In this document: positions 1-64,000 of the stretch, piece by piece
Layout of the letters: each line of letters starts with the position of its first letter
How positions within the stretch are numbered: the stretch's first letter is position 1
DNA from: Coprinopsis marcescibilis
Lineage: Eukaryota; Basidiomycota; Agaricomycetes; Agaricales; Psathyrellaceae
Assembly (NCBI GenBank): GCA_004369085.1
Contig: ML210151.1
Location: 1-64,000 of the forward strand
DNA: 64,000 nucleotides
Direction of reading: 5' to 3'
Made by a program: the position numbers and the translations under genes
Notes under the pieces: model-generated
The model's database searches: none
What the model saw: only the letters and a program-made list of their open reading frames with translations
Told to the model about the DNA's origin: nothing

Positions 1-3000
1 TCTCCTCAAGGATTGCCAACGTCACGTATCCGGGTTCGGTCTTGAGCAGAATGGAAATGGTCGACGAATGATTGGAGAGGAATTCTAATGCCTGAACCGC
101 GCATCAAATCGCCTGTCAGAAACAACAACAAAACTGAAATTTAGCCAATTACCTGGTTCGAAGCGGTGGTGTGCTTGTTACCCAAAATTGCAATGACCCC
201 ATTCACGACCTGGATGGCAGGAGTGAATAGCTGGTGATATCGTTGAATCGCCGATGGAAGGAAGGAATCGTTGTCTAGTGGTGTGTTTAATGAGAAATCG
301 CCAAAGATTGTAAACGGTATCATACCCATAAAGGCTTGATCAGCTTCGGGCATCGTATCCAAGTAATCGCACTGTGCAAGCGTCGGGATCAACTGTGCCT
401 CCAAAAGCCTCTCTGCTCCCAACCGGGTCTGTGCTATCCGAATGAACAACGAGAGCTTGGCCTCATAAACATATAACGGGTTCAAATCGTCTACAAAAGG
501 AAATGAGGGATCAGACATACAGCCCTCACAAGAGTCTGGACGACAACACATACCGGGATCAGGTTTGAGGACGGACTGCAACAACGCGTCCGAATCCTTC
601 ACACCTTTCACGAAATTCGACAAAATTCCATGCCTATTCAGCGCAGACAACGCAACATGCGGCTTCTCCAACCCCGATAACTGTACCACCGCATCCAAGA
701 GCATAAATGCAACAGTCTTCCACACTTCTGTCCCATCAATTGCATCTCGCGAGATAACCGCCACCAACCTCTCCAAGACAGGCTTAACCGACGCCAGAAT
801 TCCCAACTCGATCGGCGATCCACCGTTCCGACTGACAATGAGAGACCGGTTGGAGCCATAGGGGCTTGCAGAGAACGATGACGAAAGTTCGAGAGCCGAG
901 AAATCGGTAGATTCTTCAGATCCAAGTTGCAGATCCTTCGAGATGAGAATGAGGTGGATAAAGTTGACGAGCGAGCCATAAAGGTTTCCTCTGATCAGCT
1001 CCGAGCGGTTGCTATCCAGCACCCCTTCCACAACAGTTCGCAGGATGGAGTAGAGCCTCTCCGCCGGCAATGACCCAGCACTGTCCAACCCACTCGACTG
1101 AAGCACAAGTTGATGCCTCCTATCCTCCCTCAGCTTGGTAATCAACGACAACGTCGCCTCCGAAAGCAACACGGCCGTAGACTCTTCAACGTTGGGTGAC
1201 CGAATTGCCGAAGGAATGACGTGAAGCAGATCGAACAGCATATTCTCCCGATGTTCGTGCGGTAACCGATCAAAGCATTTGGTCAACGCCAAATCCAACA
1301 TCCTCCTCCACGACTCGAAACCCCCCGCAACACTGAACGCAACCTGCCGCCTATGGTTTTCCACCGCACAACTTTCACAAACGTAGTTGATCTCGTTGTT
1401 CAGCTGCTCACTCTGGGCAGACGTCGCAACCACACCCTGCGCCAATAGTTGCTGTTTGGCCGAAGCAAGCATCCCCAACAGCGTCGGTCGGTCAACAACC
1501 TCGCACCCATTGGTATCCTTCTTGATAGACGCTTGGAGATTGATCTGGTCGAGGTACTGCATATTCATCGGCTCCACCTGCAAGCTGTCCGCCCATTCGA
1601 ACACCAGAGACTGGAAAAAGTCAACAATCCGCATGTTCGATTGCCCAACTTCGCGGAACGCCGGGAAATCGTGCTCCTCCTCGTAATCCACGTCCGTCCC
1701 GAACAGAATCTCCAGTAACTCGGTAACACCCTTGTGATGTCCCTTTCCAGTGAGGATATGGAGTTCCAAGGCAACCAGGTCAAATACGTACGACCTAAGC
1801 CGCAAGAACGCCCCCAGCGCCTCCACAGTGGTAATCACACCCGATCCATCCCCATAGGCAACCTGAATCGGCGGAGTCTGTCGGCACTCGGGAGCTTGCG
1901 CAGGTATACTCGAGATCTGTCGCGCAAAGAAATCCTCTCTTGTACGCAAGTAACGTGTCACAAACTCGGACGTCCTGGGATGGGTGCAGAGCTGGTAAAT
2001 GACCCTGTAACACCTCTCCGCAAGCACAGGGGCGATGATATAGAGCGGAGGAACTTGCATCTGGCGGGAGTCGCGAGCCTTGCGTTCCTTGAATCGGGGT
2101 ACGCCGTCGTTGACGAGTTCCAGCAACACATGGATTGAGGTGCGACGCGAGTTGAGCGCGTTAGGGTCCTGGACGTTTTGATGACTGTTGCCGAACAAGA
2201 ACCAATGCCCGATGTTAGGGAACGACCCGCTTCTATCCGTGTCCTTGATCAACAGATCCAACGCTGCCAATCGAATAGCCTGATCCAACGACTCGTTCCT
2301 ATAGTCCACCATCCATGCTCCCGCTCCCGTCTGCAGCTCAGCATTCAACTCGCTCTGCGTAACATCCCCGCCGATCTCCACACCCAACGTCTTCTCAAAC
2401 GCCACTAATATCCTCTCTGAACTGGAGTTCCTTTCGATAAGGGTAACGAGGTTGGTGAAATATGGGGAACTCGACAAGAAATTGAGCAGCTTGATCGCCA
2501 GCAGCACCACCTCCGCATGATTGCTGTACTCGATGTATTGCGCGATAGCCGGCGCGTACCGCGAATCGAACGAAAGCGCTTGGTCAAACTTGGTGAAATA
2601 GGAACGATGGTGGACGTGGCCGATGTACTGCGAGGTGTTGAACTCTGATAGCAGAGGTAACAAGACTTCCAAAAAGATATCTTGGATCTCGAGCAACCTC
2701 GAGATGATCCGCAAGACCCGGACGATGGTGTTCCGGAAATACGGCTCGTTGTCCGCAAACTGTTTGTCAAACCCTTCCACCCCCTCCACAACGTACGCAA
2801 GCAAGCTGGCCTGAAGCGGCGACGTACTCAAGAGTCGCGTCGTTACATCAAACCCAGGGTGCACAATGAACGGTACCAGTGTATCCACCTTCATTGGACC
2901 CGCTTCTGCCACAGTAATCAGCGATTCCAGGCTGAAGCTCGCCAGTGCGCGTTCCATATAGCACAAGCAGAGGTCGTTGATGTGCCAGCGATCTGACGGA

Positions 3001-5617
3001 ACACCATACTCCCTGCTCGGGATGTTCGCAAATACATTGTCGATCACAAACGACGTGAAAGGCCCAGCACCCGGAAGTCGATATGGCTGTCCAAGTGTGT
3101 CGGGGATCGTGTTCGTGGGGACGCTCGCTCTTGCCCGGTCCTTCTCCTGCAGTCTCTTGTTGGTATGTATGAGGGTCCCGAGAAGCTTCAAGAACGGTAT
3201 CGTGGCGGGATAAAGCCTATGTACTGCTTCAATCTGCTCCAACTCCACCTCCACACCCTTTCCAGGCGCAAGACCTGCCGAAAATCCACCCGATGACCCC
3301 CTAACATTTATCACCTCCAACCTCTCCATCAACGTCCAAACGGCTCTGCAAATCTCCACCCCTGGCGGACCTGCACCCGGTTCGCAGAACGCTGAAAGGG
3401 TATCAAACAGCGCGCCTTTCAGCTCCAGCGGAATGCCCAACGGAATGAGCGCAAGCAACGCAGGAATAGCGCGGAAATGGGTATGTCCCGCGATGGTCGT
3501 CCGAACCGGCACGGAGTACTTGACGACAGTGGACAAAAGTCGGAGGAAAGCTTGTGCAAAGATAACGTCTGTTGGGCCAATGGTGATTTGCTGCGCAACC
3601 TGCTGAGGCGGGGCCATATTCTGGATGGAACTCGAAAACGAGTTCAGCCCAAATTGGTGAGGTTGCGGGATGCTTTTTGGATTGGATATGCTGGTAGCCC
3701 AGGAATCCAAAGTCCCAAAGATCGAAATCCACGAAATCGAAGGCGTAGTCGAGCCCGACGTTGGAATCGCACTTCCTGGAAGCACCTCTCCGGTTCCTCT
3801 CGCCATAAAATTGTACGCCAACTCACTGCACTGCTGGCCCTTGGAAAGACCCGTAAGCATGTCATACAATGCGGTGAGCATGGTCGTATCCTGCTGGGAC
3901 GTGCTCCAAACCGCCCACTGCAAAAACGCTGGTAACCGTCCTGAAGTAGATTCGACATATTCCAGGTAGGACATGTGGCTGAGTTCCGCTGGCGATCCGC
4001 CAGAGCCCCAGAATTGCAGGGCCCTTTCTTCAGGGAGGGCAGAAAAGAGCAGACCAATGAAGGAATAGAGGATGGCGATATCATGTCGAGGTTGTTGCGT
4101 AGGCTTTTCAGCTTCCTGCACAACGGTCGCACCAAACCGCGACGCAGCATTGCGATTCCTATCAGTCCGCGCGTTCGCTAGCACAATATCCTCCTGTCTC
4201 TGCTTGATCTTGCGTAGTTCTGAGGATGCATACGTGATTGAAGTCCGGACTAGGGTTTCAAATGACGAGAGAAGAACAGATCGTGATTCGTCTGTTGGTA
4301 CTTCGCGTTGGTCGGGCGTGTCTGTTACGGGAGGCGCGACCAAAGACGAGGGTATTGTCTCTCCCGTATTTTTGCGCGACATATGGGACACAGCCAGGGC
4401 CAGATACATGAACGCATCGCCCTGAACTGCATTCCACACCTGGGTTTCCAGATCCTCATTTTTGAACCCTGCCCTATTTTCCAAGGATGCATCATTGTGG
4501 CGCGCCTCCGTGATGAACATCGTCCACTTGAGCAACACAGCGGCCTTCAACCCAGATTCCTTCCACTGCGTCGTTGGCGCGAATTTTTGATTCATGAATG
4601 TCGTAAGGGAATTATTGGTGGCCACTTGTTGTCGAAGAGAGCCGATGTGCGTTTCGGGGTCGTTGGGGTCAAAGCTGATGTACACAGCCGCGAGGATGTA
4701 GAGGACCATGGGATGTTGTGGGTTGCTGGAAAGCCAGTCGACAAGGGCTTTGAGGTCGCCTACTTGTAAGACACCGTGTCGCGCGATTTCAACAAGGGAA
4801 ACCGCGAGCTGTCGCCGCTCGTACGAGATGGAATCCAACCGACCCTTGAGGATGTCATAGCCCAGAACACCTTGTGCTATCAACCATGAACTCAGCTTCA
4901 CACGTCATCGAAAACAGAACCGAACCTCGTACCTTGAGCAGAAGGCGCAACAGTGTTGCTTGTCGCGTTTCTGAGGGCTGTTTCCGCCCGTGCAATAAGG
5001 CCATCCAGCTTCTCGATCTCTTTGAAAATCCTGAAAGCAAACGTGGTCTCCCCAGCCGCAACGTGCCCAACCTGAAGCAGCTCCTCTCTCACGAAGTTGG
5101 CAATCCTCTTCAAAGTCGACGACGCTTGGGGACGTTCTGCCCTCAAAGACGCATCGAGCAACAGCTGGATCGATTCTGCGAGCTGGCGTCGTCGTAGGTG
5201 GAACTCGGTGATTGTGGCTTCGATGTATTCGACTGGTTGGAGGTTGACATTGTTTCGCATAACCGTATGCAGCACACTTGCAATGTACTTTTCTGAACAA
5301 TCCAAGTTCTGGGCTATGAACAAAACCTGACGAGCGAAGTCGGAGTTGCCTGCAACCTGCTTGCCATTGATAGTGATTTTCCCTATAAACCAGAGCCCAT
5401 TGAGTAAGATTCCCCGGCATCAAAGAGGAGGTGACACACCTGATTCTACCTCCCTTTTTTCTTCAGCGCTACGAGGTCCAATATCAAACAGCTGGACCAA
5501 ACGCGGTTTCTGAACCATAAGTTCCTCAAACAGCTCTTGATCGCCTTGGGGTGTCTCCTCTGGCGAGAGGTTAAGTACCCTAAGCAATGCCTCCCGCAGA
5601 CGATGAATAGAATCCAT
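1..5617 (-). CDS. NUP192: Nucleoporin Nup192/Nup205 (partial, C-terminus off left edge)
   Basis: Large inner-ring scaffold nucleoporin of the nuclear pore complex. The model has four exons: 5440-5617, 4933-5382, 153-4870 and 1-91 (continuing off the window), with introns of 57, 62 and 61 nt. All junctions close in frame, giving about 1,812 residues without the extreme C-terminus. The protein is almost entirely alpha-helical with no enzymatic motif, as expected for the Nup186/192/205 family, whose members run 1,600-2,000 residues. The start MDSIHRLREALL is the first ATG of the open exon and lies in a short divergent promoter shared with the METTL14-like gene. The 91-nt edge exon continues the helical frame (ALEFLSNHSS), showing the stop near 141 is only intron read-through. 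Family call is from overall resemblance; confidence high. Confidence 0.88.
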
Positions 5618-5857
5618 CCTGGCGACAAAGACCTAAAAAGCAACAACACCACGAGAAGAAACGGTTTGGCAGGATGATGAAAGAGCTTCAGCAGCCATGT
5701 GTTGCGCGTGAACCGCGACGTGACCTTCCATATCAAATACGAACAAATAAAGGCGGGACCTGAGGCGCCCATCAGCCGCCCTTCGTCAGTCCCGACGACG
5801 ACGACGCCGGAGGATTATGTCGCTGGACATCGTTCAGCTAGTGATTTAGAAACAAAT
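5618..5857. promoter_or_regulatory. Divergent promoter, NUP192 / METTL14-like
   Basis: A 240-bp space separates the start codons of two head-to-head genes. No clear TATA box is visible. An upstream in-frame ATG at 5699 could lengthen the METTL14-like protein and shrink the promoter to 81 bp, so the boundary on the plus side is uncertain. Confidence 0.5.
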
Positions 5858-7868
5858 ATGGCCGCCGTCGCTACCCTCTCAACCACCGAAATTGTTGCCT
5901 CTGCCAATGAGCTGCTCGCCTCGCACAGTGCGCTAATCGCGAAAGTGCGGGCCCAGCAGCAACAACATCGACGGCAGTTACATTCGCTGCAGCCACCACC
6001 GAGCGAGGTGCTGAGGCTACCACTGCTGCCTTCTCCATCTCCCTCTCCGCCTCCAGAAGAGTCGCCACCACCCTCTCCACCGCAACGACAGCTAAAGCCA
6101 GATCTTCCACCAATAAAGCGCGCCAGAGCAGTTCGATACCACAATTACATCCCTGAGGAGGAGACAATTCGAAACGACTACTCCCAAAGATATGTCGATG
6201 GTGGAGAATGGCCGCAGAACTGGGTGCTAGGTGCAGAACCAGAACATCGTTTCGAAGAGTAAGTGCTACTCGCGACATCCCCACCCTTTGATCATTAATG
6301 GTAGCAGATACCCAAAACAACAGCGCCTGTTGAACTTGAAGAAAGCCTCTGTTAGCAATCACTCGCTTCCTCCTTCGTACCTACCGTATTCACAGCTTAG
6401 TACTTTGAGCAACTCAAAGTTCGACTGCATCCTTCTGGATCCACCTTTCTCTTCTTCGTTCACCTGGGACAACCTCCAAGAACTCCCCGTGCCCTCGTTA
6501 GCTGCAGACCCGAGCTTCGTGTTTCTGTGGGTTGGCAGCGGGGCAGGGGAAGGCCTCGAAAGGGGTCGCGAAATCCTCGCGAAATGGGGATACAGACGAT
6601 GCGAAGACGTCGTCTGGGTCAAAACCAACAAGACCTCCAACAAAGGGCCTGGGGTGCGTTGCTCATTCGTACCACTTTCATCAACTAACGACTTTCTGCA
6701 GACTGACCCACCTACAACATCCCTTCTCACCCGCACAAAGCAGCACTGTCTCATTGGTATACGCGGGACAGTTCGTCGATCGACCGACAGCTGGTTCGTG
6801 CACTGCAACGTTGACACCGACGTAATAATCTGGGAAGGTGACCCCTCTGACCCGACCCGTAAACCCCCCGAGATGTACACCCTCATCGAGAACTTTTGCC
6901 TTGGGCTGCGACGTCTTGAAATCTTTGGGCGTCCCAGCAGTCTGCGACGCGGCTGGGTAACAGTGCTTGGGCCTAACCAAGAAGAACAGCTCGACTCCCT
7001 CCCCGACGGCACCGTGCACGTCGCAGGTAACGAAGGCGGACGCGGCACGCTCTGGACGCAAAGCGACTGGGACGAAGGCGTCAAAGCCCTCATGCTCAGT
7101 TCCAATTCGACGAATCGGGCAGTGGTCCCGATGACGTCGGAAATCGATGCACTCAGACCTAAATCGCCTGTGCGTCCTGGACAGAACGCACCTAACCATG
7201 GACATAGTGGGAGCTCGGGGCAGAATCTGAACAACCAGAATTCAGGACTGACGGCTACACCTATGCATATGGGGACACGGTTTAATTCTGGTGGAGGCGG
7301 TGGGGGAGGAGGCGGCGGAGGCTCAAGAGGAGCGTTGAGTGGGGGGACAATGATGGGACCCAGCTCCATGAACAATGTGCAGCCTATGGTACCCATGGGC
7401 GTCCAAGCCATGATGGGCAACGTCGTCAACGTAGAGGAGATGATGGGTGGTGCCTGGGCTGGAGGCCACCCCGGTATGGCCAACATGAACGGCATGAACG
7501 CGATGAACCTTGGTGGGATGCAGGGCGTCATGGGCGGGAACATGCAGCCTGGGATGGGCAACGTGAACATGGGCAATATGCAGTCTGGGATTCCGATGAA
7601 CATGATGGGACAGATGGGACAGATGGGCATGAATCCTGCTGGCTTTGGGCAGATGTTTAATCCTGCGGCTATGGGGCAGTTTGGTCACATGGAAGGTGGG
7701 TGGGAAGGGGACGGAATGGGAACTGGGATGAACCCTGGGATGGCTGCCGGGATGGGCAATATGGGTAACATGGGCATGCCCAATATGATGAGTGGTGTTA
7801 ACATGCAGGGCATGCACCCAGGTGGACATATGGGTATGGGTCAATGGGGACCTGGAGGTAACTTTTAA
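5858..7868 (+). CDS. METTL14: METTL14-like MT-A70 family subunit of the m6A mRNA methyltransferase
   Basis: Non-catalytic RNA-binding partner of the METTL3-type enzyme that installs N6-methyladenosine on mRNA in the nucleus. Exons 5858-6258, 6308-6653 and 6702-7868 (introns 49 and 48 nt) give 637 residues. Visible landmarks shared with animal METTL14: RNDYSQRYVDGGEWPQN, RFEEYPK, the pseudo-catalytic segment ILLDPPF (METTL3 has DPPW, human METTL14 EPPL), GYRRCEDVVWVKTNK, GTVRRSTDSWFVHCNVD, FCLGLRRLEIFGR and DALRPKSP. The N-terminus has Pro-rich and Gln-rich stretches. After the MT-A70 fold comes a pure Gly run of 12 and a roughly 180-residue tail dominated by Met, Gly and Asn, in place of the RGG tail of animal METTL14. 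Start chosen at 5858 for its good context (AAATATGGCC); an in-frame ATG at 5699 would add 53 residues. Confidence 0.9.
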
Positions 7869-8034
7869 TTTTTTGTTCTTGCTTTCACTTGCTTTTACCC
7901 TTTTACGAGGTTGGACTACGTAGTCTTGTATGTATGAATAGCTTAATCGAAACATTCTCAACCAAGAACGCGAGCAGATGAAGTCAACCCTGAATATTCC
8001 ACAATAGATAATACGTCTACAGATCTCTTCTAAT

Positions 8035-8588
8035 TCAACCCTTCCTACCCTTCTTCCTCTTGGTCGGATTTGCCACAGAGTCTGGCAACCACTCGTTCTT
8101 TGCCGGAGGTGGTGAAGGCGGGCGTGGCGTCCTGGAATCCACAAATGGTTTCTCATCCTCAAATACGACTGGTCGCGGTTTTGGTGCAGCCGTCAGTTTC
8201 CCCTCTCTCTCCAGTTCATCCATTTTCGCCGACGCAGCAGCAATCTCCTCAGCACTAACGTCTTCCCCCCTCCGTATGCGCGCAGCAATCTCCGGCGTGA
8301 CGCGTACTTTGCGGACGTTCGTTTGAAAACCTTTCGCTAGAGCGCGTGTTATATTGGCTGGATATAGATGAATTGGCTGCTGCTCACCTCCTCTTCCAAT
8401 TCCATGCACTTTTAGGCGGTACGAGAGGTACCACTTTCTAATAAAGTACGCAGAAACTAGGAAGACAGATGGTACCCTGCATAGTCATCACATGGTTAGC
8501 AGTCAGAATAGGATAAGTCGAAGCAGTCATACGTTATCCAAAGCATCGAAGGGTACTCCTCCACCCTAATCACCGGTCTCGAAGACAT
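8035..8588 (-). CDS. Small membrane-anchored protein of unknown function
   Basis: Two exons, 8533-8588 and 8035-8476, joined across a 56-nt intron (AC|G, codon Thr) give 165 residues. The N-terminus carries one hydrophobic segment (LWITVPSVFLVSAYFI, residues about 16-31) followed by basic residues, suggesting a signal-anchor with the bulk facing the cytosol. Next comes a helical region (VTPEIAARIRRGEDVSAEEI) and a Pro-rich, Lys-rich C-terminus ending KRKKGRKG. I do not recognise the family. It is transcribed divergently from the FIST-like gene, with 132 bp between starts. The exon join rests on frame closure and on a continuous hydrophobic segment spanning it. Confidence 0.7.
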
Positions 8589-8720
8589 TGCGATTATCTA
8601 AAGCCCTAGATATGGCTGTTTGCGAATATGACGACGACGGGGTAGAGAACAAGCAACGTGGGAACACTTTGGCGCTAATTTCCGACAGCGACCTCGACTA
8701 GTACCGACAAATTCTTCGCA
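8589..8720. promoter_or_regulatory. Compact divergent promoter
   Basis: A 132-bp interval lies between the start codons of the small membrane protein (-) and the FIST-like protein (+). No TATA-like element is evident, so a shared bidirectional promoter is inferred from spacing only. Confidence 0.4.
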
Positions 8721-10218
8721 ATGCCTATTCGTCTAACGACACTCCTCTCTCGCAACCACGCACTCATCGAGCAACATGTCCTCAACATCGCCAAAACCTA
8801 TTCCGGCAACGACCTCGTATGTATGTTCGCGCTCAGTGCCAGCGACAGCGTCGATTGGACCAAAACCTGGCGACACCTACGTCTCATAAACGAGACGGAC
8901 ACCGTGGGCTGCATTTCTAGCCCCTTCCAAGGCGTTGGAAGTCCAATTACTCACCAGCACCTGCCCAACGACCTCTCGAACTTGCTCTCCTGCTCAATTG
9001 GAGTTTTTGACAAAAATGAAGCGACGGTCTTTCGGTCACGCATTGCAGGGGACAGGCAGCCGCAGGTAGGGAGGTGGCATGCCTTCAGGAAGCAGCCAGA
9101 GGATGAGGTGGTGTGGAACGACAGTATCGGCTTTACGCGAGAACAGTCTTGGGAGGATATCTGGAAGCAAGGACAGGATGCGACTGCAGTTCCATTGGAC
9201 GAGCTGAAGAACCTTCAGTGGGTCAAGGATGTTGTCTATTTCGATATTTAGCTAACGAGGTCACTTAGACAGGACGATGTATCTGCTTTTGTATACTTTA
9301 CAGACCGTGCAAACCAAGGTCTATCACGTTCGCTTTCCCGGTTCTACCCTGGCGCCACCAAGGTAGCGTGAATCCTCAAAGTCTTGAGCCTAATCTCACA
9401 TCGCTTTCACTAGCTAGGCCTCTTTGCGCCGTCAACCTTAACCGTGAATGAACGGCCAGCAACCATGCTCTACCGAGATACGATGGTCTCTGAAGGTGCC
9501 GTCGGTCTCGCCCTCAAAAAGCCATCGACATATCCCGCCTCACTCGACTTCCAAGGCGCACATCCAATAAGCGACGGGATGGAGGTGACCATGTACGCCA
9601 TTCCTTTTCCTTTCTTATACCCGACTTAGATCCCCCCCAGCTCCCAAGGAAACATGATCGAAAGCCTCAACAGCTCCAATCCGACCCAGCAACTCCTCGA
9701 CGCGCTCGAACGCGTTCCCGAAGATGGCATCTCCTCCTCATCCTCATCAATGCACCGATTCCTCAACAAACGCGTCTTCCTTGGCGTCCAAGACGCCACA
9801 ACTAACGAAATCACACGAATGCACCACATCAGCGCCGGAGACCCCTCGCGCGGCCCTCTCTCCATCGTTACAGAAACCGCACCTCCAGTTGGGTCAATAG
9901 TCAAAGTACATTTCCCCCTCCTCTTCACAATGTAGTTCTGACCGCCATTCCCAGTTCTTCCTCTGCCCCTCTTCCAGCGCTTTGTCCATCTCCCCACCAC
10001 CGACGCATCCCAACAAAAGCAGCATCCAGTTCATCACTGTTCCCGAGGTACTCGAAAGCATCGGGACAGACGTTAACGACGAGTCGATACACGTGCTGAA
10101 TAACGTCTTCCTCGCCGCGAGCGATGCGGGACTCGCATACCATGCTCCTCACCACAGTTCCGAGTCAGTTGGAACCGGTGGGCCCGTTGGCACGCGTGCT
10201 TCCTTGGCTTGCAACTAG
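8721..10218 (+). CDS. FIST-like sensory-domain protein
   Basis: Five exons (8721-9217, 9269-9362, 9414-9592, 9641-9905, 9955-10218) join in frame across introns of 48-51 nt to give 432 residues. The order of segments resembles FIST N plus FIST C: an N-terminal DLVCMFALSAS strand, then FSRFYPGATKLGLFAPST, a Gly-rich turn GAVGLAL, and EVTISQGNMIES followed by a C-terminal part containing ITVPEVLES. FIST domains are ligand-binding modules first described in bacterial signalling proteins and also present as stand-alone fungal proteins of unknown role. No transmembrane segment or signal peptide is visible. The first exon would otherwise run to a stop at 9250, but donor CA|GTGGGT and acceptor at 9268 give a better continuation (LQQDDVSAFVYF). 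Family name is moderately supported; exon model well supported. Confidence 0.62.
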
Positions 10219-10326
10219 CGGATACGCCTGCGGCCTGCTCCATTTATCATGCTCGTCACGCAAGCAATCAGATTTAATACACTATTAGGGTTAATAGACG
10301 ACATTAACAACGACTAAAGAACTATC

Positions 10327-11262
10327 TCAAACGGTGACAAAGGTTACAGTAGGTTCGACAGGGTTGGTGAACTGAGGGTTCCTAGCTTCGAGCTCGCGGA
10401 TTGTGACGAATGTGGGCTCAACAGGGTTGGTGAACTGAGGGTTCCTTGCTTCGAGGTCGCGAACGGTGACGAAGGTTGGCTCAACAGGGTTGGTGCGTTG
10501 AGGNNNNNNNNNNAATGTGGGCTCAACAGGGTTGGTGAACTGAGGGTTCCTTGCTTCGAGGTCGCGAACGGTGACGAAGGTTGGCTCAACAGGGTTGGTG
10601 CGTTGAGGATTTCTTGCCTCCAGTTCACGGATAGTGACAAAGGTTGGCTCAACAGGGTTGGTGCGTTGAGGCTCACGAGCTTCAAGCTCGCGGACGGTGA
10701 CAAATGTGGGCTCGACGGGGTTGGTGAACTGAGGGTTCCTAGCTTCGAGCTCGCGGATTGTGACGAAGGTTGGCTCAACAGGGTTGGTGCGTTGAGGGTT
10801 CCTAGCTTCAAGCTCGCGGATTGTGACGAATGTGGGCTCAACAGGGTTGGTGCGTTGAGGATTTCTAGCTTCGAGCTCGCGGATTGTGACAAAGGTTGGC
10901 TCGACGGGGTTGGTGAACTGAGGGTTCCTTGCTTCGAGCTCGCGGATGGTGACGAATGTGGGCTCAACAGGGTTAGTGCGTTGAGGATTCCTAGCTTCGA
11001 GCTCGCGGACGGCGACAAATGTGGGCTCAACAGGGTTCGTGCGCTGAGGATTTCTCGCCCCCAGTTCACGGATAGTGACAAAGGTTGGCTCAACAGGGTT
11101 GGTCCTCTGCGGGCTCCTACCTTCCAGCTCAGGGGTTATCTACATCCATTGTATCAGAACGCCGTTCTGCCCCCAAAGAATCAGATGACTCACAGGACGC
11201 GCGACAGCACCGATCGCTCCCGAGAGCATCACTGCGAGCTTCACAAAGGCTGAGATCTGCAT
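10327..11262 (-). CDS. Secreted 21-residue tandem-repeat protein
   Basis: Exon 1 (11194-11262) encodes the 23-residue leader MQISAFVKLAVMLSGAIGAV plus ARP, a good signal peptide. A 54-nt intron follows, then exon 2 (10327-11139), almost entirely tandem 63-bp units. Each unit reads approximately TNPVEPTFVTIRELEARNPQ plus R or F, and the protein ends FTNPVEPTVTFVTV before a TGA. Assembled length is 293 residues including the 10-N gap. There are no cysteines, no transmembrane segment and no dibasic Lys-Arg sites in the consensus. A TATA box lies about 85 bp upstream. Function unknown: it could be a wall or matrix structural protein, or a precursor cut into short peptides. The opposite strand and other frames are also open through the array, but only this frame has a signal peptide and strongly conserved units. 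Confidence 0.78.
10330..11130 (-). repeat. 63-bp tandem repeat array (21-codon units)
   Basis: Landmark agggttggt recurs every 63 bp from about 11,093 down to about 10,358. Units end in codons for PQR or PQF. Read from high to low coordinate the endings follow R R R F R R F R R F, so there is a higher-order period of three units (189 bp). Variation between units is mostly synonymous or conservative, indicating selection on the peptide and recent unit exchange. Confidence 0.92.
10504..10513. other. Assembly gap (10 N) inside the repeat array
   Basis: Ten N characters. The 95 bases before the gap (10409-10503) are identical to the 95 bases after it (10514-10608), so the gap probably joins two contig ends that overlap rather than marking missing sequence. 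Confidence 0.95.
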
Positions 11263-12602
11263 GTCGACTGATGGTAAGTGATCTGTAAGATGAAGGTACA
11301 GGAAGGATGATGATTCTGAAGTCTGTAGTACCACAATTCACCCTTTATACCGAGCTCCAGCCAGGTTTCATAATCCAGGGCTGAGGATGCCGAATGGTAC
11401 CCAGTAGTAGCATACGCCAGTTTCAAAGGGTAACACCACTCGTTGCATTTTTGAGTCGGAATAGCAACCGACTGCGGTCATGTTTCGAACACACGGCGAC
11501 TCCACTAGACCCTGGCATAATGTTCTGTCATCGGTCACCAGTTAGGCTACTTGCTGATACCAAATCGTCAATGCCGCTGATGATTGCGAGCGTCCGATGT
11601 GACCCGGGTGCGGGAATGGAAGACTAAGGGGAAGTTCGAGAATAAGCGCCGAAGCTACTTTCTAGTCGACATTGGCATAGAGATTGGACCAATGCAGTGT
11701 TTTATGTGTAGTTCTCAGTGCAGCGTACTCCAGAGCCCTTGTACTCATACCTAGTTACGTCTTAGGACCCTTCATTCGGCATGGCGAGAGATGAAGAACG
11801 ATTGTAGTTCAGTGATAAAGATATTCGCGCTGGCCCCTTGGACATTAGCAGCCGGGACTTGAAACGGTGCAATATCTTTCAAAGTGCAGCACGTTGTGCA
11901 TATAATGGACTTGCGGCCTTATAGCCGCCTACAGTATGGGGTAAATTACTGTGCCCGCTCTACTTTCCCACATGGGCCCGCATCCGCAGCAAGGCGCCCA
12001 AGCTCAGTATCATTCTATGAAGAATCGCGCATGTGGTATGTAGCTCCATTTGCTAAGCGGCCGCTCTGCCTGCCTTCACCATTGTCAGATCCTCTACGTC
12101 CGAGTCTGATTGATATGGCCAGGTGCGACTATGGTTACAGGATACCAACGGATCTTTAGCATCCGCTCAGCACGTTGTGATAGAGACTATGAGCGAACAC
12201 AACATTAAGCTAGGTTATGACATACATAACCAGCCTGTTACGCGTAGTAAGATATGCACCGCGTCGGCTCTTTGGCAGTTTGTGTCAAAGCAAGCAGCTC
12301 GACTCAGTTCTAGTAACCGAGCTCCTCAGCATTGGTGCACCTTGGGATGTTTTCGTCCTCCACTTACTCGTTAGTACGGTCAGTTGGGAGCACAAGACAT
12401 TTGTATCCCCTTGGTACTACTTTCTATGTTCGCAGCAACAGTCATCTGAGTCGACGATGCATTCCCGGCCTTGCCTCCGGCGCCTATTATACTCCCCAGG
12501 CCGGCGACGCAGAACACGATAGCCACAGCACAAGCGGTAAAGCCGAATGCAAAAAAGGATTGAAATTGAACCTCGTGCTTCTGTCTTATACTGTGCCCGG
12601 TT
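11263..12602. other. Intergenic, no gene recognised
   Basis: About 1.3 kb between the start of the secreted repeat protein and the stop of family gene A. Only short open frames without domain features are seen. The part near 11.3 kb contains the TATA box; the part at 12.38-12.60 kb has a frame with a hydrophobic stretch that I judged to be chance, since it lies beyond gene A's stop. Confidence 0.5.
11344..11349 (-). promoter_or_regulatory. TATA box of the secreted repeat-protein gene
   Basis: TATAAA on the minus strand, 82 bp upstream of the start codon at 11262. Position and sequence fit a TATA element of a strongly regulated fungal gene. Confidence 0.55.
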
Positions 12603-13633
12603 CTACGACAAGCAAAACAGCTTCCTCAATATCTGTCGCACCTGTCAAAATTTGTGCTCAGGAGAACTCCTCTTCTCGCACGTACCTTCTCTCGCAACGG
12701 CATATTTATACTCGGATGTGATGTTTCCAACTTTGCAGTCGCGAACATAGCCTGGAGCAAAGTAAGCCCTTATGCCCAGTTAAATGAGCAAAGTTGACGT
12801 ACTCTTCGCCTTTCCCGGTCCTTTCAGCCATCGTTACTTGAAGTGGTCAGAGTGGATGAAGTCGTATGAGCTCACCTCCTCCCGATGCTGCAGCTCTTTA
12901 AGCTGGGCTTGCAGTATGTCCCTCTCATCTCTCAGCTGCTGTATCTCGACGGCGGATGAATCAAGCCTTTTCTGAACATCTTCGGTGTAAGCTGCTGAAG
13001 GATGCAAAGTGAGTGGTAAGTACCAGTAATATAACTGGCTCAGTCCGCACCAAATGAGACATTATATACATCCTTTGCCGCAGTGATAGTTGACCCGTGG
13101 AAATTAGCCGCTTGAGCGTTCTGGAACATAGATCCTGCCTACGGACGCGTCAACGTGGATGAAAAGACATTCACAAAGGACGTTGAACTTACTTCGTGGC
13201 CCAATGCTTCAAGCTGGCTCCGCAACTGATCTCGTTCTTCCTTCATGCTCTGCACCTCCGTACTCAGGTCACTATGGCTCAGCTGCTGCCATTTCAGCAT
13301 CTCCTCTCGCATCTTTGACGCCATTCGGAGCTCGCGTTGCAATTGATCACGCTCATGCCTCAAGCTATAGACCTCTGCCATGCATGATGATAGCTTATCG
13401 ATATACTCTTGATATGTAATGGATATGGGTGTAGGCTCATTGTCAAAGTCAGATAGTAACTGATCAAAAAATGCTCAACGCGTGCAGGCCGAAGAATGAG
13501 ATACAATGTCCGTAATAGAACTCACATCGTTGGGGCCATCGATAGGGGCACGCGGGGGTAGTACTTGATGTGGCCCGTTTGATGTATTTAAGCCTTGGAA
13601 GCCAAACATTGACTCGGATGTCGTGCCTGACAT
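12603..13633 (-). CDS. Family member A: coiled-coil protein with conserved RKLFCL tail
   Basis: Six exons: 13526-13633, 13193-13459, 13051-13138, 12876-12994, 12686-12751 and 12603-12632; 225 residues, all phases closing. After a polar N-terminus there is a coiled coil (MAEVYSLRHERDQLQREL ... MKEERDQLRSQLEAL), then the linker ITAAKDVYNVSF, a second coiled coil (VEIQQLRDERDILQAQLKEL), and the last exon of 30 nt encoding ILRKLFCLS. The linker and the last exon recur in genes B-E of this window, which identifies A as a P-loop-less member of the same family. Function unknown; coiled coils suggest oligomerisation. It is head-to-head with B, 467 bp apart. Confidence 0.72.
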
Positions 13634-14100
13634 GGTTGTCGAAGTTCAAGCAGTAGAAGAGGGGAAGAGACTTCAGCACCGTAGCACACCTTTTATATGT
13701 ATGCTATTGTCAGGTCTGACAGCATGCACCGGTTTTCGGGATGAATGCGGCTTTAAGGGTAACAGCTTTTCAATAGGCGCTAATATTACTTCTCAGTGCG
13801 AAGCACATGACAGTCACTGTAGCGGCGAAGTCTTTAGTATCTCTCTTTGAAGCGGCAAGTAACTTGAAATGAATATCGCGTCCATCCCATCTCAAGCTGA
13901 ATGTGCAAGTTAAATCTTGACTCGTGACGATAGCGACAACGTGTTGGCTGTATGGAGGCGTGGTTTAAGCAAGGATTTCGCAAGGCCGTCGTTACCGGTG
14001 TTGATACGGGAATAAGTCCGAATAGCGTACAGTGTGACAAGTTACTTACAACTCCTTGCTTCTGGCACTCAAGCACTGCGGGTACTTGCACCATTCCCTC
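13634..14100. promoter_or_regulatory. Divergent promoter between family genes A and B
   Basis: A 467-bp interval separates the start codons of A (-) and B (+). No unambiguous TATA box. Shared control of a P-loop member and a coiled-coil-only member is inferred from the arrangement alone. Confidence 0.4.
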
Positions 14101-16315
14101 ATGAACTCAAAGACCCCCGCCTTAATTGCGTAAGTGGGTCTCGTTTGCTCATTGTCCATCCGACGTCGTTCTGACGCACATTTACAGCATTATAGGCCCC
14201 ACTGGCTCTGGCAAATCCTCAGTACGTCCCTTCAGCCCATTCACCACGACTAGCCCAATGACACTGTCCCAAGTTCATCAACGCTGTCACAGAGGCAGAA
14301 ACTGCACCAGTTGGTCACGAACTCAGCCCGGTGTCTGCGACGGACTCTATCACCCAACATGATCACACTCTCGCTGGAAGAGCCCGTGTTCGCCTCATTG
14401 ACACCCCTGGGTTCAACAACAACGGTGGTGAAAGAATGTAGATGTCCTCCGAATGACCGCCGAATTCCTGGCAACCGTGTAGGTCATTCCTCCCTCTCGC
14501 CTAGCTTTCAAGTTTCCAACTTCATTCTTCGCAGGTATGACGGCAATCGGGTGCTTACTGGAATCATCTATCTTCGGCAAATAAACGATCAAAACCGCAG
14601 TGGAATGAGGCGCACAGCCATGAGACTTACTAGGGAACTCTATGGATTTGACACCATGGAGAACATGATTATCGTCACAATATTCTGGGATCAACTCTCC
14701 ACCTTAAAGGATGGAACCGCTGCCGAGGAGCTGCTCAGGAGCGGCGAAGGTTTATTGAAGATATTTCAGGACGGCGGCGGCAAGACTCTGCGCTCGGGGA
14801 AGTTTGAGCCAGGAGAAATGCCAGAAGACCATTCTTTTCAGACCCCACCTCAAATTGTTAACCGCATCCTCTCGCGCAGCCCCCCGCGTTACGGCAGATT
14901 CAACACGAGACGTTCGCGGCGGGGGAAGGCTATATTGAGAAAACCACTTTACAGCCAGCTTATCGTCAACAGTTTGATGAGTTGAAACAAGAATTCTTGA
15001 AGCGTGTCGACGATATGCATTCCGAGATATCTATGCTGGAGAACGCCAACAAGAAGGAGCGGCTTCAACGCAGGGAGCTCGAGAGAAAGGCAGGGAGGCT
15101 GAAGCACCAGATAGAAGAGGAAATAAGGACTCGCGAGGAGGTGGAGCGGGATGTGAGTGAGTTCATTGGATTGGCGACAGATTGTACCACCAAGTACGTC
15201 AAGTTTCATAGCGGCTAATTGGAGATAGTCCTGACACTGGCTTCCCTGTTAGGAGTTCCACGAGCCATTGGCAAGTGAGGCCCGTACCCGCCAGCGCTGC
15301 CCTGGAGGGAGACACGAGCAACTATAGGATTGCTGTTGAAGAGCGACTTCAACCTGGTGAAACAGGTACAAGCAATGGTACGCTCATACGCCCGTGATAT
15401 CAGCCCCCGAACCCTCTCAGGTCCCTTCAACAGTCATTCCAGTAAACGCCGAGTTGGAAGAGCTGCGTTTGCGTTACATGCAGCTAGAATCAGAGAATCT
15501 CAAGCTAAGGAGTACAAATGAGGAGAGTCAAGCAGACAGACAGCAGCTGGAAGCATTAGAATTAACAAGGCTCAAGCTGTCGCCAGGTGGAGAGGAGGAC
15601 GGCGTGACCCTTCAGGTGGATCATGTTAAAGTGGTTGGGGTCAATTCCTCAACGACAAACCTTGCTGCCAAGTACGTACTGCACAATGGGGTTTTTACTG
15701 TAATCCTGATACCTGGCTTGCTGTCAGCAGCAGTTCAGGCGATGACCGGGCGGGATCTATACTCGCCAACACTAGGGACGCAAACCTAAGTTACTGCAGC
15801 GTTAGCGCCGCTAAGGAGATTTACCATGTTACAATGAGTACACCCCTTTATATACATCCCCAAGATGCCAGCACGCTAATATCCATATCTGACCACGGCG
15901 CTCAACCTTTCAGACGGAGATGGCCATCTTATGCAAGGAAGGATTGATGATCTCCTTGCCGAAATGAAAAATTTGAAGGACGAACGAAATCGATTGCAGG
16001 AGGAGAATGTGGCTTTACAAGAAAGAGCGGAGGTGAGCATTTGCTGCCATTAAGCTGTTCGGAGATTGACGGTACAACTGTAAGGACCGAGCCAGGCGCA
16101 AGGTGGATAGTTTTAGCAGGCCCCTTGCCCAAAATTCATCCTCCCTTATCATGCATCTCTTAGGTTATATTCTCGGGCTCGTCTCAGGTGGACGAGCTTC
16201 AATACCAGCAGTCTCAAGTGATGTCCAGGAGAGAGAAGGTACTGCATTTCTTTCACATATACATCCTGACATCCCTCGCGTATAGGTTTCGCGAAAGCTC
16301 CTTTGCTTGGACTGA
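14101..16315 (+). pseudogene. Family member B: AIG1/GIMAP-like GTPase with coiled coils, two apparent -1 frameshifts
   Basis: Exons start at 14101-14129, 14188-14221, 14274-14478, 14535-15152, followed by several coiled-coil exons and a last exon 16286-16315. The G domain shows G1 GPTGSGKSS, FINAVTEAETAPVG, G3 LIDTPGFNNN, ILRMTAEFLATVYDGNRVLTG-type core, GIIYLRQIND and G4-like MIIVTIFWDQL. Then come coiled coils (LEELRLRYMQLESENLKL), the linker ANTRDANLSYCSVSAAKEIY plus HVTM, a second coil (LLAEMKNLKDERNRLQEEN), the motif DRARRK, and the tail SRREKVSRKLLCLD. Two places need one extra base to stay in frame: near 14431-14437 (A-rich) and the C6 run near 14884. Either the gene is decaying or these are assembly indels. 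Exon 5 (about 15247-15390) is uncertain. Confidence 0.65.
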
Positions 16316-16967
16316 AAAGTCAAGACCGCGTTCAATGTATTTTCCTCGACCGGCGCCTATAGTAGTTGTTGGAAAACACACCGCTCCATTGGATGTCCCT
16401 TTTATAAATTCGAGACCGTACCGAGCTCCGCTCCAATGTCACAAACCCTGGAATTGGCTACTAAAGGCGACTGCTAAGTCTTTCAGAGTGGTGGAGCTTG
16501 AAGCTTCAGGCCTTCGGGTCTTGAAAGTTGAGATCCACTGTGACGAGGGCAACACTTGCAAGTAAAAGTAGTAGACTCGTGGCCGTCGACAGAAAAGCGG
16601 TCACAGGTATGATAAAAAGTCTCCCAGAATGTACCAACGCGATGGAGTGTTTACAATGATCATGGCTGCCCAGAAGATTGCAATTGAAGAAACCAAAAGG
16701 CAAAAACGGAGATTCCACAGACGATAGATAAGATAATATTTAATTGATCTAGCTAGCAGATAAGATAAGATCAAGGCTTTCGGGCCAAAATTGAGGCATG
16801 ACCATGACTCTACAACAAGTCAGGCGGTAAAATTGGGCAGAACCCTCACCAAACTGATTCGCTAGATACCGATAGCCAAGATTGCAAGTCTTTGCTTCCG
16901 AGCCAAAAGGCTTTCTCTTTTCCCTTCATCTTTCTCTGTTTCTTCAAAACCAAGGTTCATTGGTGCG
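16316..16967. other. Intergenic; GATA-motif cluster upstream of leucyl-tRNA synthetase
   Basis: About 650 bp. Around 16,722-16,770 there are several GATA cores in both direct copies (gatagataagata, agataagataagat) within an AT-rich stretch, possible sites for a GATA factor. No gene seen; short open frames lack features. Confidence 0.4.
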
Positions 16968-19900
16968 ATGGCTCAGACGATTGAATTGGCCCAGGTTCGT
17001 CTTATTCGTATCTATTCCCCCTTAATTGCTCATAGATCAGCGTAATAGACGGCCAAGCGAGATTATCTGAAGGCTTTAGAAGTAAAATATCAAGATCGAT
17101 GGCAGCAGGGCCGTGTGTTCGAGGTCAGCGCGCCGCCAGCAGAAGAGCTGGCAGGCCTTTCGCCCGCTGAGATCAAGGAAAAGTACCCAAAGTGGTTCGG
17201 AAACTTTCCATATCCCTACATGAACGGCAGTCTGCATTTGGGACATGCATTCACCATCTCGAAAATCGAATTCGCCGCTGGATATGAACGTATGTTGGGC
17301 AAACGTGTGCTGTTCCCCCATGGCTTCCATGTCACTGGTATGCCTATCAAGGTGCGTGCGCTGGCTCCAGAGTCGACGATTCTGTACCAATATTCATCAT
17401 GTACAGGCCTCATCCGACAAAATCATCCGCGAAATTGATCTCTTCGGCCCCGACTTTGAGAACTACGAAGAGGTACAAGCCAAGCTCGACGCCGAAACCC
17501 AAAAGGAATCCGAAACGGAAGAGGCAGCAGCAGGCCCTGTCGACAAGGCAAAAGCAAAAAAGGGCAAGCTCGTCGCCAAATCTACCGGACTGACATACCA
17601 ATTCCAAATCATGGAGAGTATCGGCGTTCCTCGCTCTGAAATCAAGAAATTTGCCGACCCCATGTACTGGCTCACCTATTTCCCGCCTATCGCTGTCAAC
17701 GACAACAACGCGTTCGGTTCCCGAATCGACTGGCGTCGCTCGTTCATCACCACCAAGGCCAACCCTTACTATGACTCATTTGTACGCTGGCAGGTCAACA
17801 AGTTGTACAAGCTCGGCAAGATCAAGTTCGGCGAACGTTACACCATCTACAGTCCCAAGGATGGTCAACCCTGTATGGACCACGATCGTCAGGACGGTGA
17901 AGGTGTAGGACCCCAGGAGTACACTGGCATCAAGCTTGAGGTTGCAGAATGGGCTCCCGCGGCGAAAGAGGTGCTCGCCGACAAGGCTGGTGGACGAACA
18001 GTCTACTTTGTCGCTGCCACCTTGCGTCCCGAGACAATGTACGGCCAGACCAACTGTTTCGTCGGAACTGCCTTGAAGTACGGATTGTTCGCGATCAACG
18101 ATAAGGAGGCCTACATTTGCACCTACCGAGCTGCACGCAACATGGCCTACCAGGGTATCATCACCCCTCGCGGCCACATCGAGCAGCTCGCGGAAATCGA
18201 GGGTGCCAAGCTAGTCGGTACCCGAATCAAGGCTGCCTTTGCGATCAACCCAGAGGTGTACATCTTGCCTATGGACAATGTTTTGGCGACCAAGGTGAGA
18301 GACGGAGTGTCGGATTCTGGTTGCTTTGTGTTCTGACATCCTTATTAGGGTACCGGTGTTGTCACCTCAGTTCCCTCGGACTCACCAGACGACTACCAAA
18401 CGCTCATGGACCTTCGCAAGAAGCCAGAATTCTACAAGATCGATCCTTCTTGGGCAGCCATCGACCCCGTCCCTGTCATCTCAACCCCGACATACGGTGA
18501 CCTCACCGCTCCTGCCATCGTCAAGCAGCTCAAGATTCAGTCTCAAAAAGATACCAAGCAGCTCGCTGAGGCCAAGGAGATTGCATACAAGGAAGGTTTC
18601 TATAACGGTACCATGCTTGTTGGCGAGTTCAAGGGGGAGAGTGTGCAAGAAGCCAAGATAAAGGTTCGCGAGAGTATGATCAACAGTGGATTGGCCTTTG
18701 CGTATGCTGAGCCGGAGGGTTTCGTCCTTTCGCGAAGTGCAGATGAGTGTGTTGTTGCGCTCATGGACCAATGGTACTTGGACTATGGAGAGGCTGAGTG
18801 GAAGAAGCAGGCTGAGACGTAAGTGCCGTTGTTTTTTGTTCTGCGTTGGAACGTATCGCTGATTAGTTTTGTTGGACAGTCTCCTCCAGAGGATGCAGAC
18901 CTACACACCGGAAACTCGCCATGCATTCCAGAAGACTTTGGACTGGTTGAACAAGTGGGCTTGCGCGAGAACGTACGGCCTGGGCTCGCACCTCCCTTGG
19001 GATCCTCAGTTCTTGGTCGAGTCTTTGAGTGACTCGACTATCTACATGAGTTACTACACTGTCGCTCACCTCTTGCATGGTACGCTGTCATCATGTATCA
19101 TTTTTTTGCACATCGCCTTAGCTATCTAATTGCAGCCAACATCGAGGGTAGCCAACCTGGTCCACTCAACATCTCCCCTGAAGCAATGACTGACGAAATC
19201 TGGGAATACATCTTTAGCAAAGGGCCTTGGCCAACTAACGCCTCCCTTCCCAAAGAAAAGGCGGACGCTCTCAAGCACGAATTCGACTACTTCTACCCCT
19301 TCGACATCCGTTCCTCTGCCAAGGATCTCATCCCCAATCATCTCACATTCGCCATCTACAACCACGCTGCAATCTTCCCTGAAGATAAATGGCCCCTGAG
19401 CATGCGTTCCAATGGTCATTTGATGTTGAACGGAAAGAAGATGAGCAAGAGTACGGGTAACTCGTTGACTCTGCGGGAAGCGATTGAGAAGTTTGGTGCG
19501 GATGCGACCAGGCTGAGCTTGGCAGATGCGGGTGATGGCATGGAGGATGCTAACTTTGAGGAGAAGACTGCGAATGCGAACATCCTGAGGGTGCATACGT
19601 TGCTTGGCTGGTGCGATGTGAGATCCCTTTACTACTACTGTTGTTTCCCTTGGGATGATTCGCTAATTGTGCTCCGTGCTATAGGAAATGGTCAAGGATC
19701 AAGCCAACTTGAGGACCGGTGAAAAGAACTACCACGATACTGTCTTTGAACAGGAAGTCAACGACCTGATCAACATCACCCAAAGCCACTATGAGGCCAC
19801 CAACTACAAGGACGCGCTCAAATACGGGTTCTACGAGCTGCAGAGTGCGCGTGATTGGTACCGTGAGGTTACCTCTGACGTCGGTATGCACGGCGACCTT

Positions 19901-20660
19901 GTGCTGTACTGGATCCGTACCGCTGCGCTCGTTATCACACCGCTGGCACCGCACTTTGCCGAGCATATCTGGAGCGACATCCTCAAGCAGCCGCAGAGCA
20001 TCCAGCATGCGTTGTGGCCCAAACCCACCACGGCCGTGGACACCACTATCATCGAAGCCGGGCAGTACATGCGGGGCACCATCAAGACCATCCGGGACGC
20101 GGAGACCACTCTGCTCAAGATGATGGCCAAAGCCAGCAAAGGCAAGAAGAACCTGGGCGAAGCGCCGTTTGACCCCAAGAAGCCCAAGAGCGTGCGGGTG
20201 TACGTCGCGACCGAGTTCCCTGAATGGCAGAACATCAGCGTGCAGGTTGTGAAGGATGCGTATGATGCGGAGAAGAATGTGGTGGATGATGCAAAGGTTA
20301 GGCAGCTCTTGACGGAGAATGGCTTGATCAAGGATAAGAAGGTTATGCCATTTATCCAAGCGTTCAAGGTAAGCTTTTAACATTCTTCGATTTGGATGTT
20401 AGCTAATGGATGGCTCGTTTGTTTAGAAACGGATGTCGCAGTATGGAGCTCAGACTGCGTTCAGGAGGACTCTGCCGTTCTCGGAAGTTGCGGTTTTGAG
20501 GGAGTTGTTGCCTTATCTCAAGAAGACGCTGAACCTTGTGGATGCGGAGGTTTTGTCGGTCGAGGAGGCAAGGCAGAGGGAAGGCCAGGTTGGGTTCACC
20601 AAGAGCATTATCGATAGCTCAGAACCTGGAGCACCTGGGTTCGAGTATCGTAATGTGTAG
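16968..20660 (+). CDS. CDC60: Leucyl-tRNA synthetase, cytoplasmic
   Basis: Class I synthetase charging tRNA-Leu in the cytosol. Eight exons (16968-16994, 17049-17351, 17407-18294, 18349-18818, 18880-19079, 19136-19617, 19685-20368, 20427-20660) give 1,095 residues, the usual length for the eukaryotic/archaeal-type enzyme. HIGH motif appears as HLGHAF (in [16 protein letters not shown]), KMSKS as [11 protein letters not shown]. The CP1 editing domain includes [16 protein letters not shown] and the segment [19 protein letters not shown]. The C-terminal anticodon-binding helical region follows ([17 protein letters not shown]), with a Lys-rich eukaryotic extension. Exon 1 is only nine codons (MAQTIELAQ). 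No mitochondrial targeting presequence is seen. Symbol follows yeast. Confidence 0.96.
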
Positions 20661-21110
20661 ATTGCCCCGCTCACTTTGGTACTACGGAGGTCTGGATTTG
20701 GCTCTAGAGTATGCTATAGGCAAGACCGTAAAACTAGGCTTGTTAGAGCTTTCCATTTTTCTACTGGTCTGTTTCGCTGCTGTTCATTTACATGCTATCG
20801 TCGCTACTAGTACATACCGCTACATGGAAAATTGGAATTCAAATTGTTTCAAAGCAACTGGGAGTCGGGACAGGCTCGACGCGTCGCGCCAAGCCGAGAC
20901 ACCCAACAACGCGTCCAAATATTTCCACGGTCGCGTCAACTGGACCACGCGGGGATCGCGTTACCGGGACCGTGCGCGCTGCGGCCAACACACGGTCAGC
21001 ATCATCATCCGATTCGTCGTTCATCTACATCATTAGGCCAGCCTACATCGAGGACGTCACATATCAAGGCCCGAAACGCAACGAGCTATACCTGACGCCC
21101 GTCAGACGCG
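20661..21110. other. Intergenic, 3' flank of LeuRS and promoter of next gene
   Basis: A 450-bp space in which no gene is supported. The open frame 20836-21190 overlaps the next start and lacks domain features; it probably reflects GC-rich non-coding sequence. Confidence 0.4.
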
Positions 21111-23296
21111 ATGCCAGGCCCTTCCAACCAGAAACGGGCAAAGAAAAAGACGGGCGCTCATGCTGCTGGCGCTGGGCCGGTCGGCAGTAGCAAGAATGCA
21201 GCAGCCAAGAAACAGGAGCAGACTCAAGAGCCAGAACAAGCTGGCTCTGTGGCTGCAGGGCAGCGGGTGGAAGAGGCAGAGGATCAGGAGGTGATGGTTC
21301 AAAACGAGGGGGTGGAGGAGGAAGGGCACCGACTGTCGCGGTCTGTGCCTCAATTTACTGGAGAACATGCGCCGGTGGGATATCACTTGCAACTGGCGAC
21401 GACGACCACGACGGCAATGCCACAAGTAATCGTCGAGTCCCCCTCAAAATATGCGCCACATCCCGATGATCAAGAGGGCTACGTCCCTGACCAGGACTCT
21501 CAGGGGGGACTTGAACCAGAAACACGCGTCCGTATAATCCAGAGCAAACCATTTCGGGTGCGGTGTAGCACTCACAAGGGCGGGAAGAACAAGTCGAAAG
21601 GGAGGAGGAAAAGTAGGCATAGGCCTTCACGACCGTTGCCCGTACCGCCAAGTTCGACGTCGACATTAGCACCGACGGAGGTGGGCCAACATCTACATGT
21701 AGCCCGGGCACCATCACGTCCAATTTCGAGGGGACGAGCTCGCTATAGGAGGGGGCAAGAGCCGTATGTCCACACACATCCACATCAGCAAGCCTACCAA
21801 CAGCCCTTTACGAACTTAACAAACATGGCTTGCAACAATGGCGATTACAGCTATACAGCAGATAGCAATGCTAGCAGCAGCTCGAATTCGAAATATGGGA
21901 CAGCATCGTGGACGTTACTCACACCTCCAGCACTGGCGAGTTTAGGCCCTCCACCCGCTTTCCCTCCACCGCTTCCCCCTTTCTCCTCGTGCTCTTCTGG
22001 CACAAGCACCCCCAGGTCCAATGTTAGCGCAAGCTGGCTGGAAGCACAAGGGCAGGGGCTTGTGCCACCTGATACATCTTCACCACTAGGCCAGGACCCA
22101 CTTCCACTCCCGCCATTTGGGGAGTCGCAGCCAAATTCACCCAGCGATGTGTTGCCACCAGCAATACAACAGATAGAGTACGCGCTTTCACCGTCGCAGC
22201 ACCAGCCACAGCGGCTAGAGCTGGACTTGGGCGACCTTACCGTATTGCCAGGAACTACGCTGTCCAACGAGTTTCACACAGATAGTAAGAATCTCTCCTC
22301 CCTCAACGACCCATCAATTGCTACTGCGAACCTCCTCGGGAATGTGCCCACAAAACCTCCACATCCCTATGACGAATTCAGCCTCTCAGATGTCTACCTC
22401 CCAAAACCCCTGCAGCCTATCGACACCGCGCGTGTCGAAGCCGTGCTCGCGCAGCCTCCCTTCATCCACGACCCCGGCAACGGCCCGCGCGTGCGGGACG
22501 TGAAAGAATTTCTGCGCAGTAGGTTTTTCAAGGAGGAGGTGGCGATGGATGTCCCGATGTGTAGAGAGTTTGGGCAGGAGGAGGTGCTACAGATGTTGTG
22601 CAGTGTGTTGGATGGAGAGTGTGCAAGGGTGAGTATATCATTTTTCCTCGCCCTTTTGCCTTTTCAAACTTAAAGCACCCCTTTTGTAGATCCTGTGGTA
22701 TAACAAGAGCCGGGCAACCTCGCGGATTTGTCCGACGTGTCAGCGGTTATACAGGATCGGGGATGTGTTGCCTGACCATAGTTTAGGTGACGAGACTGTG
22801 AGGTATGGGTTCAATGGCGGCGAATCCGACCATGGCGGGGATGAGAGGAAAGCTCCGCCTCCGCCACAGCTGTTTAGAGAACAGGAGATTAGCGGACTGT
22901 GTGAGTCCATTTTTCTTCTATCCCGTTGTTTTAAACTTACTGAATTTATTCAACACAGGCTCACCGGTATGCTTCATACTTGCTTCGTTCAAGTTTGCGG
23001 GCGCGATCAAAGGCGCATGGGGGAGGATGGAAGATGAGATCGACGACAATGTCTGGGGGCTCTTGAACACCGACCCACTCGTGCCTGTCCGTCAGCCACC
23101 TTTGTCCTCTGACTCTCATGGGGCGAAGGAAGGGACGATCGGTAGGGAAAACGGACGTGCACCCGCACCACTAGGAGGCGCAACAACTACGACTGCACAG
23201 TCCCTTGGCCTCGTCGTGCGCATGACGCGGTTGCACGATCTGGGGTTGGCGCAGCTGTGTTTCGGGGTTATGCCGGAGGAGCTGGGTGGGAACTAG
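21111..23296 (+). CDS. Unknown protein with low-complexity N-terminus and conserved C-terminal region
   Basis: Three exons, 21111-22628, 22690-22900 and 22959-23296, give 688 residues. The first 400 residues are low complexity: Lys/Ala-rich start, an Arg/Lys-rich patch (KGGKNKSKGRRKSRHR, possible nuclear signal) and Pro/Ser-rich stretches. The folded part starts near residue 430 (PHPYDEFSLSDVYLPKPL), continues with a helical RDVKEFLRSRFF segment, and has a short CxxC element (SRICPTCQRLYRIGDVL), then SPVCFILASFKFAGAIKG. A single CxxC pair is not enough for a zinc-finger call. I do not recognise the family. The intron positions close in frame and the last exon ends 480 bp before gene C's stop, in convergent orientation. 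Confidence 0.75.
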
Positions 23297-23774
23297 TAAT
23301 CGTAGTAGTCGTGGAGAATGATCTTTTGGTAGTTTATGTTTATTTAGATTCTGGTAATACCTCTGGCTATCTGTCGCATACATGCTTTGCCTTTTGCTTT
23401 CGAATGCATTTCATTGAATGGGTTTCGCTCTTGAAGTCTTAGCGCTTAGCTTCGGCCTGGCAGCAGGCCTTTCCTTGTGCACATTGGGGCTCGCAGTTCT
23501 GGGAAGGGTGAAGGACCATCCTCAGCTGCATGTTTTAATCGGGGGTCCTGCCACGTGAGGCGTGTAGCTACAGCTATAAATAGCACGCTGTAAGCTATCT
23601 AAGTTTTGAGGGTATTGGCGAGCATCCGCATCTTATATGACTGAGGAGGAACCTGGGACAGTTTCAAAGTATGAAGGTGGTATCCGATGGAGCGAGGTGA
23701 ATGCCAATAGGCGCCGGTCATAGTTGAAAGTCTTGTGTCGACGCCCGAATTACATCGATCGCGTTGTCCGCATC
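23297..23774. other. Convergent 3' region
   Basis: About 480 bp between the stop of the unknown protein (+) and that of gene C (-). Part of it (about 23,600-23,740) resembles the 3' flanks of genes B and D, for example CGGCGCCTAT and, shared with D, ATCGGATACCACCTTCA, so the duplication that made the family carried the 3' flank along. Confidence 0.5.
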
Positions 23775-25009
23775 TCAGCCCAAGCAGAGGAGCTTTCGCA
23801 TGATCTATACTTATGAAGAATGTCAAGGAGAAGTGGAGGCAGGATTAGTGAATAAGAGGGACCTTTTCTCTCCTCAACATGACTTGGGGCTGTTGCTCTT
23901 GAAGCTTGTTCCCCTGAGTTGACTCTGAAAATATAGCCTGGAAACGTGACGTGAGCGAAGAAAAACTCCAATATACCCAGCTGGAGCTCTACCTTGCGTC
24001 TTTCTCGGTCCTTGAATTAACACATCAAGCGGCGAACAGCCCATCGATTTCAGTGCCTGTCATAATCAATAGAGCTCAATATCAGGAAATGCTCACCTCC
24101 GCTCCTTCTTGTAAAGCCTTATTTTCCTCTTGTAATCGATTTCGCTCGTCCTTTAGATTCTTCATTTCGGCAAGGAGCTCATCAATCCTGCCTTGCATCA
24201 TAGGAGTATCTCCGCCTGCAAGGTTGAACGATACGGTCACATTTGGATATTAGTTCGCTGTATATCTTGGAGGCATGCGATGGTATACTCATTGTAACGT
24301 TGAGAATCTCCCTAGCAGCGGTAAAATTGGAGTGGCTTATGTTCGGATTCTGGGTGTTGGCCAGAATGGATATCGCCTGGTCATCGGCTGAGCTCCTATT
24401 GGGAGCAATGTATCAGGATTACTGTTGGATGATCAGTTGTGAGATATACATACTCGGCATTCGTATTTGTGGTCGAGACATTAATCTCCGTCGCAACATG
24501 CTCTACCTGAATGGCCGCACCGTTCCCCCCAGCCGTCAACTGTTTGAGAACTGCTAACTCTGATTCGAGTTGTTCCCTGTCTTCCTCGTGCTGCTCGTTT
24601 GCATTTATCAGCTCGAGATTCTCTGATTCTAACAGTTCGTAACGCAAGCGCAGCTCCTTCAGCTCAAGGTTTACTACTTGGACATCTGTCAAGGACGCCT
24701 GAGAGGTTTGATTGCCGTCTATATGGTTATTAGAGTGTAGATTGGATGTGTATGGGGGCGGAATGGTACCTTTGGCGTTACTATAACCTGTACTTCTGGC
24801 AGAAAAGCAGGTGTCAAGACTTGCTGTTAAATTCGCTGCATGACTTACTTGCCAGCAAGGCGATCTTGCAACTCTGCGTTCATTTCCTTCTCTCGCTGAA
24901 TCGCCTTCATCAAATAATCCCTTTCGTACGTCATATCGTGCAATTTCATTTGAGCTTCTTGTAATTCCGTCACCATCCTCTTCGATAATGGAGAGGCGTC
25001 TGAATCCAT
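23775..25009 (-). CDS. Family member C: coiled-coil protein without P-loop domain
   Basis: Exon 1 (24849-25009) encodes MDSDASPLSKRMVTELQ and a coil; the next exons carry LKELRLRYELLESENLEL, IQVEHVATE, the linker ANTQNPNISHSN and AAREILNVTMS, the coil LLAEMKNLKDERNRLQEEN, the motif DRERRK, EQQPQVMLRREK and a 30-nt last exon (23775-23804) encoding IMRKLLCLG. Each module aligns by eye with genes B and D in the same order. There is no G domain. An alternative start at 25064-25066 would add a hydrophobic leader (MAFGLSFLLPAIPIPAAS); I prefer 25007-25009 for its ACCATGG context. Function unknown; a scaffold or dimer partner is possible. Confidence 0.65.
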
Positions 25010-25655
25010 GGTGGACGCTGCTGGTATCGGGATGGCGGGGAGAAGGAAAGAGAGTCCGAAAGCCATCAGTTAGAAGACAAATTAATTCTTGGGTTACGTT
25101 TCTTTCCATAAGTAGTGGTCAGCGCTCAACGTTCGACGCTTAGTATGGCGATAAAGGCATTTGAATTCTCTGGACGTAAGTTCTGGCCAAGGGGTGGAAA
25201 CCAAGTCATTATACAGTTAAATACAGGCCAAGAGAGCGTCACATCTCTCATAACCTAACATTGGAGGTTTCTGTTCCAGAAGCTTTCTTAATATTAGGTC
25301 AGTGCATTCCTTCCTCATCCTTCGAACCCGGGGTATAGCGAATCCCACTCCACTGTCAGGGCTGGCGTCAGTCGAGGTTTTGGTGAACAAGGTGCCAGGA
25401 GATAACCACGGAACCACAGAGATAAGGTTACAATCCGGGAACGAAATATTGGCAGAGCATCTATCCCAAGCTTGCAACCTTTGAAGATTAGAACCCTACG
25501 TCTCTGACAGGCTCGTGCCCTAACGGGGGGCTTCAAGGTTATCAACTTGAAGGTGGTATCCGATGACGTGAAGCGTCGAATTATAGGCGCCGGTTATATT
25601 TACAGATAAAGTCCTCCCTTCAGACCCGAATTGTGCATCGATCGCGTTGGGCCTC
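25010..25655. other. Intergenic between tandem genes D and C
   Basis: About 650 bp containing the 3' flank of D and the promoter of C, both on the minus strand. The segment 25,540-25,620 is similar to the 3' flank of gene C. An 86-codon open frame (25217-25477, -) has no recognisable features and may be a leftover of an older copy. Confidence 0.4.
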
Positions 25656-27690
25656 TCAGCCCAAGCATAAGAGCTTTCGCAAAAGCTATATACGCGAAGA
25701 ATGTCAGAATAAACGCAGAAAAGGAATGGTAGGTATTATGGAACCTTCTCTCTCCTTGAAATCACTTGAGGCTGCTGTTCTTGAAGCCTGTTATCCCGAT
25801 ACGGGGCTGAGAATACTCCCTAAAGATGTATGATGAGCGGATAAGACTCTCAAGCAGCAAGCTTCTGGGACTCTACCTGGCGCCTGACTCGGTCCTTGAG
25901 TTAGAATTAAGCGGCGAACATCCCAGCGGTGTCAGTGCCCATTTATAACACCCAATGACAGCAAAAGCTCACCTGCGCTTTTTCTTGTAGCATCCTGTTC
26001 TCCTCTTGCAATCGATCTCGTTCGTTTTTAAAAATCTTCATTTCAGCAAAAAGCTCATCAATGCTTCCTTGCAGCAGACGTGTATCCCCATCTGCAGCGT
26101 TGAGCGGTACGGTCAGATATGGATGTTAGCGCAACGACAGTTTGGATGCGGTGTACTCATTGTAACGTGGTAAATTTCCTTCGCGGCGCTAACGTTGCAG
26201 TGGTTTAGGTTTGCCTCCCTAGTGTTAGGGAGCATGGATACCGGTTGATGTTCTGCTGAGCTACTCCTAGCAGTTTCGGGACTAGACATCAGGATTACGG
26301 CTGGATCCATTCTTTAATACTTACTCGGCAGCAGGGTTTGTCGTCGAGCCGTTACTAAACTCAGTCGCAACACTCTCCACCTGAACGGTCACCGAATCCA
26401 GTTGCTGCCTGTCTGCTTGGTCATGCTCGCGCGTACTCATCAACGCGAGATACTCTGACTCCAGCTGCGTGTAGCGCAATCGCAGCTCCTCCAGCTCGGG
26501 GTTTATGTGAACGTCTGAGGGTGCCTGAGGGGTTGTTTCGCCTTTTACGACGCTTCGGTCCTTGGGTCAGAACAATAGGCAACGGCCCATAATTGATGTC
26601 AGCGCCCCTTGTACATCTCAATGGCAGCAACCGCTTACCCCCGCTGTGCTTTGTGATAGAGTCGTGATATTTTGGTGTTCCCGCTCGTCGTCCAGCTTCT
26701 TCATTTTATCAGAGAGCTCGTTCATCATCCCTTGTCCATCCCCGTCTGAAAGGCCCAACCACGCGGTCAGATTTGGATGTTAGTGCACAGGTGCCATAGA
26801 TGTATGATGCTGGTGTACTCAATGTAATTTGGTGAGTCTGCTTCCCGGCGCTAACATCATCAAACGTTAATAAGCTTGTGTTTGCATCCCTAGTGTTGGC
26901 AAGTACGGATACCGGCTGGTCCTCTGCTGAGCTACTTCCATCCTGGTTACTGTTAGACCTACTGTAAAGCACCTTACAACACTTACTTGGCAGAAGTATC
27001 CAAGTTCGTCGCTGATGCTGATAGATTGAGCTCAGACGCAAGACACGTGCACTTCACATGTGTGGTCATGCCCTCCCCAGCCACCACCTGCTTAAGACCT
27101 GATATAGGTAACCCAGGAGGGTCGACTTTGTCACGGTGCTTTGGGTGCTGCTCGTTCTCAGACCGAAGACGGATGATCTCGGTCTCAAACATGTGCGCCT
27201 CGTCTGTGAGGGATCGGATCCGCTCTTCGCGCGCTCGTAGATCCCCCCGGTACATTTCGGAAAGGGTACATTGTTCCTGGTACCGCTTCTGCAGCGACAC
27301 GTAGGTGGCACGAGCTTGTTGGAGCTGCTTGTTATTCTTGACCAGTACCTTCTCGAGAGCCCTGACCTGGTTCAAGCTCTAGCTCCACAACAGGGGGAGG
27401 GCATTAGTAATGGGCGAAAAGAATTAAATAAAAAATAAACATGGAATACCCACTTCTTTCTCTCTCAACTCCTTCTCCTCCTGCAGCTTGATATACTTCG
27501 ACCCTAACTGGATGTAACGCAAGCGCAGCTCATCCAACTCGGTGTTTACATGAATGGTATCTGTTGATTCAGAGGGCACGCTAGAGGTTTCGACCCTCGG
27601 ATATTTCCAACGCCCAAGACGACCGGGATACTTTTTCGTAGGGCCTGGAATCGATATCTGCATGGATCCCAGGGAGCGCGTGGCGGCCAT
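25656..27690 (-). CDS. Family member D: coiled-coil protein with internally duplicated module
   Basis: Begins MAATRSLGSMQISIPGPTKK (start 27688-27690), then TELDELRLRYIQLGSKYIKL, a long coil (NQVRALEKVLVKNN ...), linker 1 (VSVLANTRDANTSLL ... SAGKQTHQITLS) and a short coil. A second round follows: NPELEELRLRYTQLESEYL, VTVQVESVATEF, linker 2 (NTREANLNHCNVSAAKEIY plus HVTMS), coil ELFAEMKIFKNERDRLQEEN, DRVRRQ, EQQPQVISRREK and the 30-nt last exon 25656-25685 encoding LLRKLLCLG. Thus the ELRLRY-to-linker module occurs twice in one gene, separated by short introns whose borders I read at about ten places. No P-loop. I estimate 500-550 residues. Exon borders are supported by repetition of the same introns in B and C. 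Confidence 0.62.
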
Positions 27691-28640
27691 ATATTTTGCC
27701 TTTGCAGGAATGCGGGGTAGCGCCAGAGGATGAGTAGTACGGTTGACACTTTATAGTACATAGCCTCGCTAGACTTGCAGCCAGGTTGCATCATCTTATC
27801 TTGTTTGGTTTGCACAGGACAGGTAAACTCTGATGAGATCACGAAAACATACGCGCAAGTGACTGAAGACGAAGATGGCCCATAAAAGGTTGTTAAAGGT
27901 GCACTAGACAGCTCAGCGCTCAGTGTCACTCGAACTGTTTGTTTCCTGTGTGCCCTACCCTGTTACTACCTAAAGAAATACGTGCACATGCCCTGCCTCC
28001 TTCCATAAGTAGTGGGCGCTCAGCGCTTAGCACGTAGAACTCTGAACGTCCAAGACTCCGAGCCCAAGTCAACCCTGTCACATCGACTCAAAGAGTCAAC
28101 GTTGGTGGAGGGATGAAGTAGCAAACGACTTATCTATACACTCGCCATGATGATGATCAGGATAATAATAGGATCCGAACCCACGGAGGTATACTTTTAT
28201 AATCCAAACATACGCTGCAACTCGGTATGTATCTGTATGTATCGAGATCCGCGTACGGATGAACAGGCGCGTACAACAAGCAACGCCAGAATGCTCAGTG
28301 CTCATCTAACAACGTTCAACATTCGATAGAAGGGTATACAACGATCCTAGTCCACCCCCTTCCCAACCCGGTGTACTGAAACCCGTCGAAACCCCACTCC
28401 ACCACTGATACAAGAGTACCACCTCCTCGTACCGATTCGCAAGCCGTACTGCACTGGCGCCCCATCTGAGCACATGCAACGCAGCACACACAACCTCCAA
28501 CTCTCCCCTGCACAAGCGGTGGGACGAACACGAATATGAATACAGCTTACTCGAAATAAACAGAGTATGAGTAGAGTAGGGTAGAATAGATCTGGACTTG
28601 GATCTATTGTCTGAATCTGGATGATGTGGGGAGGGAAGGG
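27691..28640. other. Intergenic, no gene recognised
   Basis: About 950 bp between the stop of SFT2 and the start of gene D, both minus strand. Open frames at 28306-28770 are antisense or out-of-frame readings of the SFT2 3' region; nothing supported. Confidence 0.4.
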
Positions 28641-29815
28641 TCACCGGGGAAGGATGCTGGATGCCCCGCGGAGCGCGAGAGAGCCGCCCAGGCGAAGTGT
28701 TTGGGTTCCGCCAGGGAAGTAGGCGAGGATGTACGCGACGAGGGCGACGACCTGTTGTTTGTTGTGTCAATTTGGGTTAGGTTGTGGGTTAGGTTGGAGT
28801 TGAGGTTGGAGTTACGTTCGGGTTCACGGAGGGTTGGGTTGGGCAGATTGGGTTACGTGCAAAGGATTGAATCAGCTAGTTAGGATTGGCGAGCAAGTGT
28901 TTTACGTACTTGGACGGCGCCGCTAATTAGCGATCCAAAATAAGAGTGGGCCTATGTACCGAGTGGACAAATATCAGTTACAATGGTCTGTGATTTGGAG
29001 GAAACTTTGGCTGCGCTGCACAGTCTCCCAAGCTCCGCGTAAACATGCGCAGCGTCGACGTAGTGTGCCGGTTGGGAGATAACAGAAGCGCAGAGATAGG
29101 ACTGCAAATACGCACCCCTAGAGAGAAATACAGCGTCAACCCCAAGCTACTAACGTAGACGGCGGAGAAAGGTAGGCGTTCTTTGGAGATGAGGTGCTTC
29201 ATGTGGTTTAATGGGCCGATTAGAACTGAGAAGCTGTAAATCGCGTCAGTTAATCTGGTATGGCATAGATACAATGAGCTTTGTAGACGCACCCGAACAT
29301 GACCAGCAAGCTTCCTAGGCTATAGTGGTGTCAGAGACGTGGGGTAGATGACGATGACGCTTATGAGTCCCCACCTAAACGATAGCGCAAACTTTTCTGG
29401 CCTATAACGCATTCAGCAGGGTTGAAGTAAACAGAGATTGGGTACGAAACTGACTTGAACGCAAGCAAAGGTAGTGTCAGGAAAGACACAATAAAGCATA
29501 CCGCTGCTCCAATTAGGCACCCTCCAAATCCCAATAGCCTAGTAATAACAGACATTAGTATCCACTCATTGATAGATTTCTGGATACGACGCACCGCTCC
29601 CAGCTACTCAACGCAAACCAAGCCTCCTCCTCATTCGAACGTTCGCCAGATCGCAGGGGGATGTAGTCGCCTGCTACGCTGCTGTAGAAACGGCTGAATG
29701 GGTTTCCTCCTCCCGACGACGCTGCCTGTGCAGGCTGTGAATCGTTGTTGTTGCCTCTTGCCCACCGAAACTGCGAGAGGTTGTCGCGAAAGTTCTGTTC
29801 TGTTGTTGCTGGCAT
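28641..29815 (-). CDS. SFT2: SFT2-type Golgi vesicle transport membrane protein
   Basis: Tetraspanning Golgi protein linked to endosome-to-Golgi fusion in yeast. Seven exons (29595-29815, 29455-29538, 29375-29401, 29293-29319, 29116-29233, 28910-28951, 28641-28751) close in frame to 209 residues, matching yeast Sft2 (about 215). Transmembrane segments read [50 protein letters not shown] and [15 protein letters not shown]; family landmarks are [28 protein letters not shown] and [13 protein letters not shown]. Two of the exons are only 27 nt long. Cytosolic N-terminus is Gly/Ser/Asn-rich. An AT-rich TATA-like stretch lies about 95 bp upstream. Confidence 0.93.
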
Positions 29816-30760
29816 GAGCAGGTGGTGGTGGTTGCTAGTGGAGGGAGTTTGATGTTGATCGCGCCGCAGCTTGACGTGTGCGCGCTGGGCGAGCGGATAA
29901 ATTTCAAATATATACTTTCTTCCTCTCGTTTCTTATGATTTCAGGAACTTAAATGGCCTTAAAACCTTTGCAAACCCTGACATTTCGAATACCCTCTTCC
30001 TTCTTAATTGTCCTGCTGGATATTGTCTGCTCGAACTTGGAACCGCGTCGTGCTCACAATGGCTGTTTGTGCGGGCTTGAATCGGAGGCCAACGCTCTCC
30101 GTGATCCCGGGCCGGTATTGGCAGCAGTACATAACAGCTAAATTTAGAGTAGCGCTCGGAGTTGCGTTTTTCTGCAACGTCAGTGCAAGAAGGACACGAA
30201 AAACAAGTTGAGAGCTGTTTTCATGGCTAAAGAATGCAACCTAGGGTCGTGAAGGAAGCTTGTCTTCCATTATTTCTGGTTAAAACCCCACTTTACTTTC
30301 TGTGAGTCTGGGAAATGAGCCATCGATGTTCGATGAGGCAGGTCACGGCACTGGGAGACCATATCGCTGTTAGTAGTGTTACACAATCGTGAGCCGAAAT
30401 GGAGTCGCAAAAATGTTTATGTGAATTCGGGGATAATAATTTTACGGTCCGACGATAATACCCAGACGTGCCTGAATTCCCCCAGCTTCTTCGTTCCCCG
30501 CTCCTTGCTGGCAACCTTCAAAGTCAAATTCTGCCCCAAGCCCAAGTCAACGGTATGTATTTCTCGCGTACTTATTTGATTTGACGATGAATAATCCGCT
30601 TTTTAGCTTTAAAACGCGGTTTGACGCGACAAGCTGGGTCCTTAATTTCCACATCCTGATGCCACCAGAACGCAACACAAAGGGGGCCTTCCTCAAAGGT
30701 CTTCATTATGCTCCTGGACCCTACCTCCGGCCAACTCCCACTGATAGGGAATGGGGCTCC
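29816..30760. other. Divergent intergenic region, SFT2 / chromodomain gene
   Basis: About 0.95 kb if the chromodomain gene starts at 30761. In-frame ATGs at 30587 and about 30662 could move its start left by up to 58 codons. A TATATA stretch at about 29,911-29,918 suits SFT2. No other gene seen. Confidence 0.4.
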
Positions 30761-33186
30761 ATGGATACCACATCTGATACCACTCTAAACACCAAAGTCA
30801 CCGACGACGACACCGGCTTTGACTGCTTGTCTGGCACCCTAACAGAGGCGACAGATAACACTGTTGTTGAGGGGCTTCACTCTGACAACGAGGACTCTGA
30901 AATGGATGCCGAGGGGGAAGACGATGATGACAACGCGAGTGATAGAGCCTACGCATCAATCCCGCTTCCATCTGTGCGCACAAGGTTGAAGCGGTCGATC
31001 AGTGCCCACTTCCCGTCAAATACCAAGAACAAATCACCTCATAGACAGTCTGCATCGACGAGAACCTTTCCTAGGAGGGTGGCGAGCTTAAGTGCGAGAG
31101 TGAGTTCAACAACGAACAAGAATAACCGTGTGCCTTCCCGCAGGCAGCAGACAACATTCAGGGTCAACGGCATCGAACTCAAGGCATCTCCGGCATTTGA
31201 TACCCTTTGGAAGTGGGCTGCGGAAAGAAAGGCAATCGATGATAGACGCCGAGCTGGTTTACCTCGTCCGTGAGTTCCGTCCCCGCCTTTCATTTTCGCC
31301 CCTGTTCGGGTTTATTCTCCTTTTAATTTCCTTTAAACTTTGTTCTCGAGGGGCGGCATGATTATAATCAATGAATGAGTTTCGGAAGCTAACATTTCCG
31401 TTTTCTTCTCTTATTCTCCATTCGCATATTGCCGACGTATTATGGATATACATCCACCCCCAAACCGCGAACTAAATACTTTACTCGGACGGACACCGGC
31501 ACCGTAAACGGCGGCTCTATCCCGTTCACCGTTGCCTTTGCACACACCTCCAGCTGGACAACCGATCCCATCCTCCACGAATATGCCTTCTGCAACACTT
31601 ATCGCGTACTCGACCGAGTCTCGCAGTACATAATCACAAACGTAATCGAGCTCGGTCCCCAAGACCCCGTGGAAGTCGTATTCCGCATCACCCTCTTCAA
31701 CACCTTTACCAAGATCAGCACCTGGGAAGCGCTCACAGCCGCCCTCGGAACCCCGCACCTCACCTGGGCATCCTACGACCGCGGCGCCTACCAAACCGTC
31801 CTCGACACCCTCAAAGCCCGCGGCGAGCCCATCTACACCGCCGCCTTCATAAAGCCCGCCCCCCACTTTGGCTACACAACCAACCACATGAACCACCTCG
31901 TCCTGCTCGAAAACCTCATGCAGAACGACATGCCCGCCAAACTGCGCCACGCGCAGAGCTTGGCGGATGTGTATGAGTACTTGGTGAGCTTCCCGGGGAT
32001 GGCGGTGTTTACGACTTACCAGTTGATGCTCAATTTGGGGTATGCGCGGCAGGGGCTGGGCAGGTTTGGCGGGCTGGACTTCGTGATTCCTGGGCCGGGG
32101 TGTGTGTCGGGGTTGGCCAAGATGTTTGGGGCAAGTTTTTGGAAGGGGGTTGATCAGCGAGAGGAGGGTAGCGATGCTTCGAGTGGTGGGAATGCTAAAA
32201 ATGGGAGATTGAATAGGGACGATGCCACCGTTGCGTTCGCGACCGAAGTCGTACGCTGGATGGTGCAGACGCAGGATGAGCATTTTGAGAGGCTGGGGTT
32301 GGAGTTTAGCAAGCTGAGCATGGTTGTTGATGTGAGGAGTGGGAGGAGGGAGGAGATACCGATGATGCTGGAGGATATGGAGCATGCGGTGTGTGAGGTG
32401 GACAAGTATTGTCGGAAGAAGCATCCGGGGATCAAGGCGCATGGTGCGAAAGGAAAGGAGAGGACGGAGATTAGGAGTACTTATAAGGGACCTGCTGAGG
32501 AGCTTGTGGCAGAGGCTCCTACTCCTGCTTCATCGTCTGATAGGAGCAGGTCGGCGAGGGGCAACAATTCCGGGACGAAAGATACCAAGTCAAAGATAGG
32601 GGTACAAGCGCCCGCGGCTTACCCTGCTCAGCCTGCGATACCGAAAGCCTGGCGTTTAGCTTCCCGCCGTGTTTTGCGTGTAAGGCCGGGTGCGCTCGTG
32701 GTGGAGAAGCGGTATGAGGTGAACAGGATTGGCGACCATCGGTGGGTGGATGCGTATGATGTTGGAAAGGGGAGGTGGTTGATGGCTGATGGGTCTGATG
32801 ACGAAGAAGATGAGGAGGAAGCTAGTGAACGAGGATCGCCGGGCGAGGATTCGGATGAGGATATGAAAGTCGATGGGGCTGCTAGAAACTTGCGGTCGAG
32901 GAAGCAGATCAGTGCTGTCGCTCCTGTAGGCCAGCCGCAGCAGCAGAGGAAAATCGAAAGGAAAAGACAATTTTTCGTTTATTGGACTGGGTATGCCGAC
33001 GAGGCTGCCACGTGGGAGTGGGAGCAGAGCTTGATACAGGATGCCCCGCTGGTTGTGAAGGAGTATTTAGAGGGTGTTGGGGCAGCTCAGGCGAGGGATG
33101 GCGGAGAGGACAGCGGAGGAGGAGGAGGAGGAGAGAAGACAAAGGCAACAGCTAAGGCCAAGCCTAGTGGGAGGAGAAGGAGGTAG
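30761..33186 (+). CDS. aGPT-Pplase / HMUDK_hel-domain protein with C-terminal chromodomain
   Basis: Predicted nuclear protein related to DNA thymine hypermodification enzymes. Two open frames belong together: exon 1 (30761-31269) ends RRRAGLPR plus CC, exon 2 (31554-33186) starts C-TGG, giving LPRPWTTDPILHEYAFCNTY, the family's typical junction; 713 residues. The HMUDK_hel/aGPT-Pplase region runs about residues 150-400 (FDTLWKWAAERKAI, RVLDRVSQYI, PVEVVFRITLFNTF, NHMNHLVLLENLM). An acidic N-terminus and an acidic linker flank it. At about 642-690 is a chromodomain (FFVYWTGYADEAATWEWEQS, then LVVKEYLEG) with the WTGY and TWEWE signature, then a basic tail. The 284-nt intron is unusually long here and may hide a small exon. 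Family names are from memory; known relatives are phage enzymes acting on 5-hydroxymethyluracil and fungal proteins of unknown activity. Confidence 0.72.
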
Positions 33187-33763
33187 TCGCTTGTGCGCTG
33201 TGTAAGCACGAGTTGCTTACTTGCGTAGCGTTGGATGGCACGAGGATGCCATCTTGCTACCGATGCGGATGATGCAGTCCGTTATCTATCTGCTCGTGTA
33301 CATTTATATGAATGCGTATATTTTAATTGCCTCGTGGCAGCCTAGTACTTAGAAGTATTTACTTAGTCGATGATTTTGTTGTGGATCTTTGTCTTGAGGG
33401 TTTCTTTATCTGTATGTCCTTCGTATGGCCTCGTATCCCTCCTTTTGTACCGTCTGTTATAAATGCATCTCTCCATTCCATTTTTCAATGCGAATATGTT
33501 GGTTCGCAGGCTCAGATCTGATAGTAGCAATAAGCGCCCGTGGCCTAACAGTCCCAAAGTGGTCTCGAGAAGCAGAATGTTAGTGCATACTTACTGACTC
33601 GGATAGCACGCATACTCTGCCCCTATATGCTCTACTGCCATCATTAGCTGTGAGTCCTCGCTTTACAAATATGAGTCATAGAAGAGACTGTCCGACGATA
33701 CTTTAACATTGTCAGTAGTATGTGCTAAGCTCTCCTGGTATATGCATCGTCCAAGCCGAAATA
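33187..33763. other. Convergent 3' region
   Basis: About 580 bp between the stop of the chromodomain gene (+) and that of family gene E (-). AT-rich, no gene recognised. Confidence 0.4.
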
Positions 33764-35888
33764 TCAAAGGCAGAAGAGCTTCCGCAGTACCTGTTGGGGT
33801 AAAGAGTGACGGATAAGCGCGGTTCGGCTAGTACAATGAGACAGTTGGCTCCGGCACCTTTTCTCTCCTGGACATCACGAGCTTCGTCTCGTCGGTCGAA
33901 CTTCCTGCGGCGAATATTCCCTGGGGAGATGAAGATTGTCGTTTGCTGGCTCGGACACTACCAGGAGTGAAAGGGCTCAACGTTCAACGTACCTTACGCC
34001 TCGTTCGGTCCTGAAACCAAATGAATTAGAGGTAATGAAGAAGTGGCATACCCAGACAGGCTATTAGAAGCGGCCTTACCTCTTCCATACTCGTCATTTC
34101 TGCGAGCTTTTCCTGTAGTCTGGCTCTCTCTTCTTTGAGTTGCTGAAGCTCAGACGCCATGGCGTCCAGGCGTTCCTGATCTTGTGGGGTTTTTTCTGCA
34201 ACTTTCATGCAAATCAAATGTTTCGGGGGAGTTTATCAAATATCGAAAAGGGTCAGTCAAATCTGGGGTGTGCACATACAAGCAAGAGCGCACATACCAA
34301 ATGAGACGTGGTAGATGTCGTTTGCGGCGGTGAGGTGTGAATTGTGAATGGTTGCGGTGGCGACTTGTGGGAGCAAGGAGGTGCCTTGGACTGGTGCCGT
34401 GACAGATTCTGTCTCTTTAATTCTGACGCAGGAAGCTCAGTAAAGTATACGCATATCGAAAACCACTGACCTGATAGCGTGTACAGAGGCCATATCCTGC
34501 TTCTCCTGCGAGTTTCGCTGCCCTTGTGGAAGTGATTAAAAATGCCCTAAAGATGCCTCCACATAGCGGCGGAGGATAGATGAGCGCTCACTTACCTTCT
34601 AGAGAATTAGCTCTGGTAGAAAGGGTCGACTTGGGCGAACTCTTGGACCTGTCCACCTCTGATTTCGGGTGTACTTGTGGGGGGAGCGGGGGGAGCAGAG
34701 GGGAGGAACTCCGGCTCGAGGCATTCGTACTCGGTATAGCAGGAAAACCGTGACTCTCCCTGAGCTGCTTGTACAGATCCTCTTTCAGGAGTTGTTGGCC
34801 AGGGGAGTCATCCCGATCCAGAGCGTAGTCCGCGGACGCCCTGACCATGCTACGTCCTCGACTTGAGCTCGCATAACCATAAATGGAGTTGCCACTTCCA
34901 ACACTTCCTCTGCGAGCAGCGTTTGTCCCAGGAATACTAGCACTGTCATATGTATTTATGTCGGGTGTCCTTGCTCCATTCAGGTACTCCAGCTGCTCTT
35001 CGAGTCGCACCCTTGCTAGCTCGTGTTCCCGATTTATCTCTTCCTCTTCCAGAGCTGAGATACGGGCCTTCAAGTCGTCCAACGGAGAGTCAGGGGCTAT
35101 AACTGAGACCGGTTGCTCAAGGGTAGGTAAGGCCCATGATTCAACTAGGTGTGATAGTAGCTCCAAGGGTGTTACAAAGTGTTGACGAGTTGGAAAGGGA
35201 GACTCCTGGGATAGATTAAACATTCCCCAGCGGTAGAACGTCACACCTCCAGCGTAAAGCTCGTTGAGTGCTCCGGATTGTATCTCCTTTTCTCGCTCCA
35301 CGGCCTCATCGAAGCTGAAGCTGGATGATAATTGGTCCCATAGTGTAGTGACCACGATGAAGTTCCGTATTGGAAGACCCGCTTCCTCAAAAACATCTTG
35401 TATATCTTTGAACTCGTGTTTCTGGAGGGCGTCGATGTGCTTCTGATTGATTGGGAGGACATGTACGAGGCCGCCAAACATGACATTCTTTACCCTGTCG
35501 AAGATCAGCCAACAACAGTACGAAGGGCTAAACGAACACTGACCCTGGTCTTTGGCTCATGTGCTTTACAGCATCTCTGAGACCGGATGAGATAGCTCTC
35601 TCCTTGTCGGTTGGCGTGTCGACGGCCTCAATTCCAACTCCACGGAAGTCGCCGCTATATACAACGCCTCCGTCCGACGAGCTGCCTCTCAGTACCAGGT
35701 CAATGAGCTATTGATAGACAGAGTATGAAGTTAGATAGTGACTACTGAAACGCATAGAACTATAAGTACAGCGGCCTTGCCAGATCCTGCAGAGCTTCCC
35801 GTGAACCTACATTTCCCATGAGTACTCGCGATACACCAGACGTGCGGCCCGAGAGAAGTACTCACACAATGAACGGCCTTCTAGACAT
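33764..35888 (-). CDS. Family member E: P-loop/coiled-coil protein with degenerate GTPase motifs
   Basis: Ten exons: 35866-35888, 35770-35806, 35544-35707, 34596-35494, 34471-34522, 34298-34422, 34080-34201, 33993-34010, 33860-33922 and 33764-33790; all phases close, 509 residues. The N-terminus MSRRPFIVFTGSSAGSGKAA has the P-loop outline but Ala replaces the Ser/Thr after the Lys. G3 is VDTPTDK rather than DTPG. The remainder (GGLVHVLPINQKHI, FIVVTTLWDQL) follows the AIG1-like fold of gene B. A Ser-rich middle part, the linker TAANDIYHVSF, a coil (ELQQLKEERARLQEKL), DRTRRK, VMSRREK and the 27-nt last exon (VLRKLFCL) place it in the A-E family. Likely impaired in nucleotide hydrolysis; binding untested. 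Confidence 0.75.
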
Positions 35889-37136
35889 TCGAAGGCAACA
35901 GCGACGACTTCTGTGAGCGAACGGTGGCTCCTAATGGAGACCTATATGGGCGCACGAAAGCTATAGGAATGAAAGTCACTGCAACAGCCTGTTTGGCACG
36001 AGGCAGCGAACACTGCCCAATAGTACCAGCGTGAGAAGAACTAGTACATAATTATAACAAGGGCTTGACAGGTAGAATGGACAATGGGCTGAGTTACAGT
36101 GCTTTGCGTAAAGTCTTGCACACGAACTTTCTTTCCCTCGTCGGAATCTGATGCAAGAGACCCCGAAAACCAACCAACATCTCTTATTTTGCCTCCGTTG
36201 TCAGCGCTAGTCAGCCTGGGTGCCGTCCGCAATCTCACGTAATTGATGAGAAACACGAATTGCACGAATGATGTTGTGCAAGAAGTTATACAAAGCACTG
36301 TAAGACACAGGGTTTAATCGTTGGGAACAAATGAATACTGTCCGAATTGTCGAACACTGAGCTCAATGAAATAGTCGTCAGGCGACGCAATATATATCTC
36401 TACCGTGACACTCCCATGAATGAGTTCGAGCTTTCTGAGTTGGCGGTTGGTTCAAGTTGGGCGGCAGCACTGCAAAGAGCGTCAACATAGCGTGTTCCTC
36501 CTGAGCTTGTGAGATCTGGAAGTCGGACAAGTGTAAGCAGCATCGTTCACGGATAATCCCCTGCGGTGTGACCTCGTGGCTGCACAGAGAGCTTTAACAG
36601 GGAATGGTTCCCGTTACGTAGACCGGCCCTTCCGGGCTCGTGACCTCAGGCTATGAGGACTTGCAGTCCAGGGAATGGTTCGGGCGGCCTGACGTGTATT
36701 TACCCAGCACGATCACGATCCATTCGCCTTTACTATCAATCTGGAACGGACTCGGTATTAGAGCGTCGAACTTTGTCCTTCCGCCCTCGTCCTCCTGACA
36801 AGTTTCACCGATGCGGTATTAGGTGACAGCCTCGAGCTCGTCGATTCGTACTCCATCTTTATAAACGTTCAAGCATGCTGCATATCTCTCTCTATTGGAT
36901 ATATCATCGTCATGTATCGCATACTATGATCGCTACTTCGAGGTTGACTCAACTGGGCTCCAAGAAGCCATCTACATCACTTGGGAGAATCCATGAGATA
37001 TGGCTCCATTATTCCCATGACCATGACCTTGTCGAAGCCTTCTAATTTACATCCTTCAGGTATTTAAAGGGGAGAAAGGAATGAAACATATATAGCCAAT
37101 CTGTCCAGCGAATTGTTCAAGCTCATTGGCCATCCA
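35889..37136. other. Divergent intergenic region, family gene E / GH28 gene
   Basis: About 1.25 kb. A TATA-like TATTTAAAGG lies at 37061-37070, 67 bp before the GH28 start codon, suitable for a regulated secreted enzyme. No gene recognised. Confidence 0.45.
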
Positions 37137-39128
37137 ATGTTTAATCTTCGATATCCCGGTGGCATATGGCTAATTCTCGCCGGACACATCCTATCCCAGT
37201 TTACGCTTGCTCTCGCCACTGATCCACAACGATGCGTCATCAAACGCACTGAAGATCCAGAGGTTGACGACTCTACGGCGATCCTCCATACCGTCAAAAA
37301 GTGTTCCAGAAACTCTATCATCGAATTTACCCCAGGAAACTATAGCCTCTTTACTCCAGTCTCCTTTCTTGGTCTCGGTAATGCCCCGCCACTTGCTGCC
37401 CATTCGTCAACTCCGGCTCTATTGCCCACTGACTTGAATCCCAATCTCAGACAATGTCACATTCCTGCTGAACGGGAACATCATACTCCCATCCAACATC
37501 ACCCGTGTCCAGGTTGAGATCAACAGCACCCTTAATCAGCCTGCGGTATGTCGTTCCTGCGACCACCTCAAGGTCTATCTGAGATTATTGCCTCTTTGTC
37601 CAGACTTACGCCATTCCTTGGATTTACATCCAGGGAACAAACGTCCAAGTAATCGGTTCTGAAAGCTTCGAGTTCGGGAGGTTCTATAGCTTTGGCCAAC
37701 AGTGGTGGGACTTGGGAATTCGGGTAAGCACCTTGACTGTATCGTAATACCATACTGTCAAATCACCAACAACGCTCACCATGCAGACGTTGCGACCCCA
37801 TCTGGCCACTTTCAACGTTACAAATGGCGTTCTCAAGAACCTCAAGATCATCAAGCCAATTGCGTGGGGATGGAGTATCCCTGGTCAAAACATACACATC
37901 TCAAACCATTTCGTGGATGCCAAGCCGGATAACGCTACTCGGGATGACACAATTGTAAGTCTGGGCGCTTATTAGCTCTACAAGCTGTTCTGCTGGGCTT
38001 GCTAACCCGATCCAACAATTGTAGAGCTTCCCATTCAATACGTATGTCATCATGTAGTACTCTCTTGGGAACTTCTACCCTTACTGTGAGCTCATACACA
38101 GTGATGGGTTTAATCTCTCCGGGAAGAACATAACTGTGGATGGGTGGGTCACGATCCCTCCAAGCTCTCGTGTCATCTTACTGAAGCTAACATGCAATAG
38201 ATATTACGGACATAACGGAGACGATTGCGTCTCTGTAATCAACGGAGCTCGAGACATAGTTGCGAAGAATGGTTATTGCGGCTTCTCCTCGCATGGGCTC
38301 TCTATTGGGTCTCTCGGCCGAGACGGTGCCGTGCATACGGTAGAAAATGTATTGTTCAAAAAATGGACTATGGACGGCGCTGTCTACGGAGCGAGGGTAC
38401 GTGAAGCACAAATGTACAGCTTCGATAATAGATTGACAGCAGTGTTAGTTCAAGAGTTGGACAGGAGGGAGAGGCTATGGTATGAATATCGCCTGGGAGG
38501 ATATCACTCTCGTCAACGTCTCCACTGGAGTCTTCATCACACAAAAGTGAGCACAAGTTCTCAATGCAAATTATTCGCCAGATATTCATTCTCCACCACA
38601 GTTATTATGATCAGGTAAATACTACGACATGCAGTGTGGAGCACCCCATATTAATATGAATATGAATCCAGGACAAAGGGCCAAAACCTCCTAACCCGAG
38701 CAACAGCAGCACCAAAATTATCAACATTGCCTTCCGAAATTTCAAGGGCGGTCTGGGTACCAGCTGGAGTAACATTTCTTTCTACCTCTTAATTTCATAA
38801 GCGAACTAATCTTGTTTCTCTGTGCAGCCGACGGCTCCTGCATCAGCGACCCATGCTGGAATTATGTTCCTGGATTGGACGAGCCCAAGGCGGTAATCCT
38901 CGACCTATATCCGGACACCGGTGAGTTAATAAGCGCCACAGTTCGGATTCGCTCTCATCCACTTTTGCATCGTTAGCCACCAATATAACACTCAAAGAAA
39001 TTAATATTCAGCCATTCAATAATCCAGGAGGGACTCCCAACGTTATATGCGACCCTGCAGCACTTAGCGAGGCGGAAGAGAGTACCCTTGGGTTCAAATG
39101 CGCCAATGGACCATTCATACCGGCTTGA
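37137..39128 (+). CDS. Secreted GH28-family pectinase (polygalacturonase-like)
   Basis: Extracellular right-handed beta-helix hydrolase of pectin. Twelve exons (37137-37377, 37451-37545, 37604-37723, 37787-37954, 38025-38041, 38102-38143, 38201-38396, 38449-38546, 38602-38614, 38672-38756, 38828-38920, 38977-39128) close to 439 residues. Signal peptide: MFNLRYPGGIWLILAGHILS continuing to about residue 28. GH28 signature residues: FNTDGFNLSG (catalytic Asp, split by an intron), HNGDDCVSV (Asp-Asp), SSHGLSIGSLG (His; usual GHG is SHG) and GARFKSWTGG (Arg/Lys). Many N-glycosylation sites. Exons of 17 and 13 nt are unusually small. The pattern fits exo-acting members; substrate (polygalacturonan or rhamnogalacturonan) cannot be decided here. 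Confidence 0.88.
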
Positions 39129-39519
39129 GCGGCTAAATCCACTGGGGCATTGTAGCGCAACCATGTACACGTAAAATCTACACAAATGCGTTTAAAATGC
39201 TCCTTCCAGAAGAGTTCGGCCTTAGGTCGGTGGTTGTAAATACAGGTTCAATGTGATCCGCCAAGGGCCATTGCAGCCCAGCTTGCCGTTAACTTCGTCG
39301 GAGTTGTCAGCCACGACGCTGCTCGCTCTTCCTCGACGTGCTTCTTTCATCTCAACCATCACGAGCGAGCTAAAAGTCTATCCTCGTCCCAGATAAATAG
39401 CCAGTGCAAGGTTGACACGTAGCCACCACCATCCTTCCCTTCGTGTCCTTCAACGAACGGCCCACACTCATTTATACCCATTCTCCCTTTACTGTTGACG
39501 CCACGCACTTCTATTCGCC
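39129..39519. promoter_or_regulatory. Promoter of the cupredoxin gene
   Basis: About 390 bp. The sequence tttatacc at 39471-39478 lies about 45 bp before the start codon and may serve as TATA element. Confidence 0.35.
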
Positions 39520-40453
39520 ATGAGGCTGATCAACAAGCTCCCTTTGCTGTTTTCAGCAGTTCTACTCTCTACTCCCGCTTTTGCGGCCGAATACCGCGTC
39601 GGCGTCGGGAAAGACGAAACGACAGGGTGAGTAGCACTGCTTGAAAGGTTTGTTCCGTACCCGCTAAATACAAAACTGCCTCTAGACGAAAAGGGAAGGG
39701 TTTTGACCCATCTGTCATCCACCCCATCGCGGGGGACGTCATCGCTTTCGAGTTCAGAAGTGGCGTGCACAGCGCTGTTCGTGAGTGAACTCCCAAAGAC
39801 GTGCATCATTCACTTCCAACAAAAACGCAATTCCCAGAATCAAGCTTTGACAATCCATGCGTGTCCAACGGTGGCTTCAACTCTGGGGTCTTCACGGTGA
39901 GTAGCAATCCAGTCAATATGCATCATGAATCAGGCCATGACACTGACTGATTGAAACCACCCTCGGCGATATGCTTTACTCTGGACTTAAAAACCTATCT
40001 TCAAATCTGCCAGGTGTCTGACGACCTCGACGTAGACGCTCCCGGACTTCCAATTGTATATCTAACAGTCAACAGCAGCGATTCCTTGTGGTACGATCAC
40101 GCACCCCTCCTCCATCACTCCCGCCTAACCATCCCCCCACCTCCCCTGTATCATAATATAACTATAACTCTAGGTTCTTTGACGAAGCAGGTGGACTGTG
40201 CCACCAAGAAGCCGTGCTCGCCGTCAACCCCACCGCAACGCAAACCGAGGTCGTATTCAAGGCCAACTCGCATCTGCCGCCCAAACGCCCTCAACCATCG
40301 CCGTCCCCTTCGCCCGAGCCAACAGGCAGTGTGAGAGAGGACGGAGCTGTACGGGGCAATGGTGCTGCTGCTGCATCAAGCTCTCAGCAGGGTCTCATGT
40401 GGATGGTCCCAGCCTTGACCGGCCTTCTTTCGTTGCTTTATGTCACGGCTTGA
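39520..40453 (+). CDS. Secreted cupredoxin-fold protein, probably GPI-anchored
   Basis: Five exons (39520-39626, 39686-39780, 39838-39896, 40014-40090, 40174-40453) give 205 residues. Signal peptide MRLINKLPLLFSAVLLSTPA, then a single cupredoxin-like domain (FDPSVIHPIAGDVIAFEF, SGVHSAVQSSFDNPC, LPIVYLTVNSSDSLWFF, LCHQEAVLAVNP), a Pro/Ser/Ala-rich spacer and a C-terminal hydrophobic end (LMWMVPALTGLLSLLYV) typical of a GPI-anchor signal. This is the common fungal extracellular serine-rich/cupredoxin type. His and Cys candidates for copper binding are present, but the position usually held by Met appears as Ala, so copper binding is doubtful. It sits next to other secreted-protein genes. Confidence 0.82.
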
Positions 40454-41657
40454 ACTGCCAAACAACGCAGCCTAGACCCTAGCGTGCTGGAACTTGACTG
40501 CCTTTGATTGGGAGGCGTGTCAGAAGAGGGTGACAAGTGGAGTTCGGTCTTGTCAGGGTCTTTACTGCTCGTTTCTTTCCTCTTGGACTAATTTTTGATA
40601 CCTCGTAATAGGCGTGTAGTAGTCGAGAGTGACTTGGACGTTCTCTGTATTCCATATTATAATCGACATCTGTATCTTGAATGCGCAGCATATCTAGCTC
40701 TCGTATCCGGGGCGATCTTTTTTGAACATACCTTGACACAACCCTCAAGTACACTGACGAAACCTACAACCCATTATTCGACGATCAAATGGAATTCGTT
40801 TTGCCTGTGATGCCTAACGCACAATGAAGTGGTGTCTACTAGCGACTGCATCAATAAAAGGAAAGCTGTCAAAAAGGAGAGTAAAGGGCAAACCATGTTT
40901 CCATGACCGTACCATCCTCGAAAGTAAAAAAGAAATGTAAAAGAAATAGACAAAAAAAGGAAAAGGGGGATCATCCAGACCTGGTATATGCTATGCTACG
41001 GGAATCATGTATGTGACAGAGGACGAGAGAGATGGAGCGAGATGGAGAGAGGGAACAGAAGAAAGGCATGAGAGGGGAGAGCCAGAGTGGGAAGCATGAG
41101 ATGATGGAGGAAGGGAGAGCAATACGCAGACTGGCTACGCATCATATGGGCACGGCGTCCGTCGAGGTGCTTGCGGTACTTCCAGCCTTGTGCTCTTGGC
41201 GCCAAGGTACAAGTGGCCAGGCAAGTCGGTCGTGCGGTCGGTCGGTAGGGCGATGGGTTGGGTCACATACATGAGGGAAGCGAGCACACGAGAAAAAAAG
41301 GCGGCATTAATGAGCGTAAAGGAGTGCGTACGTAAGTAAACCAGGTATGTAAGTATGTATAATGGTATAAAAGTACACAACACAGAAGAAGTGGGCTTGC
41401 GACTCGGAAGAGCATAATGCACACACGCGCCAGGCTGACAACCCCACGCCGCACGTCGCTACTGCAGCCATTCAATGACGAGCAGCAACAGCTTGGCGAA
41501 AGGGGAAGGAGGGGGGAAGTCATGGGCGTTCAACGCGCGTATACACTATACAGATCGAAAGGTTACCCCAAGCAGAAGAGGAAAGACGAAGGATTGCAAT
41601 TTTGTTTTTCGTGGAGAATTGAGCACAGTTCAATCATCCAAATATTCTCTCGAGACT
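40454..41657. other. Convergent intergenic region
   Basis: About 1.2 kb between the stops of the cupredoxin gene (+) and the Asn-rich gene (-). Low-complexity purine-rich and gtatgtaagtatgt-type tracts near 41,020-41,360; no gene supported. Confidence 0.4.
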
Positions 41658-41785
41658 CTAATCGCGGTCCCTCTGGAAGCGGCCACGCTCGCCGCCAGCA
41701 GCACCGGCAGCGGGTGCGCCTGCGGCAGGAGTCTCAGCAGCAGGTGCGGTGGCAATGCTAGCAGCAGCCGACGAAGTCCTGTTCC

Positions 41786-41852
<67 letters not shown>

Positions 41853-44112
41853 GGCGCTCGAGGCTGCAGCAGATGGAACAGCTGCTGCTGACGACGAAGG
41901 GGTAACGGCTGGTGCAGCTGACGACGGTGAAGGGGTCGCTGGAGGAGCAGCCGCTGAGCTGACGACGGGAGGGGCGGCAGCAGACGACGTCACTTGAGGA
42001 GCAGCAGAGCTGGTCTTGTTCTTGCCACCGTTATTCCTGCCACGTCCTGTCTGCGATGCACTGGCAGAAGGAACGGCTGCGGAGGAAGAGGCAGCACCGC
42101 CAGCGGAAGGAACGGCTGCGGAAGGAGCGGCTGCTGAGGAGGCAGCACCGCTGGTAGCTGGGGCAGATACGATGGCAGAACCAGAGACGGACGCGCTACC
42201 GGTGACACTGGCAGATGGGACTGCGGAGGGGGTCACGGAAACAGCGGCAGACTCAGTGACGGAGACGGATGCGCTCGGTGAAACGGACGCCGACTCGGAC
42301 ACAGATGCGCTAGGGGCGACGGAGCTGGGTGCACCAACATTGGCACCATTCTCAAGCTGACCACTCGCGTTGACAGTGAACTAACGAACGGAAAGAAATC
42401 AGCATACGGTGAAATAGCGTTCAAAGATATATTCCAGAAATACTCACGTAGACAGCATCGTCGAGGTGACCGTGTTGAGCGACGGGGACGATGACGGGCT
42501 GATGGTTAGCAGCGGAGTTGATCGAGGACAAGCGGTAAGCACCGGCGGGGAGACCGTCAGTGACATCTGCGGTAAGGATTCCGTTGTTGGCAACACCGTT
42601 GAGACCCTTGAAGAAAGCGAAGCGGCGGGGATCAGTAGGCGTAGTTTGCCCAATGGAGTCGAGAAGTTCAATAACAACGTGGGAGTGACCCTGGATGACG
42701 CCCTGGCCGTTCAATTGCTGAGGAGCAGCAAAGTAGTTGGCTGCAGCGTTGGTGAAGAAGCCAGTCTGCAAGTTCTGGATAGCCATCTGGATGGTGAAGG
42801 CAGTGCCGGCGCGGACGACGCCAAAGTTCTGTGGGAAGACGAACTTGGAGGATGGCATCCTGTCGGTGCTGGGGATGGCTCCGATGGGGACAGGGTTGCA
42901 TGAGCCCTCTCGGATTTGCTTTCCGTCAGTAATCTGCAGTTGGGGAACAGTGAGGCAGAAGTTGATGAAGTTGTTGGTGGATGTCAACGATCTGACTTGA
43001 CCGGCGGCAGGTACGTCTTGACCATCATTGGCAAAGCCGGCAGCGATCACTGCTGGGTTGAGAGCTAGGAAAACGCGGACGTTGGTCAAATGTCCTCCTG
43101 TGATATTGGCTAGGCTTACTGAGCGATGTCTGGGGGTCTCCGTTGTTGTTGTTTCCGTTGTTGTTGTTGCCATTGTTGTTATTGCCGTTGTTGTTATTGC
43201 CATTGTTGTTATTGCCATTGCCGTTGTTATTGCCAGGCGCCTGCGTCACGTTAGGGGCTAGTAAACTACGGTCAACAGAGTGCGCGATGGATGTGTGCGA
43301 TAAACTCACCCTGAACACTAGTCGACGATGCTTGACCGTTGTTTCCTGACAAAGGGGTCAATGCGATTCGCCAATACATCCCATCTGTGCTCACCATTGC
43401 CATTGCCATTACCATTACCATTGCCGTTGTTGTTGTTGACGGTGGTGGCGACAGGTCTTGCGGTGGTAGACGCCTTCGCGCTGGTGTTAGCCTTGGTGCT
43501 CGTTGGCTTATTGTTGTTGTTCCCATTGCCATTGCCATTGCCGTTGTTGTTGTTGACGGTGGTGGCGACAGGCCTTGCGGTGGTAGACGCCTTCGCGCTG
43601 GTGTTAGCCTTGGTGCTCGTTGGCCTGTTGTTGTTGTTGTTGTTCCCATTGCCGTTGTTGTTGTTCACCGTGGTGGCGACAGGTCTAGCGGTGGTGGACG
43701 CCTTCGCGCTGGTGTTGGCCTTGCTGGTCGTCACTGGCTTCGCGGTGTTGTTGTTCCCGTTACCGTTATTGTTTCCGGCATTGTTGTTGATGGCTAATAT
43801 TGAGTAAATTAGCTATAAGTACGATAATCGCAAGCCGAGCTCTGTACGCACTTGTCACTGCCGGAGGAGCAGCAGTCGGACTTGCACCTGCATTTACGGT
43901 AACAGTCACTGTCTGCACAATGGTAGTTGGTGCCTAGATCCGCGGTCAATACGGCTGATCAAGGCGCTGCGTTTGCACAGCCTACTACTCACCTGACAGT
44001 TCTTGTTGAGGTTGTTCCCGAATTGGCCAAACTGGCCAAATTGCTTGAAAGGAACGGCCTCAACAGTGAGGGCGAGCGAGAAAAGAGCGAGAATGATGTG
44101 CTTGGAGAACAT
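41658..44112 (-). CDS. Secreted Asn/Ser/Ala-rich protein with conserved central domain
   Basis: Seven exons: 43993-44112, 43852-43933, 43395-43793, 43310-43345, 43120-43257, 42448-43064 and 41658-42380; 664 residues with all phases closing. Signal peptide MFSKHIILALFSLALTVEAV. The N-terminal third is low complexity: three copies of a TSTKANTSAKASTTARPVAT unit separated by NNNGNGNG stretches. The central domain (about residues 215-425; LNPAVIAAGFANDGQDVPAA, FINFCLTVP, SSKFVFPQNFG, FTIQMAIQNLQTGFF, GQGVIQGHSHVVIE, FAFFKGLNG, ADVTDGLPAGAYRL) is widely conserved in fungi by my recollection and has no known function. The C-terminal third is Ser/Ala/Val-rich with 22 consecutive Asn, ending GGERGRFQRDRD. 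Probably a cell-wall or matrix protein. The 55-nt intron 43065-43119 resolves an apparent frameshift. Confidence 0.85.
41787..41852 (-). repeat. (AAC)22 trinucleotide microsatellite coding poly-Asn
   Basis: 66 bp of pure GTT on the plus strand, read as 22 AAC codons in the Asn-rich gene. Purity suggests recent slippage; length is likely to vary between strains. Confidence 0.97.
43422..43735 (-). repeat. Three-copy intragenic repeat (about 115 bp unit)
   Basis: Three near-identical segments coding KANTSAKASTTARPVATTVN with Asn/Gly spacers of different length lie within exon 3 of the Asn-rich gene. The spacers vary by multiples of three bases, keeping frame. Confidence 0.9.
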
Positions 44113-46057
44113 TTCGAAGAATTAAAGGAGCTGAACAGAAAAACAATGAATGCGATCCTTAATGAATGGAGCTGCGTTGAGGGCTTGGGACTGTCAAAGT
44201 TCTTCAGAGCCAAAGAAAATAAAACGACACCAGTGCCGGGCGTTCGTAGTCGTTGGCGCACTAGGCGTCGGCCACAGGCAGGAAAACTGGGAAGAAGGGG
44301 GAAATGAACGTCGAAGGGAGAAAAAGTGGACCCTGGGATGAACAATCTCCGTCCTTTATAAGCCCTGTCAACCAAATCAGGCCCATCAGCCTTATTAACA
44401 TCTCGCCAACATGCCCGTTGTCAAGCATCCAAATCACCCCGGCCCTGCTACAATGCACACACCGGAACGTCTTTGTCCTTGTTCTGCGCCAATTACACCA
44501 TCTCTAGCCGATGAATGGCTGCGTACATGAACCAGGAAGCGTCTGCTTCACTCGGCTTGAGCTGGACACACCTGGATCTGTTGACAGTCTGCATAAGATC
44601 CAAGAATATGGGCCATGGGTGCCATCTTTTCCGTTTGATGTGTTCCGGGCTTCGTAATCGCTGAAACTGGCGTTCAACCCATTTCATACCAGGAGATTGG
44701 TTCTGACCGAAAGACACACGAGGCATCTGGGCGCTGCCTCTGACTGCTCGAGGTGGTCATACCGGCTGACCTGCGACTCCGTAAGTAGGAGTGAGCTCCA
44801 AAGAGGAATGGAACAAGGGGGTGGCTGAATGGAATGATCCGGGCGTCTACCCCAAATTACACAGTCCGCCGCGAACGAGCAATAAATGTCGATCGAGACG
44901 ATATACATTCCCCAGTGAGTAAAAAAATTGCTAGGCTACATTATTTCTATCGCTTAACTCGAGCGGCAGTACAATACGCAACAGCATTACGGAATTCAGA
45001 ACGCACATCTCCTCCTGGTTCCTTCCAATCCGCTTATTGCAACCCTAGCATACGCTTGGTTACCTCGTCGTTACAGCCTAGCTAAGAGCTCATTTCGCAG
45101 CGTTTAACCATGGGATACTTTTCGAGTTACCCTACAACCACCATATGTTCTCAAGCATCGGACGCCGGACCCCGTTACCAGACGTCATACAAGAGAAGCA
45201 TCAGGCCACGCAAGCTCGAAGAGCACTAAATTCCCCGGCTCAAGCCTCACCATAGCTAAAGCCTCAGCCCCGCCGCGCTCCGAGCCAAGAGTTGGTTTCC
45301 ACTACAACCTTTCGGACTCGGTTTTGTGTGCATAACAACGGTTGGTGGGGCTCTGGGCTAGGCCTACAGCAAGGGTGTGTTCGGCACGCACACCTCAGTT
45401 CCATCCAACATCGAGTCTCCTATCATAACCTTGAGTTTTGCAGGATTCAAAACGGAAGTTGGCGGATGGTATCTAAAAATGACCTTCCATCAACGTAATG
45501 TTGGAGCGTTGTGTTGATAGTCGTGATAGTTGTTGGGTTGCCCGTTGCTTGTCGCTCATACGAAAATCTCTCGTCGTGGAGTGAGGTACATTGTAATGAA
45601 TGATTAACTATCATTACATAGTTTTGACTGACCTGAACCCTGTGCGATGATCATGGTTAATAGATGTCTTCCGTTGGGTCATCCTTCTTGATCCTTGACG
45701 TATGCAGCGACGGTTGGTTGTCACAATGAACAAAATGTTCCTAGTAGTCACGATAGCAGTGCGCTTCCAAAGATACATCTTACAGTGTACTGCAGGCTTT
45801 CTCAACCAACGCGGGTAAAACTTGTACCTTTCCGTATTAATTCCCACCATGCGAAGGGTACGAGGAGGAGGAAGGCCGTGCAACCCGAGATAGGGGCTGG
45901 TCACTGCCACCATTGTCCCGGCCCGCTCAGTCCCACAGGTTTAGCTAAGCAATTTTTTGGGATCGTGCACGGACCCCGCGCAAATGTTCCCAGTCGAAGC
46001 TCGGCCAACTTTCAAACGCATATCCCATCCCTCCAACCCAAAACTCAGGACTTCGCG
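44113..46057. other. Intergenic, divergent promoters of the Asn-rich gene and NOC2
   Basis: About 1.95 kb. No coding region with features is seen on either strand; short open frames lack codon or domain support. The TATA-like element at 44353-44360 lies here. Confidence 0.4.
44353..44360 (-). promoter_or_regulatory. TATA-like element of the Asn-rich gene
   Basis: TATAAAGG on the minus strand, about 240 bp upstream of the start codon, implying a 5' leader of roughly 200 nt if used. Confidence 0.4.
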
Positions 46058-48915
46058 ATGGGCAAGAAGGCGACAAAAGCAACCCGCAAGTTTGCATCGA
46101 GTGGTCAACTCAAGAAGACCATCCAGGCGCGACACAAGCATCAACAGGCGAAAAAGAAGCTTGAGAAGAGGAGAGGACAGGCGGGCAAGAGGGCAAAGGG
46201 TATTGATGTGGATGGCGATAAGGAACAGCTCGATGAGGACGCTGAGGATGACGGTGAGGCTCCCAAGAAGTGCGTATACTCGTGCACAAATCTCGGAAGA
46301 AAATATAGTTGACTTTGGTACAGGAAGGGACGTATGACCGTCGATGACATCCTCAACGCCGACTTTTTGGCTGCCAGTGGCGACGAGGAGGCGGAAGACG
46401 ATGACGAAGAGGTATGCTTCTTTTCTTGTGGTAAGAGTACCACTAATCTTGGATAGGGCTTGTCGGACGATGGTATGTCTGACGAAGACGACGACGACGA
46501 CAATGCATCTTTCGCGTCTGTTGACGAATTGGAAGATGGTATGCATACTTGCTAGCCCACTAAAAGCATCTCTAACACGTTCACGCACCTCCTCTCAGAA
46601 GATGATGGCAAACAGCACTTGTTCGAACTCTCCAAACTTGCCGAAAAGGACCCCGAATTCTTCAAATATCTACAGGAGAACGACAAGGAACTGTTAAACT
46701 TCAAGGCAGAAGCCATGGCTGACTCTGACTCGGACGACGATCTTGACATGGACGAAGGCGAAGATGACGTCGAGATGGGCGAAGAGGATCGCGTTCCGAC
46801 CCTGACCAAGGAGATTCTCCAGAAATGGCAGAAAGCTTTGCTCGAGGTGCGTTTTTTTCGTCCTCTGGCGCTGCGCACTTTGTTGAAATATTCATCGCAC
46901 AGCACCGCTCATTACGCGCCTTGCGAAGATTGCTGGTTGCGTTCAGATCTGCTGCACATATGAACGAGGACGACCAGGTGGTTGCATGGTCGATCGACAG
47001 TCCCATAGGTACGCACGCCTCTTTCAGCTCTGGATAGAGACTAACGACTCTTTCAGTATACAACAAACTCGTCGTCACGTCCTTGAGGTATACCCCAATC
47101 ATTTTGGAACACCACGTTCCTTATAAAACTCAGGCAAATGGCAAATTGTATGTGCTTGTCCCCTGCCAAAAGTCTGCGTCCCAACTCACAAAACGCAGCA
47201 AACCACCAACACAGACCCGGAAGCTCAAGGGCCTTCAAAAACTCATCCTGTCCTTCTTCAACAACATCATTCACCTTCTCGACCAGCTGACCGACAGCGA
47301 CATGATTGCCCTCGCCCTAGGTGAAAGTGCCAAACTGATCCCTTACATCATATCCAGTCGCAAAACCGTCAAACAGTATCTCAAGGTGAATTAAACCCCA
47401 AATCTGTACGAGACCAACGAGATGCTCACCCCAGAATGCAGAACTGCTTGGACTTGTGGGCAAGCGGAAAAGACAATGTCCGGATTGCAGCGATACTCGC
47501 CGTGAGGAGGATGGCTTCATCTCCGGACGAAGCTGTCATGGACACCATTTTGAAGGTGCGAATTTGTACTTTGAATTGAACCCCCGTTCCCCTCTTTCCT
47601 TCTTCTGCACATCACATTGAATCACATCTGACAACAACCCCCCGATTCTCCAGTCGACGTACCTTACCCTCGTCCGATCGTGCAAATCAACGAGCGTACA
47701 CACATTGCCCTCAATCAACTTGATGAAAAACTCTGCATCGGAGCTCTTCTGCATCAACCATGGAATTTCCTATCAACACGCATTTGGGTACATTCGCCAG
47801 CTTGCTATCCACTTGCGGAATAGCACCAAGATCAAGACCAAGGTCAGATTATTTACTTCAAGTTGTGTCGAATGTCCTATCCCGTGGGGAAGTCATAGAT
47901 CTGATCGGAGCACTGAGCCTACCTTCTTTTGATGATATCTAGGAAGCCTATAAACAAGTGTACAACTGGCAATTCGCGCATTGCATCGATTTCTGGTCGA
48001 TGGTACTTGCCAAGGCTTGCGACACCAAGGCAGAGGCGGAAGCAGGAAAAGAGAGCGAACTCCGACCTCTCATCTACCCCCTCGTCCAGGTCTCGCTTGG
48101 TGCCGTCAAGTGAGTCACCTTCGCAACCTGTGCTTGAAAATGTCAAATTGAATGAATACTGATGGATGTGCGTATAGGTTGGTCCCCCATGGACGTTCAC
48201 ATCCCTTCCACCTTCACATTCTCCGCTCCTTGTTGCATCTCACGAGGCACACGGGAACATATGTCCCTCTTTCAACGTACCTCGTTCCCATCTTGGCCGC
48301 GTCACTCGCGCCAACTTCCCGGCCAAAGCCGTCTTCCCTCAAGCCGATGGACTTTGACACAACGATCCGCGTTCCCCAGCAATACGTCAAGACACGTGTT
48401 TATGTCGAAGGGTTGGTGGAGGAGGCCATATTCTTGCTTGCAGAGTGGCTCTCGAGCTCTCCTGTACACGGGAGCATCGCCTTCCCCGAGGTCACTGTCC
48501 CGATCGTGGTCGCCCTGCGCAAGAGCCTGAAAGCGTCGACCAAACTGGGCTCGAGCAAGGACCAGAGCTCGCTCAAGACGCTGCTCGAACGCGTAGACGA
48601 TAGCTGCAAATGGATCGATCAGCGGCGGAAGAACGTCAGCTTTGCGCCCGGGAAACTGTCAGAAGTGACAGAATGGGAACGGGAGCTGCGATCTCAGCTG
48701 GAGAGCGCACCCTTGAGCAAGTACCTTAAGGTACAGCAGAAATCGCGGGAAGCTCGTCGGAGACTGTTGCAAAAGGTGAGAGTTACATTTTGGTTCTTGT
48801 GTGGAGCGATCGATCACACTTTGTGGTGTGTGGGCTTTGTGAAGAGAGTGTACTGATGATGGTTTTGTGATACTAGGCTCGGGAGGGTGAAGACGAGATT
48901 TTGGAAGAAGATTGA
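46058..48915 (+). CDS. NOC2: Nucleolar complex protein 2 (ribosome biogenesis)
   Basis: Nucleolar/nucleoplasmic factor that pairs with Noc1 and Noc3 in maturation and export of pre-60S ribosomes. Twelve exons (46058-46269, 46324-46411, 46457-46538, 46599-46846, 46903-47008, 47057-47147, 47199-47385, 47442-47555, 47654-47842, 47943-48109, 48178-48775, 48877-48915) close exactly to 706 residues. Lys-rich N-terminus ([20 protein letters not shown]), acidic stretches, then the conserved Noc2 domain: [127 protein letters not shown] and [17 protein letters not shown]. The C-terminus is helical and charged. Start chosen at the first ATG of the Lys-rich leader. Confidence 0.95.
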
Positions 48916-49406
48916 TTGCGGGGTGGTGCATCCGAACGGGATTGGATGGATGGCATGTTCCGAGGTTCTGACTGTTGATTGAGCCCGGACGTGGTCATTC
49001 GGAAGATGTATTGAATAAAAGGACAGGTAAAACCAGATTACAGGTTGCACCTTGCTGTCCATATTATCGTAGTGGATTTAATCAGATCAATTGCGTTTTT
49101 CCTGCTTCGACATGGCTCCACGGACCAGGCCTTGACTTGCGAGAACATCGGGAATTCGGAACGTCGTATGGACACAGGTATTTTGTTGTTTCGGAGAGGG
49201 ATAGAGTTCACGGGATCGCCGAATCTCGCTCTGGAACCGAATCAATCTCATTGGGCGATACCCACCCCAACACCTGGAGGATTGCAAAGGTCGGGAGAGC
49301 ATCCGTTTTCCAGGTACAGTCCGAACCGATATGACAGGATTCCGAAGGTGATTTGACAGCAAAACGAGGGTTCTGACGCAAAAGATGTATATTGCGGAAC
49401 CCGGTG
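48916..49406. other. Convergent 3' region
   Basis: About 490 bp between the NOC2 stop and the stop of the small minus-strand gene; nothing else supported. Confidence 0.4.
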
Positions 49407-49793
49407 TTACCAGATCCCAAAAAATACTTTCCACCAAGGTCTACCGATACCCTGCTGGCTCTTGTTGTATCCTTCAAGAATCCGTTCGTAGTAATGGGGC
49501 ATGGACGGCGGATGCAGCATTTTGTCTGAAAGGGGGTGCTGGAGGGTCATATGTCAGGAAACCCCTTATCTTGGGTTGCAGAGAAAGGTTCGCGGGAGAT
49601 GGCTTACAGATTTTTTGACCTCGTTGTTCTGCAACGCACGTGCAGCATGTACTGTCTGCGGTGTCAACCTGGGATGCTGGGCCAGTGACTTGAGGAAACT
49701 GGAGAGCTGGAGATTCGGCCGAAATGGGTCCCGGACCCAAGCTTCTGCGATTATTCCCAGCTTTTGCGCGAGTTTACTGGTTGGTGCTGCCAT
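49407..49793 (-). CDS. Small conserved-looking protein, unknown function (possibly mitochondrial)
   Basis: Two exons, 49608-49793 and 49407-49538, joined over a 69-nt intron, give 105 residues. It is easy to miss because neither exon makes a long open frame. Exon 1 reads MAAPTSKLAQKLGIIAEAWV, DPFRPNLQLSSFLKSLAQHP and LTPQTVHAARALQNNEVKK; exon 2 reads HPLSDKMLHPPSMPHYYERI, LEGYNKSQQGIGRPWWKVFF and GIW. The acceptor was chosen so that the PLSDK segment stays in frame; the alternative AG eleven bases downstream breaks it. Composition (amphipathic, basic N-terminus without acidic residues in the first 17) would suit a mitochondrial protein, but I cannot name the family. No transmembrane segment. 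Confidence 0.68.
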
Positions 49794-51775
49794 TATGTGA
49801 GGCTTTTAGTCCTAGTGCGGATGGATATCGCCCAGGAATTGAGTGGAATAGGTCAAGGAATGAAGTCCTACGCGATCATGCGTGATGACGGTGACGCGAA
49901 TATCTACACTCCGCTTCAATATCCAATCTCCGACATACACGAACAGGCGGCTAATTTTGGGACCGTTTCAACCTTCATGACGAACGGTGACAGGGCTTCT
50001 AGTTCTGTGACATCATATGGCTCTGTCTGGGTTCTCTGCTTCTCTCTAGATAACTCATCATCTGGATTTCAAGTCGGCTCTCCTGACGGCTGCTTTTCGA
50101 ATCCAAGTCCAAGAGCTTGAATCTACATGATCAGAAGCAGCCTGCGGCGTCTGCAAACTCCTCGAGGAGTAGCCGAACATAAGCCACAGAAGTCTCGTGC
50201 TCAGAACCGCAGAACCCAAGGGAACGGGTTTCTTCCTTCTGGCGAGGCGATCCCCTGAACTTTCCAGAATTAAAAGTGAGCAAATTAAACAATCTTCTAC
50301 ATACGCACTCCCATCCCACCCAAGTGAAACCAAGTCACCCCGGTACGACCCTCATGCTGGTGAATCACAAGTCACATCCGATACCAGATACAACAGCAAT
50401 GTTCGACAACAGGTCATGTCCCTTCTATCTCTTGTCTTGGCGAGCGACAACGATCTTAACCCTTCTGGCGGGCATTCTCTGACCGTCCCGGTTTCCTGGT
50501 CCTTGAATCTGCACTGGTACCAAACCAGGAACCGCACGGAGCGAATAATATTGCCAACACAGTTCATGGGGAATCCCCTATGGCAGCCAGATGCGGTACT
50601 CGGATGTAAACTGCTTCTATCAGTGAGGCCATTGTGGGTGAGGGTGCCATTGGGGTCTGTACAAGCACGGACTTATGGATCTGACCTGACTCTCCTTGGA
50701 TCTTACGTAGGCCTCAGTTACTCAGCGCCTCTATTCTCGATAGCATCGGGCTATGTAGGACTATCTATAATTCCACCTGTCGCGATTTTTGGACGGACGT
50801 TAGGCCAAGGTGTGAACACTTTTTATGGCCTTTGCTGATTTATCGGTGATTTATCAACTGGAGGTTTTCAACACCGCGCTTCTTTCTCCCATTCTCGAGT
50901 CTCATGAGCCTTGGAAGCTTGGACTTGAACAGAAATCTCAATTCGACTTGTGATCTGGATCCCTACGTCCCCTGCCAGTGAGTGGTGGCGCTATGAACGT
51001 TTGCTTCAGAGCCAGACGGAGATACAGGGATTGTGGCGTTTAGAAATCTCGCCAATGAGCGAATTTTCCAGCTGGTAACCTTCAATCGATCATGAGGGCT
51101 ATTGAAAGGTGAAATTGGTCACACAGGACGTTCACCCCTATTCATAGCAAGATCCCCATGGAATCTTAGGAAGTTCGAAACCTCATCGTTCGAACCGAAT
51201 TGAATCTCACTGCAAAACTACCATACTATAACATACGCGGTGCTTCCCTTTTCAACCTTGGTAAGTGCAGATCTTGTCTCTCACTACACTTGTATTAGTC
51301 TAGCAGGCTGCTGCAGACTTACTGAGTGCGTGAAGTCCGTTTATTCAAGCCAACGACAACCCGCCCCACTCTTTTCAAAGACTTGAAATTCCATTTTTTT
51401 TATCTGCGCAATTATTCACCTTACCCCGGGTAGTGTCCTACTTTTTAACAGCTTGAAGATACCGCCGCACGATTGAGCCAACTTGCTCTTCAAATTCTGT
51501 CGCTTGCGAATAATTGAGAGTATTATTCCATCCACCTATTGGGTACAAAGATCGGAACCATCGGGCGCGAAACTGAACAAAGTTCCTCCTTGAGACAACT
51601 TAATGGGTCCGAGTCCGGCACGCAAGCACAGCTTTCAGGGGATTGCTGATGTTAGCGCCCAAACCTCGTGTGCGCTGGCATGCCCTTTTCGGAACTACCT
51701 GCGGAGTGCCACAGGCAGCTTGCTGTCACCGCAGTCGACTGTTACACGACTCTTTCTCTGTAACCAATTCTCAAC
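49794..51775. other. Intergenic, no gene recognised
   Basis: About 2 kb upstream of the Hsp70-like gene and of the small minus gene. A 213-codon open frame at 50197-50838 starts with a non-ATG codon and has no features; I treat it as chance. Confidence 0.4.
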
Positions 51776-54700
51776 ATGAGCTGCTGTGGCGAAGACAAGG
51801 ACGGAAGCAACCAGGTCAAGAATCGGGACGTCGCTCAGCCCTATGGGGTCGTGATGAACCAGCCGACAGGGGTTCAGGGCATGGAGAAGCCATTTCCACA
51901 ACACACTGGGCAGGGAGGGTATCAACCACCGCCGCTTCAGACACCAGCCGCCACGTATGCACCAGGGAGCGTGAATGGGTTTGGCCAAAACCCGAACCAA
52001 CCTCCTTGGGGTCAAACCACGTCTCCTCAGCCAACTTTGCAGCATTCTCAGCACACTGGATACTCAGTACATGGACAACCAGGGTTCGACCCAATAACTG
52101 GGATTGCAAGACCTCCGTCTGCTTTCAATCCCTCAGCGCCCAGCAATCCAATGTCGTCGAGCCCACCGCCCATGCCGCAAGTACAAAACATAGCGCAGGC
52201 ACAAGACGAGGGAAGGATGTCGGTCTCCATCGATTTCGGTGAGTACTCAGATGTTCTTATCGGAGACACCACCCGCTCACACAGCGCCCATTAGGTACGA
52301 CGTTCTCTGGTGTTGTAAGTCCATTATCGTACGGACATGGCGCGTTCACGGTCTGACCTCACCTCACAGGCGTATGGCTCGTCCCGTATCGCCGGTGGCC
52401 AAGTACAACAAATCCTGAATTGGCCAGGTTCTTTCGAAACTTTCCGAAAGGTGTTTTGAATTTTACAGATATGAAGCAATTAGAACTGATCGGAGGTTAA
52501 GATTCCAACGTGTCTACTTTACGACGAAGAAGGTCGTGTACTTGCCTGGGGTTTGGAAGCAAAGAACGCGAGCCCTATGCCCGGGACCTCAAAGTGTGAA
52601 TGGTTCAAGCTGTTCTTGGAACCTCATGCTCTCCGGGACGAAAGTGCTATCGATCCGCGGCTCCCTCAAATTCCAGTACGTCCGTTTGTTGTTATCAACA
52701 CTTCTGATCACTCCTAACGAACTTGTCAACAATCCTCAGCGTGGAAAGCGGGCTTTGGATCTCATAATCGACTTTTTAACATGCCTATGGGAATATGCCA
52801 AAGATCAAATAACTCGAGACCTCGGAACAGTGGCTGATCTTAGTACGTCCTGCGAATTATCCGTCGTTTTTCCGTGACTTTGTCTTTTCGCTGACCGACC
52901 CTTCCTATAGACACCGCCGAAGTATGGCTCACTGTTCCCGCTGCATGGGACGGAAAGGGATGCGAGATCATGAGAGAAGCGGCTATCGCTGCTGGTTTGG
53001 TTCAGAGTTCCAGAGTCGGAGACACAGCATGGAGGGATAGGTTGAAAATCATCACAGAACCCGAAGCCGCCGCAGTCCACTGCGCGAACCTCTCAAATTT
53101 GCATCACCTTAAGCCATCGCAAAACTTTATCGTGTGCGATGCGGGTGGTGGTACTGTCGATCTTGCTGTCTACAAGGTCAGTCTTGTGCCGTTTCCTGCG
53201 AGAATTCTGATTGACGGAACCTATCTACCTTCTTCCACTTTTGAATAGATTATTGGCCAATTGTCCAGCCTGGAAATTGCAGAGATATGTGCACGGTCTG
53301 GGGCTAATTGTGGTAGTCTATTCCTTGACCTCCGATTCCGGGAACTTGTCAAGGTAATGTATCTTGTGATCCGCCGAGTCGATTCTGTGGCCTCGGATTC
53401 TCATGTCCTTTCACAGACGTTGTTGGCCGATCACCCAGCCCACCTCGATCCTGCTTCTCTCGCGTATTTTAGTGAGTAATAACGGAAGCCCGTCGATCTT
53501 CTACGAACTTACTGAATCCGGGATAGTGCATTCGTTCAGCGAGACCGACAAGCTGAACTATGCGGGAGTTGAAGATGACGGTTAGCTCCCCCTGTCCTCG
53601 GTTGTTGCTTACGTTCGCTGAATGGAAGGGCTACAGATATCATGTTCCAGTTCACGTGCTTCAACGTTGAGGACCCCCATGACCCGTCTGTGGGGCTTGA
53701 GAACGGACAGCTCGCAATCCCTGGAATTCTCTTGCGACGGGAGGTCTTCGATCCCGTCATCGATCAGGTTGGGCACATCGTAACTTTCCGAGTTTCCACT
53801 CACTGACCTTACGTCGTAAATTTCCGCGTAGGTTCTCCAACTCCTCGAGGACCAAATTTCCAAAGTAGATCAAACTATTCATGCTCTGCTTCTCGTGGGA
53901 GGTTTCGCTGGAAGCGAATACCTCAAAAAACGGGTTGAGGTAAGCCCAAGGCGACTTTAAGACGCAGTCGATGGCTAAAGCTAAGTCACACAGGCTCAAT
54001 TTTCTGCGCGTGTACGTACTATTGCAAGACCCCCGGACTCCGATACAGCGACACTCCGCGGTGCTGCGCAATATGGCCTGGCAAAGCGAAGCCTCGTTTC
54101 CACCGTCATTGCTCCCCGCTCATACATCATGAAGGTGAGATACCCACAGCCCCATTAAACTTTCTCTGATCTCTGATTGATGACTATATCAGGTCAAGCT
54201 TCCTGCCGAGCAAGAAGACTGGATGAAGAGGCCCGCGTACATCAGAACCAACGACGCTGGTGCTTCTATCTGCGACAACAGGTAAGCCATATATCCACTT
54301 TCCGTCATCCCTGCTGACACGCCGGCGGTTCTGTCACAGGTTGCAATACCTAGTTTCAAAAGGAGCTATCCTCAGAAAAGGGTAATTTCGGCTCCTTGTA
54401 TTCCATTCCTCTGGCTGAACGCAGCTATTTCAGGCAACGTTTGACAAACAAGTTCTGGTAAGTTCATGAACGATGATGGACATGTCGATTACATGCAATT
54501 AACTGCGGGACTCTCAGCAAATTTTCGCAAAACCCATCGGGTACGGGAAGAACCCCATTATATGTTTTGGCTCAAATTAACAGTACATTCTTTCTTTAGA
54601 TGCCACGTTTGTGGCGCTGCTTTTCACAAGCGATAACGAAAGGATCATGAGATATACCGACGAAGGAGAACTTCTGGAACTGTGTAACTGGACAGTTGAT

Positions 54701-54988
54701 TTGTCGTCTCTCCCCACGTTCCAGCAGAACGCTTCAACCTCCGGAGGTCAAGGATTCTATACTGGTATGTTGGAACCGATGCGATAAGCAAGGAATGAAA
54801 CGAAGTGCTAACATATTGGCACATCCGTAGAATTCGAGTTGGGTCTGGAACTTGACAGTGTGGAGGTACGGGGAATTCTTCTTCACAACGGTCAGGAATG
54901 GGGAAGGTTAGTGTCGTTTTTTTTCACTCACGCCTTTGTTTTCTTCTTACCTCGTTCTTGTAGGGTCACTTTCGATTTCCGCGCTTAA
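51776..54988 (+). CDS. HSPA12-type Hsp70-like actin-fold ATPase
   Basis: Nineteen exons from 51776-52238 to 54964-54988 close in frame to 714 residues; the smallest are 20-25 nt. The N-terminus starts MSCCGEDKDG, where adjacent cysteines could be acylated, then about 130 residues rich in Pro, Gln and Gly. The ATPase fold shows phosphate-1 VSIDFGTTFSGVAYG, NTAEVWLTVPAAWD, ITEPEAAAVHC, phosphate-2 VCDAGGGTVDLAVYK and the adenosine motif LLLVGGFAGSEYL. The region after the ATPase lacks a classical Hsp70 peptide-binding domain, as in HSPA12A/B relatives that are expanded in Agaricomycetes. Client or role unknown. The model is supported by phase closure at all 18 introns. Confidence 0.88.
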
Positions 54989-55757
54989 GTTCCGGAGTCA
55001 AACGCCGTACCTCGCCCTGAGATCAGATTTATTTATCGGACGTGTGCAGTTGTGTGTATCTAATCCGCTCCAGTTTCCTGGATTAATATGCGGCCCATTG
55101 TTGCCGGTTTGGTCGTCAGGTCGTAAAGAATACGTGAGATGTTCGTCACTGAGTTAGTCCGATCCGTTCATAGATCGCCTGCTCTCCGTCGATTTTTCCT
55201 TTGGGATGATACCTACACGGGCTGTTGGACGCTAACAATGTTGTCATCCGAGGATAGCACATCTAATTTTTTTAGATCACCAGGTTCAACACAATGCCTC
55301 ATTCGGATTGCGTGCCGATGGCGTACTTATGGCCTCGGCGCTATGAAGGTCATGCAGGAACTGGCTGCAATTGGATTGACAGAAAACTGGTGAGTATCAC
55401 CCATGGACGCTGGATCGCGATTGATGTGTTTATATTCAGAGAATTATATACAGTTTGATCTCAAGAGAAGATTGCCTTTTTTCTCTTCCCGATGTGATTA
55501 GACAAGTCCACCTTATCGGACAACGAGAGTTCTCGGTTCCTGTAGACCATCCGACTCTCAAATTCCAAACGACCCCATTGGGAGGATTGCGATTTCGACA
55601 AAACCGGGAATTGCCGGCGGCTGTATCCGCTTGGACCTTTAGTCAACCCGGATGGATTCACGATCGGAGCTGTTTCCCAAACCCATCACATATCTCTTCA
55701 GGAGAAGGTTTATAAACCCAGCTCAACAAAAAATGTCGCTACAATCATTTGGTCGCC
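54989..55757. promoter_or_regulatory. Intergenic and promoter of the lactone oxidase gene
   Basis: About 770 bp. TATAAA at 55711-55716 lies 42 bp before the start codon at 55758, a good TATA box. No gene recognised in the rest. Confidence 0.5.
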
Positions 55758-57417
55758 ATGTCCATCTCCTCTCGCATTAAAATCTCCACCGAAAAGCTCT
55801 ACCAGGTCCTCGAACCTATAGTCGTGCCGTCAGACGACCCCAGGGCGAGCTTCACCAACTGGGGTCGCACTTTCTCCTGTAAACCTCTGGCTATCTTTGA
55901 GCCAGTAGACGAGCAGCAATGCGAACTCGTTCTCGAACTTGCACGTCGCGAGGGCAAGGTCGTGCGCGCAGCGGGCGTCGGACATAGTCCCAGCGACTTG
56001 GCTTGTACAAATGGCTTCATGTTGCGCACAACGAAGCTCAACAGAGTCTTGGAGGTATGTTTTCGCATGACTCCTCTCGGATATCATATGTCTTAAATCT
56101 ACTCTAGGTCAACGTGGAGAAAAGCTATGTCATTGTTCAAGGGGGGATAACGCTTAATAAGCTCCATGAAGCATTGGGGAAATACAATTTGGCCATGAGC
56201 AACCTCGGGTCCATTTCTGAACAGACCTTGGCTGGCGTTGTCACGACAGCTACCCATGGATCTGGCATCGAGTACAAGGTTCTCTCCAGCTATGTCCTGT
56301 CCCTGACGCTTCTGCTCGCGGATGGCTCCAGAGTGACCTGTTCACGCACCGAGAACCCGGAGCTGTTTCTCGCCACGCTAAGCGGATTAGGCTCAACAGG
56401 CGTGATACTCACGATCAAGATGGAGGTCGAACCCGCGTATCGTCTGAAGGAACAGCAAGAATCCGTGCCCTTCGAATACTTCGCGTCCAACATGGAACGG
56501 ATGGTCAACTCGGCCGAACACGTTCGATTCTGGTGGTACCCTACAATGGATACCGTCAGATGTAGCTATTCCAGCCGTACTGCGGAGGTGAGTTGGCTTG
56601 CTCACATGCACATTCTTTTTGATAGTAACAATGTCCCCTTAGCCTCGAAACCCCGCTGGAAACTGGTGGTGGCATTCGTTCATTGGGTACCATGTCGTAC
56701 AGTTCCTATTATTCCTCGGCCGGTACTTCCAATTTGTGAACCCGTGGATCGCGAATCTGGCTTGTTGGCTTGTCAGCGAAAAGTCCGTGGGTGTTGACGA
56801 TAGCCATCGCATTTTCAACGTCGACTGTAGGGTAAGCACACTTTTTTATATTACTTGATGTCATGCAAAACTCACGGAATTCACGTTACAGTATCCACAG
56901 CACACGACCGAATGGGCAGTCCCGTTGAAAAATTCTCAGGCCTGCCTACGCGAGTTTCGTGACTGGCTAAACCAAGAGTTTGCGGACCCTCATGGCGTCC
57001 GTCCTCATTTCCCAGTGGAAATTCGGTTCTCCGCGAGTGACGACATCTGGCTGAGCCCAAGCAATGGGCAACAAACGTGTTGGATTGGAATTGTTCAATA
57101 CAAGTAAGCATCTCGACAGCTAGGCACCTGTTTCAACGACTGAACAGCCGTCCAGGCCTTATGGTTTCAATGTGCCGTACCGGCGATTGTTTACCGGATT
57201 CGAGAATATCGTCAGCAAGTACCAGGGTCGACCCCACTGGGCAAAGGCCCACAAGCTTCGACCGGACGACTTGCGCAAGATGTACCCTCGATTCGATGAC
57301 TTCGTGCGAGTCCTCGAATCTGTAGATCCCCAGGGCATTCTCAGGAATGAGTATGTCCAACGTCACATTATGGGTCGGCCGATCGATGGGCGGGTCTTTA
57401 AGCCACGCAAAGCCTAG
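55758..57417 (+). CDS. ALO1: D-arabinono-1,4-lactone oxidase
   Basis: Mitochondrial flavoenzyme making erythroascorbate (the fungal vitamin C analogue) from D-arabinono-1,4-lactone. Five exons (55758-56054, 56108-56587, 56643-56831, 56892-57103, 57156-57417) give 479 residues. N-terminal FAD domain: NWGRTFSCKPLAIFEP, then RAAGVGHSPSDLACT, where the His is the expected covalent FAD site of the family, and ISEQTLAGVVTTATHGSG. C-terminal ALO domain: RFWWYPTMDTVRCSYSSRTA, FPVEIRFSASDDIWLSPS and the characteristic RPHWAK near the end. Hydrophobic segment around VVQFLLFLGRYFQFVNPWIA is compatible with membrane association. ATG at 55758 chosen as first ATG after the TATA box. Convergent with the UBC7-type gene, stops 124 bp apart. 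Confidence 0.93.
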
Positions 57418-57541
57418 AAAACCTTTAGGTATATGTATGTACAAGTCGATGACACTGCATTCGGAGCTTGAGATATCTCATTATTTAGAGTTATACCGGA
57501 CTCCACAGAATGCCATTTGATACAGGGTGACGTTAACTAGA

Positions 57542-58510
57542 CTAGAGACCTAACTGTTCCCTGATAGATTCCCTGACTAGCCTTTCATATTCTGGTTTGT
57601 TCTCGCGATATAGCTTGCAACAATCGATATTTGCCCCACTTTCGAGATTAGGTTCTGTTTCCACGATTGTATCGGGATTAGGTTTGTTGATGCGCCATCT
57701 GAACACAAGTCCTCACCTGCCAACATGGAGATGACACTAAGAATGACTTTCTCTACACTCTGGACAGGGCTCCATCTTTCAGATGCTTGTTCATACATCG
57801 TAGGATCGTCGCCAGGGGTGTGCAGTATCGAGATGCAGACGTTTCCGTCAGAGTAGACTGAACGGTGATAACAATTCCATAGTTAGGTTCTTGCCCTGCG
57901 AGTGAATAAGCAAGCGTGTACTCACTATTGGGGTGGAACAAAGGCGGTTCAAATTTCATCTTGAAAGGGGATAATGGATAATCTGGAGGCTGTAAGGTGG
58001 TAGAACCAGCAATAGTAATTTCCATTCGTCAGGCGTAAGCTCGGAGAAGGTGGGTGCAACCCAACAAAACACGCACGAATGTCAACTTAGCTGCGAAAAC
58101 ACCGCCTTCCTGAAGAGTTGTGGAGTCGGATTCATGGACGCGTAAGCCCTTCTCAACGATCCTGGAGGAGAAAGCTATGGGTAGCTCACGAATGGGGTGT
58201 CCTTTGGTCCACAAATCAGAGCCTCCCAAGTGAAGAAGTCGGCTTCAGATATCGGGCCTATATTGCAATAACATTCCGATTGGCTTCCATTTTGGCACCA
58301 ATCGATGAATCCCGTGAAAATGAGGCGCACCAGCTGTGAACATTCCGTCCGGTGAACCTTTCCATTCCAAATACCCTCCAATTTAGATCCACAGTTTGGC
58401 ATCTGGAGTAAAAAGCCGGAGAACCCACCTCCCGATGTCAGCTGCCTGTATTCAGTCATCAAACGCCGGACTGCGGTTGCAGTATTGGGGTTTCTGGAGC
58501 CTGAGGCCAT
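57542..58510 (-). CDS. UBC7: Ubiquitin-conjugating enzyme E2, Ubc7/UBE2G2 type
   Basis: E2 enzyme of ER-associated degradation. Seven exons (58429-58510, 58331-58357, 58190-58257, 58077-58109, 57926-57989, 57717-57857, 57542-57654) give 175 residues. UBC fold motifs: [49 protein letters not shown] (HPN triad) and [13 protein letters not shown] with the active-site Cys. The acidic loop [20 protein letters not shown], an insertion characteristic of Ubc7/UBE2G2 and UBE2G1 near the active site, is intact. Exons of 27 and 33 nt are short. The sequence is closer to UBE2G2 than UBE2G1; a separate UBE2G1-like gene begins at 63829. Confidence 0.94.
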
Positions 58511-58963
58511 TTGTCAAAACTGGTGGAACGAGGTGGGAAGAAAGCAAGCTCGAGCGCGCATGGACGACGTAATTGGCAGCGATTCGACTCTAAACTCCGC
58601 TCATCCCGTTCTCGCACCTCCTTAAACGTTCCCGATTGCATCCTTTGGCGCCTAGATTCGCTGGAAATCAGATGAACAATTCAATGAGCATCGTCAATTT
58701 ATTCTGCCTGTTATAAGGTGCGAGGTTTCTCCTTTCCAATTGAATCGTGCCCCTCACAAGGCCTCACAAATGTCTATTTTAACGGAGAAGTATCAGATTT
58801 GATGGTATGTGGTACAACATGAATGGTCTTGCCCCTCTACGGGCATGAAACCTAGACTCTATGTGATGTGAATCCGTGAGAGAGGAAACGATTGCGAATG
58901 CAGCTCGAAAACAGGAAGGTTGAAAGAACCACCACCAAGAAGTCTGTGGGTGATTATCACACC
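58511..58963. other. Intergenic between RPC2-type and UBC7-type genes
   Basis: About 450 bp, promoter of the E2 gene and 3' flank of the polymerase gene, both minus strand. No gene recognised. Confidence 0.4.
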
Positions 58964-61900
58964 TCAAGACGCATCATCCAGCACGAGGCGAGGCACGACG
59001 TTCATAGCCATCAACTAAAAATCCGCATCAGAAAGTGCCACTAACAAGAATTGAAATGAATAGAAACCGCGCACCTCCTGGAATAACAGTTTGGCAGCGT
59101 ACGGGATCGTGAGTTGGGCCATCTTCTTGGAACTCTTGCAGTAGGGACACCATCCATTGTACCCTAGCAACCCACATTCCTGGCAAGCGCCAACCTCGAA
59201 TTTATCCGAAGATATCATGAGGCGCTCAAGAAGCAGCTGGGTAGCGCCGTATCCAATCAAGCAATCTCGTTCCATCTCACCCAACCGCAGGCCACCCTCT
59301 CGGGAGCGACCCTCGGTCGGCTGACGGGTGAGCGTCGCACGTGGACCACTAGTAAGGTTTGTTAGGACAACTTATTCCAAGCAAAAGAACCGCATAATTT
59401 ACCGAGCACGGGCATGCATCTTGTCCATAACCATATGTTCTTTAGATATCCGAAGAAGATTAGGAAACTGCGCCGGAGTGATGGAAGCAAGCACTTACTC
59501 AGTTTCTGCAAAGGATCCTGTCAAGTCAAACCTTCGCAACGCGGACGAAGTAAGTGCATACCTGATAATAAATGGGACCGAAGTAGACGTATGCTTCGAG
59601 GGGTTCCCCAGTAATGCCACTGGTAAGCATATCTTTGCCGGCGTAACTGAACCCATTTTCCACCAAGATACGGCTCATGTCTTCCACCTAAGATAGGGGA
59701 TCTCAGTTTCGGTGCTACGGTGGGGTTTTTACCAGAAACTACATACTTTTGATCCACCAAAGGCGGTACCATACTGTAGTGTGCCAGTTAAAACGCCTGC
59801 CTGAAGAGAAGACTTATTAGCAAAAGGTCCCGCATCGGAAGGAATATATCCTTACTTTTCCTGCAAGCAATTCAATCATTTTCCCGACCGTCATACGAGA
59901 CGGGAAACCATGCGGGTTCATGATAGTATCTTTACCAAAAGAAACCCAAATTAAACCAGTTCACTTTCTGGCAAAAGGAGACCATTCTTACCGGGCACAA
60001 TCCCATCGTCATTGAATGGCATATCTTCCTGGTTCACAATCAACCCACAAACACCTTTCTGTCCATGGCGGGAAGAAAACTTGTCTCCTAGCTCTGGTCT
60101 CCGCGTTTGGCGGATTAGGACTTTGATCAAGGTTTGGTCATTGTCGGTGTCACTAATCATGACCTTGTCAACCATCCCAGACACAGGGGATTTGTAGCTG
60201 AGCGGCGCATTCTTGTATGGCACAGCTGCTGCCTGCCCGGTGAACGTATTGTCTGTCGCGTTCGTAGGCGACTGCTTGTTGACATAAACATCCCCGGGAT
60301 CTACACGCTCGCCTACACCGGGAAGCCCATCCGGCTGCACAATGTCATATCGCTTCTGCACCTGGCCATTTTCGTCCACAGGTGCGTCAGCTAATCGATC
60401 AAATCTAAAAGTATACAAGCGCAAGAAGAGGCGACTTGTTAGAAGGCCGAATATCCACTCTGACAGAAACCCCGGACTTACGTTCCGTTGGGGTATTTAC
60501 GCAAAAGCGTCGCATTCTTCCGAAGCACTTGACATCGTCCGTAACCGCGATCCAAACTAGCCTATAATAATACGAATGATTAGTAACGATTCAATAACGC
60601 ATAAACCTAATGAGCTCACCCTGTTCAAAATCAGAGCATCTTCAATATCGTACCCAGAATAACTCATAACTGCGACCGTAGCGTTTTGCCCTGCGGGTAA
60701 TCGATCGTAGCCAATAAGCTCTATCGTTCTAGTCTTCACCATCGGCTGTTGTGGGTAGACCGACAGATACAGAAGTGTATCAATCCGATTCATCTGGTTG
60801 TAGGCAATGGCACCGATTGCTTGTTTACCCATGGCGCATTGATATGTGTTTCGGGGGGATTGGTTGTGATGGGGGTATGGAATGAGGCCTGCAACTGCTC
60901 CCAAGATGGTGAATGGTTCGATTTCGAGATGTGTCGTCCCTTGCGTGATATCCTTCTCAGTTAGTGCTATGTAGGTATCGTTTTCTTCATTCACATCGAG
61001 GTACTCGACCAAGCCCTTCCTCAAAAAGTCGTCAAACTCCACATTCCCCTTTTTCAGTTGCTGAAACACACAAGAAGATCATTTCAGCATCGTCTCGTTA
61101 CGATTTCACTGCATCAAGTGGACCACTTACCACGATGTGATCAGATGTGACCCTTGGACGCCCGTGTTCGACGATAATCATAGGCCGACAGATACGGCCA
61201 CCATCGCTCGCAATATGGACCGCACGATGATGCTGGTTGATGTACACACTAATAAACTCGCTGAATCGCCGAGCTCTACGAAGCTTTCGGAACTGAGCTA
61301 CGAATTTCGTTGGGGTGCGAGTCACACCGATGATCGTTCCGTTGATGTATACAACGTAACTGTGGGGGCCGTATATCTCCGTTCCAGTGGTCAAGGAAAT
61401 ATCTAGGAAGGCTGTCAGTGACAGACTTTACCTGCAGGTAAAAAGAAAGCACACCTTCCACACCAAGCATGAAAGCTATTCGTGCAATCGGAGCTTCCTC
61501 CACGTCGGTCGTGATATGCGTCATGAGCGCAAGATTTTTGACCAATCCGCAGGCCTCTCCTTCTGGCGTGTCACTTGGACAGAGTACACCCCATTGACTG
61601 GGCTGTAGAGCTCTTGGTCCGCTGACCTTGCGCGTTTTCTCGAATTGTGACGATATCCGTGTCATCATCCCGAGAGCGGAGATAAAGCTCAACCGACTCA
61701 GGACATGCGTAACACCCGCACGTTCCATCTTGAACCGCTTCAATGACCAATTCCCGGTGGAAATGGCACGAACGAAACCAGAAGTGAGATGATCCCCCTG
61801 CATCTGCATCGTGTTGAAGGCGTCGAACTCGCTTGTCCTCGATGGCTTCTTCAGAACCTTGTCAATCGCCATTTTGAGATTGGAGTTGTAGGTCTTGAAC

Positions 61901-63442
61901 AAATCTTCAAATAGCAAGGCCAACAGCTGACCTGCTCTGAGGGGAAAGGGTCAGCAAGTAGATATCGAAAGAGAGATAGCACTCACAGTTCTAGCCGCTT
62001 GTTACCGACATAGTCGCGATCGTCGACCATGCTCTCATCGTCCATGGCCATCAGCACACGTCTGGTCATGGTGGCGACAAAGATGGCCTTTGCACGGAAA
62101 TCTAAGCCTTGAACTGGGACGTGGGCGAGGACGATCGTTGCGAGTGCCTCCAAGGCCTCTTCCCAGGCTGGGCGTCGAGGGCCCATGATCTTTCGGTTGA
62201 CTTTGACTCGGGCGCCGATATATTCCAGGGCTTGGTGCCGCGTGAAGACACCGAGTTTAGCTGCGTCCTCGATGTTAGCCGAAAAAAGAATTTTGTACTC
62301 GTCGGTGTTTCCCGCAGTCAAGAGCAAGATCTCCTTGTCTGACTGAATCCCAAGAGCCTTGAGTGCGATGACGATTGGGACGTCTTCATGAATAGAGTTG
62401 TGCCGCAGGTATATCCGACCCTTTTTGGTGATAACGTAGGTTTTGGACTTGAGACCACCGTGTGTTGAGCTAAAAAAGAGCGTCAGACATCTCTTCAGAC
62501 TGGGTGGTAGTACAAAACGGATGAGTAAGAACAAATAAAGTTTTGTGGGTGCAAAACCTTCCTGAACCTGGGCCGCCCTTTGCAATGGATCTAAGACCCA
62601 GGCGGTCTGCATGAAGCAGCATCGCACAACGAGATCCCAACTGCGGTGGATCCAAAGAGGCATCTCGCAAACCAGCGTACTTGTGTCGGCTCTTGGTGAA
62701 ACTCAAACTCGACTACGCTCGGCCGAAAAACACGCGGAAAATTAGTTGCAAAGCGACTTACGAGGTACACGAAGCCTGAACGATGCCCTTGACACTATCT
62801 GTCTCCACGATAATTCGATTCTTGCTCAGCTGCTCTTGCACCAGAATGACCTTTTCCGTGCCTTTGACCACAAAATAGCCTCCGGGATCAAGAGGACACT
62901 CCGTCATGCGAGCCAGCTGTGCCTCGCTCTTCCCTGTGAGCACGCACTTGTTGCTGCGAAGCATAATTGGGAGACGGCCGACGTTGACATGCCGCTGGAC
63001 AATGCTTTTTCCTCGGGTGTACTGTATTGTGACGTAGATGGGAGCACTGTATGTGGTGTCGCGAAGACGACATTCGTGCGGTGTAACTCGTTTGTCGATT
63101 CCTCCTACCTCGTTGCGGTCAGGAAAACCGACGTTGATATCGGTGTATTTGAGCCAGAAACGAGGGTCGACATCGGAGGTGACCTTGTTGTTCGCCTTGA
63201 CAATATTTTTGAGGTCTACGTCAACAAAGTAGTTGAATGAGTCGATGTGCTGCTTTACGAGGCCCTTGACCTTGAGAAAGGCTGGCAAAAGAAGCCATTT
63301 GTCCTGGAATAAATTGGTCTAAAAATATGGAACAGGGTAGAAATTTGCGCACCTCGACTGTTTTTACTGGATCAGACAAGCCCAGACCCTTCCAATTGGT
63401 CTTGTTCAGCTGATCCCATTCGCTTTCGCCATCTTCCTGCAT
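58964..63442 (-). CDS. RET1: RNA polymerase III second-largest subunit (RPC2/POLR3B)
   Basis: Catalytic-cleft subunit of nuclear Pol III (tRNA, 5S rRNA). Fifteen exons: 63353-63442, 62762-63303, 61987-62467, 61455-61936, 61131-61402, 60620-61060, 60482-60561, 59992-60404, 59856-59929, 59747-59800, 59562-59687, 59499-59505, 59403-59439, 59075-59348, 58964-59014. Landmarks: [160 protein letters not shown] and a C-terminal zinc site [16 protein letters not shown]. These match Pol III rather than Pol I or II versions. The last exon ([16 protein letters not shown]) and the 7-nt microexon (Lys-Leu plus one base) are needed to keep the conserved frame. Start [12 protein letters not shown] is the first ATG. 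Confidence 0.95.
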
Positions 63443-63828
63443 TATGACATCGAAGTTGAGCGGAAACCGCTTGCAAGTGACTGACTGGTTTAAACTGATG
63501 CCGCCAGTTGCTGGTGCAGATTAGATAAGATAATGATATTTCCGAGATGCGGACAATGGAAACCACTGGAATCAAGTCAGGTATTTGGGAATTACCATTT
63601 TATTCTATAACACGGTCACGGCTACATGACCCTATACAGTATATGATTCGCTACCACCGACCTCGACAATTATACTTCTTCAATTCAAACGATTGAAGAT
63701 TCAAAGACTAACAGCCTTTCCTGAAGTCACGTGACTCAGGACTACATAAGCCCCCTGAACAGCAGTGGCCGTGCCTGTTCCGCCTTATACCAAACCCACC
63801 AGCATCGCGAAGGATCTATTAGAGCAGG
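63443..63828. promoter_or_regulatory. Divergent promoter, RPC2 / UBE2G1-type E2
   Basis: A 386-bp interval between head-to-head start codons. No clear TATA element. Confidence 0.4.
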
Positions 63829-64000
63829 ATGTCCAAGTCATCGTCGCACACGCTTTCAAATACGTTGCTGCTACGTAGGCAACTGACTGAACTCACCAAG
63901 AGACCAGTGGAAGGCTTTTCAGCGGGTAAGCTCAACCTTGACTTCCTTCTACCTAATCTAAGCTGCTGGAACTTGAAGGTTTGGTGGACGAAAACAATCT
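63829..64000 (+). CDS. Ubiquitin-conjugating enzyme E2, UBE2G1 type (partial, runs off right edge)
   Basis: Exon 1 (63829-63925) plus the start of exon 2 (63979-) read MSKSSSHTLSNTLLLRRQLT, ELTKRPVEGFSAGL and VDENN. The LLLRRQL-EL-K-PVEGFSAGL pattern is the N-terminal helix and first strand of the UBE2G1 / fungal Ubc15 E2 type, distinct from the UBE2G2 gene at 57.5 kb. Only about 40 residues are in the window, so catalytic residues cannot be checked. Confidence 0.8.
   Translation, partial: MSKSSSHTLSNTLLLRRQLTELTKRPVEGFSAGKLNLDFLLPNLSCWNLKVWWTKTI

Follow-up and report, generated by a model that had tools for sequence, protein, structure and literature searches.

Five genes, designated A to E, lie between positions 12603 and 35888 of the window, that is, of the whole 64,000-nucleotide stretch of Coprinopsis marcescibilis DNA analysed here. 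They share a C-terminal module which consists of a linker exon, a coil exon (119 nt in A-D, 122 nt in E), an 18-nt microexon encoding DRxRR[KRQ] in all five genes, and an end of the form RKL[LF]CL. The original prediction had described A-E as paralogues with their modules in one order, and both points are borne out after the five genes were rebuilt by hand: the linker, the coil, DRxRR[KRQ], REK and RKL[LF]CL align in A-E, with a common exon structure and common intron phases. Counting from the linker exon, the next four introns are in phases 1, 0, 0 and 0 in 5/5 genes; the intron preceding this exon is in phase 2 in B-E but in phase 0 in A. A phase 1 end of the linker exon is seen throughout the rebuilt genes, namely A, B, C, D (in both of its units), E and two further members, F and I219. 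The likeness extends beyond generic coiled-coil heptads (121 aligned columns, of which 24 are invariant in A-E). The DRxRR motif, earlier assigned to B-E, is present in these four genes and is not limited to them, as A also carries the microexon (DRERRR). The models of A, C, D and E are open spliced frames, and the splicing of the module exons is suggested by their conservation.

Gene A (12603-13633, reverse strand) comprises seven exons and encodes a coiled-coil protein of 234 aa without a G domain, in an open spliced model with GT-AG introns. Its linker exon carries an NLR-like motif (AGSMFQNAQAANFHGSTITAAKDVYNVSF; 13051-13138), ends in phase 1 and holds rank 6 of 185,532 six-frame 20-mers against the profile of 19 NLR termini considered below. 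It is followed by the 119-nt coil exon (12876-12994), placed by the spliced model and the module alignment, by the 18-nt, phase 0 microexon DRERRR (12803-12820), supported by the model and a genome pattern search, and by a tail (12603-12751) of two exons (12751-12686 and 12641-12603) which ends in RKLFCLS. Gene C (23775-25009, reverse strand; seven exons, 283 aa) is also without a G domain. Its spliced model places a motif exon (SILANTQNPNISHSNFTAAREILNVTM; 24289-24395; rank 4/185,532 with the same profile) before a 119-nt coil exon (24097-24215), the microexon DRERRK (23993-24010), which the genome pattern search also recovers, and a two-exon tail reading LRREK and then IMRKLLCLG (23775-23937).

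Gene D (25656-27690, reverse strand) has ten exons and encodes 479 aa in a single open frame with two linker units and, again, no G domain, so that A, C and D are the members without a nucleotide domain, as had been proposed. The first motif unit in the spliced model is divergent (SVLANTRDANTSLLTFDDVSAGKQTHQITL; 26819-26934; rank 21/185,532, 19-NLR profile), and the second, D2 (SMLPNTREANLNHCNVSAAKEIYHVTM; 26157-26266), holds rank 98/185,532. The second unit is continued by a 119-nt coil exon (25973-26091), the microexon DRVRRQ (25877-25894; model and genome pattern search) and a two-exon tail, SRREK then LLRKLLCLG (25656-25819). A reading of D as a pseudogene was dropped, as the stops of the initial model vanish with an alternative acceptor.

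A P-loop GTPase domain had been predicted for both B and E, which is supported for B but, in that form, not for E. Gene B (14101-16315, forward strand) encodes an AIG1/GIMAP-like G domain, coils, the motif and the tail; it is nevertheless not intact in the assembly, where it forms three in-frame pieces and no single reading frame. One break lies near 14436, inside the G domain (14101-14877; GPTGSGKSS, DTPGF, TIFWD), and the other near 14878, at the domain end. Joined with X at the breaks, the pieces score 27.9 bits against Pfam AIG1 (cut-off 27) and 36.5 bits against MMR_HSR1. The motif exon of B (SILANTRDANLSYCSVSAAKEIYHVTM; 15731-15837) ends in phase 1 and fits the NLR profile weakly (rank 627/185,532). 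The 119-nt coil exon (15914-16032), the microexon DRARRK (16085-16102; genome pattern search as well) and the two-exon tail, SRREK then VSRKLLCLD (16164-16315), lie in frame in their piece.

Gene E (33764-35888, reverse strand; ten exons, 509 aa in the spliced model) begins with a degenerate G domain (35104-35888). This domain reads GSSAGSGKAA, DTPT and TTLWD, departs from both Walker A (GKA, the P-loop Ser/Thr being missing) and DxxG (DTPT), and matches no Pfam GTPase family up to E = 1. Along part of the domain, 34% of residues are identical with those of another G domain, at C6:69 kb (E 1.3e-13). The motif exon (SLLPQVATATIHNSHLTAANDIYHVSF; 34298-34422; rank 17/185,532) shares 11/27 residues with the NLR terminus L084 and precedes the 122-nt coil exon (34080-34201), the microexon DRTRRK (33993-34010; model and genome pattern search) and a two-exon tail, SRREK then VLRKLFCL (33764-33920). 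A public model (P0001, 312 aa) overlaps E with 99% identity over 58% of E and stops before the motif exon. Residues 412-478 of E reach 12.2 bits against PF17111 (PigL_N), below the cut-off of 27.2.

The family is not limited to five genes within 23 kb, as had been thought. The DNA pattern of the microexon occurs 14 times in the 36.3-Mb genome, versus three times for the reversed control; five of the 14 fall at A-E and four at further family loci, and the others are at C8, C21, C31, C135 and C245. The genome therefore holds at least nine loci marked by the microexon pattern as belonging to the family. Outside the window, F at C342 represents an intact version of 612 aa, whose public model (P0002, 393 aa) likewise stops before the motif exon. 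The GTPase in front of the module is thus intact in F, broken in B and degenerate in E, and there are members that consist of coils and module.

The AIG1/GIMAP class has defence roles in animals and in plants. The G domain of F scores 36.5 bits against Pfam AIG1 (PF04548; cut-off 27), and its AlphaFold model is nearest to GIMAP7, Toc34, Toc33 and GIMAP2, so that its predicted fold is of the AIG1/Toc type. In the Pfam families shown (the top 25 of 38 in the case of A), AIG1 does not appear for A, C or E at E values of 1 or less. Walker A, GxxxxGK[ST], and DxxG are found in F (GNSGSGKSS, DTPG) and B (GPTGSGKSS, DTPG). The textbook G4 box of GTPases is [NT]KxD; unlike AIG1, GIMAP and Toc proteins, the family has [TI][FL]WD at this position (TFWD in F, IFWD in B, TLWD in E), the W at position 142 of F being invariant in 27 aligned sequences, and the G domain is followed by an NLR-type motif and by a tail with a cysteine.

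The ordinary character of this domain is the starting point for a possible, if doubtful, explanation, namely that AIG1-like GTPases and coiled-coil scaffolds engaged in trafficking or in septum or organelle work have expanded in this lineage, the linker being a short beta segment through which they homo-oligomerise and having nothing to do with NLRs. Beyond the normal AIG1/Toc-type fold of F, it is favoured by related GTPases that lack the module, both in C. marcescibilis and elsewhere in the Agaricomycetes. A search with residues 1-230 of F retrieved 50 proteins, three of them from C. marcescibilis including F, and none of the 50 combined linker, microexon and tail by regular expression on public models, which can end early; the linker expression matched P0006, P0012, P0035, P0036 and P0046, none of them motif-like, and the microexon expression only P0049. 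A search with whole E returned one match, its own public model P0001, among the 7,993 scored candidates sharing most words, and residues 398-509 of E gave none at E <= 10 among 338 candidates. The module was hence not found outside C. marcescibilis in public models, which can be truncated. Titles and abstract beginnings yielded no paper on AIG1 GTPases in Agaricomycetes and nothing on a fungal AIG1-type GTPase bearing an NLR motif. The same explanation also gains from the distribution of NACHT domains: none of the 84 matches listed (PF05729 only; 86/181 candidates scored) lies on contig C6, so that no partner was seen next to an NLR there. The neighbourhoods of C342, C383, C219 and C412 were judged from these 84 listed matches only.

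What speaks against this explanation is that several linkers score alongside NLR termini, in register with them and well clear of background, and that the reverse search recovers NLR termini. A survey of fungal NLRs (PMC9815663) finds that the NLRs of Agaricomycetes bear numerous amyloid-like motifs at the amino terminus, as in the NLR05/08/22/29/44 meta-family, with a G[DN] bigram near the motif end and, as a rule, dozens of motifs in one strain; according to it, effector-side copies seem less frequent. The new element here is that the linker appears to resemble the amino terminus of the NACHT receptors (NLRs) of its own genome, a resemblance supported by several comparisons. The NLR set was chosen by eye and with a hydrophobic-pattern regular expression when the linkers had already been seen, without use of the linker profile. 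L087 and L100 fall into register only with padding, and their omission reduced 21 termini to 19; L095 and L105, listed as NLR termini, were used in neither set, and L084, L102, L104 and L105 were left out of the 19-NLR ranking and of the column-shuffle test. When the resulting profile was scanned over the 185,532 six-frame 20-mers, rank 1 went to a segment (L055) directly upstream of another NACHT domain, with no start codon seen in front, and ranks 2-6 to five linkers. The fit is poor for B and D2, and E and F also fall below the top five linkers; without two SIL-type NLRs, the ranks drop to 9,786 (B), 2,102 (D2), 99 (F) and 78 (E). The reciprocal search with the linker profile found NLR termini in 14/28 stretches, and with the 20-column linker profile the terminus was not first in 10/28.

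Both segments are short, rich in S, N and T and built on alternating hydrophobics, and a profile may reward such composition; convergence would then suffice. The poor scores of B and D2 and the modest identity of the best linker-NLR pairs (6 to 11 of 27 residues) agree with this account, which is nonetheless unlikely in view of three comparisons. Column-shuffled profiles, which keep composition, reached the nine-linker sum in 1/20,000 cases and the five-member sum in 0/20,000, with single-linker P of 0.11 for B and 0.02 for D2. Shuffled linkers attained the best-pair score with P <= 0.0085 for 9/9 linkers against 25 NLR segments, of which L084, L102, L104 and L105 had been noticed via the linker profile and L055 via the NLR profile. 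The SIL/SVL-type NLRs at C19, C39, C45 and C17 figure in some of the best pairs. Finally, 51 real proteins, cut into 26,098 windows, gave a best score of 10.1, as against 17.5-23.3 for A, I219, C and H383, with a profile that included the four linker-found termini L084, L102, L104 and L105; this test does not set apart E (10.3), F (8.3), D2 (5.1) or B (-2.9).

The motif was compared with the NLR termini of this genome rather than with the numbered profiles of PMC9815663. It shares with those termini the spacing of hydrophobic and small or polar residues, and belongs to the same fungal class as the surveyed motifs; most NLR termini of this genome sit at the protein start, as the survey describes. 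The family motif is, in contrast, internal in GTPase/coiled-coil proteins, between coils and with about 80 residues after it, and stands neither in an NLR nor behind a HeLo/MLKL-like domain. The G[DN] bigram is absent from the linkers, which have KD, KE, RE, ND or HD ([KRNH][DE]) instead. An exon-phase parallel with the NLR loci (a donor candidate after the motif in 11/25, the first in phase 1 in 10) was dropped and is not used as evidence, because GGT glycine codons bias the crude donor scan.

The state of the individual genes raises the question of decay. B has two frame breaks, E a degenerate P-loop, C383 a T-rich, insertion-like stretch in the tail region, and C412 no recognisable tail; the GTPase-less genes could accordingly be remnants or decoys of a deteriorating multigene family. 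This is very improbable, as the frames of A, C, D, E, C342 and C219 are open through the tail and dN/dS over the module is 0.25-0.51 in the six pairwise comparisons of B, C, the second unit of D, and F. On the basis of these ratios, C and D look constrained despite their missing G domain.

The reading preferred here, with a probability of about one half, is that of a constrained family with an NLR-type motif between coiled coils, a basic microexon and a cationic end bearing a Cys, recruited by NLRs, held at the membrane and in some members equipped with an AIG1/Toc-type GTPase. Weighing against it are the uneven fit of the linkers to the NLR profile, the internal position of the motif, the missing G[DN] bigram, the lack of contig C6 among the 84 listed NACHT matches, the absence of the module from the public models retrieved and the unremarkable helical moments of the tails. 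The one specific observation pointing to an immune or self-recognition role is the likeness of the linker to the fungus's own NLR amino-terminal motif. An activated NLR, its own amino terminus bearing the same kind of motif, would template or dock onto the family motif, possibly by amyloid or other homotypic assembly; the coils would multimerise the family proteins, the GTPase might set a threshold or drive assembly, and the output could be immune or cell death. More tentatively, the family may be the partner class so far lacking in the amyloid-like signalling of mushroom NLRs, in which the activated NLR would nucleate a membrane-bound GTPase/coiled-coil assembly and not a HeLo-type pore. If so, the AIG1/GIMAP class would be linked to prion-like signalling, and the family offers a concrete candidate for the seemingly less frequent effector-side NLR motifs. 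Such partners may be missed, since public models can end before the motif exon, as those of E and F do.

The proposed logic, in which the motif of an NLR templates its like on a partner acting at the membrane, is that of NLR-HeLo/HET-S amyloid signalling in fungi (HRAM, PP, sigma). Unlike those systems, the family has no HeLo-like domain above cut-off, PF17111 in E staying below it, and no NLR found nearby among the 84 listed NACHT matches. In bacterial conflict systems, septin/GIMAP-like GTPases have been described as threshold-setting components, and small common adaptor segments (effector-associated domains) join NTPases to partners (PMC8195603); these systems are bacterial, however, their adaptor domains are mostly helical, and the likeness is one of description.

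Membrane attachment would fall to the tail, with its basic residues and a near-terminal Cys that is possibly acylated. An amphipathic helix is not indicated, the helical moments of seven tails being not above shuffles (P 0.10-0.80). The position of the Cys is at odds with a CaaX reading of the tail. What is left is a net charge between +3 and +5 and a Cys that lies one or two residues from the end.

The most informative new fact about the five GTPase/coiled-coil paralogues of the window (genes A to E) is the likeness of their linker, a motif exon between two coils, to the amino termini of NACHT receptors (NLRs). This likeness turns a role in NLR signalling from a general guess into a specific, testable idea.

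Rebuilt from raw sequence, A (234 aa), C (283 aa), D (479 aa), and E (509 aa) give open spliced frames with GT-AG introns. Gene B has frame breaks near 14436 and near 14878 and is therefore given as pieces only. Gene D contains two linker units, D1 and D2, the first being the divergent one; a first model of D as a broken gene was dropped, as another acceptor yields an open frame. A public Coprinopsis marcescibilis protein corresponds to E (99% match over 58% of its length). The modules follow one order: an optional G domain, a coil, the motif, a second coil, the basic microexon DRxRR[KRQ], a stretch ending in RREK in most members, and the tail RKL[LF]CL. From the linker onward, the alignment of A-E spans 121 columns, 24 of them invariant; the coil exon measures 119 or 122 nt, the microexon exactly 18 nt, and the phases of the four introns are identical. 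The original prediction of a paralogous family was sound and slightly understated.

In the 36.3 Mb genome, a protein search with the module of B finds further copies on contigs C342, C383, and C219, and a regex scan of the examined loci recovers linker, microexon, and tail in all three. The module of A, used in the same way, retrieves nothing beyond A, E, and C219. Genome-wide, a DNA pattern built on the microexon and its splice sites matches at 14 places, versus 3 for the reversed control: the five window genes, C219, C342, C383, newly C412, and five others. For gene F (C342, 15376-17798, + strand) the model is open and complete at 612 aa, the P-loop is intact, and one of the introns is GC-AG; the public model P0002 is the first part of F, ending at 393 aa. 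The C219 copy is an open 414-aa model without a G domain. C412, chosen by microexon and not by motif, holds coil and motif as well; no tail is recognisable there, and the stretch (L106, C412:3700-5500) looks damaged. So does the C383 locus (L065, C383:307-3429), with a long T-rich stretch within the tail region.

PMC9815663 describes a short amyloid-like motif that often stands at the start of Agaricomycete NLRs. The NLR set was drawn from stretches upstream of 28 of the 84 NACHT matches listed in this genome, its termini being picked by visual inspection and a loose pattern search; this choice was not blind. Examples are MPLFQAAHNFSITGSTFNEYT, MSILPDAQNITLNNCQLTSIAGDFNV, and MSVLEHATNVSINDSAITSVL, to be set beside the linkers of A (SMFQNAQAANFHGSTITAAKDVYNV), C219 (SILSNTRHANISHSNFTAAKDVYNV), and E (SLLPQVATATIHNSHLTAANDIYHV). 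An ungapped profile of 21 termini was scanned over the 64 kb in six frames (61,955 windows); the two best are the linkers of A and C, and all eight linkers tested fit best in one register (shuffle P 0.00035 to 0.09). A 19-terminus profile was run on 185,532 distinct 20-mers, taken from the window plus the remaining examined loci, the 28 NLR stretches being left out. It ranks a segment of stretch L055 first, followed by C219, C383, C, C412, and A; weaker are F (12th), E (17th), D1 (21st), D2 (98th), and B (627th), and the linkers of B and D2 fit badly. The L055 segment precedes another NACHT match by about 310 bases, both being on one strand, and no start codon is seen directly before the segment. 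After removal of two NLRs of SIL type, C, A, C219, and C383 hold ranks 2-5 and C412 is ninth, followed by D1 (33rd), E (78th), F (99th), D2 (2,102nd), and B (9,786th). Of 20,000 column-shuffled profiles, one reaches the nine-linker sum and none that of five divergent members, the linkers being paralogues and hence not independent of one another. Seven other segments of the linker proteins score -10.8 to -18.1.

In the reverse direction, a 20-column linker profile places an already listed terminus first in 14 of the 28 stretches (L079, L081-L083, L086, L087, L089, L090, L093, L094, L097-L099, and L101) and in four more (L084, L102, L104, and L105) the top place goes to a motif-like segment; neither comes first in the remaining 10. 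A profile widened to 27 columns gives 11 and 4 stretches, respectively. The best single linker-NLR pairs share 6 to 11 identities in 27 (shuffle P <= 0.0085 for all). The two motifs also differ: the linkers are devoid of the G[DN] bigram of the Agaricomycete NLR motif, which is typically found at the protein start, whereas that of the family is internal. None of the 84 NACHT matches listed lies on the window's own contig (C6).

NLRs might recruit family proteins through the motif, the coils would multimerise them, and the tail would attach them to a membrane. The tail has a positive charge of +3 to +5 and bears a Cys one or two residues before its end; no amphipathicity is measurable in it. 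In A-E, phase-0 introns stand on both sides of the microexon and of the exon after it, so that either exon could be skipped with the frame kept. For the module (114-115 codons), the six pairs formed by B, C, D2, and F have dN/dS values of 0.25-0.51; the other 15 pairs are unusable because their synonymous sites are saturated or nearly so. Constraint on the module extends to C and D, both without a G domain.

The notion of a plain set of GTPases and partners holds in part: an AIG1 domain in B and members devoid of a G domain agree with it, whereas E matches no GTPase family among the Pfam entries listed up to E = 1. F and B score 36.5 and 27.9 bits against Pfam AIG1 (cut-off 27). The AlphaFold model of P0002 (26 relatives, mean pLDDT 83.2) is nearest to GIMAP7, Toc34, Toc33, and GIMAP2. 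The textbook G4 box is [NT]KxD; the G domains here differ in reading [TI][FL]WD. Gene E has GKA where GK[ST] is expected and DTPT in place of DTPG and is therefore, judged by these residues, best called a pseudo-GTPase.

The G domain is more widespread than the module. That of B has 44 exon-level genome matches up to E = 1, B and E included, and 50 proteins are found in public databases. Linker, microexon, and tail occur together in none of these 50 public models, and the module is not seen outside Coprinopsis marcescibilis in the public models searched. Another AIG1-type GTPase (P0009, C6:69065-69681) lies about 33 kb past E; its public model is devoid of the motif module, and a hydrophobic segment forms the end. 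The related GTPases P0008, P0010, P0016-P0019, and P0023, from other basidiomycetes or metagenomes, share an end segment such as GGGLFSKIGRWLDSVF, which is likely amphipathic and could be another membrane-binding tail. Four homologues (P0008, P0010, P0013, and P0014) carry two P-loop G domains per chain, and in P0015 kinase domains are joined to G-domain sequence.

Elsewhere in the window, what we take to be a leucyl-tRNA synthetase gene lies between B and C (17049-20380). A 63-base tandem repeat array at 10358-11130 has several open frames, one reading RNPQRTNPVEPTFVTIRELEA, and contains a short stretch of unknown bases. At 41786-41853, TGT is repeated about 23 times, which reads on the - strand as 22 consecutive asparagines within an ORF rich in Ser and Ala.
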